The translations under genes were made by a program, and so were the position numbers. The notes under the pieces are model-generated. The model ran no database searches, was not told the DNA's origin, and saw nothing but the letters and a program-made list of their open reading frames with translations. A DNA stretch of 64,000 nucleotides, taken from Ceratodon purpureus. Its lineage: Eukaryota > Streptophyta > Bryopsida > Pseudoditrichales > Ditrichaceae. This document shows, in pieces, positions 1-64,000 of this stretch. Each line of letters starts with the position of its first letter. Within the stretch, counting starts at the first letter, position 1. The DNA is taken from NCBI GenBank assembly GCA_014871385.1, contig CM026433.1:6335585-6399584 (forward strand), written 5' to 3'.

Positions 1-3000
1 ACGACGGGTCCTTGCGCTCTAAGGCGGAGGGCGCAGTTAGGGTTAGACGGTAGGAGAGAGACGGTGAGACGGAAGTGTTTCCGTTAGGCGAGAGATTGTG
101 GTGAGGATCGTGCGTGCAGGTGTTACCGGAGTGACGGAGAGGAAGACTTAGCAGAATGGGTAGGAAAGGGAAGGAACCGGCGGCGGAAGGACAGTCGTTC
201 AGGGTACAACGGGTAATGCCGTTGATACCGGCCGGCGAGAAGGAGAAGGAGCTCCTCCGGACCGCCTTAGAGTCTATGAGATGTGAGGTCCTACTGGACA
301 AGGCATGGGGTTGGAAGCTTGCCCTTCCGGCCCAGGAGATCCTCGTCAAGAATCCCGAGAATCGAGGAACCATCCGGGGAGAGCCGGATAAGTGGACGGC
401 ACAACTCTGGAGGGAGACGTATGGTTTCAAGAACTCCGGCGAGGTCTCGACGCCGGAGCCCCGGGACTTCGTACACCGGTATCTCAAGGGGACCGGAGAC
501 CCGAGAGAAGGATGGGGGCTGGATGACATTGCGGATCCGGAGGCCCGGAGAGTCGTAGGGTTTATGAACCCTATTTTCCATCCGGAAAAGCCCAAACGGA
601 TCACCAACAAGTGGGCGTCCGTTTTCATTGGGGCCATGATCGGTGAATTCACGGTGGACTGGGGGGTCATGATGAAGACGATAGTCGACCGACAGGTGGC
701 CAATCTCCGGAAGACCAAGAAGCAGGCCACCTGCCTTCCGTCTTTCCTCATTCACCTCTACCGTACTAAGGGGCTGTTGAGTGCTGAGGAGGTCCGGGAG
801 TACGATGAGCTCTTAAGCTATCAGCAGTTCGCTGAGCCGGAAGAAGTGTCCGACCAGGATGACGATGATGATGTTATCGAGGTCTCCCCCACGCCGGCTA
901 AGAGACCCCGTCCTAGCCCGGAAAAGGGACAGCCATCCGGATCACCTCGGACTCCCGTACCGGCCAAGCGAACCCTGAACACGGAGATCCAACAGCCCAC
1001 CGGACCACCGGAGCACACCGGAGATCCGTACCAGGACCTAGTTAACCTATCGGAGCAGGCAACGATGTATGCCCGGTTCTTACAGTCGACTAGGCAGGCG
1101 GAGGGCCGGTTGGCTAGGGAGGTAATGATCCTTACGGGTTCGGACCGGTTGGAGGATTGCCTGAGTATTCTTCGCAAGCACCGGGACTTGGCCGGTCTCC
1201 AGGAAAAGCATATGGACCGGCTAGCGAAGTACCGGGAGACGAATCGGAAGCTCGAGGAGGAGGTGCGTGATGCCCGGAAGGATTTCACTGACGCCCGTGA
1301 CCGGTCAGTCGAGGCCATCCGGTCGGTCGCCGAGATCAAGGCCACTTTAGCTCTTCCGGTAGATGTGGCCAACCAGTGCGCCGTTTACCAGGCCTTCCTG
1401 ACCCGTCAACCGGATCCGACTATGAAGAATATAATAAAGTTCATGCACGACCGGACGCAGGTGATGAGGGACACTTGGATGATGATGAAGAACCTGGTGG
1501 AAGTCCTCGGTTACGCAGAGGCCGGTCCGTCATCAGGGCCACCGGCAAATCAAGAGGATCCCAGACCACCGTCCCCAACCAGGGAACCGGCACCGGTGCC
1601 ACCTCCAGCCTCTCCGATACGGTCGGCCATCCGGCCAGCCCAACAGGAGGTAGGACACCCGCTGGAGGATCCTATTCCGGATACCTTGAGCAGTCTGCAC
1701 ACTCTACCCAACTTGGATGGAGTCGAGACTGTTAACCCCGGAAACATTCCTTTGGGACCGGACCAGAGACCACCACCGGTAGATTTTATACCGGTACAGG
1801 GATCTCCGGAAACGCTCCAGGTGGATCTCAGCGCAGTTCCGGTGGCGGCACGATCTCCATCCCCGGCAGTTCAAGTAGACCGATCCCGGAAGTCCAGCGA
1901 ACCGTCAGCATCTGCGGCTCCGGAAGAAGACCCCCCGTTGAAGAAACTGAAGCGGGTACAGAAGAAGGAACGGTTGGACGGAACCCGGCACAGTCCCCGG
2001 CTCGATAAGCACAAGGAGTAGGGTTTAGGATAAGGACCGGATAAAATGGCAGCGACTAACGATGGGGCTCCAGTGCACCCGGCTGCCAATCCGGATAGAT
2101 AGCGGCAGTAACTAGGAATAGAAGGCGGCCACCGGTCCGGGATTCCCGGATCCAAGATCCGGAATTTCTGGATCTCGGTGGACCACTTGGTCGCTTTGGG
2201 AACCGATAGGTTTTAGTATTTAAGTTAGACGTTTTTCCAAGGCCGGGGCCTTGTTTTTGTACGCCGTTTTGTTGTTGAAATTGAGAATATACTTTTGGAT
2301 TTGTTGTGTCAACCGGCTGCTGACGGGTCCGTTGCCGTATGGTTTGTTGGTACTATTGTCTTCAGTAGTGTTCCGGAGGAGTGTTGAACAGTAGGATGGT
2401 CTGGAGAGCGCCCAGAGAGGCTGGGGAGGTGTCAAGCGTCGAGTGTTGACGGTTTCCAGTCCCGGAAGGAGTCCGTAGGGAAGGAGAGACGTATTGCAGC
2501 AGGGCTGGTAGTCTCAAGGACACGGAGAGCCGTGTGTACACCGGGATCCGGAAACGGACCGGTCGCTTCCTGTAGATGGGATAAAAGCCGGATATCCTAC
2601 TGCGAACCAATCCGGAAGGGAGATAGTATAGTAGAATACCGTGCAGCCGTAAGGTGATGTCATTGTAGTATGATTTCCGTATCCATAATCGGCACTGAGT
2701 AGTTATCCAGACCGGTCCCTAGCCGTACGGAAGGATTATTACTCCACTTCTCGGGTGGTAGATAGGAACAGTGGGGTGTCCAGCCACTATAAGTCACGGG
2801 ACGGTGGAAAATCCAGCCACTTTAAAGGATAGACGGATCAGTGGGAACCGGCCACTAGTCTAAAAAGCCGGAAAATAGGAACGAGGCAAAAACTACCGGA
2901 TTCGTCCAACCGTCTGTAAGACGGAGTACGGTCGGACACTGGTGGTGATTTCCGTTAAAGTCTAAAAGGAAGAAAACTATAGGTCTTCGTGGGAACGAAC

Positions 3001-3079
3001 ACGGAGTGGTTTACTTTGGAGGGTATTTAGTGTGAATTAAGTGCCTTCCGGAGGAATACTGATACCACGTCGTGCTACA
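1..3079 (+). mobile_element. Ty3/gypsy LTR carrying an ORF, left end outside window (probable solo LTR)
   Basis: This stretch is rich in CCGGA-type words like the LTR at 41707-45189, and both hold a homologous large ORF followed by about 1 kb of non-coding DNA. The last 45 bases can be lined up with the end of the other LTR: both keep a TTA..GC..TCCGGA block, then 28 bases, then a terminal ACA. After 3079 the sequence changes to that of the methyltransferase gene, with no primer site, gag or pol. I therefore infer a solo LTR whose first roughly 200 bases lie before the window. The 5-bp target duplication cannot be checked here. The right border could be off by a few bases. Confidence 0.6.
156..2021 (+). 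CDS. LTR-embedded retroelement ORF, 621 aa, accessory protein of unknown function
   Basis: This is an uninterrupted ORF homologous to the protein at 42060-44255. Shared features in order are an RCE-LL-W block near residue 45, an IRG-P-W-A--W-E-YGF block near 90, a P---P-KP---T block near 140, a V-W--MM/LM segment near 170, an LIHLY/LFHLY block near 205, an acidic linker, a coiled coil (about 300-400), a Pro-rich region and a basic tail. The central pattern resembles the domain of unknown function in extra ORFs of plant Ty3 elements (putative plant transposon protein type). That match is from memory and unchecked. It has no protease, polymerase or zinc knuckle. A nuclear or structural role is only a guess from the basic C-terminus and coiled coil. 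Confidence 0.7.
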   Translation: MGRKGKEPAAEGQSFRVQRVMPLIPAGEKEKELLRTALESMRCEVLLDKAWGWKLALPAQEILVKNPENRGTIRGEPDKWTAQLWRETYGFKNSGEVSTPEPRDFVHRYLKGTGDPREGWGLDDIADPEARRVVGFMNPIFHPEKPKRITNKWASVFIGAMIGEFTVDWGVMMKTIVDRQVANLRKTKKQATCLPSFLIHLYRTKGLLSAEEVREYDELLSYQQFAEPEEVSDQDDDDDVIEVSPTPAKRPRPSPEKGQPSGSPRTPVPAKRTLNTEIQQPTGPPEHTGDPYQDLVNLSEQATMYARFLQSTRQAEGRLAREVMILTGSDRLEDCLSILRKHRDLAGLQEKHMDRLAKYRETNRKLEEEVRDARKDFTDARDRSVEAIRSVAEIKATLALPVDVANQCAVYQAFLTRQPDPTMKNIIKFMHDRTQVMRDTWMMMKNLVEVLGYAEAGPSSGPPANQEDPRPPSPTREPAPVPPPASPIRSAIRPAQQEVGHPLEDPIPDTLSSLHTLPNLDGVETVNPGNIPLGPDQRPPPVDFIPVQGSPETLQVDLSAVPVAARSPSPAVQVDRSRKSSEPSASAAPEEDPPLKKLKRVQKKERLDGTRHSPRLDKHKE

Positions 3080-3127
3080 ATAGCCGATGGCGTCCTCTTT
3101 AGTTATTTGTGTCTCACTCTTAAGTTG

Positions 3128-5304
3128 ATGGTTTTGTATCAGTTGGAAGACGAAGTCGAGAAAGAGTGCCTCAACTGGTTGGCAACCAGTTCCGATGCAG
3201 AGGAAGACATTAACTCCAAGCGCACTTCTATGGCCGAGTACATCGAGAAGTGGCGTGTGCTTCTATGGGAGAAGGCATACTTGTCGTTCTTCACTGGAGC
3301 TAATGTGTATTCCAAGTCGCAACCATTCAATACCCAACCAGGGACCGACATGGCTTGGAAGCGATGTCTGTATCGGTACTTTAAGCGGGAGCTCATCCCA
3401 GCTGGTGTAGTAAAGAGTATACCACCTCCGTGGTTCAGCTGGACGGAGACATCGAATTCCGAGTTCATCTTCACAACCAACCAGCGAAAGATGTTCAATT
3501 TGAACCATCTGATTGAGTGCTGCTGGTATATCGAGTGCGCGAAGTCATTTGTAACTGCTGAGGAGAAGGCTATAAGGGAGATGTTTACCAAGAGGAAAGA
3601 TGGGGACGACGACACCCATGATATTTCAGATGAAGCACTTCTTGCTCAGGATGCAGAGCCAGAACAGGATACACAAGTCGTTTCGACATCCACTGGTGCC
3701 GGGGATGCGAACACAAAGAAACGGAAGAGGGGAGCGAAGTCGGCATCGAAGGAGTCCTACCAGGAACCAGTGAAGAAGAAGAGCAGGGGGAAGAAGTCGG
3801 ACCCAGCGACTGTTGAGCCGAATGGTGCGGAGAATGGGACATTCTCTCCAAGGATTGGACATGCTGAGAAGCCAGACGTCAGCGCACCTCAAGCAAGATG
3901 CCCTGTTCATGAGTTGATTCTAAATGAATCAATAACTGAGTGGCAGAAGGCAAATCCTAGAATGAGGTTGAAAAGCATGCCAAAGGCTTTCAACGATATG
4001 GTCCAGTGGATTCGGAGCGTCACCCCGCAACGGGTCCGGATGAAGGACGGGAAGAGTGTTCGGGGGGGTGGATTGGCAGATCTCATTATCATTGATATTC
4101 CGGAGGGTCTACCGGTCCCTGGTATATCCGATGAGGACGAGATTCTAGATTGGAACAGCAGAGGCGACAATTACCTTGCAGCCGTCTTTGGCTTTGTTAA
4201 ACTCGTTCTCCAAGACCAGGGGTGTGTGATGATTATCCATCCGGATGACAATGGCGAAATTGAGGACGAGATTCGTGATTTTCATCAAGTGGTTGAATTG
4301 AAGTCTGAGAGGTCGTGGACAGGCATCAATAGATTGCTTCTTCGCTCCGCAAAAATAAGCGGCATGACAACATGCTTCTTTAAGGTGCAACTTCTTACAT
4401 TATCCTCGAATAACAGCTTTGACTTCAGACCGACACCCGAGGATTACAAGAAAAAGAGCATCGACATCGTTGACCGTGATGTCATCCTAAATTGGGTTAC
4501 GCTGGAGCAACAGACGATGCGCAAGGAGGTGCCATGGCGAAGAGCGAGGGAGAAAGACGTGCCGTTCATCGAGAGCTTAATCAGAGCCACCACCGACCCT
4601 GGTGATGTCGTCGTCGATATCGGCGCCGGAACGGGTAAATCTCGTCGTTTTTGCACATGCAAGGTAACTTTGAACAAGGCCTTTTTTTTGAAGTTTGAAA
4701 CTACTAAAATCTAACAAAGAGGCACTCAATTGTATCAGGTGCATCAATCAAAGCATGCCGGCAGTCAGGACGGAACATAGTTGCGCTTGAGGATGATCCC
4801 GAGCTGTATACAGAAGTCCTTAAGAAGTTGGCTCTGCCGCCACTGCCTCTTCCGAAGGCGGATTCATCTCATGTACCGATCAAGCCGATGATCGAAAAAG
4901 AAGTGCTGGCCACCCCTAAGCCGGTGAACAAATTCATTGCCATGATGACTGAGGAAAGCGACGACGAGTAAGTGAGTATTTCAATGAACATTTTCTAAAT
5001 GTGACATTTTGAAATGACAAGGTTTTTTGTTAAATATGAATCTGTTTTTTGATACGGTTGTGGTTGCAGACCGCTAAGTCCACGTTCCGGGGGGATAATT
5101 AACGAGTGCATCAAGAAGATTGCACTATCACCTGACATGCTACGGCTTCCAGAGTATGCCGAGCTGGGGGCTCAATTTCAATCAAATTTGGAGTCTCCCA
5201 CAATTAAGAATTTTACTCGTAGAAAATACGATGGTCGAGTACTAAACTTTGTGGACATTGAAGCCGAAGTTGTTACTCATAGAATTTTAGTTGATCCGGA
5301 GTGA
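3128..5304 (+). CDS. DNA N4/N6 amino-methyltransferase-like protein, three exons
   Basis: Exons are 3128-4634, 4739-4967 and 5070-5304. The introns have GT/AG borders (GG|GTAAAT, TATCAG|GT, GA|GTAAGT, TTGCAG|A) and the phases join exactly to give about 656 aa. An N-terminal region without recognised domain is followed by a Lys/Arg-rich stretch (KKRKRG, KKKSRGKK; likely nuclear). The C-terminal half has the layout of beta-class amino-methyltransferases. A motif-IV-like strand ends in IIDIPEG (4087-4107), and the SAM-binding motif VVVDIGAGTG follows, with its glycine split by intron 1, then a GRNIVALEDDPELY strand. The usual DPPY/SPPY catalytic motif is replaced by DIPE, so activity is uncertain. 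ATG 3128 is the nearest start after the LTR. An AG acceptor at 3141-3142 means a first exon could lie upstream, with the LTR sitting in an intron. Confidence 0.65.
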
Positions 5305-6392
5305 TCGCAGTTTAACACGTCAATGAATTTTGATAATCTGTTTCTACTATCTCTTGCATTTTCAACCAATTGTAATAGGTCGATTCTACGCCCATAACCG
5401 CAAGTCGATATCCTATTGCCGGGCCACACCTACCATCGACCCCGGTGGTTTTCTCGGTGCTCAAAAATCCTGTGTCGGATCCGTCAGTTGCTTTCGGCTT
5501 TGTTGAAGAACCGCCGGGGTCGATCACCCGCTTCATTGCTTGCCCTATTTAGTGCTTGGTTTGGCACATGGTTTTTCCTGCGCGATTCGGCACATGCTTG
5601 CGATTGATCTTACAATATTTTGCTGCTCATCCGATCAATCTCTCATTCTTTTTTCCGTTTCACTTTTATATATTTTCTTCTTTTAATATCAAAGGTAGCC
5701 ATTCATAAACAAAATCCATTGGATTATAAATTTCAAATCTATTAAATTCATTAATTGAACCTTCTAATCATTCAATCAATGATGCTTAATATTTTCGATT
5801 CAACCTTGCCATCCTTCTAATATGCATTTTTCTTCTATTCAATAATCCGTGCATTCATTCTTCTTCTATTTTTATCAGTCCTTTTTGGATATTTTCTTGA
5901 CTCACCTTTATCATTCTTTCTTACATTCATTCTCTTAATTGCTAAAACGCCAAATGAATTTATCTCTCATCCTTTTAATGTCCTTTCATCTTTATACCAT
6001 TTAAATCGTTCATTTTTTGATGCCTATAATATATGATTCATGTTATAATGTTTCAAGTCTTGTATCATGTTTCAAGTCTTGGAATTAGATGCTTTATGTT
6101 TGCTTTAATCCGTCTTTTATTCAAATTTTCTTCGATGCAAGGACAAACTTAACTAATTTAATAAACAGGGTGCACCGTAGTGCAAATTTACCCGTATAAC
6201 TCAAATGCAAGAATCTGATAACTCAGAGAATGGATATCATATAAAAAGATGAAGTTCCATTGTACGCATGTTTTCTTGTACTTCATTCCAAACTCTATGT
6301 ACTTCATTCCAAACAACAGAGGACTTATTGTACATCGCCTTCAATGTGCTGAACACATTGTGCTAATACAAAAGCTGAAAATAACCAATACA
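5305..6392. other. AT-rich gene-free stretch
   Basis: Only short ORFs without codon bias are present, and 5640-6240 is strongly T-rich on this strand. Near 5469 there is a TGTCGGATCCG word that recurs at three other places in the window. The 3' UTR of the methyltransferase gene presumably begins here. I see no RNA gene or element borders. Confidence 0.5.
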
Positions 6393-6875
6393 TTACAACA
6401 ACTGCACTACCCAAGCACCGAGACTAATGTCAAAATACTCCTTCTGAATGGCCTCTAATTCACGACACTTACATACTTCTTCATCAGGGATGAGCCTGAG
6501 CCCAGTAACAACCTCAAATATATCTCGTGGGGGAACACAACCAGGCAAAATTAGAATCTCGAAGACCTCCTCCATCATAGTCATATACTCATGTGGGCCA
6601 TTGGAGATGTCTACAGTCTTCGTAAGATCTGCCATTGCCATTCGAAGCTCGGTGCGCTCGTTCTCCACAAGAATTGACTCAAGTCTTCGGACCTCCTGGT
6701 CAACCCTTAGTTCCTCACAATCGCAGGCATATTTTCGGGAGGGATTTAGAACCGACCCATCTGCTGAGAAATCTATTGAAGCTAGGTACAAAGAGGCTTT
6801 GGCAATCTGGCGCTTAAATCTTCAAATAAGTTCAACCCGACGAAGCTCTGATTGTCGTGACATGGCCATCGACAT
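6393..6875 (-). pseudogene. Hypothetical 160-codon gene interrupted by one in-frame TGA
   Basis: Reading from ATG at 6875, a single frame stays open to the stop at 6393 apart from TGA at 6824-6822 (codon 18). The flanking peptides, MSMAMSRQSELRRVELI before and RFKRQIAKASLYLAS after, read as one basic helical segment, so a CGA-to-TGA change is a simple explanation. The rest is acidic and probably helical, with the segment VDQEVRRLESILVENERTEL and a Cys pair CDC/CKC. No family recognised. It could instead be a working gene starting downstream, or a gene with an unrecognised small intron at the stop. Confidence 0.4.
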
Positions 6876-7019
6876 CCTAATATAGACTTCTCGGCAATTC
6901 CAAACTTTTCAATAACTGACCCCTAATCCCAGCATAATACCCGAAAGCATTGACGCTTTAAAACACCATCAATCACGATGCTCGCCCTAGCTATTACCTC
7001 TAACTTCACCCTTACTGTC

Positions 7020-7325
7020 GGCCATGACCCTGATCCTCAACCTTTTCCTCACCCTCACCCTCACACTCACCATCACTCTCACACAATCCCTCACACTCAA
7101 ACTCTCCCTCACCCTCACACTCACCATCACTCTCACACAATCCCTCACACTCAAACTCTCCCTCACCCTCACACTCACCATCACTCTCACACAATCCCTC
7201 ACACTCAAACTCTCCCTCACCCTCACCCTCACCCTCACCTTCCCCCCCAAACTCTCCCTCACCCTCACCCTCACACTCTCCCTCACACTCACCCTCACAC
7301 TCTCGCTCACCCTCACTCTCACCAC
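7020..7325. repeat. CCCTCA-type simple repeat with a 54-bp higher-order unit
   Basis: The top strand is made almost only of CCCTCA and CTCACA words. The segment starting CATCACTCTC recurs at 7071, 7125 and 7179, an exact 54-bp spacing, so three tandem copies of a longer unit lie inside the simple repeat. All frames are open here because of composition. I do not treat the His/Pro- and Glu/Gly-rich ORFs as genes. Confidence 0.85.
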
Positions 7326-7530
7326 ACCACAAGTATCAACCTCGGTGGCCTTGGCCAATTGCAAAAACCACCTGTCGGGTTTTAGAGGTTGGTTCTCCCA
7401 ATGGCCAACACCGCCAGGGTCTTGTTCAACAAGTTAAAGCAAACGCTGCCATGGTCTGACCAAAGTGACGCCGCCGCCGCAAAGCCGCATGCTCTGACCT
7501 AAGTGCCGCCGCCGCCGCAATATCCGACGC

Positions 7531-8658
7531 CACGTGGTATCATCTGACCTATCCACCGGCGCCGCCATTTCTGGCCGACATTGCGCTATTTAAACCAATC
7601 CTATTTGCATTGTTTCTCCATCTTTTCTTCGAACTCTTCAAGTGCGTTCCAAACTCCACATATCCTTCCATTTTTCTCTTAGTTTCGGTTTTTGGGTTTC
7701 GGTTCTAAGCTTTTTGTTTTTTGGATTTTGGCGGGTTGTTTGTTCCCTTGCTTTGGTTTAGTTAATGTTTGTTTCATGTTTCCACGTGATGTTGGTTTAT
7801 CTGGGCTATTTTGTTTTCGTTGGCTTGCGGCTACGGACTCTTCCGAAGAGTCGTCAGTGGGCTTGGGTTTGGGGAGATGGGCGGATTGTATGCTCCGTTG
7901 CTCTTACCTTTGTACGCTTATAATACGGACCCAATTGATTCAGGATTACTAAATGTTTGTTTCATGTTTCCACGTGAATGTTGGTTTATCTGGGCTGTTT
8001 TGTTCTCGTTGGCTGGCGGCTACGGACTCTTCCAAAGAGTAGTCAGTGGGCTTGGGTTTTGGGAGTTGGGCGGACTATTGCTCCGTTGCTCTTACCTTTG
8101 TACACTTATAATGCGGACCCAATTGATTCGGGGTTACTAATGTTTGTTTCATGTTTCTACGGGAGTGTTGGTTAATCTGAGCTGTCTTGTTCTCGTTGGC
8201 TGGCGGCTTCGGACGCTTCCGAAGAGTCGACAATGGGCTTGGTTTTAAGGAGTTGGACGGGTTGTTTGCCCCAGTGCCCATGCCTTGGAATACTGATGAT
8301 GCGATTCATGTTCTTGTGCGTGTTGGTTTCTCTGCGCTAGTTAGTTCTCGGTGGCTGGCTGCTTGGGACTCTTCAGAGTCGTCCATCCGCAATAAGTGGC
8401 CACCCGGTAGCAAGCGAAGGAATAGCCACCTAGTTTATCCGGCCATTAGTCATATGCTCATCTCTATAAATATACCATGCATTTGTCAGTATAAACCTTG
8501 CTACTCTGATAACTGTCGTAATTCTAAAGCTAAATACATGCACAAACTCCAGACATGGCTTGCTAGGAAGGGCCCCATTTTCTTAGATAAATGGCCCATG
8601 CGGTTTTGTTTGACATTGCGGTGCATCATATTAACTTTATTTTATCTCCTGTGAGCAG
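7531..8658 (+). promoter_or_regulatory. Promoter and 5'-UTR intron of the acidic protein gene
   Basis: Upstream of ATG 8659 lie several GCCGCC clusters (7470-7520), a G-box CACGTGG (7531-7537) and a TATA-like CTATTTAAAC (7586-7595). AG at 8657-8658 directly precedes the ATG after a pyrimidine-rich tract, and a GT at 7642 is a possible donor, which would give an intron of about 1 kb in the 5' UTR. The paralogue at 36893 has the same plan: GCCGCC clusters, TATA box, and AG directly before ATG. This makes the intron credible, although the donor is a guess. Confidence 0.5.
7766..8340 (+). repeat. Tandem repeat, about 188 bp, three copies plus a partial copy
   Basis: TGTTTGTTTCATGTTTC begins copies at 7766, 7954 and 8141, giving periods of 188 and 187 bp. 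Each copy continues with TTGGTTTATCTGGGCT-like text, a GGCGGCTACGGACTCTTCC-like segment and a GTACGCTTATAAT-like end. A diverged partial copy follows to about 8370. The array lies inside the presumed 5'-UTR intron of the gene at 8659, where it could change transcript structure or expression. Confidence 0.85.
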
Positions 8659-9117
8659 ATGGCGAATCTTCCATCAAGAGTTCCGATGGTTTGCACCGAT
8701 TGCGTTGGGCTCGGACCGTGCACCTGTGCCAGACCCCCGAGCACCCGAGTTCCTGATTCTCGAACTCCAGAGGGTGTCAATCCATTGCCCCAGAACGAAG
8801 CTCTGCATGAGGCAACTCCAACCCAGCCCAAGGAGACGATGCGGTTAATGTGTGTGGAAGGTCATGGCCGCTCCATTTGCTTCGAAGTAAAGAGTTCCGA
8901 TGATGGCATCCCCGAGTGGGTGCAGAAGTGGATGGATGCGGTTGCTGCAGGCGGCGACGGAAATGAGTACTGCCCGGAGGATGACGGGTATGTTCCAGAA
9001 GGCGAAGACTCTGATTTCCTGGAGTACGCTGCAGAGGAGGATACCAAAGCGACGATTGATGGTCCGGAGTCCTATGTCATCGTTCTTAGCGACGATGACA
9101 GTGACTCGGATGACTAG
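8659..9117 (+). CDS. Small acidic protein with C-terminal SUMO-interaction-like motif (copy A)
   Basis: The protein has 152 aa and a paralogue at 36893-37333. Shared parts are an N-terminal Cys cluster (CTDCVGLGPCTC here, CKSCLVGGACSC there), the core MCV-GHGRS--FEV, the segment P-WVQ-WM, a Cys-Pro acidic stretch, and a C-terminus of hydrophobic residues followed by acidic ones and serines (VIVLSDDDSDSDD). That last motif has the form of a SUMO-interacting motif: four aliphatic positions, then acidic and phosphorylatable residues. The Cys cluster may bind a metal. No family name recognised. The start is chosen because an intron acceptor lies directly before the ATG in both copies. Confidence 0.7.
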   Translation: MANLPSRVPMVCTDCVGLGPCTCARPPSTRVPDSRTPEGVNPLPQNEALHEATPTQPKETMRLMCVEGHGRSICFEVKSSDDGIPEWVQKWMDAVAAGGDGNEYCPEDDGYVPEGEDSDFLEYAAEEDTKATIDGPESYVIVLSDDDSDSDD

Positions 9118-9434
9118 ATGTATTTCCTTAGATCTACGTGAAATTTCGGCATAGTATATTTTCTTCCTTGTGTACATTTCTTGTACCGCTACTGACGCTT
9201 ATATTAGCATTCCATTTTGTAAATTTTTGTAATTTTATTTAAGTACATATATCGGCTAAAAAAAATATTATTTGCTTGCCCTATCCATTTCATAATAATT
9301 CTGTCCATTTTCCGTTTCATTTTATTCCTCAGATTTCATTAGTATAGTCGCATACATTTAAATTATAAGTTTTTAAATATGAGCATTAACTGCAAGTGTT
9401 CGGGAAGTGTGCGGGATAAGTACTGGTAATCTCT

Positions 9435-9614
9435 GAATTAAATAACTGCTATTTAAACCGTTCTCTATATTCAAAGGGTATAATTGTTACTGAAATGGCA
9501 TCCAGAGTGATATGAAGAAGGAAGTTGAATTAAATAACTATTATGCTAAACCGTTCTCTATATTCAAAGGGTATATCTCTTACTGATAAGGCATCATGAG
9601 TGATATGGAAGGAT
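9435..9614 (+). repeat. Tandem duplication, about 93 bp, upstream of the SPH-like gene
   Basis: GAATTAAATAACT begins two copies at 9435 and 9528. Both contain AAACCGTTCTCTATATTCAA and end in GTGATATG(G)AAG. They lie 110-290 bp before ATG 9721, in the expected promoter zone. Confidence 0.8.
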
Positions 9615-9720
9615 GGAATTAATGCACAACTCTTTTTGTCAACATTTGAAACAAAAAAATTCTGTCCTCGTAATTTTGAATTTCCTAATCTTCAATTAGA
9701 TCTCACATTTACTTAATAGC

Positions 9721-10752
9721 ATGGCAGATCATAGACTTAAATGCGTTTTTCCACTATTCTATGTCTTAATTCTGACAACTTTCCGACAAGTACAATCATT
9801 TGATGAGGAAATTATACAGAATGTATTGTCACCAGTTGAAATTACAAATAATATGCACAAGAAGGTATGGCTAGATTGCTTCGAAAAGCAATATGATCGT
9901 GGTGTGCCAATAAAGCAAAATGTCGTCTTTGATCAAATCAAAGCTCATGCATCTGTCGAAGTTGGCCGCGGTCTTCTCGATTTTGAAGATAATTTGTTTT
10001 GCGATTTTGAATACGAAATCCGCGAATGGAACTGTGCCATAAAATATGAGATTAATTACATGTGCATCTGGGAGCATCCACATGCTCGTCTTATGCGGCA
10101 CGAAGATGCAAATTTCAACGATGACAATTGTCCAATCTGTGAACAAGGTCCCAGCCCTGATACATATTTGTGTCGATGGAATATTGAACGAGATGGTCTG
10201 TATGTTTCTCAGTTCCATCCTTTTAGCGGTAGACATCAGTACAAGCTTTTTAAGCAATGGAAGGAGGACGAGGACCACCACGAATTTCTGTCAGAGTATA
10301 GAGTGTCTATTTTCAATGATCTCGATGATGAATTAATGCTTACATTTGGAGTTATGAATGCCCCAAGGAATACTGTGAAAATTCCAGGACGACTTCGAGC
10401 ACACATTTCCAAACGATTTTTTTACATATCCTTAAATCCACGCACCGACGAGCGTTTACTCAGTTCGCCGTGGATATGCAGTTTTAAAGACCTGGGGAGT
10501 ATGGCATATCGTAGAGATGTTAAAATATGGAAACCTCCTCTAGTGAACCACGTTTCAATGCCTATCGACTGTATAGATTGCGCATGGAAAGCAGATAATG
10601 AAGGGATATGGCTGGACCGAGTTGGATGTGGACAAACTGGATCAATATGGGAAAAACGATTTGACTGGGTTCCAATACGGAAGCAGACAAGAGAACCTGA
10701 TATTGAAGATCAACCACCAAAGCGTCCAAAACTAGAGCACTTGGACCTTTGA
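9721..10752 (+). CDS. Secreted protein with two S1/SPH-like domains
   Basis: The protein has 343 aa. It starts with a hydrophobic signal-peptide-like stretch (about residues 9-26, ending near VQS). Two similar halves follow. Each opens with a V-I-N-(L/M) strand (VEITNNM near 36, VSIFNDLDDEL near 197), has a middle Cys-x-F segment (FCDFEYE, ICSFKDLG), and ends in C--C-(...)CxW...-(D/N)-x-G-(L/I) (CPICEQ...CRWNIERDGLYV and CIDCAWKADNEGIWL). This is the layout of plant self-incompatibility protein S1 homologues (SPH, Pfam PF05938), which are small secreted beta proteins, here in tandem. The C-terminus has a basic PPKRPKL stretch, odd for a secreted protein. The SPH assignment rests on pattern only. 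The gene is intronless as read. Confidence 0.55.
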   Translation: MADHRLKCVFPLFYVLILTTFRQVQSFDEEIIQNVLSPVEITNNMHKKVWLDCFEKQYDRGVPIKQNVVFDQIKAHASVEVGRGLLDFEDNLFCDFEYEIREWNCAIKYEINYMCIWEHPHARLMRHEDANFNDDNCPICEQGPSPDTYLCRWNIERDGLYVSQFHPFSGRHQYKLFKQWKEDEDHHEFLSEYRVSIFNDLDDELMLTFGVMNAPRNTVKIPGRLRAHISKRFFYISLNPRTDERLLSSPWICSFKDLGSMAYRRDVKIWKPPLVNHVSMPIDCIDCAWKADNEGIWLDRVGCGQTGSIWEKRFDWVPIRKQTREPDIEDQPPKRPKLEHLDL

Positions 10753-11138
10753 AATTTTATGAAAAAGAGGCATTTCTAATATATTTTTTGAACTTAAAAA
10801 AATCCGTAATCCACTTCATATTATTTTGAATCCTCTGATTTTAAAATTGTACAAAATACACACTTAGTAATAGATTGTAAAAATATGAATACTGACAATA
10901 ACTATGGAAGGTAGAAATAGCAATATGAATTATGAAAGGTAGAAATTGCATCTATTACAATCGTCCTTGCTTTCATTTTTCAAAAATAATAATTGACTGC
11001 TTCATTTGTATATCATTTTTTATATTGATTGTTTTACTTCATATAATATTTACGTTCTATCCATAGTGAGTATACAATTTCAATTTATTTCTTATGGTTA
11101 TATTTCCTGAAACTGAATACAATAAGAGTACTAATATA
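10753..11138. other. AT-rich spacer before the giant transposon
   Basis: No ORF of note. This is the presumed 3' UTR of the SPH-like gene followed by AT-rich DNA, ending at the target site of the hAT element. Confidence 0.5.
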
Positions 11139-11146
11139 GATAATTG
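11139..11146. repeat. 8-bp target-site duplication, left copy (GATAATTG)
   Basis: GATAATTG lies directly before the element start CAGGGTTGTT. The identical 8-mer occurs at 35537-35544 directly after the element end ACAACCATG. An 8-bp duplication is the hallmark of hAT transposition. Confidence 0.92.
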
Positions 11147-11225
11147 CAGGGTTGTTCATGGGACAAAAGGACCGGTCCGTCCGTCCGGTCCGCTCGTCCG
11201 TCCGTTAGGGGTCAGGGGAGGTCCG
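11147..11225. repeat. E1 left terminal inverted repeat and subterminal GTCCGTCC cluster
   Basis: CAGGGTTGTTC at the tip corresponds to CATGGTTGTC read inward from the right end (35536 downward). Inside it lie repeated GTCCGTCC and GGACCGGTCC words, also present inside the right end and at the E2 left end (51045-51110). Clustered subterminal motifs are often transposase-binding sites in hAT elements; here that is inference. Confidence 0.75.
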
Positions 11226-11364
11226 TTTGACCAGGACTTACGGTTGACCACCCAAATGGTGAAATGGGAGTTACCTTGGCCACCTAGGATGCCACGCGTC
11301 TGACATGTCACCAAATATTCCACATATATTGTTGACTCGGGGGATGACGTGGCTAAGAGGAAGG

Positions 11365-11605
11365 GCGCCAACGCCTTGAGTGACGGGGGCGCGAGCGCCT
11401 GAGAGGGGGGACGCGAGCGTCTTGGGAAGGGGGGCGCGAGCGAGGGGGCGCGAGCGACTGGGAGGGGCGCGGGCGCCTGCGAGGGGGGGGGGCGCGAGCG
11501 CCTTTGATGGTGGGGGGGCGCGAGCGCCTGCGATTGCAGGGGGGCGTGAGCAAGGGGTTTAGGGTGGGGGCGCGAGCGCCTGCGAAGGGGGGGCGCGAGC
11601 TGGGA
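11365..11605 (+). repeat. GC-rich array A1 (GGGCGCGAGCG repeats)
   Basis: About ten irregular copies of GGGCGCGAGCG(CCTGCGAG) are separated by G-runs. The array lies between the left end of E1 and the 3' end of the transposase. ORFs crossing it on both strands (Pro/Arg-rich or Gly/Arg-rich) are composition artefacts. Confidence 0.9.
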
Positions 11606-11885
11606 ACAAGAATCAACCACTGAAGGAAATTAAGACACTACTGAATTTTTCATAGTGACATAAATGAGAGAAGTTTTAATTCATGTCGAAACAAAATTAC
11701 ATTCAATAGCCTTAGCTAATGTTTTATGGACATTGACTAAGGTTAACATATAAGTATCTACGTATAAAATTTAGATATATATATATATATATTATATTTT
11801 TTTGTGTTTTTTTAAAATTATTTTGGAGACATATATATTATACTTTCTCTATATAACTTCTATATGTAATATGCTAATAGATGTA

Positions 11886-14800
11886 TCACTTTTTTTTGTT
11901 TTTTTTGGCGGTGCGCCGCTCTGGATTCCTTCGAGTACCGGGCTTACCCAATGGTACTCTTACAACAATGTCTTCATCATCAGGTGCTTCTTCACGGCTA
12001 TCTTCTGATGAGTAATATCCTTCTGAGGATTTCGACCCCTCGTCATCTCCATCTCCCCCCCTGATTAGGCACATATTCCTCCACCGTGGAATGAATGTTG
12101 CGCAATTCGTGGTCAATTGTACCATCCACCACTGTGGTCACAATTCTTTTGATCTTCCGTCTTTTGGTCTTATCGGTGATTCCGTCCACATTCATTACGG
12201 GTAATCTACGTTTACCCACAGCCACAGGTAAAGACGGGGTAGTTCCAACAGTATATCCTGAAAAAAAAGGGCGAACGTTTGTTGGACCTTTCCGTGACCG
12301 TATCACTCCATGACGCGTCGTAGAAGGTCCAGCTGGTAGACTTCGTCCAGAAGAAGTGAGTGGAATGCTTGTATTCGGTGTTGGAGTTAATGAACCATGC
12401 CCAGTAGAAGTGCTTGAACGAGGTGGAGGGGGTCGACCCAACCCTGCAAGTACTGCTCCGATTGAAGGTGTACTCTGGGGCAGGGGTGTTTGAAACAATC
12501 GGCCAATAGGAATTTCATCTTCTTGTCCATTTCTGACTGTCTCTGATTGTTCATTTCTTGGAGGGCTTTCATCCAAACCTCCAGACCTGATTGTTTCCTC
12601 AACATTTACTGGCAAAGTGGCCTGGAGTTGTTCAACTTCTTCTCCTCCCTCAACGTCTTCTGGAATTGGAATTTGCTCTCCCATGTTGTTACCCCCTTCT
12701 TCATTGTCATTGTTCGAAACGCTACGAACGGGGTAAATGTCATCATTATTGCCACCATCGTCGCTTTGATGCTGAGTCATTTCGACTTCAAATTCATCGT
12801 CAATATCATCGTCTGCCCGATCGTATGCGACCTCGCCTCTAGTTTGTATTTCATTGACAACGTGGTGAGGCGAAGTAGATGCCTCTTCATCAAATCCTGC
12901 CCAGTCAAAAACTCCATTCGGCTGGTTAACGGGTTCAGTGCGTGGCATGTCACCATCACCATTGTCCACGGGTAACTCTGGATACTCATCATCCATAGTA
13001 GCAGGAGTGTAATGAACTCCACCGTCATCACCATCGCCTTCATTAACTTCAAGTCCGTCGTGGAATCCTTCATCTCCATCATCATCACATACGTCTTCAT
13101 CGTACATGGCTGGCACTTCTTCATCCGAGTCTTCGGAGAACGGTTGGTTCTCGTACCAAAGAACAGGATCCGCTCCACGTCGTTCTCGAAGGAGCTTACT
13201 GTTCGTGTAAATGTACACCAAGTCCTCTGCCTTCTTCACGGCCAATCGGTTGCGAACCTTACTGTGAACAAAGGAATACATGCTCCAATTTCGCTCACAT
13301 GATGATGCCGAGCATGTTAACGAAAGGATGCGCTTTGCTATCAACGGTAACGCATCGCCCCCAACCCGCTGCCACCATTGATGAGGTAGCATCTTAGTCT
13401 GTCGAATGTTTGGGGCCTCCAAAGGGCTGAATGGACCGGTGCGTTCCTCAAACTGTGTTAGCTCGAACAACACAGTATCGTGGTCCAGTTTAAGGGACTC
13501 ACTCAAATGAATTAGCACTTGCAGGAGTGCACGCTTCGCAGCACTGTTAGTCAATAGCTCGTGGCTCTTCGGGAAAATGTAGGGATTCAAAATGGCGCCT
13601 GCGTAATGGAGATCTGTCAACATCATCTTCCATCTCTTCGTAAAATGTTTCTCAAAGCGATCTGCTATAGCGGGGTCTAGGAAAAAAGGATCACCCTGTA
13701 GACGGAACACATGCTTCTTCAAATTATTCATGGCCAACCATGCCCTCCCCATTGCCGGTGTTTGTCCATCAAATGTCTTCAAGGTCACAACAGCCGGCTT
13801 CATAACATGCACAAGATTCTCACAACGTAACCAAAATGTCTCATCGAGAATGGTACTCCGTACTTGACATGCTAAGGTGTGAGCTCGATACCCGTTTGAC
13901 CGATTGAATAAAGTACCCACATATTCGTCCCATTTCGGACTGGCTACCACCTGGATTAGTGCCTCCCTCAGTTCAAGCAATCGAACAATCATCAAGTACT
14001 GGCATCCAAATCTTGTCTCCGCTGGTAACAACAGAGACAACTTCGGGCTGAATTGGCGAAACAAAGCCATGGTGACATGACGGCGACGTGTAAAATTTGG
14101 TATGCGTTTTGCCAAGGCAATCAGCTCTTTGAAGGTTGCTTCCTTCCCCTAATCTTCTAGTAAGAGGTCCATGATGTGAGCTGCACAACCTTGCTTGTAA
14201 ATGTGAGGATAAGCTTCAACCACCTGGTCCATGGCTCCCAACATCGCACTAGCATTGTCGGAGCAAATCTGTACCACATTCTGCGGTCCAACTTCTTTGA
14301 TGTACTCTTTCAATTTCCCAGCTATGTATGCCTTTGATTTCTTGTACCCCGTTGTATCAATGGAACCTAGGAATATATCTCCTGCTGGACACACAAGCAT
14401 GACATTCATCAATGGCCGATGAACAACGTTGTCCCATCCATCCGAGCAAATAGTTGCCCCGTACAAGCTAATACACTGCTTCGTTTTCTCCTCTATTCTC
14501 AACTTGAGAAGCTGCTTTGTTGGCTGGATGTGCTTGGTTCGCATTGCGTTGTATGCTGGTGGACGGTACACAAAACCCGCTTTCGATGTTGCCTCCACAG
14601 CAGCGATAAAAGATGGATGTCTAACCACATTGAAAGGCACATTCGCTTCATAAAAATAGGACGCCCATTTCTCATCCAATTCATTGCGCATCCCAATCTG
14701 ATAGGCCTCGGTAAAACTTTGTTGCCGCATAGATCTTGGTGTACATGAATTGCCTCTGCTTATAGGCGGAGTTGACTGAGACGGTTGAACTTGGGAAATC

Positions 14801-15171
14801 CTCTCCTCTTGGACCTCCTCCGTTCTCTGAGGCACTTCCGTAGATTCCTCAGCAGGCATAGACTGGCTAGAACATGGTGCCAAGTGTGCCAAGTGTGCCT
14901 CGCCATCACCACCATCAGTGCCGTATATCTCCGCATGTGTCATTCTTTTTGGTATTACATTACCACAATTGGCAAAGCCCCTAAATACGGCGGCGGGGGC
15001 CTAGGTACAATGACTCTTGCTTGAACCTTCACCCCATCCATAGTGCTTGAAAGCTCTTTGTCGTTTATAACGAAAGGTGAAATTGCACCACACACATTTC
15101 ACATGGTCCTTATCAATGAACGTCCACCACGGAGCCCACTCAGCCGTCGACTGACGCTGTTGACCTGCCAT
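11886..15171 (-). pseudogene. hAT transposase of E1 (BED finger, DUF659, hAT C-terminus), broken
   Basis: This is homologous along its length to the intact transposase at 54127-57573. ATG 15171 opens a BED-like region (EWAPWW...CVWC...HYGW). A DUF659-type catalytic region follows (SDGWDNV, VVQICSDNASAM, CAAHIMDLLLED), and then a C-terminal hAT dimerisation block (CSASSCERNWSMYSFVHSK) and a long acidic tail. Three lesions are visible. TAG at 15003-15001 stands where the E2 protein has Lys. TAG at 14151-14149 stands where E2 has Trp (EDWGKE). A +1 frameshift in the C7 run at 12055-12061 moves the acidic/basic C-terminus (EAPDDEDIVV) to another frame. All other parts stay in frame, so decay is recent or slow. 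E1 cannot encode a full transposase from this copy. Confidence 0.85.
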
Positions 15172-15281
15172 TCTCCGTGTCTCTGAAAAAGTACAATGAT
15201 CTCCTGTCTGCAAGTGTTAGTATGACACATGTGAGAAAAAAATGGTATGTGTAGACATCAACCACAGGCCAATGTGATGCA

Positions 15282-15328
15282 CATAGTCTCAAGCAAGGAG
15301 CCCACAAGGAGTTCCGGGACTAGAGGCC
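15282..15328 (-). promoter_or_regulatory. Shared leader box of the E1 transposase gene, with TATA at 15368-15377
   Basis: On the minus strand AGTATAAATG (15377-15368) lies just downstream of the GC array. About 40 bp further is a block whose top strand reads GTCTCAAGCAAGGAGCCC, then CAAGGAG and CCGGGAC. The E2 transposase has GTTTCAAGCAAGGAGCCC and CAAGGAGACCCAGGAC at the same place (57733-57780). Both kinase genes carry the same box (30065-30107, 53316-53362). This is likely the transcription start/5' UTR region. Confidence 0.6.
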
Positions 15329-15381
15329 ATGATTTCAAATGATATTGGGCTTGGGCTAAGTTGGTGGCATTTATACTCGTG

Positions 15382-15591
15382 AGGGGGGGGCGCGAGTTTC
15401 TCCAGGTGGGGGGGCGCGAGCTTCTCCATAGGGGGGGGCGCGAGCTTTTCCAGGGGGGGGCGCGAGCTTCTCCAGGGGGGGCGCGAGCTTCTCCAGGGGG
15501 GGCGCGAGCTTCTCCAGGTTGGAGCGCGAGCTTCTCCGAGGGGGGAGGGGGGGCGCGAGCTTCTCCAAGGGGGGGCACGAGCTTCTCCAGG
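15382..15591 (+). repeat. GC-rich array A2, left part (GGGGGCGCGAGCTTCTCCA repeats)
   Basis: About ten copies of a roughly 19-21-bp unit lie directly upstream of the transposase TATA box. The array is cut at 15591 by the gypsy insertion and resumes at 27989. CCAGG at 15587-15591 is the left target duplication of that insertion. Confidence 0.9.
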
Positions 15592-16015
15592 TGTTAACCG
15601 GAGATTTATCCATCTCCCCTTTCCCACTTTCCAGTAGCAGTTTTCACAGTTTTTCATCCCTGTCCCCGACAGTCATCCAGTCGGCTGGATGAACTCTGTC
15701 AGAGCCGATTGGATGAACTCTATCGGAGCCGACTGGATGAATTCTGCTAGACTCTTAAGGCAGATTTTAGGGTTTTTGAGATCATTCCTCACTAGTGCAC
15801 TCAGAGTTAGGAGAGACTGAGGAGTCTTTATGAGCTACTGTACCATGATTTTGGGGCAGATTTGACCCTCTTTATACAGTTTTGACTCACTTTTCCACTC
15901 CTTTTGAGTGTTTTCTGCATTGTATGAGTGTTTTAGCACTATTGCTAGTTGGGTTTTTGTAGGGTTTTGATGGGTTGTGAAGGTTAGGGTTTTATGGGAA
16001 ATCCTCCCTTTACCA
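15592..16015 (+). repeat. Left LTR of nested gypsy (424 bp)
   Basis: TG...CA borders. It contains three roughly 24-bp tandem units built on GCCGACTGGATGAACTCTG (about 15678-15745). These units hold the A/GCCGAC core known in plants as the DRE/CRT site. Whether this matters for expression is inference. Confidence 0.93.
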
Positions 16016-16016
16016 T

Positions 16017-16033
16017 TGGCGACCATGCTCTAG
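16017..16033 (+). other. Candidate primer-binding site of nested gypsy
   Basis: TGGCGACCATGCTCTAG starts one base after the LTR end. It has the TGG start expected for pairing with a tRNA 3' CCA. The tRNA is not identified. Confidence 0.6.
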
Positions 16034-17012
16034 TTCGTTCCATGTGAATCTCCTGCTGTTTGGGGGCTGTCCACACACTAGAAGGGTTAGAAAGTACACT
16101 CATTAGGGCTGCAGGGGTGCAGCAGGAGCTGTTACGACCTCCTAGTAGTGCTGATTGTTGGGGGCAAGAGTCACTGCAAGTGTCTGCATTGGGGGCAGGC
16201 TGCACCATCAGCACTGGCAGAATCTTCGGGTTTCACTCAACATCAGTGGGGCAGCAGACAGAGGCCAACAAGTACTCAGGTGTTTCCAAGGTGAAGGCAC
16301 TGGTGCAGTTACAGAGGCAGACCAGCACACGTCCAGAGCGCAGTGACAGCAGAGCGGATCTGTTGCAGACTGGAGGGCGTAGGTGCTGCGACATTTTGTG
16401 AGAGGCAGAATTTTAATCACCCATCACAGTGAACTGAGGGCAGTTCACAGATCGAAAAAGGGGATACAGGCTGATCTGCAACCTCATCACGGGAGAGGAG
16501 GTGAAGGTAAGTCACTGTAACCCTAGTATTTTAGATTCAAAGTTACAGATCCAGAAAAATTGCTGTTAAGGAATTTGAATTTTGAATTTGGGTATATCGA
16601 TTGGCACCTCAGTCAGCCTTGCGGATCTCAAAGTTGGGACCTGGACAGACTGTAGGATAGTGTGGAGTACGTGAGTCTGCAATTGAATTGTGTTTTAGGT
16701 AAAACTGTAAGGACAGTTAACCACAGGATTAAAATCTGTAGGAGTTAATACACTGCGAAAAAGGGGATAGCAAACAGCTGGGAAGTATACCCCAGAACAT
16801 GTTCAGTAAAAATTTTCAGTAAGGAAAACGATGGTACTATTAACCGGGCCACACAGCTAGGGGGCTGCGGTCTGTGAGTGTTGTATTGGCAGGAAGACTC
16901 AGGACAGTCAACAGTCGACTGACTGTGAAGGGAGAAGTGCAATCAGTCAACAGCAGAGGCAAGTAGCACCATACAAGCAGCAGAACAACTCAACAGTCAA
17001 CAACCAACATCC

Positions 17013-20000
17013 ATGGAGGAGGGGGACCAAAATGACCTGCGAGCAGAAAGGCAGGCCAGGGAACGATTCAGACGCTACATGCAACGGGATGAACGGGTGA
17101 CAGAGCCAACTCCAGCGGAAGGACATGGCCGACTTAGCTCACAGGGCAGTGCGGCTAAGCAGGTAGGAGAACTCATTGACATGGAGGTGGAAAACGACCT
17201 GTCATCATCAGATGGGAGAACCAGAGAGAGCAGATTTGGAGGGGAGACTCAGTTCGAAAAAGGGGATAGGCTGAGCCGCCAGCCTGACCCAACTAGTACA
17301 CCTTGGAAGTATCAAGATATGAAGAGGACATCATCATTCAGGAGGGATTTTTCCACTGCTGCAGATGATTACAACACCTTCAGAGAAGAACGCAGACAGA
17401 CGCAGGAGGTCTTCGCAGAACCAACCCAGTGGCCCAGTACAGTCACTGGCAGAGCCGACGCGGGCACAGAGCCAACGCGGGGGCGCAGCCGACCAGTCTC
17501 TCCTGCACATCTGCCACAAACTCCAGAAACCTTACCTGCTGCTTTTCAGAGTTTGAAGCAGAAGCTGGAAGAGACCAAGAGTCGATCAGTTCAGGAACAG
17601 GGACTGGCAAATCCCACAGAAGGTGGACCCAGCAGGAATGTTCATTTTTTGGACGAATTCAGACTCCGGGCTGAGTGGGAGCAAGAAGAGGAGGACAGGC
17701 GGGCTGTGGAAGCATTCAAGGCAGACTTACAAGCTAGAAGAGAGAGGGCCAAACAGCATTCCACGACCCACACTCACAGCAGGCCTGATCCAGGTAAATA
17801 CCTCCAGCAATTGGAAGCTTTACAGCAGGCGGCACCCTCAGGCGAGGCGTCGTTACATCACTGGCATACTGAGCCACAGTGGCCGCCAGAACCGTCTCAG
17901 ACTGCATGGGAGCTTGAGTTCAACCGACGGGTCCAGGAGACAGCTCAGAGGTTAGCCACCCAGCAGTTAGCGACACAACAACGAGAGCAACAAAGGGTGG
18001 AAAGGGAAAGGCAGGAGCTAGCGCAGCTGCACGATCTATGGGAGGAACAGAGACGGGAGCGCGAACAGGAACAGACTGAAGGGATTCCGGTCAGGACTCC
18101 CTACTTAGCCGACCCAACTCCGGAGGTGCTAGAGGATAGAAAGATACCTGGACCCCTTCCAACTACAGCTCCCTCGCCAGTCCCTCGACCGCTTGCGTAT
18201 GTGGATCACCTTACAGGTGATACCTATCACTCTGCCCAGCCGACTCAGCATACAGAAATTCCTGTCAGAATAGCAGAGCCTACTTTTGGGGAATCCGTCC
18301 CTGAAGTGATTTATGGGGGGAGACCTACAGTTCACACCTCATCCTCTGCCCCAGCAGGCTACGGCCCAGCTACTGTCCCCGGAGGCCCTCACAGTACTGC
18401 ACCTACTCCACAACGTCCAAGGTATCCCACAGTGACATCAGTCGTGCGACCTCCTGCTGTGCCCACAGCCCGCACAACCGACTTCACCTCTGCGCCTCCT
18501 CGACCCCCTGTCAGTACTCAACGAAAGCAGTTGCCGTACAGAGCCTACAAGGAAGGTAGTGATCCAGATGCCCATCTCCGCTACTTCGATAAATGTGCCT
18601 GGTTCAATGGGGAAACTGATGAACAAGTGATTATCACACTGTTCGGGACGACTCTGGTGGATAAAGCCCAGAGATGGTTTGATGATTGGCTGGATCACCA
18701 TCTTTACTGCACATGGGAAGAGGCTAAGGAAGCTTTCAAACTGCGATATCGAGAGCAGGATTCAGATGAGCAGGTCTACATGACTCTCAGGACCTTCAAA
18801 CAGGGTGAGGGAGAGAAGGTACAAGATTACTATGAACGTTTTATGAAGTTGATCAAGTGCCTGCAGACAGAAGTGGGAGAAGGGTTCAAGCTCACATATT
18901 TCAGGGCAGGTCTGCTTGATTACTTGAAGGTGACTACCAGTGGGTCCACAGCAAACACTCTTACCGAACTGAAGGAGTTGGCTAGGCGCTGTGAGACTAA
19001 TTGTACTGATGCGTCGGGGAAGAAGTTATACTTTCAGGCCAAGAGGACAGAGCCGACTAATAGTCGGGCCAGTACTGCAAATGCCCAGGCAGATCAGGTG
19101 GAGACAGTCAACCGCAGGTTCTGCACGGTATGCAAGAAATTTGGGCATGAAGACAAATACTGCTTCGTGAACCCAGATAATCCAAACAACAGGCTACCCA
19201 GGGCAGATGGGAAGCCGACTGTAGGAGTTCACGAAGTATCGGCTACACAGCCGACTAGTGGCTCAGGAAGACAGTTCAACAGTAGACCTGGAGGATATCA
19301 AAACAGCGGAGCTGGCAGGATTGATGGGTGCTTCTTGTGTTTGGGCACTGACCATCAGATGCGTAATTGCCATTTACGTCTAAAGTTTCAGCAAATATTG
19401 GCTGCTGAAAAGCTAGGAACTAACTCTGTTGGTGTCAACAGTGTGGAGTTGCAGGAGTTGGATAACCCTGAAGTGGCCACTATACTAACCAGGGCGGCTA
19501 GGGTGCGAGCCGGACTTCCACTGGAAGATAAGGAACTGAAAGAGCCAGAACCACGACTGCCCAAGACTCAGGCAGACTGGGAGAAGGAGGAACGGCTCCG
19601 GAAGGAATTCATTGCTTTAACTGAGGAGATTAATCGGGAGAATGAGTTGGCACAGCAAAAGGAAGAGGAGCTTCACAAAGTAAATGTGGACAACTCTACA
19701 TCCACAGTTACAGATGGACCAGTACTAGATAGTGACTGGGCAGGGTTTCCTGATGCGGACTGCTTGCAGGAGATACCCAAGCTGGTGCCGACTGGGACTT
19801 TGACAGAGCCGACTACTTCCCAGCCTTCAACAGCCGTTAAGACTGTGAGCAGACAGATTTTACAGACACCCATTACTGTGTCTTTGGGGGAACTGCTCGA
19901 AGTGGCCCCCAACCTTACTGAGTATGTCAGAGCGAAAGTATTTCCCAATACTCAGAGACAGCATAGACTGTCATTTGAGCCGGTTCAGCATCAGCAGATT

Positions 20001-22634
20001 TCAACAAAGACACAGCCTACAACAACACCAGTGGATATCCAGAATCCCCAGGGATCATCGGTACCCCCTAACCTGGTTGTTGGTGCAGTAGATATTGATC
20101 GAGGCCTTCCGGTCATTTCTGTGCAGGTGGGGCAGTTAACATTGGATAACGTACTCCTGGATGGAGGGTCTGGAGTCAACCTAATTACTGAGGAGGAGAG
20201 AATTCGGTTGGGGTTGAAGGAGCCGTCACCAGCACCTTATCGATTGCGTATGGCTGATCAGGCCGTGGTGGAGCCAGTGGGGTTGATAAGGAATGTCCGG
20301 ATTCATATCCATGGTATTCCGTACAACATCAGTCTGACTGTTATCAGGAACAAGGAGGTCAACGAAGCCTACAGCATGCTACTGGGCCGTCCTTGGATCA
20401 TAGATGCAAAGGTTACACATGATTGGGGAAACAAACTGGTTACTATCCGGGGCAATGGCACAGTCAAGACGATATCTATCAACCAACGAAAAGGTCCCCT
20501 GCCCAAGCTGCCAGAAGTACTGGTATGTTACAATTTAGCTGAAGGGCTGACGGACGAGGAGGAGGATCGGTTTTTGAGGACAGAGGAGGATATATTCGCA
20601 GTGGGGACTATTACACTACCGGAGGGTTTGTGTCTTCCACTTAACAACGGAATTAACCGACCCCCAGCCGACCTTCGCAAAGCCGACTGTACCACAGCCG
20701 ACATAAGAGCCGACTTGGGCACCGCCGACTCAGCGAAGGTACCTACACCAGTTCCGGATTCTGCCACTTACCCAGAACACTTTTATACCTTCACGGAGGG
20801 TGACATGCCGGTGGATGAAACACCTGTAAGAGACAAGCTAGGGGATATGAAGGTGGCAGCATGGAACCTGACTGAAGAGGAGCAGTTACGCAAGATCAAT
20901 GTTGGCACTGAGGAGTCTCCCAAGATCTTGAAGATTGGAGCTCAATTGGAGCCAGCCATGGCTAAGGCAGCTGAGGACCTGTTGAGGGAATATACAGATG
21001 TGTTTGCCTGGACATACAAGGATTTGAAGGGCATACCTCCATCGGTAGCTCAGCACCGGATTGTGCTGGAGAAAGACATTCCGCCTATCCATCAGGCCCG
21101 TTACAGGATGAATCCGAACTATGCTAGCATTGTCAAACAGGATATTGACAAACTGTTGGCAGCAGGGTTCATCATACCAGTCGAGGAAGCAACCTGGCTC
21201 TCACCCATTGTTGTTGTTCCTAAAAAAAATGGTCAATTAAGGATTTGTATTGACTACAGAAAATTAAATGCTGCTACAAAAAAGGACCCTTACCCTCTAC
21301 CGTTTACTGAAGAGGTGTTAGATGCTGTGGCAGGTTATGAGATGTACTCCTTCCTGGATGGTCGGTCTGGTTACTATCAGATTTCGATTGCTCCTGAGGA
21401 TAGGCATAAGACTGCCTTCATCACGGAATGGGGCGCCTTTGTCTGGGTGGTCATGCCTTTCGGCCTGACTAATGCACCACCGACTTATCAGAGGGCTGTG
21501 AACAAAGCGTTCAAGGAATACTTGGGGCGATTTATGAAGCTATTCCTTGATGACTTCACAGTGTACAGCGACCTAGCCGACCATTTACAGAAACTGCGCC
21601 TATGTTTCGAGAAGTGCAGACAGTATGGCATCAGTTTAAATCCAGAGAAGTGTGTATTCCTGGTCACCTCTGGCATTATACTAGGCCATGTGGTTTCTAA
21701 GGTAGGCAAGATGCCAGATCCTAAGAAGATTGAAGTTATTCAGGAGATGCCCCGACCACAGCACGGAGCCGACGTACAGGTTTTCAACGGATTTGCACAG
21801 TTCAACAGAATTTACATTAAATTCTATGCTCACATTATGGAGCCAATAACCAAACTGATGCGAAAATCCGAAGAGTTTGTGTGGATGGACAAGTGTGAAG
21901 CTGCATGGTTGGAGATCAAGGACAGATATACTAAGGCACCAATCCTGGTTGCCCCCCGCTGGGATTTGGAGTTTCATGTCCATACAGATGCCTCTGACAT
22001 AGCCGTCGGGGCTATGCTGGCTCAGAACCAGACAGGGAAGTGTGACCAGCCGATCTCCTATGCTTCTAGATTGCTTAATTCTGCTGAAAAGAATTATACC
22101 ACCACAGAAAAGGAAGCCCTGGCTATGGTTTATGCTCTTACAAAATATCGTCATTATCTTTTGGGGAACAAGGTGGTTTTTTATGTAGATCATATGGCTC
22201 TTGTGTATTTGGTTAACAAGCCTCAAGTGTCTGGACGGATTGCCCGATGGCTTTTGTTATTTCAGGAGTATGATTTCACAGTGGTGTACAAGCCTGGCAG
22301 GACGCATGGCGCAGCCGACTTACTCAGCCGACTTACTAACGGCGAGCCACCTACAGGAGTTCCTGACCAGCTTCCTGATGCTGGCCTATTCTACGTATCC
22401 CCTGAGTGGTTGCAAGACATCCGGGATTACTTGCGTACTGGAGAGCCGCCTGCCACTATGCCTAAGGATGACAAGCGGAAGTTACTGTTACGGGCCCTCC
22501 CTTATACTTTACTCGATGGAGTGCTACATAAGAAGGGGCAGGATTTGGTACTGAGACGGGTTTTAGATCCTGTTCAAGCTGATACAGTAATGAGGGAGAT
22601 GCATGACGGCTGCGCAGGTGGACACTTCTCCTAG
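17013..22634 (+). CDS. Gypsy gag-pol polyprotein, N-terminal part (gag, protease, RT, RNase H)
   Basis: The ORF has 1873 codons. A long low-complexity, Gln/Glu/Pro-rich leader (1-500) precedes a retrotransposon gag domain (about 505-640). Two CCHC zinc knuckles follow near 703 (CTVCKKFGHEDKYC) and 773 (CFLCLGTDHQMRNC). An aspartic protease has the core LLDGGSGVNLI (about 1048), with DGG instead of DTG/DSG. The reverse transcriptase (about 1360-1540) has LFLDDF at the YxDD position. RNase H (about 1650-1780) shows HTDASD and TTTEKEALA. The frame ends at TAG 22632-22634, inside the integrase H2C2 finger just after GGHFS. The same frame continues directly ([15 protein letters not shown]), so this stop is probably a TGG-to-TAG nonsense change. 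Confidence 0.93.
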   Translation: MEEGDQNDLRAERQARERFRRYMQRDERVTEPTPAEGHGRLSSQGSAAKQVGELIDMEVENDLSSSDGRTRESRFGGETQFEKGDRLSRQPDPTSTPWKYQDMKRTSSFRRDFSTAADDYNTFREERRQTQEVFAEPTQWPSTVTGRADAGTEPTRGRSRPVSPAHLPQTPETLPAAFQSLKQKLEETKSRSVQEQGLANPTEGGPSRNVHFLDEFRLRAEWEQEEEDRRAVEAFKADLQARRERAKQHSTTHTHSRPDPGKYLQQLEALQQAAPSGEASLHHWHTEPQWPPEPSQTAWELEFNRRVQETAQRLATQQLATQQREQQRVERERQELAQLHDLWEEQRREREQEQTEGIPVRTPYLADPTPEVLEDRKIPGPLPTTAPSPVPRPLAYVDHLTGDTYHSAQPTQHTEIPVRIAEPTFGESVPEVIYGGRPTVHTSSSAPAGYGPATVPGGPHSTAPTPQRPRYPTVTSVVRPPAVPTARTTDFTSAPPRPPVSTQRKQLPYRAYKEGSDPDAHLRYFDKCAWFNGETDEQVIITLFGTTLVDKAQRWFDDWLDHHLYCTWEEAKEAFKLRYREQDSDEQVYMTLRTFKQGEGEKVQDYYERFMKLIKCLQTEVGEGFKLTYFRAGLLDYLKVTTSGSTANTLTELKELARRCETNCTDASGKKLYFQAKRTEPTNSRASTANAQADQVETVNRRFCTVCKKFGHEDKYCFVNPDNPNNRLPRADGKPTVGVHEVSATQPTSGSGRQFNSRPGGYQNSGAGRIDGCFLCLGTDHQMRNCHLRLKFQQILAAEKLGTNSVGVNSVELQELDNPEVATILTRAARVRAGLPLEDKELKEPEPRLPKTQADWEKEERLRKEFIALTEEINRENELAQQKEEELHKVNVDNSTSTVTDGPVLDSDWAGFPDADCLQEIPKLVPTGTLTEPTTSQPSTAVKTVSRQILQTPITVSLGELLEVAPNLTEYVRAKVFPNTQRQHRLSFEPVQHQQISTKTQPTTTPVDIQNPQGSSVPPNLVVGAVDIDRGLPVISVQVGQLTLDNVLLDGGSGVNLITEEERIRLGLKEPSPAPYRLRMADQAVVEPVGLIRNVRIHIHGIPYNISLTVIRNKEVNEAYSMLLGRPWIIDAKVTHDWGNKLVTIRGNGTVKTISINQRKGPLPKLPEVLVCYNLAEGLTDEEEDRFLRTEEDIFAVGTITLPEGLCLPLNNGINRPPADLRKADCTTADIRADLGTADSAKVPTPVPDSATYPEHFYTFTEGDMPVDETPVRDKLGDMKVAAWNLTEEEQLRKINVGTEESPKILKIGAQLEPAMAKAAEDLLREYTDVFAWTYKDLKGIPPSVAQHRIVLEKDIPPIHQARYRMNPNYASIVKQDIDKLLAAGFIIPVEEATWLSPIVVVPKKNGQLRICIDYRKLNAATKKDPYPLPFTEEVLDAVAGYEMYSFLDGRSGYYQISIAPEDRHKTAFITEWGAFVWVVMPFGLTNAPPTYQRAVNKAFKEYLGRFMKLFLDDFTVYSDLADHLQKLRLCFEKCRQYGISLNPEKCVFLVTSGIILGHVVSKVGKMPDPKKIEVIQEMPRPQHGADVQVFNGFAQFNRIYIKFYAHIMEPITKLMRKSEEFVWMDKCEAAWLEIKDRYTKAPILVAPRWDLEFHVHTDASDIAVGAMLAQNQTGKCDQPISYASRLLNSAEKNYTTTEKEALAMVYALTKYRHYLLGNKVVFYVDHMALVYLVNKPQVSGRIARWLLLFQEYDFTVVYKPGRTHGAADLLSRLTNGEPPTGVPDQLPDAGLFYVSPEWLQDIRDYLRTGEPPATMPKDDKRKLLLRALPYTLLDGVLHKKGQDLVLRRVLDPVQADTVMREMHDGCAGGHFS

Positions 22635-25600
22635 GATATCACTTCCAGGAAGATTCTGGATGCTGGGTACTGGTGGCCGACTCTCCATAAGGATGTTTCG
22701 GAGTATTGCAGGGCCTGTGATAAGTGCCAACGGGTCGGAGGATTGGCCAACACAGGACTCGCCCAGTTAGTCACCAGCCTACCTGCAGAGCCGTTCATGA
22801 AGTGGGGCTTGGATTTTGTGGGGCCCATCAAGCCAGCATCAGCCAAGACAGGTAACAGGTACATTCTCGTCGCAACCGACTATGCGACTAAATGGGTGGA
22901 GGCTAAGGCACTCCGCACGAATACAGCCGCTGTCACTGCCAAGTTTCTGTATGAGAATATTCTGACCCGCTACGGCTGTCCTCTAACTCTGGTCAGCGAC
23001 CAAGGCACTCACTTCATCAACGAGGCCATCGACTATTTGGTACAGCACTTTCTTCTGCAGCATCGGACATCCACAACTTACTATCCACAGGGCAATGGAC
23101 AAGCAGAATCGACCAACAAGGTTCTAGGGCGGATACTTACCAAACTGGTCAGTGACAACAGGATTGACTGGGATGAGCATTTACCGACTGCCTTATTCTC
23201 TTACAGGACCGCTTTTAAGGTTAGTACTGGGTATACCCCTTTTCAGCTAGTCTACGGGCTCCATCCACTTATGCCTACGGAGTACACTGTCCCTACCCGC
23301 AGAACCGACGGTGAGATTGATTTTACTCAAACTCGAGTCTTACAAGCCCGCACAGCCGACCTCGAGCAGCTCGACAGCCACCGATTGGCTGCACAGGCAG
23401 AGTCAGGAAGTCGGCAGTGGGATCGATCTCTTTGGAGCCAACAGCATTACCGGCAGAAGGATTTTCAAGTGGGAGACCATGTCTTATGGTACCCCAAGGG
23501 TGAAAAGGAGCACGCTGGAAAGTTTAAGAGCAGGTGGTTTGGGCCTTATCGGGTGCAGTACCGACTTCCCAATAATACTGCGTTATTGGTGACTGAGGAG
23601 CATTTTGAGCCCAACCCAATTATCGTGAACATCAATAAGCTTAAACCATATCGCTTTTACTCGGAGGATCAGCTAGTCACTGTGGGTCCTAAACAGCTGC
23701 CACGTGGTTCTTTCACAAACCCTAATGAGCCACTACTTACACCGGTCTCCTCCGCCGGACAGCCTTTAAGTGGAGCTACATTACCCGGCGGCGTGAACTC
23801 CTCCAGCGCAGTTAAGTCTTCGGCTGTGATGGCGGATTCCGGACTACCATCCAGCCCAGTTCGTAGCTCAGTCTCCTGCCAACCTCCCGCAGCACTCGAC
23901 CATAATAGCGCCCCGAAACCCTTCCAACTCACCTCGGTGGTAGGGTGTTTCTCGGTGGAGCCTCTTTTTGACTGCCCCGACCTCTTTCCTTCTTCACATC
24001 ACCGGCCGGACACTCTCTTTGGCTCCATTCCGCATCTTCGCCCCGCTATTCACTCCCCTCAGTCATTCCTCCCGCCCTTTCCCCCTCTTGTTTCCCCATC
24101 CTCCTACCCACCTGATGCTCCCCTCCCCCCCCGTTCCCCTTCTTCTGCTCGTGCTGTGCCCATCTCTCCCCACTGCTCACCTTCCCTCTACCCCCCCCAC
24201 ACCATCGTCTTCCCTCACGACTTGGAGCTCCTCTCGGCTGCTGCTACCTTATCGGGTACTGCGCCATCTCCTTTGCTGCAGCCAGTTTCCCCGGGTTGCC
24301 CTCAGCAGTTGACATCTTCAGTCGCAGCGGTGCCGACATCATCAGGGGGCGCTTCTTCCTCTTCTCTCCGCGCTCGTGGTCACAGCTGCGAGCTCCTTCC
24401 AGGTTCTACTGTCTCGGTCGTGCCATCGTCTCGCTGCCCCGTCTTGTCTGCAGCACTAGGTCGGTCACCTCTGTCTAGGGTTCCGGTCAGCAATTGCGTT
24501 GTTCCACTTCCGCTACCCTTACATGTCAAGACCGAGCCACTTTCGAGCCCCCTCCGTGGCCCTTCTCAATTTTTGTCTGCACATTCTAGGTCTTCCGATC
24601 CTGTCGTATTTTCACACCAACTCCTAAACCCTAGGTTTCAGTCACCGTCGGCTCAGTTGCTCTCCCCATCTCCCATTGCCGATTCTCCAATGTTAGTCTC
24701 AGCTAGTTCTCTCTGTGCCACTAATCGTTTTCACCCTCCTGAACCCTCTGAGTATTCTTCTCATAGTAGTAGTGATTCAGACACATTAGATTTTCCTGTA
24801 TACTGTTCCCAGCGCTCGGTGCCGTGTGTTGACAGGGCCGACTTCATCATCGCCAACCCCGCCCAGGCCCCCCACCGGCAGTCACGTCTAGGCAGACGCA
24901 GAAGACGGGGGCAATTTGGCACCTTAGAGCGGTATTTCGGCCGTGGAGTTCTTCATCCGGCCAACTGTCAGGAGATCATGGAGGTCGGCGGTCCCAGCCA
25001 ACCACCACCTGCGCCAACAGCCCCTGCCCGGAGCGACAACGATGAGCCGACTGCTCCGGCCACCACTCCAGCCACAGTTTCTGCGACTGACCCACCACCT
25101 CCAGGGATTACTCCACCGACAGGCGTCACTGCTCCGTCTTCTGAGACTCAGCGTCGTGGGGCGAAACGCAAGCTCACACCGATTGATGGACGCGCCCCCA
25201 AACGGATTTGTGTTACCAAGCAAGCACGTCGGCGCTGGGAGGTTCAGTTCGAGCCCTTCACTTGCTGGACTGCGTGGACAGCTATGTCTGATGATGACTG
25301 GGCTGCCCAGACCAGCCTCGAAGTTTTCTATAACTTCAAGTGGCCTAAACCTCGTACGGAGCTGATATTGGACTTCGTCGAAGGCTTTGAGTATGTGCAG
25401 CCACCTCCTGGAAAACGCCGACCTGCTGCCGAGCTTGGAGGGCCTATACGGTCTATGGTTAGGGGTAAACCAGTCGAGGTCACAGCCTTTGTCATCCGGG
25501 CTGCCCTAGGATTTGAGGCCGGCACCGACTTGGCGGGTCGCAAGCCCGTCCATGGTTTCCATCGCCGATACTCCAGGTACGGTCTCAGCGCAGCCGACCA

Positions 25601-26369
25601 CAAACATGACGGTAACCGAGTCACTGCCCTTCTTCCTGATTATCAGGTTCGAGTTCAGGCCCTCGGTGACGCCATCGGTTTTAAGGGGCGCCATATTTTC
25701 GTGAGCAACGACACCTTAGAGCACCTCTTTGCAGCAGAGGAGGCGGGCGCTCACGATAAAACCTTTGATTGGTCCCACTTTGTGCTGACTAACCTTCGCC
25801 GCCACCTTGTCTACATACATTCTCAAGCCCCGGGTGTACGGCGCCTGCGAGGAGCGGCTGTGATGGACGCCATATTGTCGACCTGGTTTCCCGAGCGTGA
25901 GGACATCACCGCCCTCCTTCCCATCTCTTCGAGCAAGGACACCCTGGATGGTAGCCACGAGGGTGCCCCAATCAGCGACCCTCGACCACCGCACCCCAGT
26001 AGCTCGGTTTTGCGTGACCAAACGAGCGGAGCCCACCTGCCGACAACTGTTGAAGCCTCGGCGGTTCTACCAGCAGTCACCACCCCCACCTCCAAATCTC
26101 AGGAGGGGTCTTCTGACGTTGGTCGGCCGTCTCGCCGCCTCCTACGAGAACACAGCCGCCCCCAACCGACAGATCCCACTCCGCCCCTGGACGAACCTCT
26201 TCACACCACCCCCCTGATGGCTACGGCATCTCCCTCTTGTCGGTACCCCCTTCGGTCCCGTACCCCTGTTCCTGTAGTTCCTGTTCTTTCCTCTGATTCT
26301 GAGCTCTTCGTGGTCGGTCGAACTACAGCACCCTCGCGAGTACCCCTTGCGCGTGTCTGCAGCTCTTAG
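22635..26369 (+). CDS. Gypsy integrase plus long C-terminal extension (same frame after a TAG)
   Basis: This continues the gag-pol frame after the TAG; the first ATG is at 22743. The rest of the H2C2 finger (CRACDKCQR) is followed by the DDE integrase core ([22 protein letters not shown]) up to about 23230 and a [10 protein letters not shown]-terminal fold. No chromodomain was seen. About 500 residues of Pro/Ser-rich linker then lead to a distinct domain (about 25225-25890) with [15 protein letters not shown]-like and [18 protein letters not shown] segments. That domain resembles the accessory-ORF domain of plant Ty3 elements and, loosely, the LTR-borne ORFs in this window. Its function is unknown. 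Confidence 0.85.
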
Positions 26370-26384
26370 AGTGAGTCACTGACG

Positions 26385-27386
26385 ATGGATCAGCAACCAC
26401 CCACATCCCCGACGCCATCCAACAACTCGGCCCCGCCCCCAACACTGCCGACTACACCCCGATTTCAACCTGAGGATGCGGCGGTTCTCAACGAGACACG
26501 TGGAGCAATCATCCTCTGGCGACCGCCCTTCGATTGGAGTCATCTTCTCCACACCACAGCAGCACCGACAGAGCCGACTGCAACCGCGGCAGGAACGGCC
26601 ACCAACCCCAGAACCGGACAGTCGCAGCCTCTCCCAACGAGCACCGCCAACCGCGCAACTGTTGGCCCCTCTCCATCGAATCATCTTCCCCGGCAACAGT
26701 CAGGGGCGGCATCTGGTGAACCTCCTGAAGATTCGTTTGGCAGTCTACCAATCAGCGCCACCACCACATCAGATTTTCAGCTCCTACTGAACAACCTGAA
26801 CGCCCTAGCAACTGTCCTTGTCAGGACACGAGCAGCGGCTCGCCAGTTAGAGGCTACGCGCCTCTCTAGTGCCAACCGAGTGACGGCCCTCGAATCTCGT
26901 CTTACCGACCTCACTGGGCAGGTTGACCTCCTTACACATCAACTCCAGGTTTCCGAAGCAGCGAATGAGGCCGTGCTTTTAGAGAACACAACTTTGCGGG
27001 CCTCAGTCACCGACTTGCAGGGACAGTTAGGTAATGCCGCGGCCAATCACAGCCGACCTGAGCCAAGCCTTCGTCGTCTCGAGCTTGAGCATCAACTCAG
27101 CACTCGCCTTCGACAGGCTGATCTCCTGATCTTAGACAACCAGCGGCTTACTCTACAGCTGGCCACCCTCACTCTCCCTCCGAGAGAACTCAGCCGAGCA
27201 GTCCGGGACTATGCCACTACCAAGCAGCAAGACCTTGAAGCTGCCCTCACAGCCCACCGGGAAGATTTTGCACGTCAGCAGCGGTGGCTTCGCCGGTTCG
27301 AGGAGCGCGACCCCCTGTTCGAACCATGGTTAGAAGACGAGGAGACCTTCGGAGCAGAGCCGACTTCGCCCCACCAGACTCCATGA
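26385..27386 (+). CDS. Third gypsy ORF, 333-aa coiled-coil protein
   Basis: It starts 15 bp after the stop of the polyprotein and is intact. An N-terminal Pro/Thr-rich part (1-120) precedes a long heptad-rich helix (about 130-300; VTALESRLTDLTGQVDLLTH, LENTTLRASVTDLQGQL) and an acidic end. No enzyme motif is seen. It lies between pol and the polypurine tract, where Tat- and Athila-type elements carry extra ORFs. A role in particle assembly or nuclear targeting is possible but not shown. Confidence 0.75.
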   Translation: MDQQPPTSPTPSNNSAPPPTLPTTPRFQPEDAAVLNETRGAIILWRPPFDWSHLLHTTAAPTEPTATAAGTATNPRTGQSQPLPTSTANRATVGPSPSNHLPRQQSGAASGEPPEDSFGSLPISATTTSDFQLLLNNLNALATVLVRTRAAARQLEATRLSSANRVTALESRLTDLTGQVDLLTHQLQVSEAANEAVLLENTTLRASVTDLQGQLGNAAANHSRPEPSLRRLELEHQLSTRLRQADLLILDNQRLTLQLATLTLPPRELSRAVRDYATTKQQDLEAALTAHREDFARQQRWLRRFEERDPLFEPWLEDEETFGAEPTSPHQTP

Positions 27387-27550
27387 AGCCTGCCCTACGC
27401 ACTGCGACATCTCCGGCACGGCTCATTGTCTGTAGATAGCAGTTGTTGGTTCTGTTTAATTTTTCTCTTCCTTTTCATTTTTCCTTCTCCTTCGCCATGT
27501 TTCCGGCCATTACCTTTTCTTCCCCTGCCGTTCTGAGGACAGAACTACCG

Positions 27551-27564
27551 GAAAAAGGGGATAA
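27551..27564 (+). other. Polypurine tract of nested gypsy
   Basis: GAAAAAGGGGATAA directly precedes the right LTR start TGTTAACC. This is the expected plus-strand primer position. Confidence 0.8.
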
Positions 27565-27988
27565 TGTTAACCGGAGATTTATCCATCTCCCCTTTCCCAC
27601 TTTCCAGTAGCAGTTTTCACAGTTTTTCATCCCTGTCCCCGACAGTCATCCAGTCGGCTGGATGAACTCTGTCAGAGCCGACTGGATGAACTCTGTCGGA
27701 GCCGACTGGATGAATTCTGCTAGACTCTTAAGGCAGATTTTAGGGTTTTTGAGATCATTCCTCACTAGTGCACTCAGAGTTAGGAGAGACTGAGGAGTCT
27801 TTATGAGGTACTGTACCATGATTTTGGGGCAGATTTGACCCTCTTTATACAGTTTTGACTCACTTTTCCACTCCTTTTGAGTGTTTTCTGCATTGTATGA
27901 GTGTTTCAGCACTATTGCTAGTTGGGTTTTTGTAGGGTTTTGATGGGTTGTGAAGGTTAGGGTTTTATGGGAAATCCTCCCTTTACCA
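27565..27988 (+). repeat. Right LTR of nested gypsy (424 bp)
   Basis: Same length as the left LTR, with four differences seen by eye (two in the GCCGACTGG repeats, one at GAGCTACTG/GAGGTACTG, one at GTTTTAGCAC/GTTTCAGCAC). It is followed by the CCAGG duplication. Confidence 0.93.
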
Positions 27989-28200
27989 CCAGGGTGGAGC
28001 GCGAGCTTCTCCAAGGGGGGGGGGGGGGGGGGGGGGCGCGAGCTTCTCCAAGGGGGGGCGCGAGCTTCTCCAAGGGGGGGGGCGCAACCTACTGCAAAGG
28101 GGGGCGCGAGCTTCTCAGAGGGGGGGCGCGAGCTTCTGGAAGGGGGGGGGCGCGAGCTTCCAGAGGGGGGGGGCGCGAGCGGGTTCAGGGGGGAGGCACC
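27989..28200 (+). repeat. GC-rich array A2, right part, with a 22-nt G run
   Basis: This continues the array cut by the gypsy insertion: GGGGCGCGAGCTTCTCCA units and an uninterrupted G run at about 28015-28036. It lies at the 3' side of the kinase gene. The unit orientation is the same as in A1 and opposite to A3-A5. Confidence 0.9.
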
Positions 28201-28412
28201 CTTGTACGAGGGGCAGTCCCAGTGAATGGGCCATACAGTTTTTTCATTTTTTTTTTAAAAACAATTTTTCATTCCATTACAAAACCAACAATACCATTTC
28301 ATGTTCCACCAAGGCATGTATACGCCGAAAAAACGATTTATTAAAATATTAGAAATGTGCAAACAAGGCCACATAGGCAATCAAAATGTTCCAAACGTAA
28401 TTCACTATGGAA

Positions 28413-29993
28413 CTACAATGTGTATCTAAAACAACCATTGGGAGCTTGGAAGTTGTAAGGGGGGCTCATCAAATCATTCACAACTTTTGCAAGTGAAAGC
28501 CTCTTTGTAGGATCTTCGTTAAGCAAGCCATCCAACTTTGATGAGAATACAATCTTTGAGATTGAATCCTTGAAGAGTTCTGGGCAATCTTCTTCTCTCC
28601 ATATCTTCTTTGCCAAATGGCCTACCGAAAATGCATCAGATAGCGTCGTACATGGATGCATCCTCTTCATGCGCTCCATATTCCGTTCCTCATCATCTTT
28701 TTTGCCATATAAAAAGAACAACTCCGGTGCAACTCCTACCCTCCTCTCCTTTACTTGTACATGTTCATCGGGGTCCATCACACCATAAGGGGAGGCCTTG
28801 TTCTCAATGACTCTGCTTGCCACACCCCAATCGCACACACCAATATATACTTTATCCTTGTCATGAGGTGGAAAGTGGAGTAGAATGTTGGATGGCGTTA
28901 AGTCGTTGTGGAGGATTTCAGCCTTATGGACTATGTCCATAACATAGATGAGACTCCACGCCAACATTCCCCGGTTCTTTCGGTAGGCAACAATTCTTTG
29001 GCACTCTTCCATGGGCATATCCCTCGACTTCAAAATTTCTTTGTAATCTGTTGCCTCGGATGCCTTCTCATTTATCTTGAGGAAGTTGCGGAGGCAATCT
29101 CCATTCCACCACAGGGTATAAGCTTCCATGGTCTTAGCGTGAATGGCCCAAAATTTTATCACACCCGGATGCTCTACGGGGTTAACCGTGGCCTCAATCG
29201 CCCGTTCCTCTCGCTTCTTCACTTCGGTTTTAGCCTTGGAAAGTTTTCCCGCAAATTCTATGTGAATTGGAATTTTCGTCATATTGGCTATTCGCACTTT
29301 TCGCACTTTGCCATACCCCCCCTCGGCATTGAAGCCAGATAATGGCACAACCTTGGCCGTAACCAAAATCCATATCAATGCACCATACATGTGTGCTTCC
29401 AATGCTGAGTTCAATGCTTGCTCATTCCAAGGCATAATCTTTGTTTTCCCCTTAGAACATCTCTGACATGCCTCCTGAACCGTTGTCAGTTTTTGAATAA
29501 ACACTTTGTCTTGGTTGCTCCATTCTTCGCCTTGTGGTTTCTTGACATGTGATTCAAACACATGAATGACATTTGTCGTAGCACTACTCACTTGTTGTGT
29601 CAACCACTTCGGGCTGTGAAAATACTTCGTCATGCAATCCATGTACATCTCTGATCCTTCCAATGCGCTCCAAAATTCCCTTTCCAAATCACGTTGGAGG
29701 TTGTAGATACCATTCTCTCCGTGATCAAGGTACATTGCCTTCAACATTCGTATGGTACGGGCCTTGTAGTACTCAACGGCCACCTTTCTGATGAAATGCG
29801 TATACTCCAATGGTGGATAACCGTCATCCTTCTCGTGCGCTGGAATACTCTTCTTCTTTTTACCCTTCGAGCTAGATGAAGGAGTAGAACCACTAGAACC
29901 ATGAGGTGTTACGCAACTCATAGGGTCCACCGCATCTGGAGCATCCAAGTCCACATACATAGGCCGCTTGCCGGAGCCTTGTCTAGAAGACAT
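28413..29993 (-). CDS. Protein-kinase-like protein of transposon E1
   Basis: The intact 526-aa ORF is homologous to the E2 protein at 51668-53236. Both start M-S-x-(R/S)...GSGKRP-YVDLDAP and have a conserved helical N-terminal half without recognised domain. The C-terminal half is a kinase fold: Gly loop GGYGKV (225-230), candidate VAIK lysine in EFAGK (250), catalytic loop HNDLTPSNILL (362-372), DWG in place of DFG (388-390), VAPE (421-424) and DAFSVGHLAKKIW (453-465). All catalytic residues (K, D, N, D) are present, so activity is plausible. Target and role are unknown. Two kinase copies kept open in two elements, one of which has a dead transposase, suggest selected function or recent loss of the rest. 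Confidence 0.8.
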   Translation of the reverse strand: MSSRQGSGKRPMYVDLDAPDAVDPMSCVTPHGSSGSTPSSSSKGKKKKSIPAHEKDDGYPPLEYTHFIRKVAVEYYKARTIRMLKAMYLDHGENGIYNLQRDLEREFWSALEGSEMYMDCMTKYFHSPKWLTQQVSSATTNVIHVFESHVKKPQGEEWSNQDKVFIQKLTTVQEACQRCSKGKTKIMPWNEQALNSALEAHMYGALIWILVTAKVVPLSGFNAEGGYGKVRKVRIANMTKIPIHIEFAGKLSKAKTEVKKREERAIEATVNPVEHPGVIKFWAIHAKTMEAYTLWWNGDCLRNFLKINEKASEATDYKEILKSRDMPMEECQRIVAYRKNRGMLAWSLIYVMDIVHKAEILHNDLTPSNILLHFPPHDKDKVYIGVCDWGVASRVIENKASPYGVMDPDEHVQVKERRVGVAPELFFLYGKKDDEERNMERMKRMHPCTTLSDAFSVGHLAKKIWREEDCPELFKDSISKIVFSSKLDGLLNEDPTKRLSLAKVVNDLMSPPYNFQAPNGCFRYTL

Positions 29994-30064
29994 CGCAAAG
30001 TAAATCCCTGAAAAAAAAAATCAACAACTTCCCCCCCCGCCCCAATGAAGACTTCCCACATAAG

Positions 30065-30107
30065 CAGTTCCAAGCAAGGCGTGTTTTCACACGTCAGGAC
30101 AAGGAGC
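30065..30107 (-). promoter_or_regulatory. Shared leader box of the E1 kinase gene, with TATA at 30149-30157
   Basis: On the minus strand the TATATAAG box lies next to the end of GC array A3. About 45 bp downstream is a block whose top strand reads CAGTTCCAAGCAAGGC and then CAGGACAAGGAGCC. The E2 kinase has CAGTTCCAAGCAGAGC and TAGGACAAGGAGCC at the same distance. A T-run followed by CAG just before the ATG could be a 5'-UTR splice acceptor. Confidence 0.6.
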
Positions 30108-30129
30108 CGCAGTGGGAAGGAGTGAGGGG

Positions 30130-30382
30130 GGCGAGAGCTTCTCCCCACCTTATATAGTCCCCCACGGACCCGCTCGCGCCCCCCCCTGAACCCGCTCGCG
30201 CCCCCCTGTACCCGCTCGCGCCCCCCCCCCCCCCCCCCTATACCCGTTCGCGCCCCCCCCGTACCCGCTCGCGCCCCCCCACCCGCTCGCGCCCCTGTAC
30301 CCGCTCGCGCCCGTACCCGTCCGCGCCCCCCCCCCCCCACCCGTTCGCGCCCCCTCGGACACGCTCGCGCCCCCCCCCCTTC
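30130..30382 (-). repeat. GC-rich array A3 (CCCGCTCGCGCCCC repeats)
   Basis: About twelve irregular copies of the reverse complement of the A1/A2 core, directly upstream of the kinase promoter. Array orientation switches across the kinase gene in E1 and also in E2. Confidence 0.9.
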
Positions 30383-30519
30383 CATTTGTTTTCGAACTAA
30401 TTTTTTATTTTCTATTTTTCTTCTGGAAATAGTGAAATCTCTACACTACTTTCTAAGAGAAAAAAATAAAATAAAACAAATTAAAAAATACAAACTATTG
30501 GGATTTTATACTTGCACAA

Positions 30520-31410
30520 CCTCTCATGCAGCTCTCTTCCACTCCATGCTGTTGATTTAATTTTAAAACGTCTATCTCCCAAACCAATTGCATCGATCCC
30601 TTCTTTATGATTCTTTATAATATGTTAGAGCATTGTAGGATCCGTATGTACAATGCATTATATTTTTTATTTTTTTAAACTGTAATCCTTCGTATTTCCA
30701 CACCATGCTATTCTTTTTATTTTATTCCTTTTATCTCTTCCACTCCATGCTATTGATTTAATTTTATTCCGTTTATCTGCCAAACCAATTGCATCGAGCC
30801 CTTCTTTATGATTCTTTTTTTTTTTTTAATTATATGTTAGAGCATTGTAGGATCCGTATGTACAATGCATTATATTTTTTATTTTTTTAAACTCTAATCG
30901 AACTCTCTTCCACACCATGCTATTCTTTTTATTTTATTCCCTTTATCTCTTCCACTCCATGCTATTGATTTAATTTTATTCCGTTTATCTGCCAAACCAA
31001 TTGCATCGAGCCCTTCTTTATGATTCTTTATATTTTTAATTATATGTTAGAGCATTGTAGGATCTGTATGTACAATGCATTATATTTTTTATTTTTTTAA
31101 ACTGTAATCGAACTCTCTTCCACACCATGCTATTCTTTTTATTTTATTCCTTTTATCTCTTCCACTCCATGCTATTGATTTAATTTTATTCCGTTTATCT
31201 GCCAAACCAATTGCATCGAGCCCTTCTTTATGATTCTTTATATTTTTAATTATATGTTAGAGCATTGTAGGATCCGTATGTACAATGCATTATATTTTTT
31301 ATTTTTTTAAACTCTAATCCTGGGTATTTCCACACCATGCTATTCTTTTTATTTTATTCCCTTTATCTCTTCCTCTCCATGATATTGATTTTATTTTATT
31401 CCCTTCGTCT
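30520..31410. repeat. AT-rich satellite, 210-bp unit, about four copies
   Basis: TATGTTAGAGCATTGTAGGA recurs at 30621, 30833, 31043 and 31253 (spacing 212, 210, 210). Each unit holds CTCTTCCACTCCATGCTATT and ATGCATTATATTTTTTATTT segments. No ORF. E2 has a different, purine-rich 143-bp satellite in the comparable position (58840-59925). The stretch 31410-31820 after it is AT-rich and shows nothing else. Confidence 0.9.
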
Positions 31411-31824
31411 CTTCCAATGTTTTATCTTGTTTGGATTTCCACATCTCTTCTAATATTAATACACTAATTTTCTTGTAGTCAACATTATATTATTCATGGT
31501 GCATTAGATCAGTATTCCGTTATGGGATAACTCAGTTTCTAACCACCATGAGATTTATTCATCTTGATAACTTCTTTCATCCCATGTTATTCATCCCTTT
31601 TTATCTCGAGTCCCTTATTATAGTCATGATTGTTTTTCTATAATTTGATTTCTCATCCCCAAATTATTCAAATCAGTATTCCTTATTTTAATATCCCTTT
31701 TTAATTTTTAATTTTTAATTTTATTTTAGAGAGAAATGGTGAAAAAATCCATTGCATTTGTTTTTATTATTGTCTTCCAACCTTCTTCAATGGTACTCCT
31801 AAGGAAATGAGAGTTTGTTTTAAG

Positions 31825-32118
31825 GAGGGGACCCTCTCGCGCCCCCCCTTGATCCCGCTCGCGCCCCCCCATACCCGCTTGCGCACCTCCCCCTGAACCC
31901 GCTCGCGCCCCCCCCATACCCGCTCGCGCCCCCCCCCATACCCGCTCGCGCCCCCTAACTCGCTCGCGCCCCCCCCCCCCCGAGACCCGCTCGCGCCCCC
32001 CCCTAAACCCGCGCGCGCCCCCCCTTAATCCCGCTCGCGCCCCCCCTCAGCCGCTCGCGCCCCCCGACCCCGCTCGCGCCCCCCCGACGCCGCTCGCGCC
32101 CCCCCCCCCCCCCCCCCC
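31825..32118 (-). repeat. GC-rich array A4 (CCCGCTCGCGCCCC repeats)
   Basis: About fourteen copies upstream of the RING gene, ending in a long C run. The orientation relative to its gene is the same as for the transposase arrays and opposite to the kinase arrays. Confidence 0.9.
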
Positions 32119-32146
32119 ACTTTTTAAGCTCCACCTTGGCACTCAG

Positions 32147-32310
32147 GCCTTGAACTACCTCGCGGTGGCTTATTGCTGAGTACTTGGGTGGGGTCTACAG
32201 CATTTTGACAGCGCCACGTACCTCGTTCTATTGTATTTTGTACGCTCATCCGGGAATTCGGGCCCTAAACTACCTCATGGTGGCTTATTGCTGAATACTT
32301 GGGTGGGCCA
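32147..32310 (+). repeat. Direct duplication in the RING gene leader
   Basis: Two copies, about 113 bp apart, of a roughly 48-bp segment containing GTGGCTTATTGCTGA(G/A)TACT and TTGGGTGGG. They lie between array A4 and the ATG at 32427, so they are probably promoter or 5' UTR. Confidence 0.7.
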
Positions 32311-32426
32311 CAAAGTATAGTTACAATACCATAATCAACCACGGAGGAAAATTGTAAAATCAATTGGGGGAAGTTTTGAGGAGTTGGTGTGTTTTTTAAC
32401 ACACAAAACTTTACCACTACACCACG

Positions 32427-34815
32427 ATGGAGGGAAACCCAGATCCGGCGGAGGAAAGGCCACTCACCAAGGCCGAAAAGAAAAAAATCAGAGATCGTGA
32501 ACGGAAGCGTGGTGGTAAGAAGATGAAGAAGCGGCTTCATGTGCTGAACAACCCCACAAAGTTGGCATTTAGAGGTTGGCAAGATGAGCCGGAACCGTGG
32601 AAATATTCCACATGCGAGGAATTCATTGAGTGGTGCCACATCACAAAAATATTTCCACATGATCGGCACAGAAAACACAGGATCTCAGACAAGGCTAACC
32701 TCTATTATTGCTTGAATGCGGAGTTTGTTGAACGTTCTATACAAGTTTACCAGCATCTATACAAGCAACGATGTGTTGAACGCAATGAAGTACCATTGTT
32801 CATTTGCAGAATGGTGTATGCTGAGGTGGTGCTTCACAAAGTGGTGGATTGGTCCACCATCAAATCCACGCCGAGTGTTAGGGCGCCGACAGAGCGTGAC
32901 ATTCCCAAACAAAGGAAATACGCAGATGGTGGCCTGGGGAAAAAAATGAAGGAAAAAACACAAGTGCGGGAGCCTGATACAGCAGAGTCTGAACCAGATT
33001 CTGATTCCGATGGTCGTCGTGGAGAAAGAGTGCCACGTAGAATTGCAGCACCAGCAAATATGGCTGTAGAGCCTCCAATGAACCATCCAGCGGACGTCAT
33101 AGAACCTCACGACGATGCGAACACCATCTTCGTGGAAAACGATCCAAATACGGCAGCTAATTTGGACGTGGTCGGAACTGAACCTACGATGGTTCTTGGC
33201 ATGCCGGTTCTAGTTAGAAATGACCAGTCTAACCAGACCGAGGAGGTCGGGGAGTTACAATTACAGCTAATAGAAAAGGATGGCTTCATTGCAAAGTTAC
33301 AAGAGACCATCCAAAAACTACGATTGGAATCAGCAGCAAAAGATGCAGTAATATCAGATTTGCGCAATCAATTGCAAGAACGAGAAAGACCTCAGTCTTC
33401 TCAAGCCAATGATATACCTGTAGTTCAAGATCCAATGTTGGTGGATGAATCTTACATCAACAACACGGTTGATGTTGCGACAGCCGGTGTGTTGGAGAAT
33501 ATTTCCACTCCAGCAAAACGACGACGAGTTGGAGTGATATTGCCTCCACCAGCCCCATACCCGCGACCCTATGTGGACATCGATGGACCATTAAGTCAAG
33601 ATTCCTTGTCATTTCCACCCAATGCTCTAACGGGAGAAGTGAAGACATTGAAGAGAGCCAATAAAGATTTGCGGCTCCTTGTTTCTAAGTTTGCTAAAGC
33701 ATACTACGAGTGGAAAGTGGCAACCATTCTCAGCGTTGATCGCGGTCGCCAAATTGCATTAGAGTTCAAGAAGATCGACGAATCGTACTTGCAACACAAC
33801 AGACGAAGGAATTTTGGCCTCACTTCATGGACTAACGCAGATGATATGTATCCAGATAACATGCCAAAGCAAGAATCGAATCCTGAACTCATAGATTGGG
33901 CCCAGTTGAATTTCGATGTGAAGAACGCAACTTCGTGCCATGATCTTCAGATGAAGGAAGGAGTTAATAGCAGAAAGCTTTGGCCAAATCCTCAACCGTG
34001 GGTGATGGATGGTTCAAAAGAATGTAGTGTGTGTATAAATACATTTGGTCCTGAGGGTGGATGGGCAGTTGAATCATGTACCCACATGTTCCATCCAATG
34101 TGTTTAATTAACATTTTTTTGGTAAGGAGATTTTGCCCGGTGTGCAAATCCCCGTTCCATGAACGCTTGTACGAGGTTTTTGGACTCACTCCATACATGC
34201 CACCAAGCCATGAGAGAAATCCCGAAAACACACCAGGTGAACAGTACCGCAACATGTGGGGGGAAGATTTGATTTGGAGTTGGCGGGCCCAGACTCACTC
34301 GGTCTTCAAGAGCAATGTAAGTGACGAGTTGGGGTGGGAGGATGACCCCAATCAGATTGTGAGGGTGGCAAAGAAGATAATTGGATCAAAGAAGGAGGAC
34401 CAAGGGAAACGAAATTTCTTCTATCAGACTTTGAATGGATACTGGGATCCGAAGCATAGGAAGTTCCAACTTGGTAATCACCCAAAAGGCCTCATATGGA
34501 ACAAGGACGGGGAATTGGTTACAGACCTCGAAGGTCAATTCATGTCTTTGACCGCCCGTGATGCAGTCCAATTTCCAAATGTCTCTTTCGGAGTGGAAGT
34601 TAATTTTCAAACATGAGGCTGTTGACTTTCTTCTGGAGGAACACTCTCCACAGACATTGCGTACATTGAGAGAATTGAGGAACTTGCAAATTTTGTGTTC
34701 TCTCAGTGAAAGTGATGGCCCATTCCGGCGGACACGGACGAGAGCCAGGCGCAGCTTGACGCTGGACGATGGAGCGGGACCAAGTGGCACAGCGGGAGTA
34801 GATGCAGATGAATAG
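32427..34815 (+). pseudogene. RING-H2/coiled-coil protein of E1, frameshifted near its C-terminus
   Basis: The first frame runs 32427-34616 (729 codons). A basic N-terminus (KAEKKKIRDRERKRGGKK) and a conserved-looking region (about 45-150) precede an acidic linker, a coiled coil (about 275-325; LQLQLIEKDGFIAKLQETI) and a second helical region (about 405-460). A RING-H2 finger follows at about 533-573: C-x2-C-x14-C-x-H-x2-H-x2-C-x(n)-C-x2-C (CSVC...CTHMFHPMC...CPVC). This is the arrangement of E3 ubiquitin ligases. The E2 homologue at 62319 continues as SEW-(x3)-F-(x2)-AVDFL and then NDGAG. In E1 these residues appear only in the next frame, up to 34815, so one base was gained or lost between about 34560 and 34590. 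The RING itself is upstream and unaffected. Confidence 0.75.
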
Positions 34816-35065
34816 GAATAGTTACAACTTAGTACTAAGTGACTAGTTTTCATATACTACAGTTTTTGTAATGTTTTGGTTTGAATTGGTAATGAAATGC
34901 TTTTACTTTCATAAATGTATACAACTTTGCAAAGTCCATGTATTTTGGCTCACGAGTATCTCATTTTTTCTATGCTGAATTTACACTTTTGTCATTGCGC
35001 TTAGCCCCAATATATTATTCTGATGAAAATGTTAGGTTTTTTTGCATTGTCAAAAATTTACTATC

Positions 35066-35312
35066 TACCCCGCTCGCGCCCCCCCTGAACCCGCTCGCGC
35101 CCATTCCCCCTGAACCCGCTCGCGCCCCCCCTTGAACCCGCTCGCGCCCCCCCTTGAACCCGCTCGCGCCCCCCCCTGAACTCGCTCGCGCCCCCCCCCC
35201 TTGAACCCGCTCGCGCCCCCCCCCTGAACCCGCTCGCGCCCCCCCCCTGAACCCGCTCGCGCCCCCCTGAACACGCTCGCGCCCCCCCTGTACCCGCTCT
35301 CGCCCCCTACAC
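35066..35312 (-). repeat. GC-rich array A5 (CCCGCTCGCGCCCCCCTGAA repeats)
   Basis: About eleven copies of a roughly 20-23-bp unit between the RING gene and the right end of E1. Like A1 it is subterminal, and the two are inverted relative to each other, as expected for end-recognition sequences. Confidence 0.9.
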
Positions 35313-35454
35313 ATGCTGGCACCCCTTTTGCATATGTGGAATTCCCCGTCATCGTTCGTTGTCCACGTCATCAATATGTTTCCCCTATAGGTAAGTTGTA
35401 AAAAAAAAAAACTAACTTAGTAATTTTCCTCCTCCCCTCAATGTCCGATTATGT

Positions 35455-35536
35455 CCCGGGACCGACCGGTCCGTCCGTCCGTCCGTCCGTCTATGTCCGG
35501 AAATTTTGCCCATGTCCGTCCGAATAGACAACCATG
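35455..35536. repeat. E1 right terminal inverted repeat and subterminal GTCCGTCC cluster
   Basis: The element ends ...GACAACCATG. Read inward, CATGGTTGTC is identical to the first 10 bases of E2 (51029-51038). A run of GTCCGTCC lies just inside. Confidence 0.8.
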
Positions 35537-35544
35537 GATAATTG
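35537..35544. repeat. 8-bp target-site duplication, right copy (GATAATTG)
   Basis: Identical to 11139-11146 and directly adjacent to the right end of E1. Confidence 0.92.
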
Positions 35545-35689
35545 CATATCATTGCTTTTTAATTCAACAATTAAATTCTATAAATAGCTAAACATCATGT
35601 CTTATGCATATTCTCAAAACCCCGTTTATAACTCGCCTATCGCCGTTTGCGACGCGTCATGGACTTAACATTTTCCGAGCACCATCTGA

Positions 35690-36892
35690 CCCGACCCCGG
35701 CGACATTCGCGTATCGCAGAAACCATCTGTCGGATTTCTGTGGTGGTTTGGGCTCGTTAGCAAACCCACCGGGGTTCATCAAGGGGGCCACCCATGGTTT
35801 TTCTTGGAACCCAAAACGTAGTGTCGGATCCGATTGATGATTTCGCGGATGGACATCTGCCAGGGTACCGCGCCGGGGGAGGGCAACGATTGGTGCGCCA
35901 AAATCCGACAGCCGGGTATGGGAAGGGTCCGTAATGAGGGGAACCCGGCTCATTTTCCAAAACCCTGGCCGCCATGATATCTTGTCTTGACCTTGGCCGC
36001 CACGTTGCTCGGTTATCCGCGGCTCGATTAGGGTAGAAAGCCTAATTCCGCGCCGCCACCTTGGATTTCGTGCCGCCTCCTTTGATATTGCGCCGCCTCC
36101 CGCCTGGCACCGCCTCCGACTTCTATATAAGTCACATACTTTCCACATCTTCTCTTCGTGGGCCTCTTCTCCTCTTCAGTTTCTTTGTAAGATCCTTTTG
36201 ACTATTGCTAACTTGTTTGCTTCTCTTATGCTACTGTTCTATTTGTCATGCTTCCGGTGTGTTATGCTCATTGTGTGGTACGTACATTAGACAAGTTCAC
36301 CAGCACTCTTAGTTGTTTGTGGGGTTTAATGGTTATTAATACATTGCACCTTGAGCTTATTGTTTGCTCTGCTTGTGGTATGATGGATTGTTGTTTTCAA
36401 TTTTGTTGCCTCTTATTCATATTGTCGGGAAGGTTGATCTTTTCTCTGGGCTGAAGGAGTTAGTTTTTGCCTCATGCAAACCAACTGTTGTTAAGCTATG
36501 GCTTGTGACTGAGCTCACTTTATGTCCGAATGAATTGTCGGCTTGCTATTATATTCTCGGCTGAAAGTTTAATTACCAACTCTTCTATTCTGGTGTTCAT
36601 TGTAGGAAGCACAAATTTGTTTACCGAGAGCTGCCTCATCCATAACACATTTGTTTACCGAGAGCTGCTTCATCCTATAACACATTTGTTTACCGTGAGT
36701 TGCTTCATTCTATAAGGTACAAATTGTACCGTTTTTACCTCATTAGAACACAGCTTCTTTATAAATGACAAGATAGGTCCTTTTCCTTTTCCAATTATTT
36801 AGACTGTTTGACATGCAATAACTGTAATATAGGAATCAAGATTATAATGTACTCTAAATCAAGGCTAACTACAAGTTATTTTTTTTGCGTAG
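35690..36892 (+). promoter_or_regulatory. Promoter and 5'-UTR intron of acidic protein copy B
   Basis: Segments such as AAACCATCTGTCGGATTT parallel AAACCACCTGTCGGGTTT upstream of copy A (about 7365). GCCGCC/GCGCCGCC clusters (36050-36115) precede a TATA box TATATAA (36124-36130). A GT at 36187 (TTTG-TAAG context) and AG at 36891-36892, directly before the ATG, outline a 706-bp 5'-UTR intron. Confidence 0.55.
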
Positions 36893-37333
36893 ATGGCAAG
36901 TTCTCCTACGGCCTCTTCAATGCCTTGCAAGTCCTGCTTGGTAGGGGGTGCTTGCTCCTGCCTTGCCACTCCGATCGATAATGTCCACCCCGAACCCAAG
37001 AGGGCACATGATTCAAATGGAGTAAGCCCAGCCCGAATCAATGACAACGGAGATACGCTAAAGGTAATGTGCGTACAGGGACATGGGAGGTCACTTTACT
37101 TTGAAGTGGACAGCTTCGATGATGAATTTCCCCCTTGGGTTCAGAGGTGGATGGAGAAACACGCTGCGGATTGCGGAGGGACTATTTGCTGCCCGAGTGA
37201 AGATGGAGGCGAATCCGAGGATAGTAGCTCCGCAATTAGCGTTGAGAGTGTGATGAATGGCACTAGCGCAATTCCCGGCCCTGGGCTCTCTCTCATCCTC
37301 TTGAGTGACTGTGACAGCGATAACGATGAGTAG
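36893..37333 (+). CDS. Small acidic protein with C-terminal SUMO-interaction-like motif (copy B)
   Basis: The protein has 146 aa and is a paralogue of 8659-9117. The N-terminal CKSCLVGGACSC cluster, the core MCVQGHGRSLYFEV, PPWVQRWM and the ending LILLSDCDSDNDE are all conserved. The middle is Ser/Glu-rich and diverged. The hydrophobic-then-acidic ending again fits a SUMO-interacting motif. The two copies lie on opposite sides of E1, in the same orientation, so they were probably neighbours before the insertion. Function unknown. Confidence 0.7.
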   Translation: MASSPTASSMPCKSCLVGGACSCLATPIDNVHPEPKRAHDSNGVSPARINDNGDTLKVMCVQGHGRSLYFEVDSFDDEFPPWVQRWMEKHAADCGGTICCPSEDGGESEDSSSAISVESVMNGTSAIPGPGLSLILLSDCDSDNDE

Positions 37334-37368
37334 TCAATCTCTTCAGTTGTGGTTTTGTAGTTACACAT

Positions 37369-38548
37369 ATATACTCTGACCTACTAGAGAAGTAACATTA
37401 CTTAGGCTATGTTAATAGAGACGGATCTTTGCTACTCTTATGCTTTATAACTTTGTAAAGAAGATAATGGTCATGCATAATGTGTCTCAATTTCGCGCCA
37501 TATCTATATGAGTTTCATGCATGTATCAATTAAAAGTCAGTATACCAGTCATGTGCTATTACAGTGAACTGACAGTAGAATATCAAAAGAGTGATATAGA
37601 ATTCAATGATAGAAAAATAGAAAAGGTCTCTTAGAAAATGCTAGAACTCAGCAAAGGGAAATTACGATTACAATATTGCGAAGGAATTAATACCTTCATG
37701 AATATCCTAAGGACATTGGTATCTGCTGTGAGGCAACTATAACTCAACATCGGAGAAATCATGGTGAGGCAATTTTTCTCTATCGGATCCGACACACAGT
37801 TAGAGCTCATTATCTAATTTGCTGACCCCAAATTTAGCTCACCCTTTGTAACCCCCACTTTAAAGTAGGAAGTCATCTTCAGATTGCTACCAAAACTCTG
37901 AAAGTTGTGTGATTCACATTCATCTAGTCTACAGTATATGAAAGTAGATGTTTGGATGCATCCCTTCTGAATGATGAGAAACACTGGGCCATTTTCATGA
38001 ATCATAGTTCACAAGTGCAATTCTTCACTACCAATGCAGTTCAGGACATACATGCCTTCTGAAGCCTATCCACTGTTGAAGTATGGTTCCATCCTTTAAC
38101 TAGTCGTAAATCATATCCTCAATCAAGAAAAGAGCTTTATACAAATTAGTGTACTCCACTTAAGAGCGCCGAGCGGCATTAGTAGAATTTGAGCATAAAT
38201 CCGATTTCCCCATTCTAGTTCTACCAGCCTAAATTTAAGAAAATGTTACATTGCAAAATGCCTATTTTAAACTTTAAGTTGATGAGGGATGTCACCTTGA
38301 TGTAATCAACTCGACTTTGGCGTAAATCCCTAAAATGCAACAATCCATTTGCCCACCACTGAATACGCAATTCATATAAAATTCTTGGCATATATCAAAC
38401 TAAGTGATAATTGAGACTACTGCCTCAACTGAAACATCAATTAGACATTTTAAATTACCAACAACGTCGACCATGACAATATCTGTGGTACAGCATCAGT
38501 GTTGCTACCGCAAAAGAATTGAAAGATGGGAATACACAAACCTTGTTT
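37369..38548. other. AT-rich gene-free stretch
   Basis: Only short unsupported ORFs. One TATCGGATCCGACA word occurs at about 37788. 3' UTRs of the flanking genes presumably extend into it. Confidence 0.45.
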
Positions 38549-39172
38549 TCATGATCGCTTTCCAAGCACGGCATTGAGATGCACCTTCCTTCGCAAAGGC
38601 CACGAGAGAAGACCGCAACGCAGTGCTCGTGGTGCCCAATACTTAGGAAACACTTTCCTCTCGTTGGATGAAGACCCTGGTCCAGAGATGGAGGACTGGC
38701 CAATGCTGTAGCCCGTAGGAGGGCCCATCACCTCCATGGTGTAACTATTTCGCAGGTGGTCACGCAAAAGTACCTTCTGCTGCAATGAAAGATCCCGGAG
38801 CTCCATTTCTACAAGTTTCTCGTCAATCTCAAATGGGATAACCCGGTCTGTCATAAACAACGTGAGGGCCTCAGTCCAGTATGCATGAATTATACATGTA
38901 CCCCACTCGTCTTTCCGCTTTCTTGCATCTCGCGACTCTTTGAAAGCCACCACATACGCCGACCATGCTGGCATGGAATCAATCAGCAGCACCCATCGAT
39001 CACCTCTTTGCCGCAGGTTCTCAAGCAGCGTCATGTAGTCATAGCACCAGTCCGAGTTCTCAATGTATTCTCGATGCAACTCGGGCATGAGGTCTGGAAA
39101 GAGCTCAGCCATCGCTGACTCGGGCGTGACCCAACTCTGGCTGAACAAGTCGGTGATCACTGCGAAGTCCAT
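38549..39172 (-). CDS. Hypothetical protein, 207 codons as read
   Basis: ATG 39172 opens a well-behaved frame: an acidic, Trp/Tyr-rich N-terminal part (FSQSWVTPESAMAELFPDLM), a helical middle (LLENLRQRGDRW, FKESRDARKRKDEW) and a Ser/Gly-rich stretch. The last roughly 40 residues look less protein-like, so an intron may begin near 38600 and the true C-terminus may differ. No family recognised. It is divergently arranged with the gene at 39646, with about 470 bp between starts. Confidence 0.5.
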   Translation of the reverse strand: MDFAVITDLFSQSWVTPESAMAELFPDLMPELHREYIENSDWCYDYMTLLENLRQRGDRWVLLIDSMPAWSAYVVAFKESRDARKRKDEWGTCIIHAYWTEALTLFMTDRVIPFEIDEKLVEMELRDLSLQQKVLLRDHLRNSYTMEVMGPPTGYSIGQSSISGPGSSSNERKVFPKYWAPRALRCGLLSWPLRRKVHLNAVLGKRS

Positions 39173-39645
39173 TCTACAATTCTCAAACTAAGGAGGCTAA
39201 AAACGAAGCACAAAAAAAAGTGATAACACAAGAGAGACAAACTTGAGATCACATCCTCCAAATCCAAACAGGTTAACCCTAAACTCACACATTAATGCGC
39301 AGTACCTCAATAACATTGTAGTCCAGTTTTTGACTGTCGGATCCGACATCATGTTTTGGGAGACTAAGATGTTGAAGGGTAAGGCATTCAGTATATCCGT
39401 ACGTGTGTGTTTATTTCAATGTGCCATGGCCGCCAAAATTGTTTTAATTATCCTCCACTTAAGAGCTAATATTTATGATTGGTTTCCTCCACCGTTAGCT
39501 GAGCCTCTTATTAGTTGCTAGGAGGTACCTCATACAAACGCATTGCTCCTTCTCTCTCCCAGCCCCTTAGCTTGTTTTCAGAATTACATTGCAGACCTAT
39601 GCTTCAATTCATCTTTCCTCTCATTCTCTTGCAAACACCGTGGTC

Positions 39646-40248
39646 ATGGATCAGTCTCCCCCCTCTGCCCAGCATGTTCAATCCTCGTCCACTAGCCATA
39701 CCTCGTTACGAGAGGAGATCAAGTCTTCGATGCCTCCAACTTCAGAAATGCTCCGGGTTCGATTCATTGCCTCTTTTGTTGATTTGAATATCTTTGAATT
39801 TACTTTACTCCCTTCGGTTTAAGTTAGGTGTTTGCATTTTCTTCAAGATTGTGTACCTCACTTACCCTTCTTCTTCCACTGGATGCAGGACGGGTTACCA
39901 TGGCATAATTGGGAGCTGAGGGAGTTCGTTTCGAGAGTGACCGACAAGTTCAAAGATCGACGGCCTGGTAAGGAGGTGGACATGTTCTCTGACGTCCAGC
40001 AGCTTCGTCAAGTGATCCGATCAAATCGAGGCCAGATAGACTGGACCGAGGACGACGTTCGCACACTCAGGCGTGTTGAGAGTGCTTCCGGGATATCATG
40101 TCTAGAACCCGAGCTGTTTCATTACTACATTCCAAGACTCAGATCAACATGGACGTCTACGGACAACGTTGTTGATTTTGGCAATGGAGCTCCCGGACCA
40201 TTGGCTTTCTTAGAGGAAGATTTTGATTGGGTAGAGGATAATGAGTAG
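39646..40248 (+). CDS. Hypothetical two-exon protein, about 156 aa
   Basis: Exon 1 is 39646-39756 (MDQSPPSAQH to EMLR) and exon 2 is 39889-40248. The 132-bp intron has GT at 39757 and a pyrimidine-rich tract ending in CAG at 39888; both exons share the frame (phase 0). The joined protein has a Ser-rich start, a basic helical part (WELREFVSRVTDKFKDRRPG), a segment IDWTEDDVRTLRRVESASG and an acidic end (EEDFDWVEDNE). No family recognised. Confidence 0.55.
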
Positions 40249-40826
40249 CCTAAGCCTTCCAATTCCGAGAACAGTGACAGCCCCCCCCGGTGATTCTAAG
40301 AATCATTTTTAGTATGTACAATTTTTTTTCAATATATATATTTTGCGGATTCTCGAATCTTGGTGTCTAAATTTCATTTTTCAACTTCATTCGCTCATGG
40401 GTTTATAGGAACCCCGGCGGTAATTTTTTCCACGGTCATAGGGTCCCCGGTGCGTTTTTTGTCTGCTCACTTTTGACCCCCGGTGCGTTTTTTGGCTGCT
40501 CACCGCTCACTGCTCACTGCTCGCCGCTGCCACACCAGAATGCCCGCGTTATAATACATACAGTGCAATTTGCAAACCTCATATGTAAGGAGTGGTGCTG
40601 ATTTCAAAGTGATTATATATGTATTAAAGGATCAAAATGAGAACAATACAATGATTCTCGCAAAGGCCTCTTGCGAATCTGCAATCAGTTCACGCTGTCT
40701 ACTTCCTTCTCATATACTCATATACGTAGGTGAAAATTTGATGTCTCTCTGTATACGGCTGTCCCTCAGCAACCTAGCGGGCCATGTACTACGGAGGAAA
40801 ATACTGGAATGTTGCAACAATAGATG
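40249..40826. other. Intergenic stretch with a short GC-rich duplication
   Basis: CCCCGGTGCGTTTTTTG occurs twice (about 40445 and 40480), followed by CACTGCTCACTGCTCGCC. Otherwise AT-rich with no gene seen. Confidence 0.4.
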
Positions 40827-41423
40827 TCAAACGGGAACTTCCTTCGCCACCTCCGATACAGACTGCAGACTTGGACCTATCACAGAACTATCACAAATCC
40901 ATCTTTCGCCATTTCGTTTCCATAGAGAAATCATGCGCAGAGTAGGGCACTGCGTCGAAGGGTTGTCAACAACATTAAGAACCTGCAGCCTCGAATACGC
41001 TTCCTGGCGGTACGTGTCCCGCCAGAAATCGACTCTCGGAAACGTGACTGGGTCGGGTGGGGAGGGCTGCGCAAAACAAAACGTGACGCTGTTGCCGTCC
41101 GGGAAGAACCCAACCTGACTCAGTCGATGGAAGGTTGTGGACTCACTCGGAGGAATATGAGGTGTCATGATTCCTCCAGAAGGTGCTTCCTGAAAACCTT
41201 GGCCAGGTACCCAGACGAAAAGCATGATGCACCTCATCTTCTTTGGAGCGTCAGTGGAATGAAAAAATTGATCATCATAGAGCACACTGCAGGTAAACAC
41301 CTTCAAAAGCCACGTCTTCAAATTTTGAGACCAATCCTCAGCGGACTGATAGAGTGAAAACTCAATCTTGGCCTGCGCGGAGGGCTTGCGAAACACTATA
41401 TCCCCGATCTGCGGATCCATCAT
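40827..41423 (-). CDS. Hypothetical protein, 198 aa
   Basis: The frame opens MMDPQIGDIVFRKPSAQAKI and has a mixed alpha/beta-like composition with Trp and Phe (WLLKVFTCSVLYDDQFF, MLFVWVPGQGF). Codon use is even, and the ORF is long for this AT/GC context. No family recognised. The gypsy LTR at 41707 begins 284 bp upstream of the start, so the gene's own promoter may have been displaced or replaced. Confidence 0.5.
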   Translation of the reverse strand: MMDPQIGDIVFRKPSAQAKIEFSLYQSAEDWSQNLKTWLLKVFTCSVLYDDQFFHSTDAPKKMRCIMLFVWVPGQGFQEAPSGGIMTPHIPPSESTTFHRLSQVGFFPDGNSVTFCFAQPSPPDPVTFPRVDFWRDTYRQEAYSRLQVLNVVDNPSTQCPTLRMISLWKRNGERWICDSSVIGPSLQSVSEVAKEVPV

Positions 41424-41900
41424 GGAGCTGTTGTCTAAATAATTCGCGATCTACGGCCTAGGCTAAAACAAATCGGATTCATTGCGAGGTCTATTGGCAT
41501 TAGGTGGAAATGACCCAGCGTTCTGCAATAACCTCTGTGGGATCCGAGAAACTCAGAATAAACCGGAAGAGCCCCAGCCGGCGTAAGTATTCCATTTATT
41601 TTTCATTTTTTTGGTTAATTAGGTAAAAACTGGCCAGACACTAGCAGCATTAGTAGTTAACGCAAATCGGATACTCCAGAAACGTTAAAACAGTTAACGT
41701 AGGAAGTGTCCCCGGAACCTGGATTCCGGAAACTCGGAAGATAAGATACGGAACGGGTGGACGATCCGAGTACTGACCGTTACTGTAACCGCGTCAAGGA
41801 TCCGAAGCGACGCGGAAGTCATCATGACTCGGATAGGCGTTTACCCCGGTACGTTGGCGGCTGCAATTACGGGCCGCCACAGCGTTTATTATGCCTGGGG

Positions 41901-41908
41901 TATATAAG
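41901..41908 (+). promoter_or_regulatory. TATA box in the LTR (TATATAAG)
   Basis: It lies about 150 bp before the ATG of the LTR ORF. It probably drives the LTR ORF in the left LTR and the genomic RNA. Confidence 0.6.
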
Positions 41909-42059
41909 CGAGGGTGTTAGGGTTTGGAGTTCCTTTTTGCGAACTGGGAGTAGAGAGTGAAAGAGCGGTGAGGTGTCCTTGTCTTTTCCGATTCACCGGC
42001 AGTTGGATTGCCGGGTTTCTTGCTGTCGGATCGTAGAGGGAGAGAAGTGAGGAGTAGAG

Positions 42060-44255
42060 ATGGCGCGCGTACAATGTTGCGTCCTTAGCCCCGGAACTCC
42101 AGTGAAGGAATCGGATATGGAGGAACTGATCACCGACCTCACTCGGATGAGGTGTGAGGGATTGCTGGCACGGCCGTGGTTACTAAAGAGTGAGGTGATG
42201 GTGAGGGAGGCCCTGGAAGGTCCGGACAACCGGTGGGATAAAACGATCCGAGGCAAGCCCACGCTGTGGAATGCGGAACAGTGGGCGGAAGCTTACGGTT
42301 TCGAACAGAAGGGACTCCTTTGGGCGACCCGGACGGATCAGTACGTGCAGGATAGGTTCCACGGGAAGATCCATAGGAACAATGGATACGAGATAGACGC
42401 CTGCAAGGATAGGAGGCAGAGGCAGGTCTTAGCCTTCCTCGTTCCGATCCTGTATCCGCAGAAACCGGCACAAGTTACCATTACGGTCGGGAATACCATC
42501 CTCGGAGCGTATACGGGAGAACGTCCGGTAAATTGGGCTGCACTCATGGCGGAAGTGGTGCAGAAGATGGTTCCGACGATCGGAAAGAAGCCGACCCCAC
42601 TCTCCCCTTACCTCTTTCACCTTTACCATGCGAATGACTTGCTGACCGATAAGGAGGACGAGACGTATACGCACGCGAAGAACTGCCTCAACTTCTCGGA
42701 GATCCCGCCCGGAATGGAACCCGATCCGCGAGGTGAGCCCTCTGATACAACGGACTCGGAGGATGAGGACGATACGAGGGAAGTTCCGAACCCTGGCGCT
42801 GCTAGGGCTCAGTCCAGATCGCGATCGGAGCAGCCTGCGTCACGACATGCGGAGCCGTCTACGGCCCGGGGAGATCCGGAACGGAGAGAGGTCAGTTCCG
42901 ATCGGGGATTTCCGGTGGACCTGTTTCGGGGGATTCGGGAGGAGACTCACCGGGCTCAAGCTTCTTATGATCGGATCGAAACCCTGTTCCGGAGGGTCTG
43001 TACAGCGCTGGGAGGGTGCTTACCGGAAGAGGTGATCCGAGAAGTGGAGTTGTTGAAGGATGCCCCAACTCTCCGGAGTGAGAAGAAGCGGCTGGAGCTT
43101 CAGTTGCAGGAGTTGACGAAGGAGCTGGCGGCAAAGAGTGACGAGATCCGAAAGTTCCACGCCGAGCAGGAGGAGACTTTGGGGGAGCTTCGGAAGTTGG
43201 TGGGAAGTTCGGGAGCGGTAATCAACAAGGCCCGGCTGTTTGATGAGAACGTGGTGCAGCCGGCTGATTTCGAGGACAAGCAGAAGATCATCAAGATCCT
43301 CTCCAAATGCGAGCATTCGATGAACATGATCCTGAAGAAGGTCCGGCAGCTGCTCAATCCGAGCACCGGAAGTCCCAGTCTCGTAGTCACTGGCCGAGGT
43401 CTTCCGCTCCCCGGATCGCCCTCTCGTGCCGTGGTAGGAGACTCACGCGGAGTGGGGTTCCGAACCCCGATAGGGAGTAACCTCCAAGCAGCAGAACAGA
43501 TGACGGCCGAAGAAGCCGCCATGACAAATCGGACGATTGCGGAGGCGATCCGGGAAGTCCAAGCACAGGCGGTGTCACCCGGAACCAGTACAGTCCAGCA
43601 GAGCTGTGCGATCCCCACCGGACAGGTGGAGGTGACCGGAACGACAGTCACCGAGAGGCGGATCGAGGAGAGGACGGTTTCGGAACAGGTGACTCGGACC
43701 GTGCCGCCGGATGTTCTTCCACGACTCGGAGATGAAGTGATCATTGCGAATTACCGAGGGGAGGTAGCGGGACCGGAATGGGGACGACCTATTTCACCAC
43801 CCGGACGGACCCGAGTAACTCAGGAGGGGGGATTGACCCCTTCACCCACAGCCAAGACCGGAACGGTGACGCCTACTCCCACCGGAACGCCAGCAGCAGG
43901 TTCCCCTCAGAACACTGTCGGTGAGTTCCGGAGGTTGCGGAAAAGGAAGGAGCCGATTACGATTTCCGAGTCCGACTCAGAGACGCATGGGAGCTCTCCG
44001 GTCAGGACCACCGGAACTGAAACTCAGACTCCGACGTCCGGAACTCCCCCCGCACATATGATTCCGAAATCGCCCAATTCTCCCAAGCCCCGGATCGTTA
44101 CCCGGTTGTCTTTGGAGGCTCAGGAGAGGGAGTCAAAGGCGGAACGGAGTGCTAGGCGCAAGGCGGCACGAGCAGCAGGGGCGGGCGGATCAGAGCCGCG
44201 GGTGACCAGGTCGAAGGATCGCGAGCAGGAGAGCCACAAGAAGACAAAGAAGTGA
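42060..44255 (+). CDS. LTR-embedded ORF, 731 aa, accessory protein of unknown function
   Basis: Intact and homologous to 156-2021. The aligned blocks are RCE-LL-(x2)-W, TIRG-P-(x)-W-AEQW-E-YGF, VLAFLVPILYP-KP, ILGAYTGERPVNWAALM and SPYLFHLY. An acidic linker, a coiled coil (about 325-400; EKKRLELQLQELTKELAAK), a Thr/Pro-rich region and a Lys/Arg-rich tail follow. The AYTGERPVNWA..M plus P-L-HLY pattern resembles the domain in extra ORFs of plant Ty3 elements. It lies upstream of the primer site, that is, in the LTR. Each full element would carry two copies, and solo LTRs could still express it. Confidence 0.8.
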   Translation: MARVQCCVLSPGTPVKESDMEELITDLTRMRCEGLLARPWLLKSEVMVREALEGPDNRWDKTIRGKPTLWNAEQWAEAYGFEQKGLLWATRTDQYVQDRFHGKIHRNNGYEIDACKDRRQRQVLAFLVPILYPQKPAQVTITVGNTILGAYTGERPVNWAALMAEVVQKMVPTIGKKPTPLSPYLFHLYHANDLLTDKEDETYTHAKNCLNFSEIPPGMEPDPRGEPSDTTDSEDEDDTREVPNPGAARAQSRSRSEQPASRHAEPSTARGDPERREVSSDRGFPVDLFRGIREETHRAQASYDRIETLFRRVCTALGGCLPEEVIREVELLKDAPTLRSEKKRLELQLQELTKELAAKSDEIRKFHAEQEETLGELRKLVGSSGAVINKARLFDENVVQPADFEDKQKIIKILSKCEHSMNMILKKVRQLLNPSTGSPSLVVTGRGLPLPGSPSRAVVGDSRGVGFRTPIGSNLQAAEQMTAEEAAMTNRTIAEAIREVQAQAVSPGTSTVQQSCAIPTGQVEVTGTTVTERRIEERTVSEQVTRTVPPDVLPRLGDEVIIANYRGEVAGPEWGRPISPPGRTRVTQEGGLTPSPTAKTGTVTPTPTGTPAAGSPQNTVGEFRRLRKRKEPITISESDSETHGSSPVRTTGTETQTPTSGTPPAHMIPKSPNSPKPRIVTRLSLEAQERESKAERSARRKAARAAGAGGSEPRVTRSKDREQESHKKTKK

Positions 44256-45199
44256 TAGATTCCTCTCACTGCCACTTGTCGTAACTTTCCGGATTTATAG
44301 GAGTAGATTCCGGATCGGAAGATCCGTTCTTGTCGTAAAGTAGAATTCTAGGTAGGTAGTTAGGGATTAGGGTTTTGATTGAACTGCCGGCGCCGCCGCT
44401 TTTGTGAAGCCCCTGCTTACTTAAACCGGGCAGGCGATGCGGTCCGGGTCTTCGTTTTGCATGTTTTTCCCCCTATATTCCTTATCAGTAAAGTATTTGT
44501 GTTTTGTAAGTACTGTGCGTGATTTCCCGCTAAGTGTGAATGATCCGGGAAGGATATGAGAGTTCCGCTGTAGCTCGGATAGGAAGGTGATGGGAGTTGC
44601 GACGAGACCCGAATCGGAAAGGAAATGGGATTGAGCGGAAAGATTTAGCGGATTGTCGTAGGAGTGAAGCCTCACTGTTCCGTCCCCGAATCAACCTCAT
44701 ACGGAATAGCCGTCGCTAGGGTCGAAGCGGATCAAGAACTACTTGGTCGGGCTCCCTGAACTTCTGAAGAGGTTCCGTGCATAGTGAGAGGGGGAGTCGG
44801 AACGTGGTACGGGTCGCCTAGGGATAATCGGATCCTGGTTCTCCCAGATCCGGATTGGTTTGTCGTTGTAGTCCCACGGATCGGAGAGGATCGTTTGTGT
44901 GACCTGCTGGCCAGAGTACTCTAGGACAGTTGTGAGACGGTAACTGATCCGAGACGTTGGGGTTTGTGGACGAAACACCTAATGAGAGAAGAATAGAGAA
45001 GGAGATAGTTCAAGAGTTACGTTCCGAAGACACTATCCGAGCAGTGGCAAGGCTCGGAACGATTAGAAGTAACTACTTGGTGAAACACTATTGAATCCCT
45101 GGACGATACTCGGAACCTAGTGACAGTACGGAAGTTTACGCTCAATTAGAGCACTATCCGGATGTTAGTTGCGTTTCCGTGTTCCGACACGTAAAAATC

Positions 45200-45218
45200 T
45201 GGCGCCGCTGCCGGGGAT
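45200..45218 (+). other. Primer-binding site, tRNA-Asp type
   Basis: TGGCGCCGCTGCCGGGGAT differs at one base from TGGCGCCGTTGCCGGGGAT, the tRNA-Asp primer site commonly reported for plant Ty3/gypsy elements. It fixes the LTR end just upstream. Confidence 0.85.
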
Positions 45219-45237
45219 TCGATAAGCTGCGAACCAG

Positions 45238-47058
45238 GTGGATACTCGGAAGATAAGTGAGCGCAGATTTGAAGAAAAGTGGAGTCAGACCGTGAAGGCT
45301 TCATTTAGGTGGATATGCGGTAGGCGGAAGTCTTACGTGCAGATCCTGCCTTCCGAGGAATCGGAAGAAGAATTCCCAATCTCTTCCATGGTTGGGGCGC
45401 AACCGGAAGAGTTAGGGGGAAGAAGATCCACTCGGTTGCTACAGAAGAGGGGAAGAGTTTTGGTACACGATCTACCGGGAACGAATCTACTTCCCCAGAT
45501 CCAGACTGCTGTGGAACGAGAAGGAGACGTAATCGTGGTGTCGTTGGCCGGAACCTCCACAGCCGGAGCAGGTACAGCTCCAGATCCGGAAGAAGAAGAG
45601 GTCGTAGCTGACGAAGACGGAGCCGACGCAGGAGTAGAAGAGGAGACCGAGGAAGAGGAAGAAGACGAGGAAGACAATCCGATGGCACCCTCTACCCGAC
45701 TGAAGTACAACCGATTCAAAGGAGACGGAAGTCAAGACGTGGACGAATGGCTCTGTGAGTTCGAATCCATTGCTCTGGCCAATCAGGAAGATCCGGACGC
45801 GAAGAGAAGGATATTCCAAGGTCTTCTGAAGGGAGAAGCTCTACAGTGGTACCAAGACGTTCCGGAACGCACACGTAACGACTGGACCAGTTTCGTGACC
45901 TTGTTCCGACGTACGTTCCGTGAGGCCGGAGGAGAGGCTCGCGCGCTCGGAAAGCTGAGTCGTATGACGATGAGATCTTCCGAGTCAGTACGAAAGTACA
46001 GTCAGAGAGTAAAGGCGCTCATACAGAAACTCACTACGGCCATAGCTCCGAGTGTACAAGTGGAATGGTTTGTCGCCGGATTCCCAGAGGAGATGGGGTT
46101 TCAGATCCGACAAACCCGTCCCGCCACACTTCAGGAAGCCGTGGAAGCGGCTCAGAACTATGAGAACTCGGCCCAATCTCTACGGAAGTCTCTGAAGCAT
46201 ACCGAGAAGCGGGGTAAGAAGATCCGGAAGGAGAGAGAGCGCCGGCGGAGGCACGAGTCCTCTTCGGAAGATTCCGACTCTACCAGTAAGAGCGATTCCA
46301 CTTCATCCAGTTCCGATCAGTCGGAAGAGGACTCCAGGGGAGCCTCGAAACGCCGAGGCGGCTCCTGTAGAGACACCCGGCCTAGACGGAACCGAGAGTT
46401 GATCAAGGTGAAGGTGGAGGATGACGATTCTCGGAAGGTCATGAAGGAGATGAAGGAGATCCGAGAATCGATTGCCGAACTCAACGTCCACCTTTCCGAG
46501 AATCGGAAACCTCGTAAGATGATTCCAACCAGCAGAGCTAATGTGTGGTGTGCTAACTGCGGGAAGCAAGGTCATTATCCTCCGGAGTGTACTGAACCCC
46601 GCCAGAAACGAATTCACTACGTCCATCCGGAAGAAGAGGTCTACTTTGCCTATCCGGAAGAGGAGGAATTTCAGATGGAGGAGTACCAACCAGTGTATCA
46701 GGTTCAGACCACTTACGGACGAGGCAAGGCTCCGATCCAGATAGCCCGTCCTCCCGCCGGATACCGGATCCCCCAGAACGTTCCGGGTAGGCCGATGTAC
46801 CCGAAGCCGACCCACGGGTACTGCTTTAACTGTGGAAGCCCGGATCATTACGCACCTAACTGTCCGTTTGAGCGACAAGGGCAGGGAGCACCGCGGATCC
46901 TTCCGTGCCAAAATTGCGGAGAGTACGGTCATACGGCTCCTCATTGTGCCAAACCGGCACAACCCCGCCCGACTTTCAAACAGGTGGAGGTTCCTCCGAG
47001 AGAGATGACTGGGCTAAACTACGGTCACTCGGGTGGGATAGAGAATCCGGACAAATGA
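45238..47058 (+). CDS. Gypsy gag protein with three CCHC zinc knuckles
   Basis: The 606-codon ORF starts 20 bp after the primer site. An acidic Glu/Asp-rich part (about 115-150) is followed by a retrotransposon gag domain (about 155-320; YNRFKGDGSQDVDEWLCEFE, ALQWYQDVPERTR), a Ser/Asp/Arg-rich linker, and knuckles CANCGKQGHYPPEC, CFNCGSPDHYAPNC and CQNCGEYGHTAPHC. It ends in a TGA that is in the same frame as pol. Confidence 0.92.
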   Translation: MDTRKISERRFEEKWSQTVKASFRWICGRRKSYVQILPSEESEEEFPISSMVGAQPEELGGRRSTRLLQKRGRVLVHDLPGTNLLPQIQTAVEREGDVIVVSLAGTSTAGAGTAPDPEEEEVVADEDGADAGVEEETEEEEEDEEDNPMAPSTRLKYNRFKGDGSQDVDEWLCEFESIALANQEDPDAKRRIFQGLLKGEALQWYQDVPERTRNDWTSFVTLFRRTFREAGGEARALGKLSRMTMRSSESVRKYSQRVKALIQKLTTAIAPSVQVEWFVAGFPEEMGFQIRQTRPATLQEAVEAAQNYENSAQSLRKSLKHTEKRGKKIRKERERRRRHESSSEDSDSTSKSDSTSSSSDQSEEDSRGASKRRGGSCRDTRPRRNRELIKVKVEDDDSRKVMKEMKEIRESIAELNVHLSENRKPRKMIPTSRANVWCANCGKQGHYPPECTEPRQKRIHYVHPEEEVYFAYPEEEEFQMEEYQPVYQVQTTYGRGKAPIQIARPPAGYRIPQNVPGRPMYPKPTHGYCFNCGSPDHYAPNCPFERQGQGAPRILPCQNCGEYGHTAPHCAKPAQPRPTFKQVEVPPREMTGLNYGHSGGIENPDK

Positions 47059-47061
47059 CGG
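47056..47061 (+). promoter_or_regulatory. Gag/pol junction stop UGA CGG in frame, candidate readthrough site
   Basis: Gag and pol are in the same frame, separated only by TGA at 47056-47058. The next codon is CGG and the frame is then open for about 1320 codons. UGA CGG is the leaky context used by several plant RNA viruses (type II readthrough motif, usually with a 3' stem-loop). Alternatives are a nonsense mutation or re-initiation. The first downstream ATG is far inside. Confidence 0.5.
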
Positions 47062-50000
47062 TTCGTGACGGAACTACAGGAGGGCGCGGAAGTACCAGTA
47101 CACAGAGTATCAACCCGTAGTTCCGCTAGAGAGCGTGCCCAGGAACCGGAGCTTCCGAAATCCCGGAAGACCAGGAGGAGGGTAAGATCCAGGAGAGTGG
47201 ATTCGGATTCAGGATCCGAACCCTCTACGGTAACCAGAGCTTTACCAGAAGAAAATGACCGTCCAAGAGCGGAAAATGGGGTGGAAGGAGGGAACCTCCC
47301 GGAAGATATCAGTGAGGAAGTTCGGAAAGAACTCACGGATCCCCTTGCCCGGAAGATCACCAAGCCTTCGGTCCGGTTTGATGACGTTCCGGTGGTTATT
47401 CCTTCCGATCCCAGAGTGGACGAGTATGACATTCTGGGGGACATCAAATCCCTCAAGGCAAATGTCACGATTGGACAGTTGCTCCATGACAATGTGAATT
47501 ACCAGAAGGTAATCCGAGAGGCATGGACGAAGCGGAGGCGCCGAGGGGTGAAGCTTCCGTCTGTAGCTACTAACTTCTTACAGGTTGAGGATCACGGAGC
47601 CCCGGAACTGACGGTGCTAATAGAAGGATGTGCTATACCGAAAGTTCCGGTAGATGGAGGATCCGGTGTGAACCTGATGCTGGAAGATACGGCCTTTGAA
47701 CTCGGATACACCTCGTTCGAATCCACCGATCAGGTGTTACGAATGGCGGATCAATCTAGAGTTAAACCCGTGGGAAGGTTGTCCCAGGTTCCGACCACGA
47801 TCGGAGAGGTAACATACCTCTTGAATTACGTGATAATCCGAGTTAGTACGGGCCGTCCCTTTCCGATGTTGTTGGGAAGACCCTGGCTATACATGGCACG
47901 AGTCCTCGTTGATTGGGGAGCCAAGGAGTTTGTACTCGGAAAAACCAATCAGCGGATTCCGTGGAAGATGGATGGATATCTAGGGGAAACCGGTGGCTCG
48001 GATGGGTATACGTCTGATTGGTCCGACCCGGAAGAGGAGGATGACGAAGTATTTAGTTATTTCGTGAATCAGTTCTCGGAAGTTACCGAGGAGGACTTCC
48101 GATTTCATAATCCGATCAGTGAGCAACCCCAACCATCATCGGAGCGCGTGAAATTCCCGGTACTGGAGGATCGCTCTCTCGGAGAGGGGAGTGTTCCACT
48201 CTCAGCCGAATGGTTCCGACAACAGGTCGAGGAGGGAAACCTGCCCGCCATGGGTCTCGATCCGGACACCCCTGTCCGAGTGTGGAGCGCATGGACGGAT
48301 CAGGGAGAGGAACAGGAATCGGAACGAGTCAAGAACGTTGTGAAACCATCCGACTATGAGAAGGTGGAAGTAGCCCCCGGAAAGACATTTCTGCTAGGGC
48401 GAAGCATGAGCAAGGAGCAGAGAAAGGAGTATGTGGATTTACTAAAGGAATATTTAGACGTATTCGCTTGGTCACCATCCGACCTCAAGGGAATACCTCC
48501 GGAACTCGGCCAACATCATATAGACTTGGTTGACGGATCAGTTCCGGTCAGACAACGCCAGTACAGGCTCAATCCGAAGTATTCTCTGATGGTGAAGGAA
48601 GAGATCGATAGCCTCCTGAAAGCCGGATTCATTTATCCAGTAAATAATTCCGAGTGGGTATCGCCCATAGTCGTCGTTCCGAAGAAGGTTGGCTCGGATG
48701 GGAAAGTCAAGATCCGAGTTTGTCAAGATTTCCGGAAACTGAATGCGGCCACAAAGAAGGATTACTTTCCGTTACCTTTTACGGACATTATCCTCGACCA
48801 CGTGGCAGGGCAGGAGTGCTACAGCTTTCTTGATGGATTTTCCGGTTACAACCAGGTGTCGATCCGGGAAGAAGATCAGCTGAAGACGACCTTCACCACG
48901 GAATGGGGGACGTTCGCCTTCAACAGAATGCCCTTCGGACTGTGTAACGCTCCCGGAACATTCCAAAGGCTGATGGTGGATATTTTCCGAGATTTCTTGA
49001 GGCATTTTCTAGAAGTCTTCATCGATGACTTCGCGGTGTTCAGTAAGTGGAAGGAACATCTCGAGTACCTCCGAAGGACCTTCCAGAGGTGCAGGGAAAC
49101 CGGACTGAAATTACACCCCGGAAAATGTTTTATGGGGATGATTTCCGGAATTCTTCTCGGGCACATCGTAAGTCGGAACGGGTTGGAAGTCGATTCGGAT
49201 AAGGTACGAGCTATCCTTATTCTAGTGTCTCCCACCAACGTCCGAGAGGTCCGGGGATTCCTAGGATGCGTCGGATACTACAGGAGGTTTATTATTGCGT
49301 ATGCCAAATTGGCAGCCCCATTAACGGAACTGTTGAAGAAGGAAGAAGAGTTTTTGTGGACGGAACGGAGACAGCAAGCGTTCGAGGAACTGAAGAAGGC
49401 CCTGACCACCGCTCCGATCCTATCAGCACCGGATTGGTCGAAGGAATTCCATGTGACAATCGACGCTTCCGGGTGGTGCCTAGGGGCGATTCTGTGGCAG
49501 CAAGGGGAGGATCGGAAGGAGCATCCGATCTATTATGCTAGCAGGCAGATGAGCCTTGCGGAACGGAAATATACTACCACTGAACGGGAAGCCTTGGCGG
49601 TAGTATACGCCTGCAAGAAGTTCCGACACTACCTTCTCGGATACAAGATCGTGTTCCATACGGATCATGACTCCCTGAAGTATTTGGTGAACAAACCGGA
49701 TCTCTCAGGGCGTATTGCACGATGGATCTTGCTGCTCCAGGAATTCAACTACGAGGTGGTAGTGAAACCGGGTAAGGCCAATGCCAACGCGGACTACCTG
49801 TCAAGGATGCGAGGCCCGGAAGCAGTCTCGGACATCACCGCCACGTTCCCGGATGAGTTTCCGGAAGAGGCGGAGGTATTTCACATTTCCGGAACGGAGA
49901 ACTCCGATTATTCAGAGATTATCCAGTATTTAACACAACGGAGGTACCCGGAGGGATTTACGCGGGAGGAGAAGATGGTATTTCAGAATACAGTAGCCCC

Positions 50001-51028
50001 TTTCACACTGATCCGAGGAGTACTTTTCCGGATGGGACCGGATGATGTATTACGGAGGTGCCTCGAGGAATCCGAAAGAAGGCAGGTCATGAGGGCCTTA
50101 CACGCCGGACCCTCGGGCGGCCATTTCGCCTCGGAGACAACCATCAAGCGAATCCGATCAGCCGGATATTGGTGGCCTTACCTCTCCCGAGACGTGAAGG
50201 AATTCGTAGGGCAGTGTGACCAGTGTCAAAGAACCGGGGCACCTTCGTTCCGAAACCACTGGCCCCTCACTCCCATTATTCCCTTGGCTCCGTTTGAAAA
50301 ATGGGGGATAGACTTTATCGGACCGATCAATCCGGTCACAGCCCGGAAGAGGAGATACATTATCCTGGCTACGGATTATGCGACCAGATGGGTAGAGGCA
50401 AGGGCAACGGTGAAGAATGACGCCGCAGCTGCAGCCACATTTCTCTTTGAAGAAATAATGATGAGATTTGGACATCCGTTAGAACTGGTGAGTGACCGGG
50501 GAAAACATTTCCTGAACGATGTCATCATCAATATCACGGAACGGTATCTCATCAAGCACCGGAAGACGACCCCTTATAATCCGAAAGCGAATGGGCTGAC
50601 GGAACGAGCCAATGGCATCGTCGGAAAGATTCTGAACAAGATGGTCTCGGCTCATAAGACGGATTGGGATCGGAAGCTCCCTTCAGCTGTACACGCCTAC
50701 AATACCAGTGAGAAGAAAACCATGGGTAAGAGTCCGTTCTTCCTAGTCTTTGGACAATCCGCAGTTCACGGAGTGGAACTGGAGGTAGAAACCTTACGGG
50801 TTATGGCTGCCCGTCACGGGACGAGAGTCGAGGATCCGGGGTACCGGATCGTGGCATTACAGGATCTGGAAGAAGTCAGGAGAGGCGCCCTACAGCAGGC
50901 TGTAGATGTCCAGGCAAAACGTAAGGAGACCTACGACAAAAGAATTCCTAAGGACAATAAGGTGATAGAAGGAGGCTTGGTGCTCTTATACGATAATCGG
51001 CACCAAAAGTTTCCGGGAAAGTTACATA
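47059..51028 (+). CDS. Gypsy pol polyprotein (protease, RT, RNase H, integrase), 3' end cut by E2
   Basis: The protease core is KVPVDGGSGVNLML, again DGG as in the nested gypsy. The reverse transcriptase shows SEWVSPIVVVPKK, FLDGFSGYNQVSI and VFIDDFAVFS (IDD at the YxDD site). RNase H has TIDASGWCLGA and TTTEREALAVVY. Integrase has the H2C2 finger (HAGPSGGHF...CDQCQR), the DDE core (IDFIGPI, VSDRGKHF, NGLTERAN) and the beginning of the C-terminal fold (KFPGKLHT). The host-coded frame ends at 51028 where E2 starts. The chance stop at 51040-51042 belongs to E2. No lesion before that point, so the copy was probably competent until E2 inserted. Confidence 0.92.
51021..51028. repeat. Expected left target duplication of E2 (GTTACATA)
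   Basis: These are the eight bases before the E2 tip CATGGTTGTC. The matching right copy should lie beyond the window, followed by the rest of the integrase C-terminus. Confidence 0.6.
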
Positions 51029-51115
51029 CATGGTTGTCATAATGGACCGACCGTCCGTTAGTCCGTTAGTCCGTCATGGTGACAAGACAGACCCCCGTGT
51101 CCGTCACATAAGGGC
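51029..51115. repeat. E2 left terminal repeat and subterminal GTCCGT cluster
   Basis: CATGGTTGTC at the tip, then GACCGACCGTCCGTTAGTCC and further GTCCGT words up to about 51108, as at both E1 ends. Confidence 0.75.
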
Positions 51116-51169
51116 GTTGACCAGTTGACTCACTGTAAGGGTAAAACGAATTTACCTAGCGCTGAATTA

Positions 51170-51480
51170 GTGCGGGCGCGAGCGCGATTACGGGCGCGAG
51201 CGGGTGGGCGCGAGCAGGACGACGGGCGCGAGCGTCCGCGCGAACGCGATGTCACGGGCGCGCGCTGGAGTGCGCGAGAGCGAGGGCGCGTGCGTCGTTC
51301 CGGTCGCGCGCGTGCGCCTGCGAACGGGCGCGAGCGTCGCTGCGGGCGCGATCCAGTTGACGGTCGCGAGCACACTTATCGGGCGCGGTCATGTGGGCGC
51401 GAGCCTGGATCGGGCGCGTGCATTTGGGCGAGTGCGCTGCATCGGGCGCCGGCGGTCGGGCGCGAGCGCTGCAGGTTAGT
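51170..51480 (+). repeat. GC-rich array B1 (GGGCGCGAGCG repeats)
   Basis: About fourteen irregular copies spaced by 8-20 bases, between the E2 left end and the 3' side of the kinase gene. The orientation is as in E1 array A1. ORFs across it are composition artefacts. Confidence 0.9.
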
Positions 51481-51667
51481 AGGGAAAGAGCGACATCGGG
51501 CAAAATCATAAATGACAAGAGAGGGCATGTATTTCAGAAGAGGGCAATTGGGAAGTGCAATGTTTATTGAAAAGTTTTGCAAAATTGTGGCAGTAAACCA
51601 CTTACAAAAAATGTCCCCTCTTATGGAGAACTGAGAATATCACATTGTTGTCACTACTTGCCTACTT

Positions 51668-53236
51668 CTAAATATGTTTGCGATAACAACACTCTGGGAT
51701 TTGGAAATTGTAGGGAGGGGCTGTTAGAGTAGCGTGGACCAAACGCAAGGTGGAGCGGCTCTTGGGATCGGGATTTGTGAGCTCCTTCAACGCCACCGCA
51801 AATCTAGCCTTCCCCGCTGTATCCTTGAAAAGGTCGAAGTCGTCCTCGTTATCCCAAATCTTATTTGCTACCACTCCAACCGAGTACGCATCGGCAGCCT
51901 GCGTATATAGATGTCTCCTCCTTACAGTTTCATAAGAGGTCTCCGAATTTCGCTTACCATAAGTGTACCACAACTCCGGAGCCACAAAACTACCACGTTC
52001 CTTGAAGGCTTCCGTACGCGCCTCATCACTTGGGTAACCGTACCTTGAAGGAGTTGTCTCACACACTCGACTTGCAAGGCCCCAGTCGCATACTCCAATG
52101 TAAACCTCGCTCACTTTATCCTCTGGGAAGTGAAGCAAGACATTTCCCGGGGAGATGTCATTATGCTGCAAATACCCCTTATGCACCCGGTCCATAATAC
52201 AGATGAGTGCCCAAGCTAGCTTGGCCCTATGGGTGCGGAAGGCCTTAACACGGTCACGTGTTTCCATGGGCATATCGATCTGCTTGTGGATGTTACGGTT
52301 CTGAGTACCCTCACCGATATTTGAATTGAACTTGTGCAGAAAATTCTGCAGGCAATCCCCATTCCACCAAAGCGTGTAGGCTTCCATCGTCCAGTCATTG
52401 ACCGCAAAAAACTTAATAACGCCGGGATGGTCAATTCTGCAAACCATGGCTTCTATTGATGTCTCGTGCCGCTTCTGGGTCTCGTCAGGAGCCTTGGACG
52501 TCTTCCCCGCAAAGACACAAGTCTCAGGTATGGTTTGCATGCCAACAATACGTAATTTTCGGACTTTACCATAACCGCCTTCCTTTGTGCCTGACAGCGG
52601 AACCAACTTGACCCCTCTCGGAACTCCAACCACTGCTCCCCACAAGTACTTCTCCATTGCGCTTTTCAGTCCAGCTTCAAGCCATGGCCTCGCCCTCGTC
52701 TTATTATTCGAGAATCTCGCGCACGAATCCTGGACATATTTGAGCTTCTCTATCTCTTCCTTCTGCGCCCGCGAGTAGCCCTCCTTTGGCTTCTTGTTGA
52801 CACACTCAAAGACATGCACAATGTTCGTAGTGTTTGTTGTTATTTGTTGCTCCATCCACTTAGGGAAATGAAAGTAATGAATACAATCATTATATCTCTC
52901 GGAAAGGTCCAGCTTCTTCCACAAATACTCTTCCAAATGGGTCTTTAAGTCCTTAATTCCGGTCTCCCCCTTCTCAACGTACGTACGGGTAATCATCTCC
53001 CGTTTCCGACATCCGTACCACTCCAATGCTAGCTCTCTAACGAATTCCTGGTACCGAGGAGGTGGGTAGTCCGGGTCCCTCTCACTCGCCGACTTCCGGT
53101 TCTTCTTTCCCGATGAGCTTGATGACGGGTTTGAGCCTGTAACGGTCGGTGCTGTGGAGGTTGCCATCACATCCTCTACAGGAGCATCAAGATCTACGTA
53201 GGCAGGGCGTTTCCCGGATCCGCGAGAGACCGACAT
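51668..53236 (-). CDS. Protein-kinase-like protein of transposon E2
   Basis: 522 aa from ATG 53236. A longer frame to 53344 exists, but its extra 36 residues run through the shared leader box, and the E1 homologue starts at the equivalent of 53236 (MS...GSGKRP-YVDLDAP). Kinase motifs in order: GGYGKVRKLRI, EFAGK-type lysine (CVFAGK), catalytic loop LQHNDISPGNVLLHF, VCDWGLASR with DWG for DFG, FVAPELW, DAYSVGVVANKIW. The catalytic K, D, N, D are present. The N-terminal half (about 60-200) is conserved with E1 and is probably specific to this family. Substrate unknown; possibly regulates transposase, host defence or DNA-damage responses, all inference. Confidence 0.82.
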   Translation of the reverse strand: MSVSRGSGKRPAYVDLDAPVEDVMATSTAPTVTGSNPSSSSSGKKNRKSASERDPDYPPPRYQEFVRELALEWYGCRKREMITRTYVEKGETGIKDLKTHLEEYLWKKLDLSERYNDCIHYFHFPKWMEQQITTNTTNIVHVFECVNKKPKEGYSRAQKEEIEKLKYVQDSCARFSNNKTRARPWLEAGLKSAMEKYLWGAVVGVPRGVKLVPLSGTKEGGYGKVRKLRIVGMQTIPETCVFAGKTSKAPDETQKRHETSIEAMVCRIDHPGVIKFFAVNDWTMEAYTLWWNGDCLQNFLHKFNSNIGEGTQNRNIHKQIDMPMETRDRVKAFRTHRAKLAWALICIMDRVHKGYLQHNDISPGNVLLHFPEDKVSEVYIGVCDWGLASRVCETTPSRYGYPSDEARTEAFKERGSFVAPELWYTYGKRNSETSYETVRRRHLYTQAADAYSVGVVANKIWDNEDDFDLFKDTAGKARFAVALKELTNPDPKSRSTLRLVHATLTAPPYNFQIPECCYRKHI

Positions 53237-53315
53237 AGTTGGAATAATGAACTCGACACACAATAAAAAAAAAACAAAAGATCCCCCCCACCCAATCTGG
53301 TTGCTCCCACTTCCT

Positions 53316-53362
53316 GCAGTTCCAAGCAGAGCACGTGGAGTCACGGGCTAGGACAAGGAGCC
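53316..53362 (-). promoter_or_regulatory. Shared leader box of the E2 kinase gene, with TATA-like box at 53411-53420
   Basis: The minus strand has GCATAAAAGG at 53420-53411, next to array B2. The leader block begins about 49 bp downstream; its top strand reads CAGTTCCAAGCAGAGC and TAGGACAAGGAGCC, matching the E1 kinase leader. Confidence 0.6.
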
Positions 53363-53429
53363 ACCTGGAAGAGGAGACTTTGAAAAGTAGAAAATAAGGG
53401 TTAAGGGGCGCCTTTTATGCTCCCCTCGG

Positions 53430-53800
53430 CTGTTCGCGCCCGTAAGCGCGTACACGCGCGCGCACAGGGCCTCCACACGCGCCCGTCCGCATGCGCCCGT
53501 CTGCACGCGCCCGTCCACCGCGTTCGCGCGGGGGACTGCCCTCGCCCGTGCCCGCGTTTGCGCGCCCGTGCCCACGTGCGCGCCCGTCAGCCCACATCGG
53601 GCGCGCCCGACGCCGGAGGCGCCCGTGCCCGCGTGCTCGCGCCCGTACCCCTGCGCGCGCCGGTTATCTGTACGCGCGAGCACGCTGTACGCGCCCGTGA
53701 CCGTGCACGCGCCCGTCCCCGCGCACGCGCCCGACACCGTGCCCCTGCGGGCGCCTTCCTGTACGCGCCCGTCCCAGTGCACGCGCCCGGATAGGCAGCG
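53430..53800 (-). repeat. GC-rich array B2 (CGCGCCCGT repeats)
   Basis: About twenty copies of a (G/A)CGCGCCCGT-type core, directly upstream of the kinase promoter and inverted relative to B1. As in E1, the two arrays around the kinase gene point in opposite directions. The stretch 53800-54126 is AT-rich and shows nothing else. Confidence 0.88.
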
Positions 53801-54126
53801 TTACATACACTGTACAGGTTCGGTTACGGTATACTCGTATATTGAACAGAATACCAAAAAAATTCACTGGGAAATTACTCAATGGAGATATATTAACCGC
53901 ATTTAGCGCACAAAAATTAATACAGAGCACAACCATACAATTCCTTCGAGTGTGAGATAATGAACTAGGTTGACTCTAAGTAACAGTATAAGCCTACGTA
54001 ATAAGAAGGTGCTACCAAAAAAAAAAAAAAACATTAAGAATAACGTAGTATTTTTTTTGGTTTTTAGCCGGTAGATTTTATGTTTAGATTTACTGCTACT
54101 TCATGCGCTAAAAAGGTGACCACAGT

Positions 54127-57100
54127 CTAGACTCTCCTTGCTTTGCGGGGCTTCTTCTTGCGTGAAGATTGTCTTTTCCGAGCTACAGTGGGCCCCAATT
54201 CGTGCCGGATTATCACATCTTCGTCATCTGGCGCCTCATCGCAATCGGGGTCTACCTCCTCTGAGTGCTCGTTGTCACCTTCATCCTCAGGAGCTCCGAC
54301 CACTGGAGCTTGTACCTCTCCTTCCACCTCCGATGTAAGATTGCGCACTTGCACGGAAACTTCACCCGTATTGCCATCTCTGGCACTTACTAGGCGCTTC
54401 ATAGGCCTCTCCTTTCCGGAATTACCGATGGCTGTGATGCCATCCTCAAAGTTTATGCGTGTGCGAACAACCCCAGTTCCAGAAGAAGGCCCCCCTTCAG
54501 TGTATCCTGTATAGAATGGAAGGGGATCAGGTCCAGTTTTTTTGCTTGACTTTCGTGTTCCTCCGCGGGGTTCTTGTGATGGTGGTTTCCTAACAACCTT
54601 GGCTGTGGACTTCTTCGCACCACGTTGGGCCACATTCTGTACGGCTTCGTCTATAGCTGGCGCCACGGGGACTAGCTTGGCGGTGGAGGCACCACGCCGA
54701 CTACCACTAGCTCGATTGAGTGGAGGCCTCGCCGCTGCTGATGATCTAAGGAGTCGAGCTATTTTTGCGCCCATTGAACTTGTGGGCCTCCGAGCCAGGC
54801 TTCCATCCACGATTGTATCTGGTTCGATACCCCCCGTACCAGTGGGTTGCGATGGAGCCACAGTCTGTGCGGGGATTGCGTGCACAGTCCTTCTCTCGTG
54901 AGCAGGAGGAATCTCTTGAAACAAGCTTGAGTCGCCTTGTGCCGGAACGGTTCCCCAGTTGCCCTCCCCACTAACGAGGCCGGTCCAATGAGGTCCATCT
55001 ACAGCCCGTCCATGACTTCCATCACCCCCTTCGTCACTGTCGTCATCATCATCGCCAGCATGGATATCGTTGCCTAGATGGTCCTCGCTGGATGAATCAT
55101 CTGCAACCCCGTCATTGTTCTCAGGATTGATTTGGACTGGAATAGCATCTCTTTCGTCACGAGCGCCTCTTCCTTCTGCATTAGCCGCTTCATCAAATAC
55201 CGGGAGCGTGGGTAATTCGTCTCCATAGATGTTCATGTCCGGGTTTCCCTGGTTATATTCTGGTTCATTGTTGAAGTCGTACTCATCACCGTTATCGTCG
55301 TGGTTGTTGCGGTCACGCGGATTGTTGCGGTTAGGGTCACCGCGTCCGTTGCCATTACCGTCGTTTTGCCCATTCGTGTTAACGTCGACGTTATCATGTC
55401 CCCAGACATCATCATCCCCACTGCCTGCATGGTCAACTGGTATGTAATGATCGTCGTCATCTCCTTCCTCTTCGCTTGGATCTCTCTCCGGATCCGACTC
55501 CTCTGACCATGCATTGTTCTCGTACCATCTGAGGGGGTTGGGCTTTGGGCGTTCGCGGAGGAGTCTGCTATTCGTATAAATGTACACCAAGGCCTCAGAC
55601 TTCTCTAACCCCAGGCGGTTGCGTACCTTGTTGTGGACAAACGAGTACATGCTCCAATTCCGTTCACACGATGAGGCGGAGCAGACCTGAGATAAAATGC
55701 GCTTCGCAATGACTGCCAATGGTCCCCCTCCAATCCTCTGCCACCATTGATGGGGTTCCAGATTCAAACCTCTGATATCGATGGTCACTTCGGGGCTGTA
55801 AGGGCCACGTCCCTCGTCGAACTCGATCATCTCTTTCATAAGATCGCCAAATGGAATTCCCATTTGGCCACCCACCTGACGAAACACCCGATTGAGAGCC
55901 GCCTTCGCTTCTCCTATGACTTGTAAGCCCTTATGCGTTCTAACCCAAGGGTTCAAGAGCGCCGCGGCATAATGAAGATCGGTATGCATCATGTCCCATC
56001 TACGGTCGAACCGCAGCTCCATCCTTGTTGCCATGACAGGTGGGAAAAAGCAAGGGGATCCTCGGAGATTGTACACGTGATCCTTTAGGTTGCTCATTGT
56101 AATCCATGCCTTGCCCATTGCCGGCTGGCTTCCATCGAAGGTCCTGAGAGCTACTAGGGCTGGTTTCACTAGGTGCGTGAAGTTGTCACACTGATGCCAG
56201 AACCCATCGTCACGAATTGTTTGACGCACTACGCTTGCGCGTGCATGATTACGCACCCCCTCGGTTTGGTTGAATAAACCGTCGACATACTCGTACCACT
56301 CCTGTGCCATGACCACTTGCTCCAAAGCAAATTTAACCTCCATAAGGCGCTCTATCATCAGATAGTTACAAGCGAATCTGGTTTCAGCGGGAACCACCAA
56401 GGACAACTTCGGTTCAAATTTGCGGAAAAGGGCCATGGGAACATGGTGTCTCCGAATGTAATGACACACGTGTTTAGCCTTGGCGACCAAATCCTTCACA
56501 AAGACTTCCTTGCCCCAGTCCTCCATAAGAAGATCTAGAATATGGGCACAACAGCCCTGCTTGTACATGTGAGGAAACTCCTCCAGGATATTATCCATGG
56601 CGCCAAGCATGTTGGCTGCATTGTCCGTGCAAATCTGGACAACATTCTGAGGGCCAATTTCTCGAATATATTTCTTCATCTCCCCGGCAATATATCCCAT
56701 TGACTTCTTCTCGCCAGTCGTATCAACAGACCCAAGAAATACATCGCCTGCCGGACATACTAGCATGACATTCATCAACGGTCGGCGATTCACATTATCC
56801 CAGCCATCGGAGCATATGGTACCCCCGTATAACTCGGTCGAGGTTTTCGTACGTTCATCAATCTTTGCCTTGATTAACTTCTTTTTTTCCTTGATGTGCG
56901 TTGTTCGCATCGCGTCATAGGAAGGAGGACTGTAGTTAAATCCGGCAGCCGCGGTTGTGCTCACCGCCTTAATAAATGCTGGGTGCTTCGCCACGTTGAA
57001 TGCGACGTTGGCTTCGTAAAAGAAGGATGACCACAACATGTCCAGCTCCTTCCGCTTGGCGATCTGGAGTACTTCACTCATGTCCTGTTGCCGCAAGCTC

Positions 57101-57573
57101 CTAGTGGTATTCGAACCGGCCCTACTAGGTGCAACACTGGAGACATTTCGGTCCTCATCGGAATCATTATACGAGGGTTCGGATCCACCGTACAGAGTGC
57201 CGTGTGTGGAAGCACTGGATGTTCCACGTTGAACTGACGCGGGGAACGTTGGCCTGATACCATCCACCTCCTCCTGTGTCAAAGGGCCGGGAATCTTTCC
57301 AGCGCAAAACTGAAACTTCCTCTTCACTACGGTAGGTGCCTTTTGGCAAACCCTCGAGAGATTGGACTGGTCCCAACCATAATGCTGAAAGCACCTGGAC
57401 CTCACGTACGAAAACTTGGTCCTGCAATACACACATTGGGCTACCTTATGTGACAGTGACCCTTCCTGGAACTTGATCAAAAACCATGGTGCCCACTCTC
57501 TCGTACCGAGTCTTGGAATGGCTCTAGCCGGAGCAACCACTTCAACCGGTTCAACCGCTTCATCCGGATCCAT
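54127..57573 (-). CDS. hAT transposase of E2, intact, 1148 aa
   Basis: An N-terminal BED-like zinc finger has C47-x2-C50, H64 and C76 (EWAPWF...CVYC...HYGW...VC). A DUF659-type region follows with candidate catalytic residues in SDGWDNV and VQICTDNAANM, then CCAHILDLLMEDWGKE. The C-terminal hAT dimerisation block carries the third acidic residue in CSASSCERNWSMYSFVHNK and ends VRNRLGLEKSEALVYIYTN. About 430 further residues are low-complexity, acidic (Asp/Asn-rich) and then basic (RKRQSSRKKKPRKARR, likely nuclear signal), longer than in usual hAT proteins (about 600-800 aa). No stop or frameshift. It is the probable mobiliser of E2 and could act on E1, whose ends are alike. Confidence 0.92.
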   Translation of the reverse strand: MDPDEAVEPVEVVAPARAIPRLGTREWAPWFLIKFQEGSLSHKVAQCVYCRTKFSYVRSRCFQHYGWDQSNLSRVCQKAPTVVKRKFQFCAGKIPGPLTQEEVDGIRPTFPASVQRGTSSASTHGTLYGGSEPSYNDSDEDRNVSSVAPSRAGSNTTRSLRQQDMSEVLQIAKRKELDMLWSSFFYEANVAFNVAKHPAFIKAVSTTAAAGFNYSPPSYDAMRTTHIKEKKKLIKAKIDERTKTSTELYGGTICSDGWDNVNRRPLMNVMLVCPAGDVFLGSVDTTGEKKSMGYIAGEMKKYIREIGPQNVVQICTDNAANMLGAMDNILEEFPHMYKQGCCAHILDLLMEDWGKEVFVKDLVAKAKHVCHYIRRHHVPMALFRKFEPKLSLVVPAETRFACNYLMIERLMEVKFALEQVVMAQEWYEYVDGLFNQTEGVRNHARASVVRQTIRDDGFWHQCDNFTHLVKPALVALRTFDGSQPAMGKAWITMSNLKDHVYNLRGSPCFFPPVMATRMELRFDRRWDMMHTDLHYAAALLNPWVRTHKGLQVIGEAKAALNRVFRQVGGQMGIPFGDLMKEMIEFDEGRGPYSPEVTIDIRGLNLEPHQWWQRIGGGPLAVIAKRILSQVCSASSCERNWSMYSFVHNKVRNRLGLEKSEALVYIYTNSRLLRERPKPNPLRWYENNAWSEESDPERDPSEEEGDDDDHYIPVDHAGSGDDDVWGHDNVDVNTNGQNDGNGNGRGDPNRNNPRDRNNHDDNGDEYDFNNEPEYNQGNPDMNIYGDELPTLPVFDEAANAEGRGARDERDAIPVQINPENNDGVADDSSSEDHLGNDIHAGDDDDDSDEGGDGSHGRAVDGPHWTGLVSGEGNWGTVPAQGDSSLFQEIPPAHERRTVHAIPAQTVAPSQPTGTGGIEPDTIVDGSLARRPTSSMGAKIARLLRSSAAARPPLNRASGSRRGASTAKLVPVAPAIDEAVQNVAQRGAKKSTAKVVRKPPSQEPRGGTRKSSKKTGPDPLPFYTGYTEGGPSSGTGVVRTRINFEDGITAIGNSGKERPMKRLVSARDGNTGEVSVQVRNLTSEVEGEVQAPVVGAPEDEGDNEHSEEVDPDCDEAPDDEDVIIRHELGPTVARKRQSSRKKKPRKARRV

Positions 57574-57732
57574 AGTGAATGATTAGGGAAGTATCGGGAC
57601 TAATAGGACCAGTAGTACCAAAAGATTATTATCTGAATAACTTAGTGTGTCTGAAAAGTGCCTGACACATTGATTTATGGAGAGAAGAATTTTTACATTC
57701 CCCCCACCCAAACCAAGTGTCTCCCCAAGCTA

Positions 57733-57780
57733 ACAGTTTCAAGCAAGGAGCCCTCAAGGAGACCCAGGACATGAAGCACG
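57733..57780 (-). promoter_or_regulatory. Shared leader box of the E2 transposase gene, with TATA at 57816-57825
   Basis: The minus strand has GTATATAAAC at 57825-57816, beside array B3. The leader block begins about 36 bp downstream; its top strand reads GTTTCAAGCAAGGAGCCC and CAAGGAGACCCAGGAC. The match to the E1 transposase leader is near-exact over about 18 bp. Confidence 0.6.
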
Positions 57781-57827
57781 CAAGGAGGTAAGGTGGATGT
57801 CAAATCAAGGGGGCAGTTTATATACTG

Positions 57828-58155
57828 CCGCCCTCGACCGGGCGAGTACTGTCCGGACGGGCGCGACCGAACGGGCGCGCGCGCACCAGAAGATCGGGCG
57901 CGCTCCGAGGCGAACGGGCGGGCGCAGGTGGGTGCGCGCGATTGAAGGCCGCGTGGCGGATAGCGCGCGCGGTGGAAGACGGGCGGGGGCGGGCGCATGC
58001 ACGCGCGAGCGCTGGATCGCGAAGCGGGCGGGCGCGGGCGGGCGCGGGCGGAGAGCAGCGGGCGAATGCGGGCGCGGGCGCGCACGGGCGGAGAGCGGCG
58101 GGCGAGTGCAGGCGCGGGCGCGCACGGGCGGTCGGGTGCGGGCGCGATCAAACGG
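57828..58155 (+). repeat. GC-rich array B3 (GGGCGCGGGCG/GGGCGCGCGC repeats)
   Basis: Dense GGGCGCG words upstream of the transposase TATA box, with direct copies of a GGGCGGAGAGCGGCGGGCGA-like segment near 58050 and 58085. The stretch 58155-58490 that follows holds no gene. Confidence 0.88.
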
Positions 58156-58489
58156 CCGGGATCGATTTGACCACCTCAATTCTATGAGAAGAAGTAACAA
58201 CGAGAGGGAAAAATGAATAAAATTTAAATAAATTAAAGTGTGTGAACTACATACACGTGCACATCTACATTAAAAGGAACCCTATTTTAGTAAAAAAAAT
58301 GAGAAACATGACAGTGCGAAAGGACAAACCACTCCATTCACACATGTCTAAGAACTAGAGCAGGTTGTCATTTCGCCCCTCATGTTTCTGCCCTCCTAGT
58401 GGAAGGTAAGCCGTTTTAAGCTAACCTCAGGGAGTGTTAACTTAGAATATGGGATAAATTTTACTAGTTACTGCACTAATCCAGTTGAA

Positions 58490-58745
58490 ACCCCGAGCGC
58501 GCGCGCAGGCGGCGTGGGGCGCGAGCAGGCGCGCGCGAACGGGTGGGCGCGAGCAGGGCGAGCGCAGGTCGGGGACGACGCGTGCGCGCGTCGAACAAGC
58601 AGGCGCGCGCGCGTACTTGCGGGCGCGGTCGCGAGTGTGCGCGCGCGCGCGTGGGCAGGTTCAGTGGGTCCACTCCGGACACCACCGCGCCGGCGCCTGC
58701 GGGCGCGTTCGGACGCGCGCGATCCAACAGGGCGCGCTCATTGAA
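58490..58745 (+). repeat. GC-rich array B4
   Basis: GCGCGCGCAGGCG and GGGCGCGAGCAGG words with long alternating CG stretches (58640-58655), which can form Z-DNA. No gene has its promoter next to it, unlike B2 and B3. Confidence 0.85.
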
Positions 58746-58839
58746 GTTTAAAAGTCGTAAGTTCAAAAAAAGAAAAAAAATAAAGCTTAAGGGAGAGAAT
58801 GGACTACACTGAAATACCATACATTAGTATGGGAGATTG

Positions 58840-59925
58840 GAGTACCCAAAAGAAAAAAAAAAAAAAAAAAAAAGTAAACGAATAGGCATTCAAATTTATA
58901 AAATGAAGAAAAAAATAAAAAAACAAATTAAATAGCATAGGAGTATTGAATAAAAATAAGGCGGGAGGATGGGGGAGATGTGGAATTATAAAAATGAACA
59001 AACGAAATGAGAGAAGGAATTAAATAGAATGATAGTGTTCAACGAAGAGGGAAAAAAAAAAAAAAGGGATTTAAAGAGCGTAGGAGTATTGAATAAATAT
59101 AAGGCGGGAGGATAGACTAGAGGTGGAATTATAAAAATGAACAAACAAAATGAGAGAAGGTATTAAATGAAAGCGTAGTGTTCAACGAAAGGGAAATAAA
59201 AATATAAAACAAATTAAATAGCATACGAGTATTGAATAAAAATAAGGCGGGAGGATGGGGGAGATGTGGAATTATAAAATTGAACAAACGAAATGAAAGA
59301 AGGAATTAAATAAAAGCGTAGTGTTCAACGAAGGGGGAAAAAAAATATAAAACAAATTACAGAGCGTAGAAGTATTGAATAAAAATAAGGCGGGAAGAAG
59401 GGGGAGAGGTGGAATTATAAAATTGAACAAACGAAATGAAAGAAGGAATTAAATAAAAGCGTAGTGTTCAACGAAGGGGGAAAAAAAATATAAAACAAAT
59501 TACAGAGCGTAGAAGTATTGAATAAAAATAAGGCGGGAAGAAGGGGGAGAGGTGGAATTATAAAATTGAACAAACGAAATGAAAGAAGGAATTAAATAAA
59601 AGCGTAGTGTTCAACGAAGGGGGAAAAAAAATATAAAACAAATTACAGAGCGTAGAAGTATTGAATAAAAATAAGGCGGGAAGAAGGGGGAGAGGTGGAA
59701 TTATAAAATTGAACAAACGAAATGAAAGAAGGAATTAAATAAAAGCGTAGTGTTCAACGAAGGGGGAAAAAAAATATAAAACAAATTACAGAGCGTAGAA
59801 GTATTGAATAAAAATAAGGCGGGAAGAAGGGGGAGAGGTGGAATTATAAAATTGAACAAACGAAATGAAAGAAGGAATTAAATAAAAGCGTAGTGTTCAA
59901 CGAAGGGGGAAAAAAAAAACAGTGG
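58840..59925. repeat. Purine-rich satellite, 143-bp unit, about seven copies
   Basis: GAGCGTAGAAGTATTG recurs at 59362, 59505, 59648 and 59791, exactly 143 bp apart, in nearly identical copies with AATAAGGCGGGAAGAAGGGG and TAGTGTTCAACGAAG. More diverged copies extend left to about 58840. A fragment follows at about 60015-60150. The near-identity of the last copies suggests recent amplification. Confidence 0.92.
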
Positions 59926-60194
59926 GGAAAAAAAAAATAGTGGATATAAATCAGCTGAACTCAGGCGCTTAGAGGATCTTCATGTGACTCTGGGTCGACA
60001 TGAAGATTTACTACCTTTAGTATATTATAAAAATGAACAGACAAAATGAGATTACGAGTTAAATAAAAACGTAGTGTTCAAAGAGGGGGAAAAAAAACAA
60101 TTAAAAATTTAGAGAGTGTAGGATTATTTAATAAAAACAAGGGGATACGATGGGAGAGTGGGGGAATCATAAAATTTATTTGAGTGATGTTGTT

Positions 60195-60835
60195 GGAGTG
60201 CTTGGGCGCGTGCAAAACGGGCGCCCGCATTGATGGGCGCGAGCGCGTCCGGGCGCGTGCAAATGGAACGAGGGACTGAATGGGGAGAAATTACTTCCAT
60301 GACATGGTTGCAGTGCGCGCGCGCGAGTATTGACGGGCGCGCGCAATCGGGCGCGCGCAAAATTGGGCGCGAACGAAATGCGGGGGACATTGTGGGGGAG
60401 GAAGAGATTCAGAATCACGCGACCGCGCGCGCGCGGTTGGTTTGACGGGCGCGATCAGGACGCGCGCGCGCGTACGGGCGCGGGCAAATGGAAAAGAGAG
60501 TTTGGGGAGAGAAATTAGTCCCCCACCCAGGTTGCAGTGCGCGCGCGCGTGCACTGTCGGGCGCGCGCGAAATCGGGCGGGCGCATGCGGAATCGGGCGC
60601 GAGCCAAACGACGGAGACACCGTCGGGTGTTCCACATTTCAGTATCCGTTCGCGCGCTGTGGGCGCGACGGGCGCGAGCACTTCGCACGCGCGCGAGCAG
60701 TTCGTGCGCGCGCGCACGGGCGGGCGTAATCCTGGTTTTATTCTCGCTGGGGCAGGTTCGCGCGCGCGCGAGTACGCACACTACGGGCGCGCGCAAACGC
60801 GCGCGACCATGCGGGCGGGATCAGAGTTCAAATCC
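60195..60835 (+). repeat. GC-rich array B5 (GGGCGCGCGC repeats)
   Basis: GGGCGCGCGCAA and GGGCGCGAGC words are interspersed with about 60-bp segments (for example TGGAA-(x)-GAGAG and TTGCAGTGCGCGCGCG at about 60308 and 60531), giving a longer, looser period of roughly 110-220 bp. It lies on the 3' side of the RING gene, in the orientation predicted from E1 array A5 after inversion. Confidence 0.85.
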
Positions 60836-60892
60836 ACGTAACATAAAATTCAGTCCATAAGTTAAATACACTTACAATAACTGAAGTTCTCT

Positions 60893-61091
60893 TAGCGTGA
60901 CTTAAATCCAGCAAGAACCCCGGCCCCCGATCCCCGACTCTGGCCTATCACGAGACCCAACCCCCTGTAAATTAACTCGAACCCTGTGAATCGGAAACGG
61001 GTTTTTTGGAGGGCCCGGAGTTAGACAGTCGGTAGCCGGTGGTACACACCTCCAGGTGTGAAGGGACCCTTAGCGCGACTTAAATCCACTG
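60893..61091. repeat. Direct repeat pair bounding a 177-bp segment
   Basis: CTTAGCGTGACTTAAATCCA at 60893 and CTTAGCGCGACTTAAATCCA at 61070 differ at one base. Between them is a GC-richer segment with a small inverted repeat CACACCTCCAGGTGTG (about 61044-61059). It could be a duplication or a small inserted element. No family recognised. Confidence 0.5.
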
Positions 61092-62318
61092 TCCAAAATG
61101 TGGTCGCAGCCTATTTTGGGCAGGCTGCAACGGCGTCAAAAATAATTATTAAGTTTTGAAATTTTGTATGTAGATTCTTTCAGTCATTACGTACATGTGA
61201 AGCTTTGTTTCATATGATTCTGATATGCAATGCAAAAGTTATGAAGGATTAAAGGTTCAAAATCTCAACGCGGGCAGCATAAAAAAAACTCAAATCTTTT
61301 TTTTAAAAATAAATTAAAATATCATCATTTTCTACTGATTTGTATGCACATAGGAAGCTTTGAGCCATGCCAATCCAATAAGTGAGGTAAGAGATATGAG
61401 AAGTCATATTATGCGGGCAGTTCGGTCAACTCTTCATCAAAAATAACTTCAACTATTGATTTTGAACTCGATTTTAGCAATTTTTCAAAATTAAAAATTG
61501 GAAAAGTTTTTGGTTACTTGTTACATCATTTTCACCGTTGGAATTGACAATATCTACTTTTATGTGGACAAAATTAGTAGTTTAGTTTTTCCCTCTATTC
61601 TACATCTTATTCTAATTATTTATGGTTTGAAGATGAAAATTAAGGTTTAATGTTTTGAAATTTTTTGTGAAGAATCTCAAGTCATTCTTTAAATAGAATA
61701 TTCAATTGCCCATTCTAAAACCTCAAAGCATATTTTCTGAAAATTCGTGGAAGCCAAGATTTTAGTTTTTGAAGGATTGGAAATAACTTGTCTTGGAAGT
61801 TTAAACATCATGATCTTGTGATTGGTTTGGTTTCTGACTCTAAGAATTTGAGAAATAGTTTTTTGATGAGTTATTTATAAGATCCTACGGTTGAAATTGC
61901 AAAAGAATGTTTTGAAATTAAAAAAATCAGCTTGCTTTACAAAGAGGTATCGAAAGACAGTTTGAGCCTGAAATTTTCAAGAGCATTTAGGGGTTAAACA
62001 TTTTGGTGTGCAACAGAGATATTTATACACTTATCATACGATGGAAGGAGATGAGACAACGGGCGGAATGAATAACATGATTGGCAATCCAAAAAAGAGA
62101 GGCCAATGTATTATGAAGGGAGCATAAAAGCGTCTTGAGAATCACGACAATGATTTACAAAAGCAAATTATCATCCATTGTTTGAGTTTAACAAACATTA
62201 AACATGTGAATGTAATCCCAAACCTATCCAATAATCCATACCCCTATGCCATCTACATGTATTTATATTCCGATATCTTTTTACAAAACGTGGTCTTCAC
62301 TCATGGATCTCCACGACG
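61092..62318. other. AT-rich stretch without gene
   Basis: No ORF longer than about 60 codons and no repeats noticed. Presumed 3' flank of the RING gene inside E2. Confidence 0.45.
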
Positions 62319-64000
62319 TCACGTGCCCGGTGCAGAGGAACTCGATCCACCCTCATCGTGTCGAGCACGAGAGGTACCTGCTGCACTACTTCCTGCCCCA
62401 TCGTTGGCGATGAGTTTCCGCTTGGCAGAACGGGTTCTCTTCGCTATGCCATCTCCTCCAAGCATTGCTTCCATGAAGTTGTTGTTGCGCATCCGACGGA
62501 GCACTGTTACGACCTCCGGAGCCACTTCAGCACATAGGAAATCCACGGCTTGATTCTTGAACAACATATCCCATTCAGATTCCGCGGTAGCCACAGTCTC
62601 AGCGATCCGGAAATCCTCTGCAGTCATGTCGTGCAACTCCTTGATCTGATCCGCAACCAACTCCCCTTTGGAATTCCACTTAAATCCAAGAGGATGGGGG
62701 CCGTACTGGAATGTACAAGTTTGAATATCCCAATACCCATGTAGCACTTGGTAGAAGAAATTCCTCCTTCCCTCGAGTTCCTCCTCCGTCCCGCCCTTGA
62801 TGAGTTCGTGGCAGATCCGTACAATCTCCGCAGGTTTCTGGTCCCACCTCCACTGATCGCTCATTTGTTTAATATAGGACAGGTGCATTCCCATAAGCCA
62901 ATTCCAAATCAAGTCTTCACCCCACTTGTCTGGAAAGTCAGGAGTATTTTCCTCATTTTGCTCCCAATGCGGTGGCATCCAATTCACTAGGCCGAATTGC
63001 TCATAAAAACGCTTGTGTAAGGGGGCCCTACATACTGCACACTTCCGACGTATCAAGGCCCACGAGATCAAGCATTGTGGATGATACATGCATTGACAGG
63101 ATCCCAATTGCCAGCCCCCCTCTGGCCCAAATAGATTGGTACAAATTGCACAGTGGGTTCCATCCAACACATACTTCGCTGGATTGGGCCAGAGCAAGCT
63201 TGGCTTTTTATTTTTAGCGATCTTCTCATTGGATATGGCAGTCTTGTACTCCCACCCCAACCGCGTCCAATCTATTGCTTTACCAATCATCGGTAGGCTG
63301 TCAGGGAACATTTCATTTGGATCTGCCCACGAGGTAAGTCCGAAATCTCTCTTGGAGTTAAGCTGGAGGTAGTCGCGGTCAATCCTCTCGAACTCAGCGC
63401 GCATCTGTCTGAAACGGTCGACGTTCATGATGCATGCAATCTTCCATTGGTAGTACTGTCTGCTCATCTCGATCAGATACTTTCTGAGCATCCCGTTGGT
63501 AGCTTGCAATTCGGAGACAGTGGGTACTGATGGCTGTTGAAATCCCAAAGAGTCCTCCGTCTCTTGAGAATCTACGAACATGATTTGCCGCTGGGGGGGG
63601 TGCATCACTTGACTTGATGACGCAAATGGAATGATTGGCTTACGGGGAACTCGGACCGGGGTATCTTCCAGGAGACCGTGCGTGGCCGATTCAATGATGG
63701 CATTCACGTCTTCCTCGTTCATTCCAGGGCTACCAGGGATTGGAGCTTGGCTTGCCTCGGGTACGTAAGTCGGAGTCTTCGCAGATCTAAGTTGCGAAAT
63801 CTCTTCATTCTGCTTCCGTATAATCTCATTCATCCTATCAGCTTCCTCGTACAAGTTCTGGATAGTCTTCTCCATCTCAGAAATTATTGCATTTTTTCCT
63901 TCCAGCTCCTTCTGCAATGCATCGACTTGCAGGCCCTGGGCATCAGCGGCGGCTATTGTAGCCTCCAACTCATCTGCAAACCCAGTGTCATCATCTTCCA
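62319..64000 (-). CDS. RING-type finger/coiled-coil protein of E2, 5' end outside window
   Basis: The frame is open through the window edge, so the first ATG is not visible; by comparison with E1 about 250 N-terminal residues are missing. A coiled coil comes first (about 63970-63800; LQKELEGKNAIISEMEKTI), then a region alike in E1 (LLRKYL...YYQWKIACIMNVDR) and the finger CAIC-x14-C-x-C-x2-H-x2-C-x(n)-C-x2-C (about 63155-63035). The fourth ligand is Cys and the fifth His, the C4HC3 order of RINGv/PHD-like fingers, whereas E1 has His at both (RING-H2). A C-terminal region (SEWDMLFKNQAVDFL) precedes a basic stretch (KRTRSAKRK) and a Ser/Gly tail. Probably an E3 ubiquitin-ligase-like protein; partner unknown. 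Confidence 0.8.
   Translation of the reverse strand, partial: EDDDTGFADELEATIAAADAQGLQVDALQKELEGKNAIISEMEKTIQNLYEEADRMNEIIRKQNEEISQLRSAKTPTYVPEASQAPIPGSPGMNEEDVNAIIESATHGLLEDTPVRVPRKPIIPFASSSQVMHPPQRQIMFVDSQETEDSLGFQQPSVPTVSELQATNGMLRKYLIEMSRQYYQWKIACIMNVDRFRQMRAEFERIDRDYLQLNSKRDFGLTSWADPNEMFPDSLPMIGKAIDWTRLGWEYKTAISNEKIAKNKKPSLLWPNPAKYVLDGTHCAICTNLFGPEGGWQLGSCQCMYHPQCLISWALIRRKCAVCRAPLHKRFYEQFGLVNWMPPHWEQNEENTPDFPDKWGEDLIWNWLMGMHLSYIKQMSDQWRWDQKPAEIVRICHELIKGGTEEELEGRRNFFYQVLHGYWDIQTCTFQYGPHPLGFKWNSKGELVADQIKELHDMTAEDFRIAETVATAESEWDMLFKNQAVDFLCAEVAPEVVTVLRRMRNNNFMEAMLGGDGIAKRTRSAKRKLIANDGAGSSAAGTSRARHDEGGSSSSAPGT

What the first reader, a model, noticed from the sequence alone, without database searches (positions are those of the whole stretch)
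11147..35536. Giant hAT transposon carrying a kinase and a RING protein, with perfect 8-bp target duplication
The sequence shows matching ends (CAGGGTTGT / ACAACCATG), GATAATTG on both sides, a hAT transposase relic, an intact kinase-like gene and a RING-H2/coiled-coil gene inside one element. Known hAT elements are small and usually encode only the transposase. A kinase plus a ubiquitin-ligase-like protein as fixed cargo suggests a transposon that manipulates host signalling, protein turnover or DNA repair. I know of no described element with this set; that is from memory.
Basis: partly seen in the sequence, partly recalled or inferred. Interest (0 to 1): 0.95.

Follow-up and report, generated by a model that had tools for sequence, protein, structure and literature searches.

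The report
Moss jumping gene carrying two enzymes
A large family of "jumping genes" in the moss Ceratodon purpureus carries, beside the enzyme that makes it jump, the same two extra genes (a protein kinase and a protein that looks like a ubiquitin ligase), which suggests that the jumping gene brings its own tools to handle the host cell.

Summary
Window 11147-35536 is a hAT-type transposon with exact 8-bp duplications (GATAATTG). It is not 24 kb by nature: a 12.4-kb LTR retrotransposon with its own 5-bp duplication sits inside, leaving 11,988 bp. The host is the moss Ceratodon purpureus. A second, diverged element with the same three genes (identity 48/39/55%) starts in the window at 51029: 15,650 bp, duplication GTTACATA; 40 of 40 scored places elsewhere hold its joined flanks uninterrupted. 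9 of 9 further loci examined over 20-30 kb hold transposase, kinase and RING genes, though only 2 of 7 type-1 loci have all three unbroken. In 10 of 10 sampled type-2 copies both ends lie where predicted, duplications identical in 8. Type-1 ends: 285 left, 213 right, controls 0. Kinase and RING are fixed accessory genes of a hAT lineage, probably active recently. Their function is inferred, not shown: most likely a phosphorylation/ubiquitylation pair acting for the transposon on host proteins. Transposons with accessory genes are known; my ten paper searches listed no hAT with this pair, and Repbase could not be searched.

The parts
11139..11146 (.). 8-bp target-site duplication GATAATTG, left of element 1
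11147..11178 (+). left end of element 1 (32-mer CAGGGTTGTTCATGGG...); 285 places in the genome with up to 2 mismatches, control 0
11363..11597 (.). G+C-rich minisatellite near the left end (GCGCGAGCG units)
12043..14943 (-). hAT transposase (DUF659 + Dimer_Tnp_hAT), broken in this copy by one in-frame stop between the two open frames; 57 of 64 listed places in the genome have an open frame of at least 1000 aa
15382..15591 (.). G+C-rich minisatellite, cut in two by the nested LTR element (other part 28028-28193)
15592..27988 (+). nested Ty3-type LTR retrotransposon (LTRs 15592-16015 and 27565-27988, 4 of 424 sites differ; duplication CCAGG at 15587-15591 and 27989-27993); not cargo of the hAT element
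28413..29993 (-). protein kinase gene, 526 aa, one open frame
30159..30380 (.). G+C-rich minisatellite (83% G+C)
30533..31402 (.). 210-bp tandem repeat, 4.2 copies
31831..32106 (.). G+C-rich minisatellite
32427..34616 (+). RING-H2 protein gene with a long helical stretch, 729 aa, shortened at the C end relative to P0107 (793 aa)
35069..35307 (.). G+C-rich minisatellite near the right end
35507..35536 (-). right end of element 1; the family's right-end 30-mer occurs at 213 places (up to 2 mismatches), control 0
35537..35544 (.). 8-bp target-site duplication GATAATTG, right
51021..51028 (.). 8-bp duplication GTTACATA, left of element 2 (the right copy lies beyond the window)
51029..64000 (.). 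element 2, same family, other subfamily; runs on to contig position 6402262 (15,650 bp in all); inserted in a Ty3 retrotransposon
51668..53344 (-). kinase gene of element 2 (558 aa, 48% identical to the first)
54127..57573 (-). hAT transposase of element 2, one open frame of 1148 aa
62319..64000 (-). RING gene of element 2; its frame continues past the window end (893 aa stop to stop)

Best explanation
Shown: this is one copy of a hAT-superfamily transposon lineage of the moss Ceratodon purpureus whose members carry three genes (transposase, a eukaryotic-type protein kinase with a helical N-terminal domain, and a RING-H2 protein) between short inverted ends, flanked by 8-bp duplications. At least two subfamilies exist: type 1, about 12 kb, order transposase-kinase-RING with the RING gene on the opposite strand; type 2, 14.4-16.5 kb, order kinase-transposase-RING, all on one strand. 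Inferred: the transposase moves the element by hAT cut-and-paste. Kinase and RING protein are kept because they help the element, most likely as a pair in which the kinase marks host proteins and the RING protein ubiquitylates them, acting against silencing or steering the cell's state or repair at transposition. No step of that function is shown here.
For: Two subfamilies with 48% (kinase), 39% (RING) and 55% (transposase) identity over the aligned parts and different gene orders keep the same set. 9 of 9 further loci read over 20-30 kb (7 type 1, 2 type 2, one of these the window's element 2) hold all three genes. Listed places, limited to best scores: 51 of 82 type-1 kinases have a listed transposase (64 listed) in the expected place, 37 of 82 a listed RING (61 listed); wrong-orientation controls gave 1 for the ends and 2 for the RING, none was run for the transposase. 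56 of 78 type-2 kinases have a listed RING (79 listed), 50 of 59 pairs at 7.3-10.7 kb; controls 0 and 4. Type-2 ends exact in 10 of 10 sampled, duplication identical in 8, one mismatch in 1, not matching in 1. Empty sites: 40 of 40 scored places, 136 candidates. Kinase: K250, E267, H362, N369 and D388 invariant in 41 aligned sequences, D364 in at least 90%; model pLDDT 84.6, best PDB matches are kinases. RING: all eight zinc ligands in 20 of the 22 rows that align through the RING motif, 28 rows in all. pN/pS among 8 type-1 copies: kinase 0.35, RING 0.51, transposase 0.80. Another genome: kinase P0060 and transposase P0161 are both listed with a longest contig of 15,563 bases.
Against: No biochemical, expression or transposition data; substrates unknown. 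The RING model has low confidence (pLDDT 56.7) and no PDB match. pN/pS rests on few differences (3.9 synonymous per kinase pair), and pooled copies cannot separate selection for the element from selection in its ancestor. Genome lists show only the best places, which favours intact genes. Many copies are damaged: of the 7 type-1 loci only C11b and C6 have all three genes without a stop or a split match; transposase is broken in C4, C9 and C11a, RING in C1, C9, C10 and C11a, and RING also in the type-2 locus C2. In type 1, 3 of the 10 copies whose two ends I read lack matching duplications. Four of 20 probes beside RING genes without a listed kinase gave neither kinase nor transposase, two more were N.
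Confidence: 0.68

Rival explanations
1. Kinase and RING protein act on the element's own transposase: the kinase switches it, the RING protein limits its amount, timing jumps to a cell-cycle phase and keeps copy number tolerable.
For: Fixed linkage with the transposase in two subfamilies. The transposase has a long acidic, presumably disordered C-terminal part outside the Pfam domains, a possible target of phosphorylation (inference).
Against: No interaction data. Self-limiting proteins acting in trans would be hard to keep intact in many copies (general argument, not tested).
Confidence: 0.22
2. Passive passengers: an ancestral hAT element captured two host genes and they hitch-hike without a role.
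For: Gene capture by plant DNA transposons is common (recalled). Several type-1 loci have a broken RING gene beside an open kinase.
Against: Both genes persist with catalytic and zinc-binding residues across subfamilies only 39-55% identical. Listed frames without stops: kinase 80 of 82 (type 1) and 69 of 78 (type 2), RING 52 of 61 and 67 of 79 (the lists favour good copies). pN/pS is below 1 for both.
Confidence: 0.08
3. Not one element but a chance nest: separate small elements or host genes lying between unrelated hAT ends.
For: Half of the given interval is a nested retrotransposon. Minisatellites separate the genes.
Against: The same spacing recurs: kinase to transposase 1.8-2.0 kb in 47 of 52 listed pairs; 47 convergent end pairs under 30 kb among 100+100 listed ends, 30 of them 11-13 kb, control 4; exact duplications outside the whole set; empty sites without any of it.
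Confidence: 0.02

Closest known systems
hAT superfamily (Ac/Tam3 type; DUF659-containing branch)
   Same: Transposase domains DUF659 and Dimer_Tnp_hAT, short inverted ends beginning CA, 8-bp duplications.
   Different: About 12-16.5 kb instead of a few kb, and two further conserved genes; usual size and gene content are recalled, not from a call.
Fungal hAT7 and IS3EU elements that carry TET/JBP and, in IS3EU, alpha-kinase genes (PMC12730594; passages seen)
   Same: DNA transposons with fixed regulatory enzymes beside the transposase; one of the lineages is hAT, another carries a kinase.
   Different: Fungi, 7-bp (hAT7) or 6-bp (IS3EU) duplications, other cargo. The kinase here matches PF00069 and no alpha-kinase model; the word RING has 0 occurrences in that paper.
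Arabidopsis VANDAL elements with VANC anti-silencing proteins (PMC5735166, PMC10398659; start of abstracts seen in a listing)
   Same: A plant transposon that carries an accessory protein serving the element, the role proposed here.
   Different: VANC is a sequence-specific anti-silencing protein of a Mutator-like group (group recalled), not a kinase/RING pair in hAT.
Lanisha elements (Maumus, McDaniel and Carey, Repbase Reports 2020; seen only as cited in PMC12730594)
   Same: DNA transposons of a clade with CA..TG ends, reported by authors who overlap with those of the Ceratodon genome paper (overlap partly recalled).
   Different: EnSpm-like transposase with 2-5 bp duplications for that clade, according to PMC12730594; this element is hAT with 8 bp.

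Membership tests
hAT superfamily | hAT transposase domains (Dimer_Tnp_hAT; DUF659 branch) | tested here: met
hAT superfamily | 8-bp target-site duplication | tested here: met
   Type 1: 4 exact and 3 with one mismatch of 10 copies with both ends read, 3 not matching. Type 2: 9 exact and 1 with one mismatch of 11, 1 not matching.
hAT superfamily | short terminal inverted repeats | tested here: met
   9 bp shared at the two type-1 ends, 19 bp at type-2 ends in 10 of 10 sampled
hAT superfamily | catalytic D, D, E | tested here: inconclusive
   Candidate motifs CSDGWDN, CSDNA and CERNWS are visible in the frames; assignment is from recall, no structure was made
hAT superfamily | moves by excision and insertion | not testable with these tools
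   Insertion of element 2 supported by 40 empty paralogous sites; excision not observed
protein kinases | kinase fold with catalytic Lys, Glu, Asp and metal-binding Asp | tested here: met
   activity not tested
RING E3 ubiquitin ligases | eight zinc ligands of RING-H2/HC | tested here: met
   20 of the 22 rows that align through the RING motif keep all eight; of 28 rows, 4 are blank there and 2 align only a few unrelated residues, these 6 left out
RING E3 ubiquitin ligases | E2 binding and ligase activity | not testable with these tools
   none
Lanisha | EnSpm-like transposase, 2-5 bp duplication | tested here: not met
   transposase is hAT, duplication 8 bp; criteria as in PMC12730594

The most novel reading that the evidence does not exclude
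The hAT lineage encodes a complete phosphorylation-to-ubiquitylation counter-defence: the kinase creates a mark on a host silencing or DNA-repair factor and the RING protein recognises the mark and removes the factor, as some viruses do with their own ligases. It would be a transposon-encoded kinase/E3 module, and part of why these elements reached hundreds of copies in a moss genome.
Probability: 0.28. Interest if true: 0.92.

Novelty: new variant of a known kind. Interest (0 to 1): 0.74.

Why it matters
Plant hAT elements are thought of as simple one-gene elements (recalled). A lineage that keeps a kinase and a RING protein through deep divergence, with many near-identical copies in a moss, makes it testable whether transposons encode their own enzymes against host control. 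It also matters for annotation: many kinase and RING genes of this genome (160 and 140 listed places) may be transposon genes and not host gene-family expansions.

Tried and rejected
Rejected: one 24-kb giant (half is a nested LTR element). Rejected: dead family (57 of 64 listed type-1 transposase places have an open frame of at least 1000 aa, 36 of 40 listed type-2 places no stop; the lists favour good copies). Rejected: identity with Lanisha. Viral collections: three scans gave no relative. GTDB contigs: 3 weak partial kinase matches, 34-43% identity over 51-73 query residues, not followed. PDB profile search lists only protein kinases at E up to 0.001. The RING fold model was too poor for a match. 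NCBIfam gave nothing above its cut-offs. Shared contig lengths: 15,563 between kinase and transposase hits is kept as suggestive; 2,719 between kinase and RING hits is too short to hold both genes and shows that chance matches occur (76 of the 77 transposase hits were typed, P0199 has no contig length). Paper searches: ten; no title or abstract in the listings was of a hAT element with kinase and RING; two papers were opened, by passages only. The Ceratodon genome paper itself is not held and Repbase cannot be searched here, so a description there is not excluded. No expression data were sought.
Full report
What is there. The interval 11147-35536 begins CAGGGTTGTTCATGGG and ends GACAACCATG, with GATAATTG directly outside both ends. 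Inside lie a hAT transposase on the minus strand (DUF659 and Dimer_Tnp_hAT), a kinase on the minus strand and a RING protein on the plus strand. A Ty3-type LTR retrotransposon of 12,397 bp occupies 15592-27988; its LTRs differ at 4 of 424 sites and it has its own duplication CCAGG. Without it the element measures 11,988 bp. G+C-rich minisatellites lie near both ends and between the genes; the measured stretches of both elements have 65-83% G+C, the window 49%.

A second element in the same window. At 51029 another end (CATGGTTGTCATAATGGAC) starts inside a Ty3 retrotransposon. It is followed by a kinase, a transposase with one open frame of 1148 aa and a RING gene that runs off the window. Fetching the next stretch of the contig shows the right end: 15,650 bp, GTTACATA on both sides. 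Its kinase, transposase and RING are 48%, 55% and 39% identical to those of the first element over the aligned parts, and the gene order differs. Joining its two flanks gives a 320-base sequence that is present uninterrupted at 98-100% identity in 40 of 40 scored places (136 candidates): empty paralogous sites.

Host. The genome holds 362.5 Mb in 151 contigs. Contig C6 is 110,524,308 bases long. A public Ceratodon purpureus protein, KC19_VG232100, is listed on a contig of exactly that length, so the host is this moss and C6, by the locus tag, its V sex chromosome (the reading of the tag is inference). A review gives sex-chromosome assembly sizes of 110.5 and 112.2 Mb, for U and V in that order, which does not agree with my reading of which is which (PMC9273592, passages seen).

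Copy number and co-occurrence. Genome searches score only the best candidates, so all counts are lower bounds and favour good copies. Listed: type-1 kinase 82, RING 61, transposase 64; type-2 kinase 78, RING 79, transposase 40. The type-1 left end occurs at 285 places and the right end at 213, controls 0. Of 100 left and 100 right ends printed, 47 pairs face each other within 30 kb (30 of them 11-13 kb; control with the same orientation 4), and 27 of the 47 contain one of the 82 listed kinases. Type 1: 51 of 82 kinases have a listed transposase in place (47 of 52 pairs at 1.8-2.0 kb; no control run), 37 of 82 a listed RING (control 2), 43 of 82 one of the 100 printed left ends (control 1). Type 2: 56 of 78 kinases have a listed RING within 40 kb, 50 of the 59 pairs at 7.3-10.7 kb; controls 0 and 4. 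Of the 24 type-1 RING genes without a listed kinase, 20 were probed with one 251-base stretch each: 11 gave the kinase, 3 the transposase, 2 were N and 4 had no protein match; of these four, one adjoins a listed transposase and one holds the element's minisatellite.

Whole loci. Seven type-1 loci and two type-2 loci (one the window's element 2) were read over 20-30 kb; 9 of 9 hold all three genes. They are not all intact: only C11b and C6 of the seven type-1 loci show no stop and no split match in any of the three genes; transposase is interrupted in C4, C9 and C11a, RING in C1, C9, C10 and C11a, kinase in none; of the two type-2 loci, the window's is unbroken and C2 has a split RING match. 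In C11b, C10, C6 and C2 only one end lay in the stretch.

Ends and duplications. Type 1: beside the window and the seven loci, ten more copies were sampled at predicted end positions (every fourth place of the kinase list from rank 10 to 46). Both ends were read in 10 of these 18 copies: duplication exact in 4, one mismatch in 3, not matching in 3; in the other 8 one end was not in the stretch, one stretch being N. Type 2: ten copies on the minus strand with both kinase and RING listed were sampled, so this sample tests ends, not co-occurrence; both ends exact in 10 of 10, duplication identical in 8, one mismatch in 1, not matching in 1; lengths 14,386-16,482 bp. Copies without matching duplications may be recombinants (inference).

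The proteins. Kinase: 41 aligned relatives keep the residues that fit the ATP lysine (K250), helix-C glutamate (E267), catalytic aspartate (D364, at least 90%) and metal-binding aspartate (D388); roles assigned from general kinase knowledge. The model is confident (pLDDT 84.6), shows an all-helical N-terminal domain of about 150 residues, and matches kinases in the PDB. RING: C3H2C3 or, in some rows, C3HC4 ligands, complete in 20 of 22 rows; 4 of the 28 rows are blank at the RING and 2 align only a few unrelated residues there, and these 6 are not counted. A long helix, presumably a coiled coil, lies at residues 270-320 of P0107. Transposase: of 8 type-1 copies compared, the window's and one other hold an in-frame stop. 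Public relatives exist (106, 26 and 77 proteins), 67 of the 106 kinases on contigs of 1-4 kb and 25 of the 26 RING proteins on contigs of at most 5 kb, whose origin is not stated; four of the transposase relatives carry plant or algal names (Physcomitrium patens, Ceratodon purpureus, Jatropha curcas, Chara braunii). One kinase (40% identical to that of element 1) and one transposase (44% identical to that of element 2) are both listed with a longest contig of 15,563 bases, which suggests the same linkage in another genome.

Selection. Among 8 type-1 copies pN/pS is 0.35 for the kinase, 0.51 for RING and 0.80 for the transposase; ten kinase copies gave 0.39. Differences are few, so this is an indication only. 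Together with the survival of the set at 39-55% identity it speaks against idle passengers.

How it probably works. The transposase should cut and paste the element as other hAT transposases do (established for the superfamily, not shown here). For kinase and RING three readings remain: they act on host proteins for the element (preferred), they regulate the transposase, or they are passengers. I favour the first because both are typical regulators of other proteins, both are kept as a pair, and other DNA transposons carry proteins aimed at host control (VANC, and probably TET/JBP). Substrates are unknown.

Known or new. Accessory genes in DNA transposons are known, including TET/JBP in fungal hAT7 and an alpha-kinase in fungal IS3EU (PMC12730594, passages seen). 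The listings of ten paper searches showed no hAT with kinase and RING. Repbase and the Ceratodon genome paper could not be read. I therefore call it a new variant of a known kind.

Noticed in passing
window 15592-27988: The nested Ty3-type element has, behind pol, a further open frame (26385-27386, 333 aa, weak coiled-coil-type matches below cut-off) and a very long C-terminal extension of the integrase frame (22743-26369).
   Followed up: partly
window 8659-9117 and 36893-37333: Two small acidic open frames of similar look lie on either side of element 1; no Pfam match; they may be copies of one gene family, not aligned here.
   Followed up: no
window 9721-10752: 343-aa open frame with a hydrophobic N-terminus and a weak, sub-threshold match to plant self-incompatibility protein S1 (E 0.046).
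   Followed up: no
window 58909-59917: 143-bp tandem repeat, 7 copies at 93%, between transposase and RING of element 2; type 1 has a 210-bp tandem array between kinase and RING. These arrays and the G+C-rich minisatellites might be functional spacer or subterminal regions.
   Followed up: no
G000:C2:23504331-23519551: Two type-1 RING genes in opposite orientation flank one transposase: a nested or rearranged copy.
   Followed up: partly
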